IMG/VR virus record: IMGVR_UViG_3300010354_000545
Span: 1-26,258 of that record
Strand: one strand, 5' to 3'
DNA from: a virus
DNA length: 26,258 nt
Shown piece after piece: positions 1-26,258 of this stretch; within the stretch, counting starts at the first letter, position 1; each line of letters starts with the position of its first letter. The position numbers and the translations under genes are program-made. The notes under the pieces were generated by a model that was not told the origin of the DNA, did no database searches, and saw only the letters and a list, made by a program, of their open reading frames with translations.

Positions 1-109
1 CGACGAAGGATACGACCCGTGCGTCGTCATCGTCAGACTGCTCGGGCCGTACTCGCCACCCGTCGACGCACCCGACTACTCGGCATTCCGACCGGGACAC
101 CAAGGATGA
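1..109 (+). CDS. C-terminal end of an unidentified protein (5' end outside window)
   Basis: An open frame enters from the left edge (first full codon at base 2) and stops at TGA 107-109. The visible 35 residues are acidic and proline-rich (begins DEGYDPC, ends RPGHQG). The stop overlaps the ATG of the next small gene in an ATGA arrangement, the coupling seen throughout this region, which supports it as the real frame. No family could be recognised from this fragment. Confidence 0.5.
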   Translation, partial: DEGYDPCVVIVRLLGPYSPPVDAPDYSAFRPGHQG

Positions 110-192
110 TCCTCCTCCTCGCCTCCGCTGTCGCCCTCTCGACCATCTACGTCGCAATAGCGTCGTGGGTCGTGGGACGACACGACAAGTAA
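106..192 (+). CDS. 28-residue single-pass membrane peptide
   Basis: The ATG at 106 overlaps the upstream stop (ATGA), with AAGG just before it. The product is 28 residues: a hydrophobic stretch (about residues 2-23, starting MILLLASAVAL) followed by a short charged tail ending GRHDK. This fits a single N-terminal membrane anchor or a tiny membrane protein. Its function is unknown. It is short enough to be chance, but the overlap and the strongly hydrophobic composition favour a real gene. Confidence 0.45.
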   Translation: MILLLASAVALSTIYVAIASWVVGRHDK

Positions 193-218
193 CCCGACAC
201 CACAAGACAGGAGAGACA

Positions 219-686
219 GTGAACAAAGACATTCAGAAGAAGTGGGCAGATGCCCTGCGAAGTGGCAGATACAACAAGTGTCGAAACCACCTCGCTGTCT
301 GGGCACCAGCAACAGAAGAGAGGGCCTATTGCGCCCTAGGAGTTCTAGTCGAACTCGCAATCGCCGATGGCGTGCGGGTCGCGAGTCAATCGCCAGACGC
401 GGAAGAGTTCCCTGAGGACGAGGTCTTCGAGGGCATGCCACACAACGAGACGGACTGGTTCCTCGTCTACTACGACGGCATGACCTCGAGCCTGCCATCG
501 AACGTGATGAAGTGGGCCGGTCTCCACTACGAGGCACCAAGACTTACCGTCTCGCCCGACCACCACCCACATGTCGACAGACACCTAGTAGACGGGGACA
601 CGGTGTCCGTGACGTACTTGAACGACGATGCCAAGTTGTCGTTCGATGTTCTGGCCGACTTGATTGAAGCAGGCGAGGTCATCTGA
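219..686 (+). CDS. Conserved phage protein of unknown function (CALGVL-motif family)
   Basis: This is a 155-residue protein. I chose the GTG at 219 because AGGAG lies at 209-213 with good spacing; the frame is open further upstream but without a ribosome site. The N-terminal block WADALRSGRY followed by YCALGVLVEL, and the C-terminal block LNDDAKLSFDVLADLIEA, match the general pattern of small phage proteins with a WxxALRSGxY...CCLGVL arrangement and a LNDxxxxSFxxIADxIE tail. The role of that family is not known to me. Its stop TGA overlaps the next ATG, so the two are probably translationally coupled. Confidence 0.8.
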   Translation: MNKDIQKKWADALRSGRYNKCRNHLAVWAPATEERAYCALGVLVELAIADGVRVASQSPDAEEFPEDEVFEGMPHNETDWFLVYYDGMTSSLPSNVMKWAGLHYEAPRLTVSPDHHPHVDRHLVDGDTVSVTYLNDDAKLSFDVLADLIEAGEVI

Positions 687-1003
687 TGGCTGTCGATCGC
701 AACCTACTGACCAGCATCGTCGCCAGCCTGACAGAGCAAGAAGCCGTCACGCTCGCCCTCGACATTCGCAGACAGTTCAACTGGAACGTCACAATCTTCC
801 AGACAGAGGACATAGTCATGGCCTTCACAGACCGCTACGAACGCGAACCAACAGACGACGAACTCAACGACATCATGGCGACCTACTACTGGCGCAAGAT
901 GGAAGACCGTATGTGTGAAGAAGGGTTCGAGTGTATTGGCATGGCCATCGACGAACTCGGCATCGAAGAAGAACCCGACAACCAGACAGGAGAACAAGAA
1001 TGA
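686..1003 (+). CDS. Hypothetical acidic protein
   Basis: This is a 105-residue acidic, mostly helical-looking protein (starts MAVDRNLLTSIV, ends DNQTGEQE). Its ATG shares a base with the previous stop (TGATG). The last codons read through the ribosome-binding cassette of the next gene (CAGACAGGAGAAC), which explains the odd QTGEQE tail. No domain was recognised. It lies in a tightly overlapping run of small genes, probably early or accessory. Confidence 0.75.
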   Translation: MAVDRNLLTSIVASLTEQEAVTLALDIRRQFNWNVTIFQTEDIVMAFTDRYEREPTDDELNDIMATYYWRKMEDRMCEEGFECIGMAIDELGIEEEPDNQTGEQE

Positions 1004-1266
1004 ACCTCGCAGCCCAAGTACAAGAGTGGCGAACCGTCCCCTCGCCGCTGACCATTCAAGTGACAGCCTTGAAGGAGGTCGTCGACGAGGCCGGCAACAA
1101 GAAGACCACTACCGACTACGTCCTCAAGTATGAAGCACTTGCCTACGGCATCATCGAAGGCGAACTGTTCTACATGGCCACCAACGGACGGACATTCAAC
1201 GTCACGTACGGCGCTGTCTCGAACAACGGACTCCGCACTATCACAGTCTTCAAGGCTGAGTCATGA
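1000..1266 (+). CDS. Hypothetical small protein
   Basis: This is an 88-residue protein starting MNLAAQVQEW. The ATG at 1000 is preceded by AGACAGGAGA and overlaps the previous stop as ATGA; a longer reading from 931 would lack a ribosome site and is Arg-rich, so it was rejected. Alternating hydrophobic/polar segments (ELFYMATNG, TFNVTYG, RTITVFK) suggest a small beta-rich fold. Function unknown. Its stop overlaps the next start as ATGA. Confidence 0.75.
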   Translation: MNLAAQVQEWRTVPSPLTIQVTALKEVVDEAGNKKTTTDYVLKYEALAYGIIEGELFYMATNGRTFNVTYGAVSNNGLRTITVFKAES

Positions 1267-1775
1267 CTACAGACGATCTGCGAGACGAGAACCAGTTGAG
1301 TCTCTTCTCGGCCGGCGTTGCCATCGAGACACCTGTGCTGCCCTACGGTGGCACGTCCGGCTGGTCTGGTTCCGACACAAGCCTTGAGCGTGCTAGTCGA
1401 GCCGACAAGGACGGCACCACATCGGCCAGACAAGCCACCACTCTCAATGCCCTACTGAACGCTGGCGTGTCGGGCTTGACGTGGTCAGAGTTGGCCAGCA
1501 TCCTCAATGTTCATCACGGCGCAGCGTCGGGTGTCTTGTCGACACTTCACAAAGCAGGACACATCTGTCGACTCACGGAACGACGAAACAAGTCGCAGGT
1601 GTACGTCCTTCCCGCCTACGTCGCCGGCCGCGAGAAGGTGGCCTACAAACCGAACGTGTCAGCCCGACTCCTTGAGGACGTCCTGACTGAGGTGCTCAGT
1701 GACCTCGGCCGAGGGCAAGTCGAGACCGCTAAGGCACGCATCGCAGTCACACTTCAACACTTGAAGCCTGACTGA
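1263..1775 (+). CDS. Winged helix-turn-helix DNA-binding protein
   Basis: This is a 170-residue protein. The N-terminal part carries LPYGGTSGWSGS and a following Ser/Arg segment, a pattern I associate with actinophage regulatory proteins. Residues about 57-118 look like a winged helix-turn-helix: RQATTLNALLNAG, then LTWSELASILNV, then ASGVLSTLHKAGHI as recognition helix, then a wing with RNKSQVYVLP. A C-terminal helical segment follows. It probably binds DNA and regulates transcription or replication-associated steps; the target is unknown. The start ATG at 1263 overlaps the upstream stop. Confidence 0.8.
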   Translation: MTTDDLRDENQLSLFSAGVAIETPVLPYGGTSGWSGSDTSLERASRADKDGTTSARQATTLNALLNAGVSGLTWSELASILNVHHGAASGVLSTLHKAGHICRLTERRNKSQVYVLPAYVAGREKVAYKPNVSARLLEDVLTEVLSDLGRGQVETAKARIAVTLQHLKPD

Positions 1776-1814
1776 ACAAGATCCCGACAACAACAAACCA
1801 GACAGGAGACAACA

Positions 1815-2306
1815 ATGGGACTAGACAACTACCCCGACGAATACCCGTGTATCGCACGAGGAGTGGCCGTGTACAAGCCACAAACCGATAAGGACGGCCA
1901 GCCTCTGTACCATTCCGATGGGACGGTGAAGAAGCAGTTCAGTTGCCAACTGACCCAAGAGGCCGGCGCGTGCCCGTGGAAGAACCACCCGACTCGTCCT
2001 GCCGAAGGTGCCGTGTACGGAATGCTGGGCACCGACTGTTGGTATCGAGGCAAGTACGGCACCTACCTGCTCGAAGCACTCGACGTCGACAACGAGTCGT
2101 TCCTGTACGGCGACGAGTCCTACAGGATCGGCGAAGAGGAACTTCGCACGATGAGCAAGTTCATCCTCGACCGACTCGACGAGGTCGTCGACGCCGCCGG
2201 CAAGTTCATTCACGAGGGCGAAGACCGTGCGCCCGACATCAAGTACCTCTCATGGTGGCTCGAGTTCATGGCAGACGAGTCCGGCACAGTCATCGCATGG
2301 TTCTGA
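1815..2306 (+). CDS. Hypothetical protein (MGLDNYP start)
   Basis: This is a 163-residue protein preceded by a strong AGACAGGAGA ribosome site and a G-poor CAACAACAAACC leader. It starts MGLDNYPDEYPC and contains four cysteines (C12, two near FSCQL/GACPW, one in TDCWYRG) and a tryptophan-rich, acidic C-terminal half. The MGLD-Y opening is common among small phage and bacterial proteins of unknown role. No catalytic motif was recognised. A 39-base gap separates it from the winged-helix gene. Confidence 0.75.
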   Translation: MGLDNYPDEYPCIARGVAVYKPQTDKDGQPLYHSDGTVKKQFSCQLTQEAGACPWKNHPTRPAEGAVYGMLGTDCWYRGKYGTYLLEALDVDNESFLYGDESYRIGEEELRTMSKFILDRLDEVVDAAGKFIHEGEDRAPDIKYLSWWLEFMADESGTVIAWF

Positions 2307-2363
2307 AGGCTTGAGTCCGGTAGTCGAAACTGCTACCAAGGTACAACGACGCCGGCCTCGGCC

Positions 2364-2372
2364 TGCTAACCT
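2364..2372 (+). promoter_or_regulatory. Candidate extended -10 promoter for a leaderless gene at 2381
   Basis: TGC followed by TAACCT, with the start codon only 8 bases downstream. The transcript would start at or within 1-2 bases of the ATG. No ribosome site precedes the ATG, which fits leaderless translation. No convincing -35 was found at 17 bp. Confidence 0.4.
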
Positions 2373-2380
2373 CTCGACAC

Positions 2381-2611
2381 ATGGATACCGCTACCAAGAC
2401 CTTCCATCACTGGACGATCACCAGAGCCGACTCCAAGTCCGCAGCATGGCTCGTCGAACACACATGGACTGGACTCGACGTCAGCCGTGAAGCGTTCGCC
2501 TTCACCACCCTCGCAGCAGCCCGTCAACTCGTCGCCGGCAAGCGAGGACTCAAGCGCATCAGGTTCAACAAACTGAGCGACCGCCAGTACGACTACGACT
2601 ACACGTCCTAG
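2381..2611 (+). CDS. Hypothetical small basic protein
   Basis: This is a 76-residue protein (starts MDTATKTFHHWTITRA, ends YDYDYTS), Trp- and Arg-rich, with no domain I recognise. There is no ribosome site; a candidate -10 box lies 8 bases upstream, so it may be translated from a leaderless mRNA. It converges with the WhiB gene: the two genes share the palindrome CTAG, which supplies the TAG stop on both strands. Confidence 0.65.
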   Translation: MDTATKTFHHWTITRADSKSAAWLVEHTWTGLDVSREAFAFTTLAAARQLVAGKRGLKRIRFNKLSDRQYDYDYTS

Positions 2612-2904
2612 TCAAACAGCACCGGATCCAAAGGGTGAACAAGCCCTATCCGTCGATGACGCTTCACGTCGAACCTCTGCCGTTCCGTAAGGCCACCCCA
2701 CACACCCCAATGCTGGTTCTGCTCCAACGCATACTCGGCACACTCCCGACGCACAGGGCAACCCCCACACACCACTAACGCCTTCGTCGGACGATGCCCA
2801 GTCGACGGAAACCACAACGACTGATCCAACCCGACGCACGCACCATCAAACCGCCACTCACCGGGCGGTGGAGTATTGAACAGGGCAAGGTCATCGTCGC
2901 GCAC
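2608..2904 (-). CDS. whiB: WhiB-family iron-sulfur transcriptional regulator
   Basis: This is a 98-residue protein with the full WhiB signature. Four cysteines at C23, C46, C49 and C55 (CxxC then CxxxxxC) can ligate a 4Fe-4S cluster, and GVWGG at 67-71 is the WhiB turn motif, followed by a basic C-terminal segment (RQRFDVKRHRR). WhiB proteins are an actinobacterial family that binds the primary sigma factor and DNA, sensing redox state or nitric oxide. Phage copies are known to interfere with host WhiB control. The start is GTG 2904; an in-frame TAG lies upstream. There is no ribosome site, but TATGAT sits 9 bases upstream, so the mRNA may be nearly leaderless. It is transcribed against its neighbours and diverges from the lipoprotein at 3003. 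Confidence 0.93.
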   Translation of the reverse strand: MRDDDLALFNTPPPGEWRFDGACVGLDQSLWFPSTGHRPTKALVVCGGCPVRRECAEYALEQNQHWGVWGGLTERQRFDVKRHRRIGLVHPLDPVLFD

Positions 2905-2913
2905 GTTGAACTC

Positions 2914-2919
2914 ATCATA
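2914..2919 (-). promoter_or_regulatory. Candidate -10 box for whiB
   Basis: Read on the minus strand this is TATGAT, 9 bases before the GTG start of the WhiB gene and one mismatch from TATAAT. No good -35 hexamer lies at 17-18 bp. It overlaps the region used by the divergent lipoprotein promoter, so the two may be co-regulated. Confidence 0.45.
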
Positions 2920-2948
2920 GGTGACTTGCTAACCCACAGTCGGATACC

Positions 2949-2957
2949 TGCTATGGT
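2949..2957 (+). promoter_or_regulatory. Candidate extended -10 promoter for the lipoprotein gene
   Basis: TGC followed by TATGGT. TTGCTA at 2926-2931 could serve as a -35, but its spacing is 20 bp. The predicted transcript has a leader of about 39 bases containing AGAGGAAAC before the ATG at 3003. Confidence 0.4.
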
Positions 2958-3002
2958 CGTTCAAGGAAACACAACAGGAAACCATAGAGAGGAAACACAA
3001 AC

Positions 3003-3425
3003 ATGAAACGACTAGCGGCCACCGTCGCCCTCGCACTGTCGACGGCAGCCTGCTCGACGACCGTGTCGGCACCGACGTCTCTCGCACCACTCGAGACCAA
3101 CGGCGTTCCCAAGACCACCGACGCGCCGATAGCAACGCCGGCACCTGAGGTGACTATCAGCGAGTCGACTCGCAACGCCCTCTTCATCAACAACATCGAG
3201 GGCACCATCGGCACTCCTGTCTACGACGAGGCCGGCGCGATCGAGACCGGCTACATGATCTGTGATGTTCTTCGCACTGGCAGTGGGACACTCGAAGACG
3301 TCATGGACATCGTGCTGGCCAACTCGACGACAGACTCCGACCTGCTTCTACTGACTGCTGTTACGGCATCGGCGCTGACGAATCTGTGTCCCGACATGTC
3401 CTACATGATCGACGAGTTGCCGTGA
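3003..3425 (+). CDS. Secreted lipoprotein with DUF732-like domain
   Basis: This is a 140-residue protein. An N-terminal signal (MKRLAATVALALSTAAC) ends in a lipobox-like STAAC with lipidation site C17. A Ser/Thr/Pro linker (18-52) follows, then a compact helical domain (about 57-135) with FINNIEG, GYMICDVLRTG and a closing TASALTNLCPD. The paired cysteines, the G-x-x-x-C and the final A..LCP match the DUF732 pattern common in mycobacterial secreted proteins. It is expected on the outer face of the host membrane. The stop overlaps the next GTG. The transglycosylase lipoprotein at 22193-23011 carries a related domain, so this phage has two copies. Confidence 0.8.
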   Translation: MKRLAATVALALSTAACSTTVSAPTSLAPLETNGVPKTTDAPIATPAPEVTISESTRNALFINNIEGTIGTPVYDEAGAIETGYMICDVLRTGSGTLEDVMDIVLANSTTDSDLLLLTAVTASALTNLCPDMSYMIDELP

Positions 3426-3688
3426 GCATCTGGGGTTCCTATCAGCCCGGTATCGCTGTGCCGTGGCGAGACAACTACAGCGGCGAGGATGAAGGCGATG
3501 ACGCCAACGTGTACGTCGACGTCGCAACGGCATCATGGTTCCACAACCTCGTGCGACTCTCAGTCGGTGAGATGGCCAGCAACGCTCACTGTGAAGTGTT
3601 ACTCCGTCCCGACGAGGTGGCCACTCTCATCACTATGCTCATGAAGACACTCGAGAGGGACGAACCCGACCTGACGCCGGCAGCGTGA
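3422..3688 (+). CDS. Hypothetical protein
   Basis: This is an 88-residue protein starting at GTG 3422, which overlaps the lipoprotein stop in a GTGA arrangement. It begins MSIWGSYQPGIAVPWRD and contains ANVYVDVATASWFHNLVRLSV followed by a helical segment (DEVATLITMLMKTLERD). It resembles a small alpha/beta protein. No family was recognised. Translational coupling to the lipoprotein suggests a shared transcript. Confidence 0.7.
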   Translation: MSIWGSYQPGIAVPWRDNYSGEDEGDDANVYVDVATASWFHNLVRLSVGEMASNAHCEVLLRPDEVATLITMLMKTLERDEPDLTPAA

Positions 3689-3692
3689 CACC

Positions 3693-4151
3693 ATGAGACA
3701 ACTCGACGTCGACACAGCAGACAAACAGCGACGGGCACTACGGCTCCGCAACCTCGGTGCCTCGTATGACCAGATCGCAGACGAGTTGGGCTACGCCGGC
3801 CGCAGCGGGGCATGGAAAGCAGTCAAGGCTGCCCTCGATCGCGCCGTTATCGAGCCGGCGATGGAACAGAGAGTCATTCAGAGCGAACGCCTCGACCTCA
3901 TGGTCATGCGATGCCTAGGCGCAGTCTTGAACGGAGACCTCGAACAGGTACGCAACGTCCTCGCCATCGAGAAGAGACGCGCCGACCTCTGGGGACTCGA
4001 CGCACCGAAGAACGTCGAAGTACTCGGAGCGTTCGCGAACGTCGGACCAGACAACAATGTCGCCGGCGTACTCCTTGAACGACTACAGATGCTCGGCACT
4101 CTTAGTACGGCACCTATCGACTCCGACGTGATAGAAGTAGAACAGCCATGA
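3693..4151 (+). CDS. terS: Putative terminase small subunit / HTH protein
   Basis: This is a 152-residue protein. Residues about 12-50 form a helix-turn-helix: RALRLRNLGASYDQIADELGY then SGAWKAVKAALDRAV. A helical segment (RLDLMVMRCLGAVLNGD, then VRNVLAIEKRRADLWGLDAP) fits the oligomerisation part of small terminase subunits that recognise the packaging site. Position one small gene upstream of the large terminase is the main functional evidence. The alternative is an HTH regulator unrelated to packaging. Its stop overlaps the next ATG. Confidence 0.75.
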   Translation: MRQLDVDTADKQRRALRLRNLGASYDQIADELGYAGRSGAWKAVKAALDRAVIEPAMEQRVIQSERLDLMVMRCLGAVLNGDLEQVRNVLAIEKRRADLWGLDAPKNVEVLGAFANVGPDNNVAGVLLERLQMLGTLSTAPIDSDVIEVEQP

Positions 4152-4330
4152 TGTTGATACCGCCACCCGGCTCGGCCGAGGCACACTTGTATGGGTGCTC
4201 GTGTCCGATGGCCGAGAACAACTTCGGCATCAACAGCCCGATGCCCCCTGACGGTTGGTATCTCGACACCGACTGCTTCGTCCATCTACCGCCGGCCATG
4301 AACCCATTCGATGACTACGACGATGAGTGA
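4148..4330 (+). CDS. Small conserved phage protein with G-C-x-C-P motif
   Basis: This is a 60-residue protein overlapping the TerS stop by ATGA. It has GSAEAHLYGCSCPM near the N-terminus and WYLDTDCFVH after a Gly/Pro loop. The arrangement CxCP...W....C..H is shared by small phage proteins that I recognise as a recurring conserved unknown; the Cys/His set could bind a metal. Its stop overlaps the GTG start of the terminase large subunit. Function unknown. Confidence 0.7.
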   Translation: MMLIPPPGSAEAHLYGCSCPMAENNFGINSPMPPDGWYLDTDCFVHLPPAMNPFDDYDDE

Positions 4331-5670
4331 CAATGGCCGACGACCGCTCGATCGCTGAACACCTAGCCGCACTGCCAGAGGAAGAACGCCGCGCAATCAT
4401 TGAAGGGTTGTCGACCGAACAGCAGCAGGCAATGTTGTACGACTGGGCTGTATGGCGTCGACCCAAGCAGGCCACTCCAGACGGCGACTGGCGTAAGTGG
4501 CTCATCATGGCCGGTCGAGGCTTCGGCAAGACACGAACCGGCGCAGAGTTCATTCGGGAACAGGTCAACGCCGGCAACGCCAAGTTCATTGCGCTCGTAG
4601 GTGCGACAGCAGCAGACGTCCGCGACACCATGATCGAAGGACAGTCGGGCATCCTGTCAGTCTTCCCACCCGGTCAGCGACCCCAGTACGAGCCATCGAA
4701 GAGACGAGTGACCTTCCACAACGGTGCCGTCGCAACCGCCTACTCCGCTGACGAACCAGACCGACTACGTGGCCCAAACCACGACACGGCATGGGCAGAC
4801 GAGTTAGCGGCATGGCGATACGCCGACGCGTGGGACCAGTTGACGCTCGGTCTTCGTATCGGCAAGCACCCTCGTGTGGTCATCACGACCACGCCTCGAC
4901 CAGTCCCTGTCATCAAACAGTTGGTCGAGACAGAAGATGGAACCGTCATCGTCACTCGAGGCTCCACCTACGAGAACATCTCAAACCTTGCGCCGTCGTT
5001 CGTGAACGAGATGATGCGTCGCTACGAAGGCACCACGCTCGGTCGACAGGAACTTCACGCCGAAGTCCTCGACGACCTTGAAGGCGCACTCTGGCATCGC
5101 CTCGCCCTAGATGCCCTACGCATACACAAACCGCCGGCCATGAAACGCGTCGTCGTCGCCGTCGACCCGGCAGCCTCGAACAACTCGTCCAGCAACGAGA
5201 CAGGAATCGTCGTCGCCGGCATCGGCACAGATGGAGTCGGTTACGTCCTCGCAGACAAGACGATCAAGGGATCACCGAACGAGTGGGGTGTCGCGGCGCT
5301 GGCTGCCTACCACCAGTTCCAAGCAGACAGGATTGTCGCTGAGGCCAACCAAGGAGGCGACATGGTGGCCCACACACTCCGCACTGTCGACAAGAACGCC
5401 CCTGTCAAACTGGTGCGAGCGTCTCGAGGCAAGAGGACACGAGCCGAACCAGTCGCTGCCCTCTACGAGCAAGGTCGAGTCCACCACGTCGGCTTCCTCA
5501 CTCAACTCGAAGATCAGATGTGTGGCTGGGTCCCCGATGTAGGTTCGTCACCGGACAGAGTCGACGCATTGGTGTGGGCACTGACCGAACTAATGATCGA
5601 TGGGGCACGACAAGCACCCGCCGTCATTCCTGTAAGCCTTGTACAAGCATCACCGTGGAGTGTCTCATGA
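4327..5670 (+). CDS. terL: Terminase large subunit
   Basis: This is a 447-residue packaging motor. It has Walker A GRGFGKT at 63-69, Walker B in TAWADE (154-159), coupling motif TTTPRP (187-192), and an RNase H-like nuclease domain beginning VVVAVDPAA (D280) with further acidic residues in VAEAN (E339) and PDRVDALVWA (D410, D413). The ATPase pumps DNA into the prohead and the nuclease cuts concatemers. GTG 4327 overlaps the upstream stop as GTGA; ATG 4333 in the same frame is a close alternative. The length is normal for the shorter actinophage terminases. The stop overlaps the next gene as ATGA. Confidence 0.96.
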   Translation: MTMADDRSIAEHLAALPEEERRAIIEGLSTEQQQAMLYDWAVWRRPKQATPDGDWRKWLIMAGRGFGKTRTGAEFIREQVNAGNAKFIALVGATAADVRDTMIEGQSGILSVFPPGQRPQYEPSKRRVTFHNGAVATAYSADEPDRLRGPNHDTAWADELAAWRYADAWDQLTLGLRIGKHPRVVITTTPRPVPVIKQLVETEDGTVIVTRGSTYENISNLAPSFVNEMMRRYEGTTLGRQELHAEVLDDLEGALWHRLALDALRIHKPPAMKRVVVAVDPAASNNSSSNETGIVVAGIGTDGVGYVLADKTIKGSPNEWGVAALAAYHQFQADRIVAEANQGGDMVAHTLRTVDKNAPVKLVRASRGKRTRAEPVAALYEQGRVHHVGFLTQLEDQMCGWVPDVGSSPDRVDALVWALTELMIDGARQAPAVIPVSLVQASPWSVS

Positions 5671-6449
5671 AAGAGTGGCCAGCAAGACTCCTAACACAGA
5701 ACGCTGAACTCAAGAAGGCAGGCGTCTGGAACTGGTCACTTCCAGCCCACGTCATACAACTCTCAGACGGTCGACGCTTCAACGTATGCCCTCATGCCGG
5801 CGCGTGCGGCCGAGTGTGTTACGCCAAGTTCGGCACCTACCAGTTCTCGAACGTCAAGGCGCGCCACCTCTTGAACCTCGAATACGTCCTAGAAGCACCC
5901 GACGAGTGGCAGGCCAAGATGGAAGCCGAAGTCCATCACAAACGGTTCAACCCCAGCGGCCGGCGTCACCTGTTGCCCTACGACCGCACCGACATGTGGC
6001 TGTCGAAGTGGATCACATTCGGTGGGGCTGCCGTCCGAGTCCACGATGGCGGTGACTTCTTCTCTGACGACTACATCGACAGGTGGTCGACTATCGCAGA
6101 CAGGGCACCACACGTCCTCTTCTACGCCTACACCAAAGAGGTCTCGGCCTTCAAGGGTCGCCAACTACCCCGTAACTTCAGGGTCATCTTCAGTCTCGGT
6201 GGGACACAGGACTCTCTCATCGACAAGGAGACAGACAGGCACGCCGACGTCTTCCCAACTCTTCAAGCCCTGAACGACGCCGGCTACTACGACCAGACAG
6301 CGAACGACCTTCTTGCGATCGTGGCCCCCTTCAACAAGATCGGCATCGTCGCAAACAACCTGCCCGTCGCAAACAAACGCTTCGACGGTCGAACAATGTC
6401 GGGCATGAGACCGACCGACAACACAATCGAGACCAGCACCAACGAGTAG
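5667..6449 (+). CDS. GP88-family protein
   Basis: This is a 260-residue protein whose ATG 5667 overlaps the TerL stop; a longer in-frame extension reads through TerL and is Arg/Cys-rich noise. LLTQNAELKKAGVWNWSLPA, then CPHAGACGRVCYAKFGTY (C41, C47, C51), FSNVKARHLLNLEYVL, RVHDGGDFFSDDY (124-136) and FYAYTKEVS match the conserved blocks of the mycobacteriophage gene-88 family as I recall it. The CX5CX3C cluster with a nearby HDxGDFF suggests a metal or iron-sulfur site, but the biochemical role is not established. It is unusual to find it between terminase and portal. Confidence 0.85.
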   Translation: MKEWPARLLTQNAELKKAGVWNWSLPAHVIQLSDGRRFNVCPHAGACGRVCYAKFGTYQFSNVKARHLLNLEYVLEAPDEWQAKMEAEVHHKRFNPSGRRHLLPYDRTDMWLSKWITFGGAAVRVHDGGDFFSDDYIDRWSTIADRAPHVLFYAYTKEVSAFKGRQLPRNFRVIFSLGGTQDSLIDKETDRHADVFPTLQALNDAGYYDQTANDLLAIVAPFNKIGIVANNLPVANKRFDGRTMSGMRPTDNTIETSTNE

Positions 6450-6463
6450 AGGCATCGACGAGG

Positions 6464-6469
6464 TACTAT
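6464..6469 (+). promoter_or_regulatory. Weak candidate -10 box before the portal gene
   Basis: TACTAT overlaps the portal ATG at 6468 and lies 7 bases before an in-frame GTG (6477, portal codon 4). If active it would give a leaderless message starting at the GTG. It is identical to the -10 candidate at 17503-17508, but may be chance. Confidence 0.2.
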
Positions 6470-7616
6470 GGCCACCGTGACCGACATCAACCAATCTCAA
6501 ACAAGCCGTGTCGCGAAGGTCAAGCCATCGTCGACCGACTTCATGGAGGTTGGCTCGACAGGTCTGAACCAGACGGCCGGCATCGTCAACGATGACTTCC
6601 TGCGACAACTCCAAGGTAAGCAGGCGTACGCCAACTACCGCGAGATGGCAGACAACGACCCTGTCGTCGGCGCAATGCTCCATGCCATTGAGATGATCGT
6701 TCGCTCCGTCGACTGGTCGGTCGAACCCAGTAACCGTGACGACCCTCGAGCCATCGAAGAGGCACAGTTCATCTCCACGTGTATCAACGACATGAGCACA
6801 TCGTGGGACGACACACTCGCCTCTATCCTCACGTTCCTCGTCTACGGCTTCTCCTATCACGAGATCGTCTACAAGTACCGCAACGGCTACACCGACGACG
6901 CGGCCACCCGCTCGAAGTACAACGACGGTCGAGTCGGTTGGCGCAAGTTGCCCATCAGAGCGCAGGACACAGTTCAGCGTTGGGACATGGACGACAACGG
7001 CGGCATCCGTGGCATGTATCAGATGGACCCACACGCGCCCGACAAGGGACTCGTGTACCTGCCCATCGAGAAGTGTCTCCTCTTCCGCACGACAACGAAG
7101 ATGAACAACCCGCAAGGCCGGTCGATTCTTCGCAACGCTTTCGTGCCGTGGTACTACAAACGTCGCATCCAAGAGATCGAGGCCATCGGAATCGAACGCG
7201 ACCTCGCCGGCATGCCCGTCGCGTACGTGCCACCGCAACTCCTCTCGAACAACGCTTCTGCCGACGAACGGGCTGCCCTCAGCGCCATCAAACAGATCGT
7301 GCGAAACATCAAGCGGGACGAACAAGAGGGCATCGTGTTCCCGTTGGCCTACGACCCCGACACCAAACTCCCTGCGTACGACTTGAAACTCCTGTCGACA
7401 GGTGGCCGGCGTCAGTTCGACACAAACCAGATTGTCACTCGTTACGACCAACGAATCACGATGACAGTGCTCGCAGACTTCCTGCTGCTTGGTCACGAGG
7501 GCATCGGAACACAAGCCTTGTCGGTGTCGAAGATTGAACTCTTCCTCACGTCACTGAACGCCTACCTCAGCAACATCAGTGAGACCTTAACAGTTACGCG
7601 ATTCCTCGACTCATGA
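6468..7616 (+). CDS. Portal protein, N-terminal 382 residues (frame interrupted)
   Basis: The portal forms the dodecameric ring at the capsid vertex. Typical portal segments are present: MADNDPVVGAMLHAIEMIVRS with the following VDWSVEP, FVYGFSYHEIVYK-like helices, and RYDQRITMTVLADFLLLGHE near the end. The frame ends at TGA 7614-7616 after a poor tail (TVTRFLDS). Reading the -1 frame from about 7589 instead gives LNSYAIPRLMRLNG, which fits the expected portal continuation and joins the next entry. One missing A in the run at 7589-7590 would restore a 447-residue portal (6468-7810). ATG 6468 has GAGG upstream. Confidence 0.9.
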   Translation: MATVTDINQSQTSRVAKVKPSSTDFMEVGSTGLNQTAGIVNDDFLRQLQGKQAYANYREMADNDPVVGAMLHAIEMIVRSVDWSVEPSNRDDPRAIEEAQFISTCINDMSTSWDDTLASILTFLVYGFSYHEIVYKYRNGYTDDAATRSKYNDGRVGWRKLPIRAQDTVQRWDMDDNGGIRGMYQMDPHAPDKGLVYLPIEKCLLFRTTTKMNNPQGRSILRNAFVPWYYKRRIQEIEAIGIERDLAGMPVAYVPPQLLSNNASADERAALSAIKQIVRNIKRDEQEGIVFPLAYDPDTKLPAYDLKLLSTGGRRQFDTNQIVTRYDQRITMTVLADFLLLGHEGIGTQALSVSKIELFLTSLNAYLSNISETLTVTRFLDS

Positions 7617-7810
7617 GACTCAACGGTGTGTCCGAAGAACTGTCTCCGGCCTTGACCTACTCGCCGCCGAAGAACATCGACCTCGAAGGCGTCGCTAAGT
7701 TCATCACGTCACTCGCACAAGCCGGCGCACCTCTCTTCCCAGACCAAGACCTCGAGAACTACTTGAGAGGCATGGCTGGCCTGCCGCAAGGACAAGCCGA
7801 GGAAGTCTGA
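7613..7810 (+). CDS. Portal protein, C-terminal fragment
   Basis: This 65-residue frame opens with ATG 7613 overlapping the portal stop (ATGA). It contains MRLNGVSEELSPALTY, then DLEGVAKFITSLAQAGAPLF and ENYLRGMAGLP, the standard C-terminal pattern of DUF935-like portals (leucine-rich helix, AGxPLFPD, NYLR). It is therefore the displaced end of the same protein, not an independent gene. It could be produced by re-initiation if the split is real. No recognisable slippery heptamer exists at the junction, so programmed frameshifting is unlikely. Confidence 0.85.
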   Translation: MRLNGVSEELSPALTYSPPKNIDLEGVAKFITSLAQAGAPLFPDQDLENYLRGMAGLPQGQAEEV

Positions 7811-7811
7811 G

Positions 7812-10295
7812 ATGACCTTCGTCGCCGGCCTCGGCAGGCGCCAGAAGTCGATCGCAGTCAGCAAGGCTCGGAGACCACTTCCCAAGCCGCCGACGTTCCG
7901 ACCAACTGGCGACACACGCCTCACCAACCTCGAACGAGAACTCGCTGCCGTAGTCGAACAAGGCTTCGACAGAGTGCCCACCAACGCCTTCCTTGCGCTG
8001 GTGGCAGACAGCAACGACGAGTCCTACAGGCGTGCCGTCGACGAAGCACTCGGCTCGGTACAAGACGCCATCGCCGAAGTACTACACAGACAACTGGTCG
8101 CGACAGGTAAGCAGGCCACCAGTGAACTGAAGACTGAACTCGCCTCCCTCTTTCGACAGATGTACAAGGCTGAGAAGCCCACAATCCATCAGGTCGTCGC
8201 AAACTTCGCCTTCAACGTCGACAGCCAAGATGCCCTCGACTACGCACGACGAGAGGCGGCCACCCTCGTGACCAACATGGGCACTGAGCAGGTCTCGGCC
8301 ATGCGTGACCTAGTCGCAACGTCTCGAGCCACCAACCAGACACGCCGGCAGACATCGAACGCCTTACGAGGACTACTCGAACAGGTGTCGCCGGGTAGTG
8401 ACGCTGGCCGGCTTGTGGCGTCGACTGTCGGTGCCAACGTGAACGGTCTGACAGTGAGGGCAGAACGAGCAGTCCTCAACCATGCGAACAGAGAGGCAGC
8501 CCGACTCGCTGACTCCGGCATCACTGGCCGGAAGGCACTCAAAGAAGTGAAGGACTCCACCAACGCCTACGCACGTCGACTACGACAGTCCAGAAGTAGA
8601 ACGATCGCACGGACAGAGATTGTGCGGGCAGCCGAAGCGGGCAGGCAGGAGTCGTGGAACCAAGCAGCGAAGCAAGGTCTCATCGACCCGAAGGTGGCCA
8701 CGAAGACATGGAGCACTGGTCCGTACGACGTCTGCCCTATCTGTCGAGGATTACAAGCCACCTCGGTTCCTGTGAAGGGCAGTTGGCCCAACGGCATCAA
8801 GCACCCACCGGCACACCCCAACTGTCGTTGTACGATGGTCCTCAATACTTACCCGCCGGCCACTCCACCGCAGGCAGTCGGCTCGGGAACAGTCGACGAC
8901 CCCTACCGAATCGTTCACGATGATGACATTCCAAACCTCGACGACTACCCGCCGTTGACTGGCACAGAGGTCGAGGTGCCCGACCTCAGTGGACCGAGGG
9001 CAACAGGGGCGAAGCCGGCACCAGCGCAGCCCAAGAAACCAACGAAGCCGAAGCCGGCCACTCCAAGCACAGGCACTGGCATCGGCGACAAGGTTCCGTT
9101 CGATGACCTCAGGTCAAGGATTGACAACATCTCTGATGACGTCGACACGATAGGCGTGCGACTGGTCGACGAAACCAAGGTGAAGACTGTCGGCTACGAA
9201 GCCACTGTCACCAAAGAAGGCGAGGAAGTCCTCGACATCGTGGAGGAGGCTGGCCGGCGAATCGAGGCTCGAGCCGACGAGATACTTCGCGCTGGTGGTC
9301 ACAAGACGATGGACGAGGCAGCAGCCACCTACGACGAGGCAGCCGAACGACTACGTAAGGCTCAGAGTGATTACGCCTCGCATACGTTCGATGAGTTCCA
9401 AGACCTCGCAGCGTCGAAGGGGCTTCCGATGACACCAGAGGAGATTGCCCTCGGCCCTGACGTTGGCAGGCTTCAATACGCCGAACGCATCTCCAAGATG
9501 CCCAACGCACAAGTTCGTGCGAAGTTGAACTTGAAGGCTGGGACGTCGACGACGCCCAACACCATCCTCGACAACATCATGAAGGGCGGGAAGCAGACAG
9601 CCGAGAAGAAGCGTCTCAAGGGGCTTGTCGATGCCGCACGAGATGGTCTCGAGGCCACTACGAAGGAACTAGCAGGGCAGGCGAAGCCACAAGCCAGCGC
9701 CGTTCGTCAAGCATTGAAAGATGTTCGCGAGGACTTCGGTGAAGGAGTGCTCGAGTTGGAGAAGCGGGCCAACGAGTCGCCCTATGTGAAACGTCGACTC
9801 GATGACGCCATGAAGCAGACTCAGGAGTCGATGCCTAAGTCGTGGGTCGAGGCGATCAACGAGGGTGGCGTCAAGATTGAGGGCACACCGGGACGGCCCG
9901 TATTCCGTCGATCGACCAATACTGTTCATGTAAGCCTTCACGACGACATGGTGGCCACGACACTCCATGAAGTGACCCACGTAGCAGAAACATCGACGTC
10001 ACGAGTCGCTCAAGTGAATGAAGCGTTCTACCTACGACAGACACGAGGCCAGCGTGCTCGTGCCCTCTACGGCGTCGAAGGAGAACCGGGTGCCGAGTTG
10101 GTCATCGACGACGACTTCGGCGACGCCTACGCCGGCAAGTGGTACGGCCAAGGTAGAGACATGCCACTCGAGGGCAACTTCGAGACACTCACAAGAGGCA
10201 TGGAGTCACTGTTCGGACGAGACCTCATGGGCAATCCGTTCTTCATTAGGGGCGCATACAGGAGGCACGTCCTCGGCGTGTTAGCGTTGCTGTAA
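7812..10295 (+). CDS. MuF-type head morphogenesis protein with C-terminal zincin-like domain
   Basis: This is an 827-residue protein. The N-terminal helical region (1-260) is followed by the MuF domain (about 263-345): RTIARTEIVRAAEAG, CPICRGL (C308, C311) and HPNCRC (C338, C340), a probable zinc site. A Pro/Lys-rich linker (360-430) and coiled-coil-like stretch (450-690) follow. The C-terminus (about 690-827) has TLHEVTHVAE with HExxH at 719-723, then FYLRQTRG, DAYAGKWYG and FETLTRGMESL, ending RRHVLGVLALL, the pattern of metallopeptidase-like domains fused to MuF proteins. MuF proteins sit in the prohead near the portal and may be injected, so the enzyme part could act in maturation or in the host. 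Confidence 0.88.
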   Translation: MTFVAGLGRRQKSIAVSKARRPLPKPPTFRPTGDTRLTNLERELAAVVEQGFDRVPTNAFLALVADSNDESYRRAVDEALGSVQDAIAEVLHRQLVATGKQATSELKTELASLFRQMYKAEKPTIHQVVANFAFNVDSQDALDYARREAATLVTNMGTEQVSAMRDLVATSRATNQTRRQTSNALRGLLEQVSPGSDAGRLVASTVGANVNGLTVRAERAVLNHANREAARLADSGITGRKALKEVKDSTNAYARRLRQSRSRTIARTEIVRAAEAGRQESWNQAAKQGLIDPKVATKTWSTGPYDVCPICRGLQATSVPVKGSWPNGIKHPPAHPNCRCTMVLNTYPPATPPQAVGSGTVDDPYRIVHDDDIPNLDDYPPLTGTEVEVPDLSGPRATGAKPAPAQPKKPTKPKPATPSTGTGIGDKVPFDDLRSRIDNISDDVDTIGVRLVDETKVKTVGYEATVTKEGEEVLDIVEEAGRRIEARADEILRAGGHKTMDEAAATYDEAAERLRKAQSDYASHTFDEFQDLAASKGLPMTPEEIALGPDVGRLQYAERISKMPNAQVRAKLNLKAGTSTTPNTILDNIMKGGKQTAEKKRLKGLVDAARDGLEATTKELAGQAKPQASAVRQALKDVREDFGEGVLELEKRANESPYVKRRLDDAMKQTQESMPKSWVEAINEGGVKIEGTPGRPVFRRSTNTVHVSLHDDMVATTLHEVTHVAETSTSRVAQVNEAFYLRQTRGQRARALYGVEGEPGAELVIDDDFGDAYAGKWYGQGRDMPLEGNFETLTRGMESLFGRDLMGNPFFIRGAYRRHVLGVLALL

Positions 10296-10588
10296 TGGCA
10301 TCGTGGACTGTGTACGTGAATGGAGTCGCGACATACGCCGGCTACCCCGACACCGACGAACAAACTCTCGAAGTAGTCACCGAATGGGTGTCGACAGGTT
10401 CGGGCAGAGTCATGTGGAGACTCCCCGGCTACACAGTCGATTGGAAACCTTCCGACCCTGTCTCAGTCGCCATCGCAACCAGTAACTATGCCCAGTTCAT
10501 GTATGGCCCCAAAGCGGTCATCGAACTAGAGACCGAGGGACTCTCGATGCCCAAGTCGCCACGAACTCTTCCGACAGACCTCTTCTAA
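10295..10588 (+). CDS. Hypothetical small protein of the head module
   Basis: This is a 97-residue protein whose ATG shares a base with the MuF stop (TAATG). Its composition is beta-rich with many Trp/Tyr (WTVYVNG, EWVSTGSGRVMWRLPGY, NYAQFMYGPKAVIEL). No family was recognised. Being between MuF and the capsid protease suggests a virion or assembly function, but this is inference from position only. Confidence 0.7.
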   Translation: MASWTVYVNGVATYAGYPDTDEQTLEVVTEWVSTGSGRVMWRLPGYTVDWKPSDPVSVAIATSNYAQFMYGPKAVIELETEGLSMPKSPRTLPTDLF

Positions 10589-10616
10589 CATCGAACGGCA
10601 AGTCACCTCGTTCTAG

Positions 10617-10622
10617 TATTCT
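10617..10622 (+). promoter_or_regulatory. Candidate -10 box for the capsid protease gene (leaderless)
   Basis: TATTCT ends 6 bases before GTG 10629, so the predicted transcription start is the G of the start codon. The gene has no ribosome site. The surrounding GTATTCTT octamer recurs at the promoter candidate at 15570. Confidence 0.45.
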
Positions 10623-10628
10623 TCGCTT

Positions 10629-12197
10629 GTGGTCGCCGTACCTTCGTTCGTCTCCCGTAACGCCCGACGTGGCTTGAAACTGCTCGAGTTCGCAGGCGAC
10701 GGACTGAAGCCGGCAACCGTTCGAGAAGCACGACAGATGGCAGCCGGCTCTATCAGTGTCGACAAGGTACGACGTATGGCAGCGTGGCTGGCCAGACATA
10801 AGGTCGATCTGGAGTCACCTGACGCCGATGCCTACCTCGACGGCACAAAGGACAGACCAACACCCGGACAGGTGGCGTGGCTCTTGTGGGGCGGCGACAT
10901 CGAACGAGCAAGGCAAGACCGCGCCGGCCGTTGGGCCAGCAAGAAACGTGATGAACTGATCGCATCAGGCGAACTGTCGAAGGAGTTGAACATGGACAAG
11001 ATGTACGGCCGAGAGATGAAGGACGACGACGAAGAAGGTGGCGAGTACGGCCCTGAGTACGACCCGCTCCAGTCACTCTTCAACGCTTACATGGCAGCCG
11101 TTCGTATGGGGCCATCTGCCGAAGCCCTCTTGAAACCCATCTTGTCGATCGTCGACAAACTGCGTCCCATGTATGGCCCAACCGAGGCCGGCGAAGAACC
11201 AATGGAAGAGATGATGTCTCGACCAATGATGAAGGGGCATGGTGACTACACCAACCCGCTTCAGTGTCTCCTTCACACCTACCTAGGACTCCTGTGGTAT
11301 CCAGAACGCTCCGACCTTCGAGCGTTAGTCATGGACCTCATTCATCAGGCAGAAGGCATCGTCTATCCTTCTGGTGATGAGACGACTAGCGAAGATGGCA
11401 TGGAAGGCAACATGGGTAACCGCGACGTCATGGCTCGTGCTGACGATCGCACTGAGCGGACTCCTGTTCAGAGAGTTATCAGGGAAGAGAACGGACAGTG
11501 GTGCGTCTACAGCGAGGCCACCGGCCGCTCGTTCGGGTGCTACACGAACAGGACAGCGGCACAAGAACGCCTCGACCAGATCGAACGATTCAGCAGCGCC
11601 CGGTTGGTATCGGCCACGCTGAAAGAGTTGGTGGAGTGGCACGAGGACTGTCACCGTTCAGTCGACGTAACGCCGGCCACCAAACTCCTCCACGACCTCA
11701 TCGAGGACACGATGGAGTCTCGAGGCCACGCTCGGCCCTACGACATCACCTTCGACGACAAGATCGACATGCTCGTCAACAAGAACGTGTCGGTCATCTC
11801 TAAGGCCGACGAGCAGCGATACACCCTCGGACCTTGGTACGTGCCCAACATGGAGGACGCGCACGGCGAGTTCACTGACGAGGACACCCTCCAGCGTTCA
11901 CTGTGGGACTGGGTTCGTGCCGGCGACCGCACCATCTACCTCCAGCACAGTGACAAGCCGGCAGGCGAGATGGTCGAGATCATGACCATTCCATTCCCGA
12001 TCGAGGCTGCCCTCTCAGTACCGAATCAGGGCACCACGAAGTATGCGTTCCCTGCGAACACTCCTTTCATGGGGACTGTCTGGGAGCCGTGGGCATGGGA
12101 GTTGGTCAAGGCCGGCAAGTTGCGCGGCTACTCCATTGGTGGCAAGGCGCGACGAATGGAAGCCGACCTTCCTGAGATGGCCACCATCGTCGTGTGA
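10629..12197 (+). CDS. Multidomain capsid maturation protease (XkdF-like)
   Basis: This is a 522-residue protein. Residues 9-95 (RNARRGLKLLEF ... VRRMAAWLARHK ... PGQVAWLLWGGD) form a helical domain commonly fused to phage proteases. The middle is acidic and Met-rich, and RVIREENGQWCVYSEATG to ERLDQIERF (about 285-320) is a small beta domain also seen in such fusions. The C-terminal domain (about 390-515) is XkdF-like: TLGPWYVPNMEDAHGE, YLQHSD with H440, and GYSIGGKA with S502, a plausible His/Ser catalytic pair. It probably cleaves scaffold and capsid during maturation. GTG 10629 is the start; no ribosome site exists, so translation may be leaderless. Confidence 0.85.
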   Translation: MVAVPSFVSRNARRGLKLLEFAGDGLKPATVREARQMAAGSISVDKVRRMAAWLARHKVDLESPDADAYLDGTKDRPTPGQVAWLLWGGDIERARQDRAGRWASKKRDELIASGELSKELNMDKMYGREMKDDDEEGGEYGPEYDPLQSLFNAYMAAVRMGPSAEALLKPILSIVDKLRPMYGPTEAGEEPMEEMMSRPMMKGHGDYTNPLQCLLHTYLGLLWYPERSDLRALVMDLIHQAEGIVYPSGDETTSEDGMEGNMGNRDVMARADDRTERTPVQRVIREENGQWCVYSEATGRSFGCYTNRTAAQERLDQIERFSSARLVSATLKELVEWHEDCHRSVDVTPATKLLHDLIEDTMESRGHARPYDITFDDKIDMLVNKNVSVISKADEQRYTLGPWYVPNMEDAHGEFTDEDTLQRSLWDWVRAGDRTIYLQHSDKPAGEMVEIMTIPFPIEAALSVPNQGTTKYAFPANTPFMGTVWEPWAWELVKAGKLRGYSIGGKARRMEADLPEMATIVV

Positions 12198-12204
12198 ACG
12201 ACAA

Positions 12205-12235
12205 GAGGCCCCACGCCGTGTCGACGTAGGGCCTC
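12205..12235. terminator. Hairpin between convergent genes
   Basis: GAGGCCC (12205-12211) pairs perfectly with GGGCCTC (12229-12235) around a 17-base loop. It lies between the capsid protease stop and the stop of the minus-strand island, so it can serve both directions. No T-tract follows on either strand, so efficiency is uncertain. Confidence 0.55.
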
Positions 12236-12252
12236 CTGTGGGGGACTTCAGA

Positions 12253-12747
12253 CTAGCACGAGGCGTAGCCCATGAACATGTACTCGTTGGGCACCGCAGT
12301 CGGAATACACAGAGCCGGTCCCCACTTCTCGTCCCAGACACTGAACGAACGAAGCACTTGCTCTGGAGTGGCCATACGTAACAGGTCACTCATCGCCTTG
12401 TAGGGCCGTCGCAACCACTTGTCCTCAGGGTTCACCCAACCTTCGACGCCGGCGTCGTACTCGAGAACGAACTTGACCAACTCGTCGCGGGTCTGGCCTG
12501 CGTCGCCTCTCTCCATGTCTTGTGGGCCGACTGTCGCGAGCGCAGACTCCAGTTCGATGCCGTCCTTCAACCAGAGTCGGAACTGCGGCGTCGACGGAAT
12601 AGGGCACATCACGAACGAGGGCTTCTCGGCAATGGTGCCGGTGTAGCCGCCATGTCCGTTCATGAAGAGGGCTTGGTCGACTGCGTTGCGGAATGCGTGG
12701 GCAGGATCGGCACCTGTCATCTTGGTAATGAAACTTGTCGCGCCCAT
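12253..12747 (-). CDS. Conserved phage protein (MGATSF family)
   Basis: This is a 164-residue protein. The opening MGATSFITK, then AFRNAVDQALFMNGHGGYTGTI and AEKPSF, and the closing DEKWGPALCI ... YMFMGYASC match a recurrent actinophage unknown with GHxGYTGTIAEK, DKWGPA and a terminal F.GWAS. The function is not known. ATG 12747 has GGGAGG about 8 bases upstream and follows the previous gene's stop by one base. It is the last gene of the minus-strand island and ends before the shared hairpin. Confidence 0.82.
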   Translation of the reverse strand: MGATSFITKMTGADPAHAFRNAVDQALFMNGHGGYTGTIAEKPSFVMCPIPSTPQFRLWLKDGIELESALATVGPQDMERGDAGQTRDELVKFVLEYDAGVEGWVNPEDKWLRRPYKAMSDLLRMATPEQVLRSFSVWDEKWGPALCIPTAVPNEYMFMGYASC

Positions 12748-12748
12748 C

Positions 12749-13465
12749 TCACTTGCCTCCCAGATACTCGCCGACGTACTTGTCGACTAACTCCATTGCG
12801 AGGTCGGCAAGGTCGCATTCAATCTTCTCGACCATGTCCTCGTATCGCAACAGCCAGTCGTCGTGCGACAGTTCGTTCTCGTTGGCGTCCGTTCGGTATC
12901 GAGACGTCTCGAGACCAACGCTGTCGAGGTGAATGCCGGCCGCGTAGATGAAGCAGCCGGCGAAGTCGTACGTCTCTTCCGAGATACAGGTCACGAATAC
13001 GAGGTCGGGGAACTTAGCCGAGATGCGTCGAATCAAGTCCTCAGCCGGCGACCATGCCGTGTTGTATCGGACTGTGGTCACATGGTCTTTGTAGTGGTCA
13101 TAGATCTCTGTGTCGCAGTCGCTCCACTTGGTGCCCCAGTTGGACAACGACCAGTCGTACCAGTTCGTGAAGCCGGTCTCCTCGAACGCTGCCTGACCCT
13201 TCTCGTACTCCTGTTGACGATGCCGTACAGCGTTGTCGTACTGCTCGGCTGTCATCAGGTTGGAAGAGAGACGTTCCAGCCACTCGGCGTCCGGCTCGGG
13301 CGTCTTGTACGGAGGGCTGGTCGTGTCGACCAAGCATGAGGGCATCGGCCAGAGGTTTGCGAGGCTTGGTCGGTCTGGCCTCGAGCCGTTGACGGCATCG
13401 ACGAACTCTTTGCGTCGAGCCTCGCTTCCGATGACGTAGGTGAAGTTCTCAACCCAGTTCGGCAT
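12749..13465 (-). CDS. Api92-like / DUF1281-type protein
   Basis: This is a 238-residue protein. The start MPNWVENFTYVIG and the block NWGTKWSDCDTE followed by VRYNTAWSPAEDLIRRI match the MPNWCxN... and WGTKW...W.PP patterns of the Api92-like family (ferredoxin-fold domain) carried by many phages and plasmids. The usual Cys in MPNWC is Val here. The function is unknown. ATG 13465 follows the upstream gene's TGA by one base; an in-frame ATG at 13486 is possible, while a much longer N-terminal extension reads through two other genes and was rejected. Confidence 0.82.
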   Translation of the reverse strand: MPNWVENFTYVIGSEARRKEFVDAVNGSRPDRPSLANLWPMPSCLVDTTSPPYKTPEPDAEWLERLSSNLMTAEQYDNAVRHRQQEYEKGQAAFEETGFTNWYDWSLSNWGTKWSDCDTEIYDHYKDHVTTVRYNTAWSPAEDLIRRISAKFPDLVFVTCISEETYDFAGCFIYAAGIHLDSVGLETSRYRTDANENELSHDDWLLRYEDMVEKIECDLADLAMELVDKYVGEYLGGK

Positions 13466-13466
13466 C

Positions 13467-13676
13467 TCAATCCACCCAGCCTTCATCTGACGTGCCACGG
13501 ATCGGGTCGAAGCACTCTTCGCACTCGATCGTGAACTCGACCTCGTGGAGACCGTCCCAGCCCTCGTAGGGCGTGTTGGTCTCCCGACACCACTGTTGGT
13601 GGCAGAAGTCGGAGCAGAAGTACGACAGGTCGTCGACGTCTCCTCTCGAGTTGGTGTGTCTGTGTATGTGTGCCAT
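13467..13676 (-). CDS. Small Cys-rich (zinc-ribbon-like) protein
   Basis: This is a 69-residue protein with the start chosen at ATG 13676 because of AGACAGGAGC upstream. It has a His-rich start (MAHIHRHTNSRG), then DLSYFCSDFCHQQWCRE and later TIECEECFDPI. Two CxxxC/CxxC-like pairs can form a zinc site. No family was recognised. It is probably a nucleic-acid or protein-binding adaptor in the minus-strand island. Confidence 0.75.
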   Translation of the reverse strand: MAHIHRHTNSRGDVDDLSYFCSDFCHQQWCRETNTPYEGWDGLHEVEFTIECEECFDPIRGTSDEGWVD

Positions 13677-13725
13677 GTCTTGCTCCTGTCTTGTAGTTGG
13701 TTGTTGGTTGGTTTGTGTGGTGCCC

Positions 13726-14445
13726 TCAGACTCCAAGAAGAGACCGAAGGAGGAGTCCGTTCTTCGCAGCGTTGCGGCAGACGTTGTCGAAGACTCGCTT
13801 CCACATACCACGACGCTGATGCCCCTCGGCCTCGATCATCAACTGGAAGGCCACCCGAGCGGTCCACTCGATAGCGGTCCTGTCGAGGATGACGTCGACC
13901 TTGCGCCCGTCGAGTCCGAAGGTCTTGACGACCGAGTACTTGCCACCATGTTCGATGATGGCCGCCTCGATGCCGGTCTCCCATGCCTCCGACGAGACGC
14001 GGAATCGCATGGTCTTCTTGTCGTCGCGGGTCTCTTCTTCCATGCCCTCGTCGACCTTGACGGGGCCAGCGACCGCAGGTGCCGGCACGAACACCGGCTC
14101 GGTCACGACGTCAGGCCCGCACCCGTTCTTCCACACGCCGTCCTCGTATTCGAGGACATCGACTCCACCCATCTCCTTGAGTCGGTCACGGAGACGCTTC
14201 CAGACACGAATCTCTCCACGGTCGGTAGCGTCGAGGCTGCCGCTGTCGGTAACCCACATCTCCCAGTTCCAGCACGCGACCCACGTGACCGAGTTCAGTA
14301 GGTAGTCGGGGAATGAGATTGAGTTCTTGCCGATGACCAGTCCGACTCCTTCGAGTTGGTTGACGATCGAGGTGCCGTCATCGCCGCACTGGCTCATCAC
14401 TCGGGCCGCTGCCGGCGCGTTGCTGATCTTGATGATGTCGTTCAT
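13726..14445 (-). CDS. Hypothetical protein of the minus-strand island
   Basis: This is a 239-residue protein with ATG 14445 behind AGACAGGAGACA. The N-terminal half has aromatic-rich segments (VTWVACWNWEMWVTDSG, then RVWKRLRDRLKEMGGVDVLEY); the middle is a Pro/Ala/Val linker (FVPAPAVAGPVKVDEGM). The C-terminal half (FRVSSEAWETGIEAAIIE ... VDVILDRTAIEWTARVAFQL) looks alpha/beta. No family was recognised. Its start overlaps the preceding gene's TAA as TAATG, so the two are probably co-translated. Confidence 0.75.
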   Translation of the reverse strand: MNDIIKISNAPAAARVMSQCGDDGTSIVNQLEGVGLVIGKNSISFPDYLLNSVTWVACWNWEMWVTDSGSLDATDRGEIRVWKRLRDRLKEMGGVDVLEYEDGVWKNGCGPDVVTEPVFVPAPAVAGPVKVDEGMEEETRDDKKTMRFRVSSEAWETGIEAAIIEHGGKYSVVKTFGLDGRKVDVILDRTAIEWTARVAFQLMIEAEGHQRRGMWKRVFDNVCRNAAKNGLLLRSLLGV

Positions 14446-14765
14446 TACTTGTCTCCTGTCTGTGTGTTGGTTGGTTGGTTGTGTTGGTTGCTGGAGCCGA
14501 TGCCCTCGTGATCGCAGGCGTCGACAGCGTTCTCGCAATCGGCGCACCACTCGTCAGGTCGGGCACAGAACTCACAGAACTCCTCGGGGGCCGATGACCA
14601 CGACTGAGCGATGTGGTAGGTCGGGTGGCCGATGGCCGTGAAGTGGGACTCGCAGACCGTGTACCACTTCAAGTCGCCGCCGCAGTCGTCAAGGCCGAGG
14701 TCGATGGCCGAGCCGAGAGTGACGTAGGTGCCCGTCGATCGGGCCTTGCGGGTGACTGTCTTCAT
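14445..14765 (-). CDS. Cys-rich conserved phage protein
   Basis: This is a 106-residue protein. GGDLKWYTVCESHFTAIGH followed by FCEFCARPDEWCADCEN and ACDHEG gives a run of CxxC-type pairs likely to bind zinc. The DLKWY.VC..H pattern recurs in small phage proteins of unknown function. ATG 14765 is chosen as the first Met after the upstream stop, with CAGGG as a weak ribosome site. Its C-terminal NQHNQPTNTQTGDK is simply the CAACC-rich leader of the next gene read through in frame. Confidence 0.75.
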   Translation of the reverse strand: MKTVTRKARSTGTYVTLGSAIDLGLDDCGGDLKWYTVCESHFTAIGHPTYHIAQSWSSAPEEFCEFCARPDEWCADCENAVDACDHEGIGSSNQHNQPTNTQTGDK

Positions 14766-14779
14766 GGTGGCTGCCCTGC

Positions 14780-15127
14780 TCACTTGGTCAGCGCCAGCAG
14801 GCGGAACGAGTTGGCTGCGATGCCTGTGGTCATCTCGAACAGGTGGCACAGATCGACGACCTTGTCGGCTGCCAACTGACGCTCGCGGCACAGTTCGGCG
14901 AGTGCGTTGGCCCGAGTCATCGTGAACGACTCGCTCGTGCGGTAGCCGGACTCAATCTCCTCGGCGTTCTTGAGGGCATGCGACGCGAGCGACTTGGCAG
15001 CCTCGACTGCTCGCTCGCCGGCCATCTCGTATTGGTTCAGTGCGACGGCGATCATCTTGCCGATCGGCTCGCTGGCCTTGAACAGTTCGCTTGCGTACTC
15101 GAAGCCGGTGGTCTGGGTGGTGGTCAC
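14780..15127 (-). CDS. Helical hypothetical protein with a possible dual start
   Basis: This is a 115-residue, alanine-rich, helical protein (MTTTQTTGFEYASELFK ... LLALTK). GTG 15127 is preceded by GACAGGAGACA and is preferred. ATG 15154 in the same frame lies 6 bases after the -10 box TACGGT and would give a leaderless version nine residues longer, translating the ribosome site itself. It is the first gene after the promoter at 15161-15189. Function unknown. Confidence 0.7.
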   Translation of the reverse strand: MTTTQTTGFEYASELFKASEPIGKMIAVALNQYEMAGERAVEAAKSLASHALKNAEEIESGYRTSESFTMTRANALAELCRERQLAADKVVDLCHLFEMTTGIAANSFRLLALTK

Positions 15128-15160
15128 TTCTGTCTCCTGTCGGTTTGTATTCATGCCCCC

Positions 15161-15189
15161 ACCGTACGAGGTCTTGACGCGGAATACAA
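15161..15189 (-). promoter_or_regulatory. Promoter for the minus-strand island
   Basis: On the minus strand this reads TTGTAT (15189-15184), 17-bp spacer, TACGGT (15166-15161). The spacer contains GTCAAGAC directly followed by NTCN and the -10. The same arrangement is repeated at 23359-23387, making a shared phage promoter class likely. Confidence 0.65.
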
Positions 15190-15270
15190 CGAGGGTTAGA
15201 CGGGTCTGACCTGCGGTTATGTCAACTGGTGTCGTCGGGCTGCGGGGCCAGCCTCGAGGCCGCCGTCACT

Positions 15271-15483
15271 TCACGGGCAGTACGGGCATGCCCTCTTTGA
15301 CGATGCGAAGAGGAGGCCATCACGTTCGCACGTCGACCACCCGTCATGCTGTCCGATGTAGTAGGCGATCGCTTGAATGATGTCGCCTGCCTCCCACATG
15401 CCATCAGGTCCACCCGATTCATCAAAGAGTGTCGCCAACTCCTGTGCGATGCGTCGCCGGGTTCTCTGTTCGTATTCAGTCAT
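15271..15483 (-). CDS. Small hypothetical protein with C-terminal CPYC
   Basis: This is a 70-residue protein. ATG 15483 is chosen because a -35/-10 pair (GTGAAC, 17 bp, TACTGT) ends 6 bases before it, giving a leaderless message; no ribosome site is visible. It begins MTEYEQRTRRRIAQELATLF and ends with STCERDGLLFASSKRACPYC, which could form a small metal site with C-x-n-CxxC. No family was recognised. A longer frame from 15705 overlaps the divergent promoter region and was rejected. Confidence 0.65.
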   Translation of the reverse strand: MTEYEQRTRRRIAQELATLFDESGGPDGMWEAGDIIQAIAYYIGQHDGWSTCERDGLLFASSKRACPYCP

Positions 15484-15489
15484 GAGTCG

Positions 15490-15518
15490 ACAGTACGACA
15501 TGGGTGTTGTTCGTTCAC
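15490..15518 (-). promoter_or_regulatory. Promoter for the leaderless gene at 15483
   Basis: On the minus strand this reads GTGAAC (15518-15513), 17-bp spacer, TACTGT (15495-15490), then 6 bases to the ATG. The -35 differs by one base from the TTGAAC used at 23382-23387. Confidence 0.55.
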
Positions 15519-15567
15519 TTATGACGTCGACGTAAGTCTTGTAGCACCAAGCGTGGAGTGGACTGTC

Positions 15568-15576
15568 TGGTATTCT
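15568..15576 (+). promoter_or_regulatory. Candidate extended -10 promoter for the Thr-rich secreted protein
   Basis: TGG then TATTCT, giving a predicted leader of about 35 bases before ATG 15618. It shares the GTATTCTT octamer with the candidate at 10616. It lies back-to-back with the minus-strand promoter at 15490-15518. Confidence 0.4.
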
Positions 15577-15617
15577 TGTCATCGTTTCAGTGCGCTCGTC
15601 GCCTACAGAGGGCCACC

Positions 15618-16763
15618 ATGCGGCGACTACTTCAAGTCTTGAGTCGACTCTTCTTCGTGTTCGGACTTGTATTCGCGTGGTCGTCGCCGGCCTTATCCCA
15701 AGCACAACTCGTTACGGGTGCTCAAGACTTCTACTTCTCCTTCGACGAACCTTCGACGTTCACTGTTCGTACCTACGCCCAGCAGTACGGCATCGACTCG
15801 ATGCTGTGGCTGTATGGCCCAGAGGACGTCCTCGTTGCCGAGAACGACGACTACTTCGGTCTCGACTCCTACCTAAGTGTTGAAGTACAGGCCGGCGTGT
15901 ATCGGTTGAGGACGGGCGTGTGCTGTGGCAATCCAGACGCATGGCGTGGCACCTCGTACACCTTTGAGACAGAGTCGCTGGTTGTTCAACCGACCACGAC
16001 AACGGCACCTAGTACAACGACAAGCGAAGCCCCTTCGACTACTGTCGAGCCAACAACGACAACTACGGAGGTGACGACATCAACATCTACCGAAGCGCCT
16101 ACGACGACGACGACCACGCTGCCGCCTACGACAGAGCCGTTCGTTCCCACTTCAACATCGACGACAACGTCGACATCATCGACTACATCCTCGACGTCTG
16201 CGCCGACAACGACATCGACGTCGACGACGAGTACCACTGTGCCGACGATGACGACTTCGACATCGTTGACCACGTCCACCACTACCACCACGACCTCTCC
16301 GATCGTTGCCTCGAGTACGACAACAACAACGGTTGGGGAGCCTTCATCAACGACGTCGAGCAGTACGTCAACCACCCTTCCAATCGACGAACCTTCGACT
16401 AGCCCGACGTTGCCAGACGAGCCGTCGGCAGAAGAAGTCATTCAGTACCTCGAAGAGATAGAGGCCGAAGACCTTCAAGCGTTGACGGAAGAAGAGATCA
16501 CGACACTTGTCGAGGTCATCGCATCGACAGACCTAACAGACGAACAGGCAGAAGAGATCGCACAAGCATTGAGCGAGGCACCTGTCGAGGTCAAACAAGA
16601 GTTCGAGGCTGCCGTCAATGTCTTTGGTGGACAGTTCGATTCCTATGTACCGGCCGGCTCAAACGTGCCCGTACGAACCCGCCGCGCACTTGTTGCGGCA
16701 ACAGCAGTCGTGTTCGCACTACCGGCTGCCCCAACCACTACGACCACTAGGAGAACCAAGTGA
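15618..16763 (+). CDS. Secreted Thr-rich (mucin-like) surface protein
   Basis: This is a 381-residue protein. ATG 15618 opens a clear signal peptide (MRRLLQVLSRLFFVFGLVFA, cleavage near ALSQA, about residue 29). Residues 31-115 form a beta-rich domain (DFYFSFDEPSTFTVRTY, SMLWLYGPEDVLVAEND, AGVYRLRTG) resembling pre-peptidase C-terminal domains. Residues about 126-260 are almost pure Thr/Ser/Pro. An acidic helical segment (EEVIQYLEEIEAEDLQ onward) follows, then FDSYVPAGSNVPVRTRRA and a hydrophobic stretch (VAATAVVFALPA) before a basic tail, consistent with membrane or wall attachment. It is probably displayed on the host cell or virion surface. Its stop overlaps the next start as GTGA. Confidence 0.75.
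   Translation: MRRLLQVLSRLFFVFGLVFAWSSPALSQAQLVTGAQDFYFSFDEPSTFTVRTYAQQYGIDSMLWLYGPEDVLVAENDDYFGLDSYLSVEVQAGVYRLRTGVCCGNPDAWRGTSYTFETESLVVQPTTTTAPSTTTSEAPSTTVEPTTTTTEVTTSTSTEAPTTTTTTLPPTTEPFVPTSTSTTTSTSSTTSSTSAPTTTSTSTTSTTVPTMTTSTSLTTSTTTTTTSPIVASSTTTTTVGEPSSTTSSSTSTTLPIDEPSTSPTLPDEPSAEEVIQYLEEIEAEDLQALTEEEITTLVEVIASTDLTDEQAEEIAQALSEAPVEVKQEFEAAVNVFGGQFDSYVPAGSNVPVRTRRALVAATAVVFALPAAPTTTTTRRTK
15993..16400 (+). repeat. Low-complexity ACG/ACA/TCG codon repeat (Thr/Ser-rich linker)
   Basis: This stretch consists of imperfect tandem triplets (ACG, ACA, ACC, TCG, TCA) coding for Thr and Ser in the secreted protein. Such tracts change length easily by slippage. They also create a valine-rich artefact frame on the other strand. 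Confidence 0.75.
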
Positions 16764-16927
16764 AACTACTGAAAGAAGCGCACGCTCAGATCTGGACGAT
16801 CTGTGGAGTGGCCCTCGTACTAATCACCCTCAATGGCATCACACTTCAGCGAGCAATGATCGCATTCGGCGTAAGCCTTGCCCTTCACTTCGCTGGCGTT
16901 GGGCTTCAGAAGGACTCAGAAGAGTGA
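16760..16927 (+). CDS. Small two-TM membrane protein (holin-like size)
   Basis: This is a 55-residue protein. GTG 16760 is preceded by AGGAGA and overlaps the stop of the secreted-protein gene. There is an amphipathic N-terminus (MKLLKEAHAQ) and two hydrophobic segments, about 11-28 (IWTICGVALVLITLNGI) and 32-50 (AMIAFGVSLALHFAGVGL), with an acidic tail KDSEE. The size and topology would fit a small holin or a partner of the secreted protein, but no family was recognised. It converges with the minus-strand gene at 16916, overlapping by 12 bases. Confidence 0.7.
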   Translation: MKLLKEAHAQIWTICGVALVLITLNGITLQRAMIAFGVSLALHFAGVGLQKDSEE

Positions 16928-17215
16928 GTCATCTTGACGTCGACTGTTCGACGTCTCTTTGGTAGCAGACTCGTCCTTCAGACCGTTAGCGGCAAGGACG
17001 CCGGCCAAGGTGCCAGACAAGAACAACACAATCGGAACTAGCACGCCGTCGATGAACGCTTTGTCGTTCGGGGCCTGCTTGTCGAGTGGCTGAGTGATGA
17101 AGGCCAGCGAGTAGAGGACGACGCCGACGATCATCAAGAAACTGATGGTCAAGCCGACGCCTACGATCAAGATTAGTCGGGCCTTGATCTCTCCGTTGGT
17201 GTAACGCTTCTTCAT
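16916..17215 (-). CDS. Two-TM membrane protein
   Basis: This is a 99-residue protein. ATG 17215 overlaps the upstream stop as ATGA and has GGGAG at good spacing; a longer frame from 17248 is inside the upstream gene. Membrane segments lie at about 13-38 (LILIVGVGLTISFLMIVGVV) and 57-77 (VLVPIVLFLSGTLAGVLAA), followed by a polar Lys/Ser/Arg tail. The topology is compatible with a holin or membrane-exclusion protein. It is translationally coupled to the lipoprotein upstream. Confidence 0.72.
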   Translation of the reverse strand: MKKRYTNGEIKARLILIVGVGLTISFLMIVGVVLYSLAFITQPLDKQAPNDKAFIDGVLVPIVLFLSGTLAGVLAANGLKDESATKETSNSRRQDDSLF

Positions 17216-17421
17216 TCTGGCACGCTCCCAAAGATCATCTCGGGGCAAGTGCCCGAGGCTTCACACTGCGGTGGCTGGCACTCGACTGCTTCCCAGTTCG
17301 CCGGGTCTTGACAGGGGTATCGAAACTGACCATCGTAACCACACGACGATGCGATAGCGGAAATCAGGCCACACATCAAGCCGACCAACCACACAGAGAA
17401 AGACTTACGAGTGACAACCAT
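17212..17421 (-). CDS. Small Cys-rich lipoprotein (YPCQDPANW motif)
   Basis: This is a 69-residue protein. A signal peptide (hydrophobic about 9-24) ends in ASSC with lipidation site C27. The mature part, only about 43 residues, has FRYPCQDPANWEAVEC, then PPQC, GTC and PEMIF: four cysteines in a tight pattern. I recognise a YPCQDPxNW...C.PP.C...G.CPE pattern from small lipoproteins of aquatic phages, but cannot confirm it here. It probably sits on the outer face of the host membrane. There is no strong ribosome site; TACCAT lies 8 bases upstream, so it may be leaderless. Confidence 0.72.
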   Translation of the reverse strand: MVVTRKSFSVWLVGLMCGLISAIASSCGYDGQFRYPCQDPANWEAVECQPPQCEASGTCPEMIFGSVPE

Positions 17422-17429
17422 GAAACCTG

Positions 17430-17435
17430 ATGGTA
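17430..17435 (-). promoter_or_regulatory. Candidate -10 box for the minus-strand lipoprotein pair
   Basis: On the minus strand this reads TACCAT, 8 bases before ATG 17421. No clear -35 was found. It is consistent with the leaderless pattern of other genes here. Confidence 0.3.
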
Positions 17436-17499
17436 GTCAACCGACTAAGAAACTCATTCGATCTTCTTGTCGACCTACAACGAACTCGCCTTCAAGTGT

Positions 17500-17508
17500 T
17501 GCTACTAT
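17500..17508 (+). promoter_or_regulatory. Candidate extended -10 promoter for the scaffold/capsid transcript
   Basis: TGC followed by TACTAT, with ATG 17517 only 8 bases downstream and no ribosome site. It would start the capsid transcript within a base or two of the scaffold start codon. This is the only promoter-like element upstream of the highly biased capsid genes after the minus-strand interruption. Confidence 0.5.
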
Positions 17509-17516
17509 CACGACCG

Positions 17517-18158
17517 ATGGCACGCCGTACGAAACTCGCGGACCTAATGGTCAAGGAGACGAGTGGTGTCGACCATCCCGCCCATCTTCACGAAGGCTGG
17601 CTCGTCATGAAGTCGGAAGACCTCGACGCGGCACTCGATGAAGTCACTCAAGTGAACAAGGAGACACACGTGGACTTGGAAGTCACCGAGACCGAACACA
17701 TCGACAAGGCCGCACCCGCCGTCGACGACGACATCCGCAAGGAACTGTCGGACCTGCGTAAGCAGTTGGACGACGCTCGCAAGGAGACCGAGTCCCTTCG
17801 CGCCCAGCGCGAACTGGAGAAGGCACTCGCCTCGAGCCACAACTGGGCAATCCTGCCCGAGTTGAACCCGCAGGAGTTCGCCCCGGTTCTCCGCTCGATT
17901 CGTGACACCATGCCCGAAGCCGCAGAAGTCATCGAGAAGGTTCTCGACGCCTCGGCTCGTGCGTTGAAGGAGTCGGGCATCCTCAAGGAGTTGGGCACCG
18001 ACACCGTCGCGCCGGCCGATGCCTACTCGCAGATCGAAGCCATGGCTCGCCAGATGGTCAACGATGGCCGCGCCGACTCGTTCGCGAAGGCCGTCGCCAC
18101 CGTCGCCGGCCAGAACAAGGATCTCTACAACAAGTACCTCGAAGAGAAGGGAATCTGA
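17517..18158 (+). CDS. Putative capsid scaffold protein
   Basis: This is a 213-residue protein. ATG 17517 is chosen because a -10 box precedes it by 8 bases; upstream in-frame sequence overlaps the divergent promoter. The N-terminus has VKETSGVDHPAHLHEGWLVM, resembling the sDRPA-type segment at the start of phage protease/scaffold proteins. A long coiled coil follows (about 75-115, RKELSDLRKQLDDARKETES), then helical segments. The high charge, coiled coil and position just before decoration and capsid genes fit a scaffold cleaved by the upstream protease. Confidence 0.75.
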   Translation: MARRTKLADLMVKETSGVDHPAHLHEGWLVMKSEDLDAALDEVTQVNKETHVDLEVTETEHIDKAAPAVDDDIRKELSDLRKQLDDARKETESLRAQRELEKALASSHNWAILPELNPQEFAPVLRSIRDTMPEAAEVIEKVLDASARALKESGILKELGTDTVAPADAYSQIEAMARQMVNDGRADSFAKAVATVAGQNKDLYNKYLEEKGI

Positions 18159-18160
18159 AC

Positions 18161-18547
18161 ATGGCCTACGAAGGCGCACAGATCAAGATGGGCAACCTGA
18201 CCGCCGCGTCGGACCTGTCGGCCAAGCAGTACTACTTCGTCAAGTTGGCTTCGGCCACCACTGTCGACGTGTGTACCGCCATCACCGACAAGCCGATCGG
18301 TGTTCTTCAGAACACCCCCACCGCCGGACAGAGCGCAGAGATCTGCATCTTCGGCATCACCAAGGTCTCCGCTGATGGCAACCTGACCGCAGGAAACCTC
18401 ATCGGCACCTCGAGTGACTCACAAGCCGATGCCATCACCGCTGGAACGGACACCACCGTGTACGTCATGGGTCAGGCAATCGAGGCCGGCGCTGCTGGCC
18501 AGACCGTCACCATGTTCCTCAATCCGAGCAACTCTCGGGCCGCCTGA
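18161..18547 (+). CDS. Head decoration (DUF2190-like) protein
   Basis: This is a 128-residue Ala/Gly/Thr-rich protein starting MAYEGAQIKMGNLTA two bases after the scaffold stop. KQYYFVKLASATTVDVCTA, KPIGVLQNTPTAGQSAEICI and GNLIGTSSDSQADAI are typical of small capsid cement or decoration proteins. It probably binds the outer capsid surface and stabilises it after expansion. Codon use is strongly biased to C-ending codons, as in the major capsid gene. Confidence 0.8.
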   Translation: MAYEGAQIKMGNLTAASDLSAKQYYFVKLASATTVDVCTAITDKPIGVLQNTPTAGQSAEICIFGITKVSADGNLTAGNLIGTSSDSQADAITAGTDTTVYVMGQAIEAGAAGQTVTMFLNPSNSRAA

Positions 18548-18567
18548 TCTAGAAGGAGAACACAGCC

Positions 18568-19518
18568 ATGCCCCAGCCCACCCAGTCACAGGTCCATGTT
18601 GATGCGATCTTGACGAACATGTCGCTCGCCTTCATGCAGGAGGCAGACTCGTTCGTCGCAAGCAAGGTGTTCCCCACGGTCACCGTCAACAAGCAGAGCG
18701 ACAAGTACTTCACGTACTCGCAGGCCGACTTCTATCGCGATCAGGCTCAGACTCGTGCCGATGGCACCGAGTCGGCCGGTTCTGGCTACGGACTCAGCAC
18801 CGACACCTACTCGTCGAGCGTGTGGGCACTCCACAAGGACATCGGCGATCAGGTTCGTGCGAACAGCGACTCGCCGCTCGACCCCGACATGGATGCCACC
18901 CGCTTCCTCACCCACCAGATGATGATCCGTCAGGAGCGCGACTGGGCGTCGAACTACTTCACCACCTCGACGTGGGGAACCGACTCGACTCCTTCGACCC
19001 TGTGGGACGCTTCTGGCTCCGACCCGATCGGTGACATCCAGACCGGCATCAACACCATCCTGTCGAACACCGGCTACCTCGCTAACACCCTCGTGTTGTC
19101 GTACGCGGCCTACAAGACTCTCCGTAACCACTCGGACTTCGTCGACCGCTACAAGTACACGAGCGCCGACTCCATCACGCCCGAACTCATCGGCAAGGTT
19201 CTCGACCTTCCGCGAGTGATGGTCATGAAGGGCGTCTACAACTCGGCTGCCGAGAACGCGTCTGCCTCCTACGGACAGATCGGCGACAAGGATGCCCTCC
19301 TGTGCTACGTGGCCCCGTCTGCCGGTCTCATGACCGCTTCGGCCGGCTACAACTTCGTGTGGAACGGAGTCGGTGGCGCACTCGGCACCTCGGTCGCTGT
19401 GAGCCGGTTCCGCATGGACCACCTCCGTGCCGACCGCCTCGAGATCGAGTCGGCGTGGGACTTCAAGGTCGTCTCGTCCGCACTCGGCTACTTCTTCAGC
19501 AACCCCGTCTCGGCCTGA
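18568..19518 (+). CDS. Major capsid protein
   Basis: This is a 316-residue protein preceded by AAGGAGAACA. It has no membrane or enzyme motifs. Segments such as ASKVFPTVTVNKQSDKYF, QMMIRQERDWASNYFTT, LVLSYAAYKTLRNHSDFVDR and a C-terminal WDFKVVSSALGYFFSNPV resemble HK97-fold capsid proteins. It follows scaffold and decoration genes and shows the strongest codon bias in the window (TAC, AAC, ATC, CTC, GTC), as expected for the most abundant virion protein. Confidence 0.88.
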   Translation: MPQPTQSQVHVDAILTNMSLAFMQEADSFVASKVFPTVTVNKQSDKYFTYSQADFYRDQAQTRADGTESAGSGYGLSTDTYSSSVWALHKDIGDQVRANSDSPLDPDMDATRFLTHQMMIRQERDWASNYFTTSTWGTDSTPSTLWDASGSDPIGDIQTGINTILSNTGYLANTLVLSYAAYKTLRNHSDFVDRYKYTSADSITPELIGKVLDLPRVMVMKGVYNSAAENASASYGQIGDKDALLCYVAPSAGLMTASAGYNFVWNGVGGALGTSVAVSRFRMDHLRADRLEIESAWDFKVVSSALGYFFSNPVSA

Positions 19519-19530
19519 TAGGAGCACGAC

Positions 19531-19956
19531 ATGGCCTTCAACCGAATCACACGTGGAACTGCCCTTGTCGGTGAACTCATCGCCACGGGACCGAATCGTG
19601 CTCGTGGTCTGGCCACTGTCAGGCGTTCGGCTGCCACGGTCGCCGATGGAGGTTCGATGGTGGCCAGTGCTGCCAACATCGTCACCAACACGATCGTCAG
19701 TGCCACTCCGACGCAGGCTCGTGCCCTCACCACGGCGACTGGAGCACAGATCATTGCGCTCCTCAACAACGCGCAGGTGGGCGACTGTACGGAGTTCACT
19801 GTCATCAACCTCGCCGCGTCGACTCATGCGATCACTCTGACCGCTGGGGCATCGGGAGTGACCTTGGTCGGTTCGGCCATCGTTTCCGCTGCCTCTTCGG
19901 GCACGTGGGTCGTGCGTTACGACTCGAGTACGGCAGTCACGTTCTACCGCAAGTAG
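19531..19956 (+). CDS. Small beta-rich virion-associated protein
   Basis: This is a 141-residue Ala/Thr/Val-rich protein with GGAGCAC before the ATG. The C-terminal half (GDCTEFTVINLAASTHAITL, GVTLVGSAIVSAASSGTWVV, TAVTFYRK) resembles repetitive beta domains found in capsid-associated or head-fiber proteins next to major capsid genes. It probably decorates the head. A strong hairpin follows its stop. Confidence 0.65.
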   Translation: MAFNRITRGTALVGELIATGPNRARGLATVRRSAATVADGGSMVASAANIVTNTIVSATPTQARALTTATGAQIIALLNNAQVGDCTEFTVINLAASTHAITLTAGASGVTLVGSAIVSAASSGTWVVRYDSSTAVTFYRK

Positions 19957-19977
19957 CACAACCAAGCACACGGCACT

Positions 19978-20017
19978 AGGGCCGGTACTGGTGTCTTGTG
20001 ACATCAGTGCCGGCCCT
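19978..20017 (+). terminator. Strong hairpin terminator after the capsid genes
   Basis: An 18-bp stem (19978-19995 with 20000-20017), including two G-T wobbles, closes a TTGT tetraloop; the outer arms are AGGGCCGG and CCGGCCCT. There is no T-tract, so it may act as an attenuator or RNA-stabilising 3' end that separates abundant capsid mRNA from the connector genes. Confidence 0.8.
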
Positions 20018-20037
20018 TAGTCATTAGGAGACAACTC

Positions 20038-20334
20038 ATGAACAACCGCAGCAACCTTCAGCCGGCCACCGTCACCAAACTCACTGGGTCGAACCAGACG
20101 ATCACTGGCCAGAAGATCTTCATGGGCATCACTGGCTCGGACGCTGGTGCCGGCTCGTACAAGGTTCACGTCTACCACGGCACGGCAGACACCGACCCGC
20201 ACATCGCAGCCATCGCCGGTCAGAGTGGAGGTTCCGACTCGATGTGGTTCGGCCCGAACGGTCTCGCCTGCCCGAACGGCATCTACATCAAGGTCTACAG
20301 CGGCACCATTGAAGGCTCGATCTTCACCAAGTGA
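20038..20334 (+). CDS. Small beta-rich protein downstream of capsid
   Basis: This is a 98-residue protein with TAGGAGACAAC before the ATG. It contains KLTGSNQTITGQKIFMGITG, GSYKVHVYHGTADTDPH and CPNGIYIKVYSGTIEGSIF, a repetitive beta pattern like small virion proteins that follow capsid genes. No family was assigned with confidence. It is the first gene after the strong hairpin. Confidence 0.65.
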   Translation: MNNRSNLQPATVTKLTGSNQTITGQKIFMGITGSDAGAGSYKVHVYHGTADTDPHIAAIAGQSGGSDSMWFGPNGLACPNGIYIKVYSGTIEGSIFTK

Positions 20335-20345
20335 ACTGAGGAACT

Positions 20346-20837
20346 ATGACGTGGACATACTCTGGCAACCCGGCGTCCTCGGCCACCGATGCCATCCGGT
20401 TCCTCATTGGAGACACCGACACAACCGACCAACTTCTTAGCAACGAAGAGATCGCATGGGTCAACACTGAGTCAGGTGGTTCACCGACCTCGACGACAGG
20501 ACTGTATGAGGCCGCGTATCGAGCGTGTGTTGCCATCGCATCGAAACTGTCTCGACAAGCCGACAAGCAGATTGGTGACCTCAGTGTGTCACTGTCACAG
20601 AAGGCCAAGGGTTACCTCGCACAAGCAGAGGAGTTCAAGTCCCTAGCACAAGTGACGAACTACGTGCCCATTCCGTACGCCGGTGGCATCACCATCAGCG
20701 ACAAGGAGATCGACCAAGACAACCCCGACATCTTTGCTGGTTGGTTTGCGTCTGGGCAGTTCCAGAACATTGCCGATGGTGGCCAACGACAGACTCAGAC
20801 CGGCATCGAGTTCTTTGGGGCCGGCGCTGACTCATGA
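20346..20837 (+). CDS. Head-tail connector (adaptor) protein
   Basis: This is a 163-residue protein. MTWTYSGNPASSATDAIRFLIGDTDTTD, split as short motifs such as DAIRFLIGDT and LLSNEEIAWV, followed by AAYRACVAIASKLSRQAD, matches the pattern of helical head-tail adaptors that dock on the portal (HK97 gp6-like). Position right after the capsid block supports this. Its stop overlaps the next start (ATGA). Confidence 0.8.
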   Translation: MTWTYSGNPASSATDAIRFLIGDTDTTDQLLSNEEIAWVNTESGGSPTSTTGLYEAAYRACVAIASKLSRQADKQIGDLSVSLSQKAKGYLAQAEEFKSLAQVTNYVPIPYAGGITISDKEIDQDNPDIFAGWFASGQFQNIADGGQRQTQTGIEFFGAGADS

Positions 20838-21184
20838 CCGCCGCAACACAGTTCCTCACTGACCTTCTTGATCTGGCGACACAGACTGTCACAGTGACGC
20901 CTAAGTCATCTGTCAACAACTACGGCGAGATTCAACACGCTGGACAGGGCACCTCTTACAGCGCATACGTCCAGAAGATCACCGCCAGTAAGAGGAAAGA
21001 AGCCACTGATGAACCGGTCGTCGAGTTCATGGCCTACATCCCGTCTTCGACCTATGCGGCGTCTGTCGATGACCTACTGACATACGCAGGGTTCACGCGA
21101 CCGGTTGTCGAGGTCGACATTCGCTCGGACGAGTATGGGCAACAGGTTGTAGTCCTAGCGTTAGGTCAGCCAAGGAGAACCTGA
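20834..21184 (+). CDS. Head closure / stopper protein
   Basis: This is a 116-residue beta-rich protein. TQTVTVTPKSSVNNYGEIQH, SAYVQKITASKRK, VEFMAYIPSST and FTRPVVEVDIRSDEYG fit head-completion (stopper) proteins with a small beta-barrel fold. It sits between the adaptor and the gp10-like tail component. Both ends overlap neighbouring genes, indicating tight co-translation. Confidence 0.7.
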   Translation: MTAATQFLTDLLDLATQTVTVTPKSSVNNYGEIQHAGQGTSYSAYVQKITASKRKEATDEPVVEFMAYIPSSTYAASVDDLLTYAGFTRPVVEVDIRSDEYGQQVVVLALGQPRRT

Positions 21185-21642
21185 TGTCGGTCGAGTTCAA
21201 GTTGTCGGGCGTCCCAGAGATCATGAAGGCCCTTGAACGTGACTTTGAGTCAACGTCTCAAGCATTGAAAGCCGGCGTCCTCAACATGGCCGAGGACATT
21301 GCGAAACAGTCAGACCAGTTAGTCCCAGTCGACGAAGGAACGCTCAGGTCGTCACGAACGATCGACAGAACAAACCTTGGAGACAGGTATCAAGTGACTG
21401 TCGGTTACGGTGGCCCAGCAGCGCCCTACGCCATCGTTCAGCACGAGCGACTCGACTTCTGGCACCCACCGAAACCACCCGGCAAGAACAGTGCCGGCAT
21501 CAGTGGCAAGGGTCCTGTCAAACCGGGTCGGGGCCGAGGACCTAAGTACCTCGAGATACCGTTCCTGAACCTTCGTAAGAAGTTCCCTGCTGCCCTCGTC
21601 GGGTACGTACGACGCGCTAAGGCCCAGAACAGGAAGGCATGA
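21184..21642 (+). CDS. HK97 gp10-like tail component
   Basis: This is a 152-residue protein. SVEFKLSGVPEIMKALERDF, then SQALKAGVLNMAEDIAKQS, LVPVDEGTLRSS and APYAIVQHE match the gp10/neck family: an N-terminal helix, the PVDTGxLRxS loop and the YAxxxHE loop. It connects the head to the tail and is needed for tail completion. The C-terminus is basic and Pro/Gly-rich (KPPGKNSAG, KPGRGRGPKYLE). Confidence 0.85.
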   Translation: MSVEFKLSGVPEIMKALERDFESTSQALKAGVLNMAEDIAKQSDQLVPVDEGTLRSSRTIDRTNLGDRYQVTVGYGGPAAPYAIVQHERLDFWHPPKPPGKNSAGISGKGPVKPGRGRGPKYLEIPFLNLRKKFPAALVGYVRRAKAQNRKA

Positions 21643-22040
21643 TGAGCACACTCATTGACATCGCCACCTACCTCGACAATCAGTTGACCACACTCACGTT
21701 GGGCACCAACCTGTTCGTCGGACGTATGCCAGACACACCCGACACCTGCGTCGCCATCTACGAGTATGGCGGTGCGGCACCGGAAGAGGTCATGGGTGGT
21801 GCGTCCTCGCCGGCCCTCGAGAACCCCCGTATTCAAGTGGCAATACGAGACGCTTCGTATGCCAACGCAGAGACGTTAGCAAGGTCGATCTGGACGGCAT
21901 TGAGTGGCGTCCTTGATGAAGTGTTGACGTCGACGAGATACAACATCATCTCGGCAATCCAATCGCCGTTCCCATTGGAACGAGACACACACGACCGAGT
22001 GGTGTTCGTTCAGAACTTCGACGTTGTCAGGTCCTACTGA
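21639..22040 (+). CDS. Tail terminator / minor capsid-type protein
   Basis: This is a 133-residue protein overlapping the gp10-like stop (ATGA). LIDIATYLDNQLTTLTLGTN, LFVGRMPDTPDTCVAIYEYG, PRIQVAIRDASYANAETLA and a final PLERDTHDRVVFVQNFDVV fit the family of tail terminators that cap the tail tube (minor capsid or DUF3168-like). Genome order gp10-like then terminator supports this. Confidence 0.8.
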   Translation: MMSTLIDIATYLDNQLTTLTLGTNLFVGRMPDTPDTCVAIYEYGGAAPEEVMGGASSPALENPRIQVAIRDASYANAETLARSIWTALSGVLDEVLTSTRYNIISAIQSPFPLERDTHDRVVFVQNFDVVRSY

Positions 22041-22201
22041 TGGCCGACCCGTACGCCGAAACACGGCTAGTCCCAGAGGTCGATAGGTCAACGAGGACAA
22101 GTGTTCGCTGCGGGAACTGCGCCAAGTTGCTCGCCGAGGTCGTGACAGCGCCGTGGCGTATCAGATGCCCTCGTTGTAAGGAGAACAACTCGTCAGGATG
22201 A
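22040..22201 (+). CDS. Com-like zinc-ribbon protein
   Basis: This is a 53-residue protein whose ATG shares a base with the previous stop (TGATG). VRCGNCAKLLAEV then WRIRCPRCKENNSSG gives two CxxC knuckles (four cysteines) around a short beta segment, the layout of phage Mu Com, a zinc-binding RNA-binding translational activator of mom. No mom-like gene is visible in this window. It overlaps the convergent lipoprotein gene by nine bases. Confidence 0.8.
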   Translation: MADPYAETRLVPEVDRSTRTSVRCGNCAKLLAEVVTAPWRIRCPRCKENNSSG

Positions 22202-23011
22202 CGGGCAGGAGTTCGACGACCGCCACGGACGACAGCCCGACGAGCGGTACAACATCAGTGCGAACGTCAGGTTCTTTCGAGGGTCGAACATGTCGTCAGG
22301 GTGGTTCCAGCCCATGTCGGACAGCCACTTGCGATGGATCTGGTTGATCTGTGACAGACCGGCATCGGCCCCGTTCCATGCGTCAGACTGGCAACGTGAT
22401 TCGCGGAACAGAACGCCACTCAGCCACGGCCACTCCTCCTCAGTCCAGCCCACCTCGAGGGCAAGGTCGTGCCACTCGCCGCACTTGCCGTGGAAGGCTC
22501 GAGCCGCATCGACCGAGGCTTGACGGGCTGCCTCTTCCTCTGCTGCTTGTATCTCGGCCAGCCCATCCCAGTCGACTGTGCTGAGGTCAATCTCGGCCGG
22601 CAATAGTCCTATGTGTTCGTCGCAGAGATAGGTCAGGGCACTTGCGACGATTGCCCGTTCGAGGATGGCTCGAGCCTCAGACTCGGCACCTTCCGCGATG
22701 GTCTCGAGCATGATGTCGTAAGACATGCCGCCGTTGGCAGCCTCGCAGTAGGCGTAGCCCTGAGTGTGGAGTTCGTCGGTGGAGATGACGTCGACGTATC
22801 GACCGTAGGTCATGACGACTTCATTCTCGAAGGCGATCTCATTGTTGATCTGATTGGGGTCTGTCGTGGTGGTCACCAAGGGTGCCGGCGTGGTGGAGGT
22901 CGTGTCCAACAATGGGTTTGTGGAAGCCACTTGAGAGTCGATGCCCCCACCACACCCGGCGATTAGTGACAACGCAGCGACGAATAGTGCGCGTCGTTTC
23001 ATGACGGTCAT
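22193..23011 (-). CDS. Lipoprotein lytic transglycosylase (SLT) with DUF732-like domain
   Basis: This is a 272-residue protein. The signal peptide (MTVMKRRALFVAALSLIAGC) has lipobox IAGC, with C20 lipidated. A Thr/Pro linker (30-55) is followed by a DUF732-like helical domain (about 56-135: TQGYAYCEA, VASALTYLCDE). After a helical stretch, the C-terminal third (about 180-260) is an SLT lysozyme-like domain: LSGVLFRESRCQSDAWN with catalytic E204, GADAGLSQINQIH, and FDPRKNLTFALMLYRSSGC. It is expected to cleave peptidoglycan from the outer face of the membrane. ATG 23011 has ACAGGAG 7 bases upstream. Confidence 0.88.
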   Translation of the reverse strand: MTVMKRRALFVAALSLIAGCGGGIDSQVASTNPLLDTTSTTPAPLVTTTTDPNQINNEIAFENEVVMTYGRYVDVISTDELHTQGYAYCEAANGGMSYDIMLETIAEGAESEARAILERAIVASALTYLCDEHIGLLPAEIDLSTVDWDGLAEIQAAEEEAARQASVDAARAFHGKCGEWHDLALEVGWTEEEWPWLSGVLFRESRCQSDAWNGADAGLSQINQIHRKWLSDMGWNHPDDMFDPRKNLTFALMLYRSSGCRPWRSSNSCPSS

Positions 23012-23075
23012 GTTACAACTCCTGTCGGTCAGATGTTGGTCGCCACTAGACGGGCGAGATGTCTACAAGACTTGT

Positions 23076-23321
23076 TCAGTGACGTTCCCCGTCACGTCGA
23101 CGGCCAGCGTTGTCGACGTAACGCATCACAGTGGCCATAGTGGTGAATGAGATGGCCATCGGGACAAGCATCATCGCGCTGCCTTCTGGTCCGACATAGA
23201 AGTAACCACCCCCGACGGCCGCAAGGAACATTGCCGAGAAGGCGTTGAGTATCCAAAGCATGTCGGCCCACCTGTAGTTCCGTCGCCGGCCCTGAGTGGT
23301 CTCACGGTGTAGTGCTCGCAT
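23076..23321 (-). CDS. Two-TM membrane protein
   Basis: This is an 81-residue protein. ATG 23321 is chosen because AAGGAGACA precedes it; the longer frame starting at 23522 includes the promoter region. A basic N-terminus (RALHRETTQGRRRNYRW) is followed by two hydrophobic segments (WILNAFSAMFLAAVGGGYFY; SAMMLVPMAISFTTMATVM) and a basic tail. Being first in a transcript with the transglycosylase suggests a holin-like or envelope role; this is inference. Confidence 0.75.
   Translation of the reverse strand: MRALHRETTQGRRRNYRWADMLWILNAFSAMFLAAVGGGYFYVGPEGSAMMLVPMAISFTTMATVMRYVDNAGRRRDGERH
23079..23095 (-). terminator. Weak hairpin at the end of the two-TM gene
   Basis: GTGACG and CGTCAC form a 6-bp stem with a 5-base loop, overlapping the stop region of the gene. 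It is probably too weak to stop transcription into the transglycosylase gene 64 bases downstream. Confidence 0.25.
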
Positions 23322-23358
23322 TGTTGTCTCCTTGTCTGTGTGGTCTTCCACTCTGACG

Positions 23359-23387
23359 ACCGTATGAAGTCTTGACCAACCGTTCAA
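23359..23387 (-). promoter_or_regulatory. Promoter for the transglycosylase/two-TM cassette
   Basis: On the minus strand this reads TTGAAC (23387-23382), 17-bp spacer, TACGGT (23364-23359). The spacer holds GTCAAGAC immediately before the -10, matching the promoter at 15161-15189. Confidence 0.65.
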
Positions 23388-23410
23388 GCACCCGCAATAC
23401 ACTGGTGCGA

Positions 23411-23470
23411 CGCGGGTCATTCTGTCGTACATCATTCTGCGTCTCATACACCTACGAAGAATGAAACGCG
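23411..23470. repeat. Operator-like cluster of TCATTCT repeats
   Basis: TCATTCTG occurs at 23417-23424 and 23432-23439, and its inverted partner AGAATGA at about 23458-23464. The outer pair extends to a near-perfect inverted repeat (CGCGGGTCATTCT and AGAATGAAACGCG, 11 of 13 matching). It lies between the divergent two-TM gene and the plus-strand tail genes, so it could bind a regulator of either. Confidence 0.4.
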
Positions 23471-23475
23471 GTTTG

Positions 23476-23484
23476 TGATACCGT
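23476..23484 (+). promoter_or_regulatory. Candidate extended -10 promoter for the tail operon
   Basis: TGA followed by TACCGT, with a predicted leader of about 55 bases before ATG 23546. No good -35 is present at 17 bp. It overlaps the end of the TCATTCT repeat cluster. Confidence 0.3.
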
Positions 23485-23545
23485 GAAAGAAGATCAGTGC
23501 GCCCGTCGCCATAGGTGTCCATGTGACCTCTCTTGAGTCCTTCAC

Positions 23546-23791
23546 ATGGCGTTCACGAACTGGAGTGAGATGCGTTACAAGGTGACGGGAGGCTCGGAGG
23601 GCACGGCTGGAATCGAAGTCGCTGACAAGCGATACGAACCCGGCGACGAGGTCGAACTGACGCCAGCGAAGGCTGCGTGGTTACTGGAACAGGGCTATCT
23701 CGAGCCGGCCGATGCCAGCAAGGCGAACGCGAGCAAGAAGGTCGTCGAAGAAGAGACGGCACCGGCGATTGAAGATGGAGAGGTGGCCTGA
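23546..23791 (+). CDS. Small acidic phage structural protein
   Basis: This is an 81-residue protein. MRYKVTGGSEGTAGIEVADK, then RYEPGDEVELTPAKAAWLLEQGYLEPA, is a small beta motif frequent in phage proteins near head-tail and tail genes; the Lys/Glu tail is disordered. ATG 23546 lacks a strong ribosome site. Its stop overlaps the first tail-tube gene (TGATG). Confidence 0.7.
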   Translation: MAFTNWSEMRYKVTGGSEGTAGIEVADKRYEPGDEVELTPAKAAWLLEQGYLEPADASKANASKKVVEEETAPAIEDGEVA

Positions 23792-24546
23792 TGCCCACAT
23801 TCGCTCATGGCAAGGGAACCAACGTGTTCGTCGACGTGTACAACCTGTCGACCTTCTTCAACAACGCGGACACAACTCAGTCTGTCGACACCGCCGAAAC
23901 GACCAGTTTCACGGCGTCTTCCAAGTCTTACATAGTTGGTCTCAAGGACCAGACTGTCAGTCTGTCCGGCCTGTACTCGCAGGACGCCGGGGGCAGCGAC
24001 GTCGTCCTCTCAAGCATTCTGGGTACGGCCACCACGCCGATCGTTACCATCTCGCTGACAGGAAGCGGAATCGGCAACAGAGCAGTCCTCGGCAGGGCAC
24101 ACGAAACGAACTACTCGATCAGTAGTCCCGTAGCCGACGTCACCTCAGTCACCGCAGACTTCACAGCATCGACTGATGCCGTCGCCAACCAGACTCTCGG
24201 ACTTGCCTCTGGCGTCATGCTGACCGCAGGTGGCTCGATCGCCTACGGCTCACTCGGAAACCTCACCGCGGTCGATAACGCTGCCTCGTCGACCAACGGA
24301 GGCATGGCCACCCTTCATGTCACCGCCAACTCGATCAGCGGTGGCAACACGACCATCAAGGTTCAACACTCAGCAGACAACTCGACTTGGGTGGACCTCA
24401 TCACCTTCACAGCCGTGTCGGCATCGACCACGGCGAAACAACTCACAGCAGTCTCTGGCACCATCAACCGCTATGTACGCGCAACAGCGTCCACTGCCGG
24501 CTCGTCAGGGAGCATCACTTACAACGTCGCAATAGCCCGATTCTGA
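23791..24546 (+). CDS. Tail tube protein with C-terminal Ig-like extension
   Basis: This is a 251-residue protein. The N-terminal 140 residues (MPTFAHGKGTNVFVDVYNLS, DTAETTSFTASSKSYIVGL, ETNYSISSPVADVTSVTADF) form a tail-tube fold closely related to the next gene. The C-terminal part (about 145-251; MATLHVTANSISGGNTTIKV, VQHSADNSTWVDLITF, INRYVRATAS) resembles the extra surface domain attached to many siphovirus tail-tube subunits. It probably polymerises around the tape measure. Confidence 0.85.
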   Translation: MPTFAHGKGTNVFVDVYNLSTFFNNADTTQSVDTAETTSFTASSKSYIVGLKDQTVSLSGLYSQDAGGSDVVLSSILGTATTPIVTISLTGSGIGNRAVLGRAHETNYSISSPVADVTSVTADFTASTDAVANQTLGLASGVMLTAGGSIAYGSLGNLTAVDNAASSTNGGMATLHVTANSISGGNTTIKVQHSADNSTWVDLITFTAVSASTTAKQLTAVSGTINRYVRATASTAGSSGSITYNVAIARF

Positions 24547-24562
24547 CCAAGGAGAACAAACC

Positions 24563-24973
24563 ATGCCCACTTTCGTTCACGGCAAGTCCACCGACTTCGC
24601 ACTCGATGACACCGGCGGTACGTCACGCAACCTCAGCAACGTCCTCACCAGCGTCGACTTCCCCGAGACCATCGACACCGCTGAGACCACCGCTTTCGGG
24701 TCGACTGCCAAGTCATACATCGTCGGTCTGACCGACTCCACACTCTCGATCTCGGGCATCTGGGACGCCACTGTCGACGGCTACATCGCCGGCGGTGCCG
24801 AGCCGGCATCTCGCTCGTTCATCTACGGCCCTGCCGGTTCGACGGCTGGCAACGTGAAGTACACCGGCGAGGCCATCGTCACCAGTTACTCAATCTCGAA
24901 CCCCGTCGGAGACGTCGTGACGTTCTCGCTGGACCTTCAGGTCACCGGCTCCATCACGCGTGGCACCTACTGA
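24563..24973 (+). CDS. Second tail tube protein paralog
   Basis: This is a 136-residue protein with AAGGAGAACAAACC before the ATG. It shares MPTFVHGKSTDF, DTAETTAFGSTAKSYIVGL and YSISNPVGDVVTFSLDL with the preceding gene but lacks its C-terminal domain. It is therefore a duplicated tail-tube subunit, either an alternative tube component or a specialised ring. Confidence 0.85.
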   Translation: MPTFVHGKSTDFALDDTGGTSRNLSNVLTSVDFPETIDTAETTAFGSTAKSYIVGLTDSTLSISGIWDATVDGYIAGGAEPASRSFIYGPAGSTAGNVKYTGEAIVTSYSISNPVGDVVTFSLDLQVTGSITRGTY

Positions 24974-25001
24974 TCCACCAACAAACAAAGGAGTGACCAA
25001 C

Positions 25002-25418
25002 GTGTCCTTGAAGAACAAGATCAGGTCCGCAAAGGACATCGAACACCAACTCATCGACGTGCCCGAATGGGACGTCACGATCGAGATTCGTTCGATGACT
25101 GTCCGACAGAGGGCGGCCTTCCTTGCGGCCAACCAAGACAACTCCGAAGATGGCCCGAAGCGCATCGAAGCCGTCTACGGTCAGATTCTCGTCACGTGCT
25201 GTATCGACCCCGAGACCGGAGACCCCGTGTTCGATGAGGACGATCTGGCATGGCTCATGACTGAGAAGTCGGGCAGTGTCATCGACAAACTTGTCACGCA
25301 GTGTCTCGAGGCTTCGGGGCTGAAAGAGAAGGCGGTCGACGAGGCGGGAAAGTCCTCCTCGGGTTCGCCGACAGACACGGGCGAACCCACGGCGAACGAC
25401 GCGCCTACTTCCAACTAG
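25002..25418 (+). CDS. Tail assembly chaperone G
   Basis: This is a 138-residue protein. GTG 25002 follows AAGGAG; a longer frame from 24960 lies in the upstream stop region. VPEWDVTIEIRSMTVRQRAA and the cysteine-containing CCIDPETGDPVFDEDDL fit gpG-like tail chaperones that load the tape measure. The product ends at TAG 25416-25418 unless ribosomes shift at 25346-25352. Confidence 0.88.
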   Translation: MSLKNKIRSAKDIEHQLIDVPEWDVTIEIRSMTVRQRAAFLAANQDNSEDGPKRIEAVYGQILVTCCIDPETGDPVFDEDDLAWLMTEKSGSVIDKLVTQCLEASGLKEKAVDEAGKSSSGSPTDTGEPTANDAPTSN

Positions 25419-25558
25419 CGCGTGAACTTGGCATGACGGTCGGACAGTTGATGGACACGATGAGTAGTTCAGAGTTCATTGAGTGGCTGGCCTTGTACAA
25501 GATCGAGGCAAGCGAGCGGGAACAGCAAGCGCAACGACAGAGGGCTAAGAAGAGGTAA
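25002..25558 (+). CDS. Tail assembly chaperone GT fusion (-1 frameshift product)
   Basis: Decoding to 25352, then a -1 shift, gives 117 residues of G followed by 68 residues of the T part (VLLGFADRHGR, RAYFQLARELGMTVGQLMD, SSSEFIEWLALYKIE, basic tail), about 185 residues in total. LARELGMTVxQLxD and the F.EW...Y block are typical of the T part. The minor GT product recruits the tail-tube subunit around the tape measure. The T frame has an ATG at 25301 but no ribosome site, so independent start is unlikely. Confidence 0.92.
25346..25388 (+). other. -1 ribosomal frameshift signal (slippery heptamer plus stem)
   Basis: GGGAAAG at 25346-25352 is placed as G GGA AAG in the G frame, the same heptamer used by lambda G/T. 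After an 8-base spacer a perfect 9-bp stem follows (25361-25369, GGGTTCGCC, with 25380-25388, GGCGAACCC) and a 10-base loop. Confidence 0.93.
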
Positions 25559-25560
25559 CG

Positions 25561-26258
25561 GTGGCCGGCGTAGAAGTAGGACGCCTCGAGGTAGTCCTCG
25601 GCGTCGATACGAAACCACTAACGACTGGAGTCGATAAGGCGCAGAAGGCCGTATCGGAACTGGGCAAAGAAGTCTCTGCTGTCGGTCGTAATGCCTCTGG
25701 TGACTTCGACAAACTGCTGGACGCAGTACGTGATCTAACCCGTTCTGTCGACCGTGGTACGACAACGATGTCGTCAGGCTTCGCCGACGTCCGAGGTGCC
25801 GTACGTCAACTCGATTCGTCACTTGCTAAGGCAGAGAAAGAGGTCAAGGACCTCGACGCTGCTAGCAAGAGGGCCGGCGGTTCGATGACCGACTTGGCAT
25901 CAAAGATGACCGCTGTCGGCACAAAGATGTCACTTGCCGTGACCGCACCAATGGTGGCCACCGGTGTAGCCGCGATACGTACAGCCAACCAGTTCGAGTT
26001 CTCGATGGCCTCGATCACTGGTTTGGTCGGTGTCGCTGCCGAAGAGGTCAAGGCAATGGAAGGCGACGTTCGCTCGATGGCCGTCGAGTTTGGTCGATCT
26101 GCCCCTGAGGCTGCGGACGCGTTGTACTTCGTGACGTCTGCCGGCATCACAGGTGCCGATGCCATGAACGTTCTTGAGTCTTCACTCAAGGCAGCATCGG
26201 TCGGTCTGGGCGAGACAATGGTCATCGCAGACACAGTGTCATCGGCACTCAACGCTTA
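25561..26258 (+). CDS. Tape measure protein, N-terminal part (runs off window)
   Basis: An open frame from GTG 25561, 2 bases after the T-frame stop, runs to the window edge. It begins MAGVEVGRLEVVLGVDT, then has a helical, coiled region (KAQKAVSELGKEVS, LAKAEKEVKDLDAAS) and MASITGLVGVAAEEVKAMEG followed by APEAADALYFVTSAGITGAD, the phage minor-tail/tape-measure pattern. It sets tail length and is placed exactly after the G/T chaperones. About 232 residues are visible; the rest is outside. Confidence 0.93.
   Translation, partial: MAGVEVGRLEVVLGVDTKPLTTGVDKAQKAVSELGKEVSAVGRNASGDFDKLLDAVRDLTRSVDRGTTTMSSGFADVRGAVRQLDSSLAKAEKEVKDLDAASKRAGGSMTDLASKMTAVGTKMSLAVTAPMVATGVAAIRTANQFEFSMASITGLVGVAAEEVKAMEGDVRSMAVEFGRSAPEAADALYFVTSAGITGADAMNVLESSLKAASVGLGETMVIADTVSSALNA

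Follow-up and report, generated by a model that had tools for sequence, protein, structure and literature searches.

Evading restriction by losing the sites is a strategy both old and widespread, and the loss is reported to be complete or near-complete in about one-tenth of prokaryotic viruses (PMC6286503). Loss of this extent almost always concerns the sites of orthodox type II systems and is found mostly in non-temperate phages (PMC6286503). The phages described here form a new group in which this known strategy is very probably at work, and in which the loss is unusually complete.

The stretch of DNA that we analysed, referred to here as the window, is the IMG/VR record IMGVR_UViG_3300010354_000545 (26,258 bases, 58.6% GC). 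The record is classed as linear, and the window is therefore probably a fragment. It is a 26-kb piece of a tailed phage and lacks roughly half of that phage's genome; it encodes a head and tail module that includes terminase, portal, Mu F-like, XkdF-like protease, capsid, tail and tape measure proteins. The following features are referred to below.

2608 to 2904, minus strand: WhiB-family regulator (Pfam PF02467, E 6.9e-20)
3003 to 3425, plus strand: DUF732 lipoprotein-like gene (Pfam PF05305, E 6.4e-7)
4327 to 5670, plus strand: terminase large subunit (PHROG 979, Pfam Terminase_6N/6C; called start 4333), the family marker used for the tree
5667 to 6449, plus strand: GP88-like protein (Pfam PF17338, E 1.4e-41)
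6468 to 7616, plus strand: portal protein (PHROG 113, Pfam Portal_Mu)
7812 to 10295, plus strand: Mu F-like head morphogenesis protein
10629 to 12197, plus strand: XkdF-like (S78_2) head protease (Pfam PF14550)
18344 to 18347, no strand: residual TGCA site, within the gene directly preceding the major capsid gene
18568 to 19518, plus strand: major capsid protein (PHROG 1005, E 1.7e-87), a family marker with 57 relatives in IMG/VR
18635 to 18638, no strand: residual TGCA site, early in the major capsid gene
22193 to 23011, minus strand: SLT transglycosylase lipoprotein, a cell-wall enzyme (Pfam PF01464)
23791 to 24546, plus strand: major tail protein (PHROG 9522, E 3.3e-51)
25561 to 26256, plus strand: first part of the tape measure protein, truncated where the contig ends (Pfam PF10145; clusters with a 1499-aa protein of the relative G001)

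The phage is uncultured, and no near DNA match to the window is present among 50,697 phage records. It may be of lytic type. No integrase was recognised among the scanned proteins of the window, which covers about half of the genome. PF00145 was not found in the window, and the Pfam scans showed no methyltransferase domain in the window proteins that they covered; PF01555 or PF00145 genes are present in some relatives.

The initial annotation of this DNA had noted that AGCT is absent and TGCA nearly absent at about 58% GC, where roughly 100 copies of each would be expected from composition, and that TCGA occurs about once per 60-base line and ACGT is common. Exact counting bears out these observations. 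There is no AGCT in the 26,258 bases and there are two TGCA, beginning at positions 18344 and 18635 as the annotation gave them, against a base-composition expectation of 95 for each word; TCGA occurs 375 times (0.86 per 60 bases) and ACGT 146 times. Under a maximal-order Markov model (second order for tetramers), 50 AGCT and 84–89 TGCA would be expected. We also shuffled the synonymous codons of the window genes 300 times with all proteins and the codon usage kept, a control that the annotation had named as a possible refutation. The low counts were not reproduced: the shuffled genes contained 75.5 ± 6.4 AGCT (minimum 60; observed 0, z −11.7) and 48.2 ± 6.0 TGCA (minimum 32; observed 2, z −7.7). 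The loss is explained neither by protein content and codon usage nor by base composition, since the deficits go beyond both controls and words of equal composition are near expectation (observed/expected: TCGA 375/355, ACGT 146/150, CATG 142/170, GTAC 103/127), as is GATC. The abundance of TCGA follows from its trinucleotides, and this word is thus a fair composition control rather than a second signal.

A scan of 4- to 6-mers revealed a third absent word that the annotation had missed, CCWGG (CCAGG/CCTGG), with no occurrence against 45 expected from the Markov model and 67 from the codon shuffle of the window genes. Approximately 860 single synonymous changes in the window genes would each create an AGCT, TGCA or CCWGG site. 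Given so many one-step routes back to a site, the absence of these words needs maintenance.

We extended the counts to relatives of the window, for which IMG/VR searches yielded 57 loci by capsid and 80 by terminase. Obvious duplicates were removed by hand from the 132 family contigs counted; some near-copies remain, and the figures below refer to contigs and not to independent lineages. Of the 132, 82 lack AGCT, 44 have it at normal counts and 4 fall in between, and the 82 contigs that lack it hold 3 AGCT in 882 kb where 2525 would be expected. TGCA is absent from 39 contigs and CCWGG from 68 (6 seen, 1220 expected). The pattern is all-or-none, and it extends over the full length of near-complete relatives: observed/expected AGCT counts are 0/230 in G001 (52 kb), 0/189 in G005 and 0/178 in G013, the last of which also has a CCWGG count of 0/135.

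Loss of TGCA and of CCWGG switches independently of AGCT among the relatives. AGCT is lost and TGCA kept in 37 contigs, and the reverse is seen in two (L055 and L105). Seven of the eight possible presence–absence combinations of AGCT, TGCA and CCWGG occur among the 132 contigs, the one not seen being loss of TGCA and CCWGG with AGCT kept. The near-complete relative G011 contains 400 AGCT, yet its CCWGG count is 0/83. Other words have gone in other relatives, including GCWGC, CGCG, TCGA, CCGG, GGCC, CATG, ACGT, GGWCC and CTCGAG among more. In all, over 100 relatives lack differing sets of restriction-type short sites. Changes were counted on a quick tree built from 81 terminase rows, in which many forks are weakly supported so that the counts are indicative; the minimum number of changes is 5 for AGCT, 7 for TGCA, 11 for CCWGG, 5 for GCWGC and 7 for CGCG. 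The set of lost sites is not fixed by phylogeny, as judged both from this tree and from a comparison of the window with L003, the two having capsid proteins that are 94% identical. L003 has 38 of 42 expected CCWGG sites and the window 0 of 45; where 17 of the L003 sites align with the window, the latter departs from CCWGG by 1–3 bases.

The window has a further peculiarity in that none of its A/T runs exceeds 4 bases. Runs of at least 5 bases number 0, compared with 54.5 ± 5.8 in codon-shuffled genes and 70 in a dinucleotide simulation, and this is the lowest value among the phage and bacterial loci compared. The tetramers AATT, ATAT and TATA do not occur and TTAA occurs once; the remaining 4-base A/T runs are of the AATA, ATAA and ATTA types, together with the one TTAA and one AAAT. 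The closest relative, L002 (85% DNA identity), has no run of at least 5 bases in 4.7 kb, and L003 has 11 in 12.5 kb. Depletion of A/T runs is milder across the family as a whole, and bacterial loci lie near 1.0. We considered AATT, ATAT, TATA and TTAA as four more restriction sites lost by the window and rejected them: they drop jointly with AAAA, AAAT and TAAA, and with runs of at least 5 bases absent they are better filed under a ceiling on A/T-run length, which restriction does not explain well. The restriction reading holds for G010 and its kin (L034), in which TTAA is normal and AATT and ATAT are lost. It is conceivable, although rather unlikely, that the window's lineage keeps its genome free of A/T runs of at least 5 bases to escape a host protein that binds such runs, for example a xenogeneic silencer of the Lsr2 type. 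Proteins such as the Lsr2-type silencer CgpS prefer long A/T stretches (PMC7002338). An Lsr2 gene was sought in phages and found in none of 20 records. If this proposal were true, the ceiling would extend sequence avoidance beyond nucleases, to a silencer.

The WhiB and DUF732 genes in the window indicate that an actinobacterium, itself uncultured, is the most likely host. WhiB is present in 30 of 49 family records, and among 14 control genomes it has a match in Corynebacterium only. The nearest cultured relatives of the window's capsid protein include Arthrobacter phages (44–49% identity). The nearest relatives of the terminase are more mixed, so the host assignment leans mainly on WhiB. An attempt to name the host through a provirus was given up: a search of 84,980 species genomes with the capsid gave no relative, and the terminase query returned mostly distant terminases, probably of gene transfer agents, in alphaproteobacterial and other genomes. 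An early guess of a haloarchaeal origin, made from the word pattern, was abandoned given the actinobacterial markers. We also searched with WhiB for further viruses that infect related hosts; the DUF732 gene, used in the same way, gave no matches. Most of the unrelated WhiB-bearing viruses have normal counts. Two of the loci lack sites, namely L343 (AGCT 0/19), whose sole links to the family are WhiB and a weak Mu F-like match, and L329 (AGCT 0/34, CGCG 0/48), which has a few small genes in common with it. These two loci fit a cause that lies in the host and affects several virus lineages.

The annotation had proposed that the missing palindromes are a footprint of restriction pressure, and this is the best-supported reading of the counts against controls, the all-or-none pattern and the independent switching among relatives. 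The lost words are presumably restriction sites, as judged from general knowledge of enzyme specificities, by which we take AGCT, TGCA and CCWGG to match AluI-, HpyCH4V/CviRI- and EcoRII-type enzymes. The annotation had left open whether two systems or one degenerate specificity would be involved. Two systems fit better, because AGCA/TGCT, which a single WGCW specificity would likewise eliminate, is 1.3-fold over-represented, and because AGCT and TGCA are lost separately; with CCWGG also gone, at least three systems are implied. We consider it very probable that pressure from several distinct type II restriction-modification systems, carried by uncultured actinobacterial hosts, led to the loss of the sites. 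Each unmodified site would have carried a chance of cutting at phage entry. Mutants losing sites, mostly through synonymous changes, would have been favoured until no cuttable site remained, and newly arising sites would be removed as they appear. The set of missing words would then amount to a bar code for the restriction systems that the phages have encountered in never-cultured hosts. Since single sites switch among relatives, viral contigs of this group could suffice to infer which restriction systems uncultured actinobacteria carry and when the phages changed hosts.

Loss of AGCT is strongly conserved within clades, with about five changes on the terminase tree, and a cause borne by the phage lineage fits this as well. 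The annotation had raised such a cause in the form of a phage-encoded nuclease that spares its own DNA. It would cut AGCT and other words in host or competing phage DNA while the phage's own genome is free of sites, and the gene could hide in the missing half of the window phage's genome. However, no gene cluster sets the five longest genomes without AGCT (G001, G005, G009, G010 and G013) apart from AGCT-bearing ones: the five have 16 clusters in common, and all 16 are found in three of three AGCT-bearing genomes. No shared gene therefore explains the loss at the level of blastp, which very diverged genes could escape. Relatives with different sets of lost words would each need their own set of nucleases, AGCT is also absent from the apparently unrelated virus L343, and the window proteins that were scanned showed no recognisable nuclease domain. 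We regard a self-sparing nuclease as improbable.

The restriction reading takes its cause from the sites alone, and they could instead have been lost to another sequence-recognising host defence that is not orthodox type II, such as a restriction glycosylase or a phosphorothioation-type or type I/III-like system. Some words lost by relatives are non-palindromic, for example CATCC, CCCGC, CTCTTC and CTGAAG, as might suit such a defence. The strongest losses, however, are of palindromes that are short or W/S-degenerate, as type II sites typically are, and in a survey of known virus–host pairs type I and IIG sites were not avoided and type III sites very little (PMC6286503), which makes this alternative quite improbable. 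An effect of composition, codon usage, mutation bias or assembly is highly improbable: the window does carry a strong compositional oddity in its A/T-run ceiling, but the AGCT and TGCA deficits (z −11.7 and −7.7) exceed the Markov and synonymous-codon controls, TCGA, ACGT, CATG, GTAC and GATC do not share them, and the all-or-none pattern recurs among relatives of 48–67% GC from many metagenomes and in contigs of up to 55 kb.

Restriction by type II systems, the reading that we prefer, can be set against known cases, among them distant relatives in culture that have likewise lost CCWGG. Our literature search found no paper on phages free of AluI sites. The Roseobacter phage CRP-6 resembles the window in having a related terminase (46% identity) and 1 of 68 expected CCWGG sites, but it has an alphaproteobacterial host and an AGCT count of 272/282. 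The Arthrobacter phages Shrooms (Laroyevirus) and Ottawa, with capsid proteins 44–49% identical to that of the window, are likewise nearly devoid of CCWGG (1/139 and 0/133); unlike in the window, AGCT (127/115 and 208/233) and TGCA have not been purged. The avoidance described by Rusinov et al. 2018 (PMC6286503) is of the same kind as that in the window, in that short, mostly palindromic words are nearly gone from a double-stranded DNA tailed phage, far below Markov expectation and independently of coding. The present phages differ from those cases in being uncultured and in that several losses, each all-or-none, occur across an entire family in combinations that vary from one member to another.

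The window (1-26258) contains no A/T runs of at least five bases, against 54.5 ± 5.8 expected from the codon-shuffled control, and AAAA, AATT, ATAT, TATA and TAAA all have zero counts. Such runs are likewise missing from L002, the closest relative. Three six-base words are candidates for further avoidance across 1-26258, with a weaker signal: GRGCYC (0 sites, 14 expected), CCATGG (1 of 14) and ATYRAT (1 of 16).

At least seven tetramer palindromes have been lost together from another relative, L025 (9,470 bases). Zero counts were obtained there for CCGG (41 expected), AGCT (40), TCGA (33), TGCA (32), CATG (31) and ACGT (31), with residual counts for CGCG (1 of 33) and GATC (4 of 42).

AGCT counts are normal in the relatives G011 and G039, each of which carries a pair of neighbouring C5-methyltransferase matches:
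G011:C1:12862-14282, C5-methyltransferase pair
G039:C1:9241-10712, C5-methyltransferase pair
These putative enzymes might protect sites that other relatives were forced to shed.

Among other loci, Actinomycetia phage DSL-LC01 (L260, first 50 kb) lacks ATAT (51 expected) and TTAA (44), with normal counts for AGCT, TGCA and CCWGG. A single palindrome, GGCC, is strongly depleted (5 of 177) across 21 kb of a bacterial contig, L189, from an Anaerolineae MAG.

The window also encodes a secreted-looking protein:
15618-16763, long linker rich in Thr/Ser (TTTTT...LP repeats)
Its linker is reminiscent of certain actinobacterial surface proteins.
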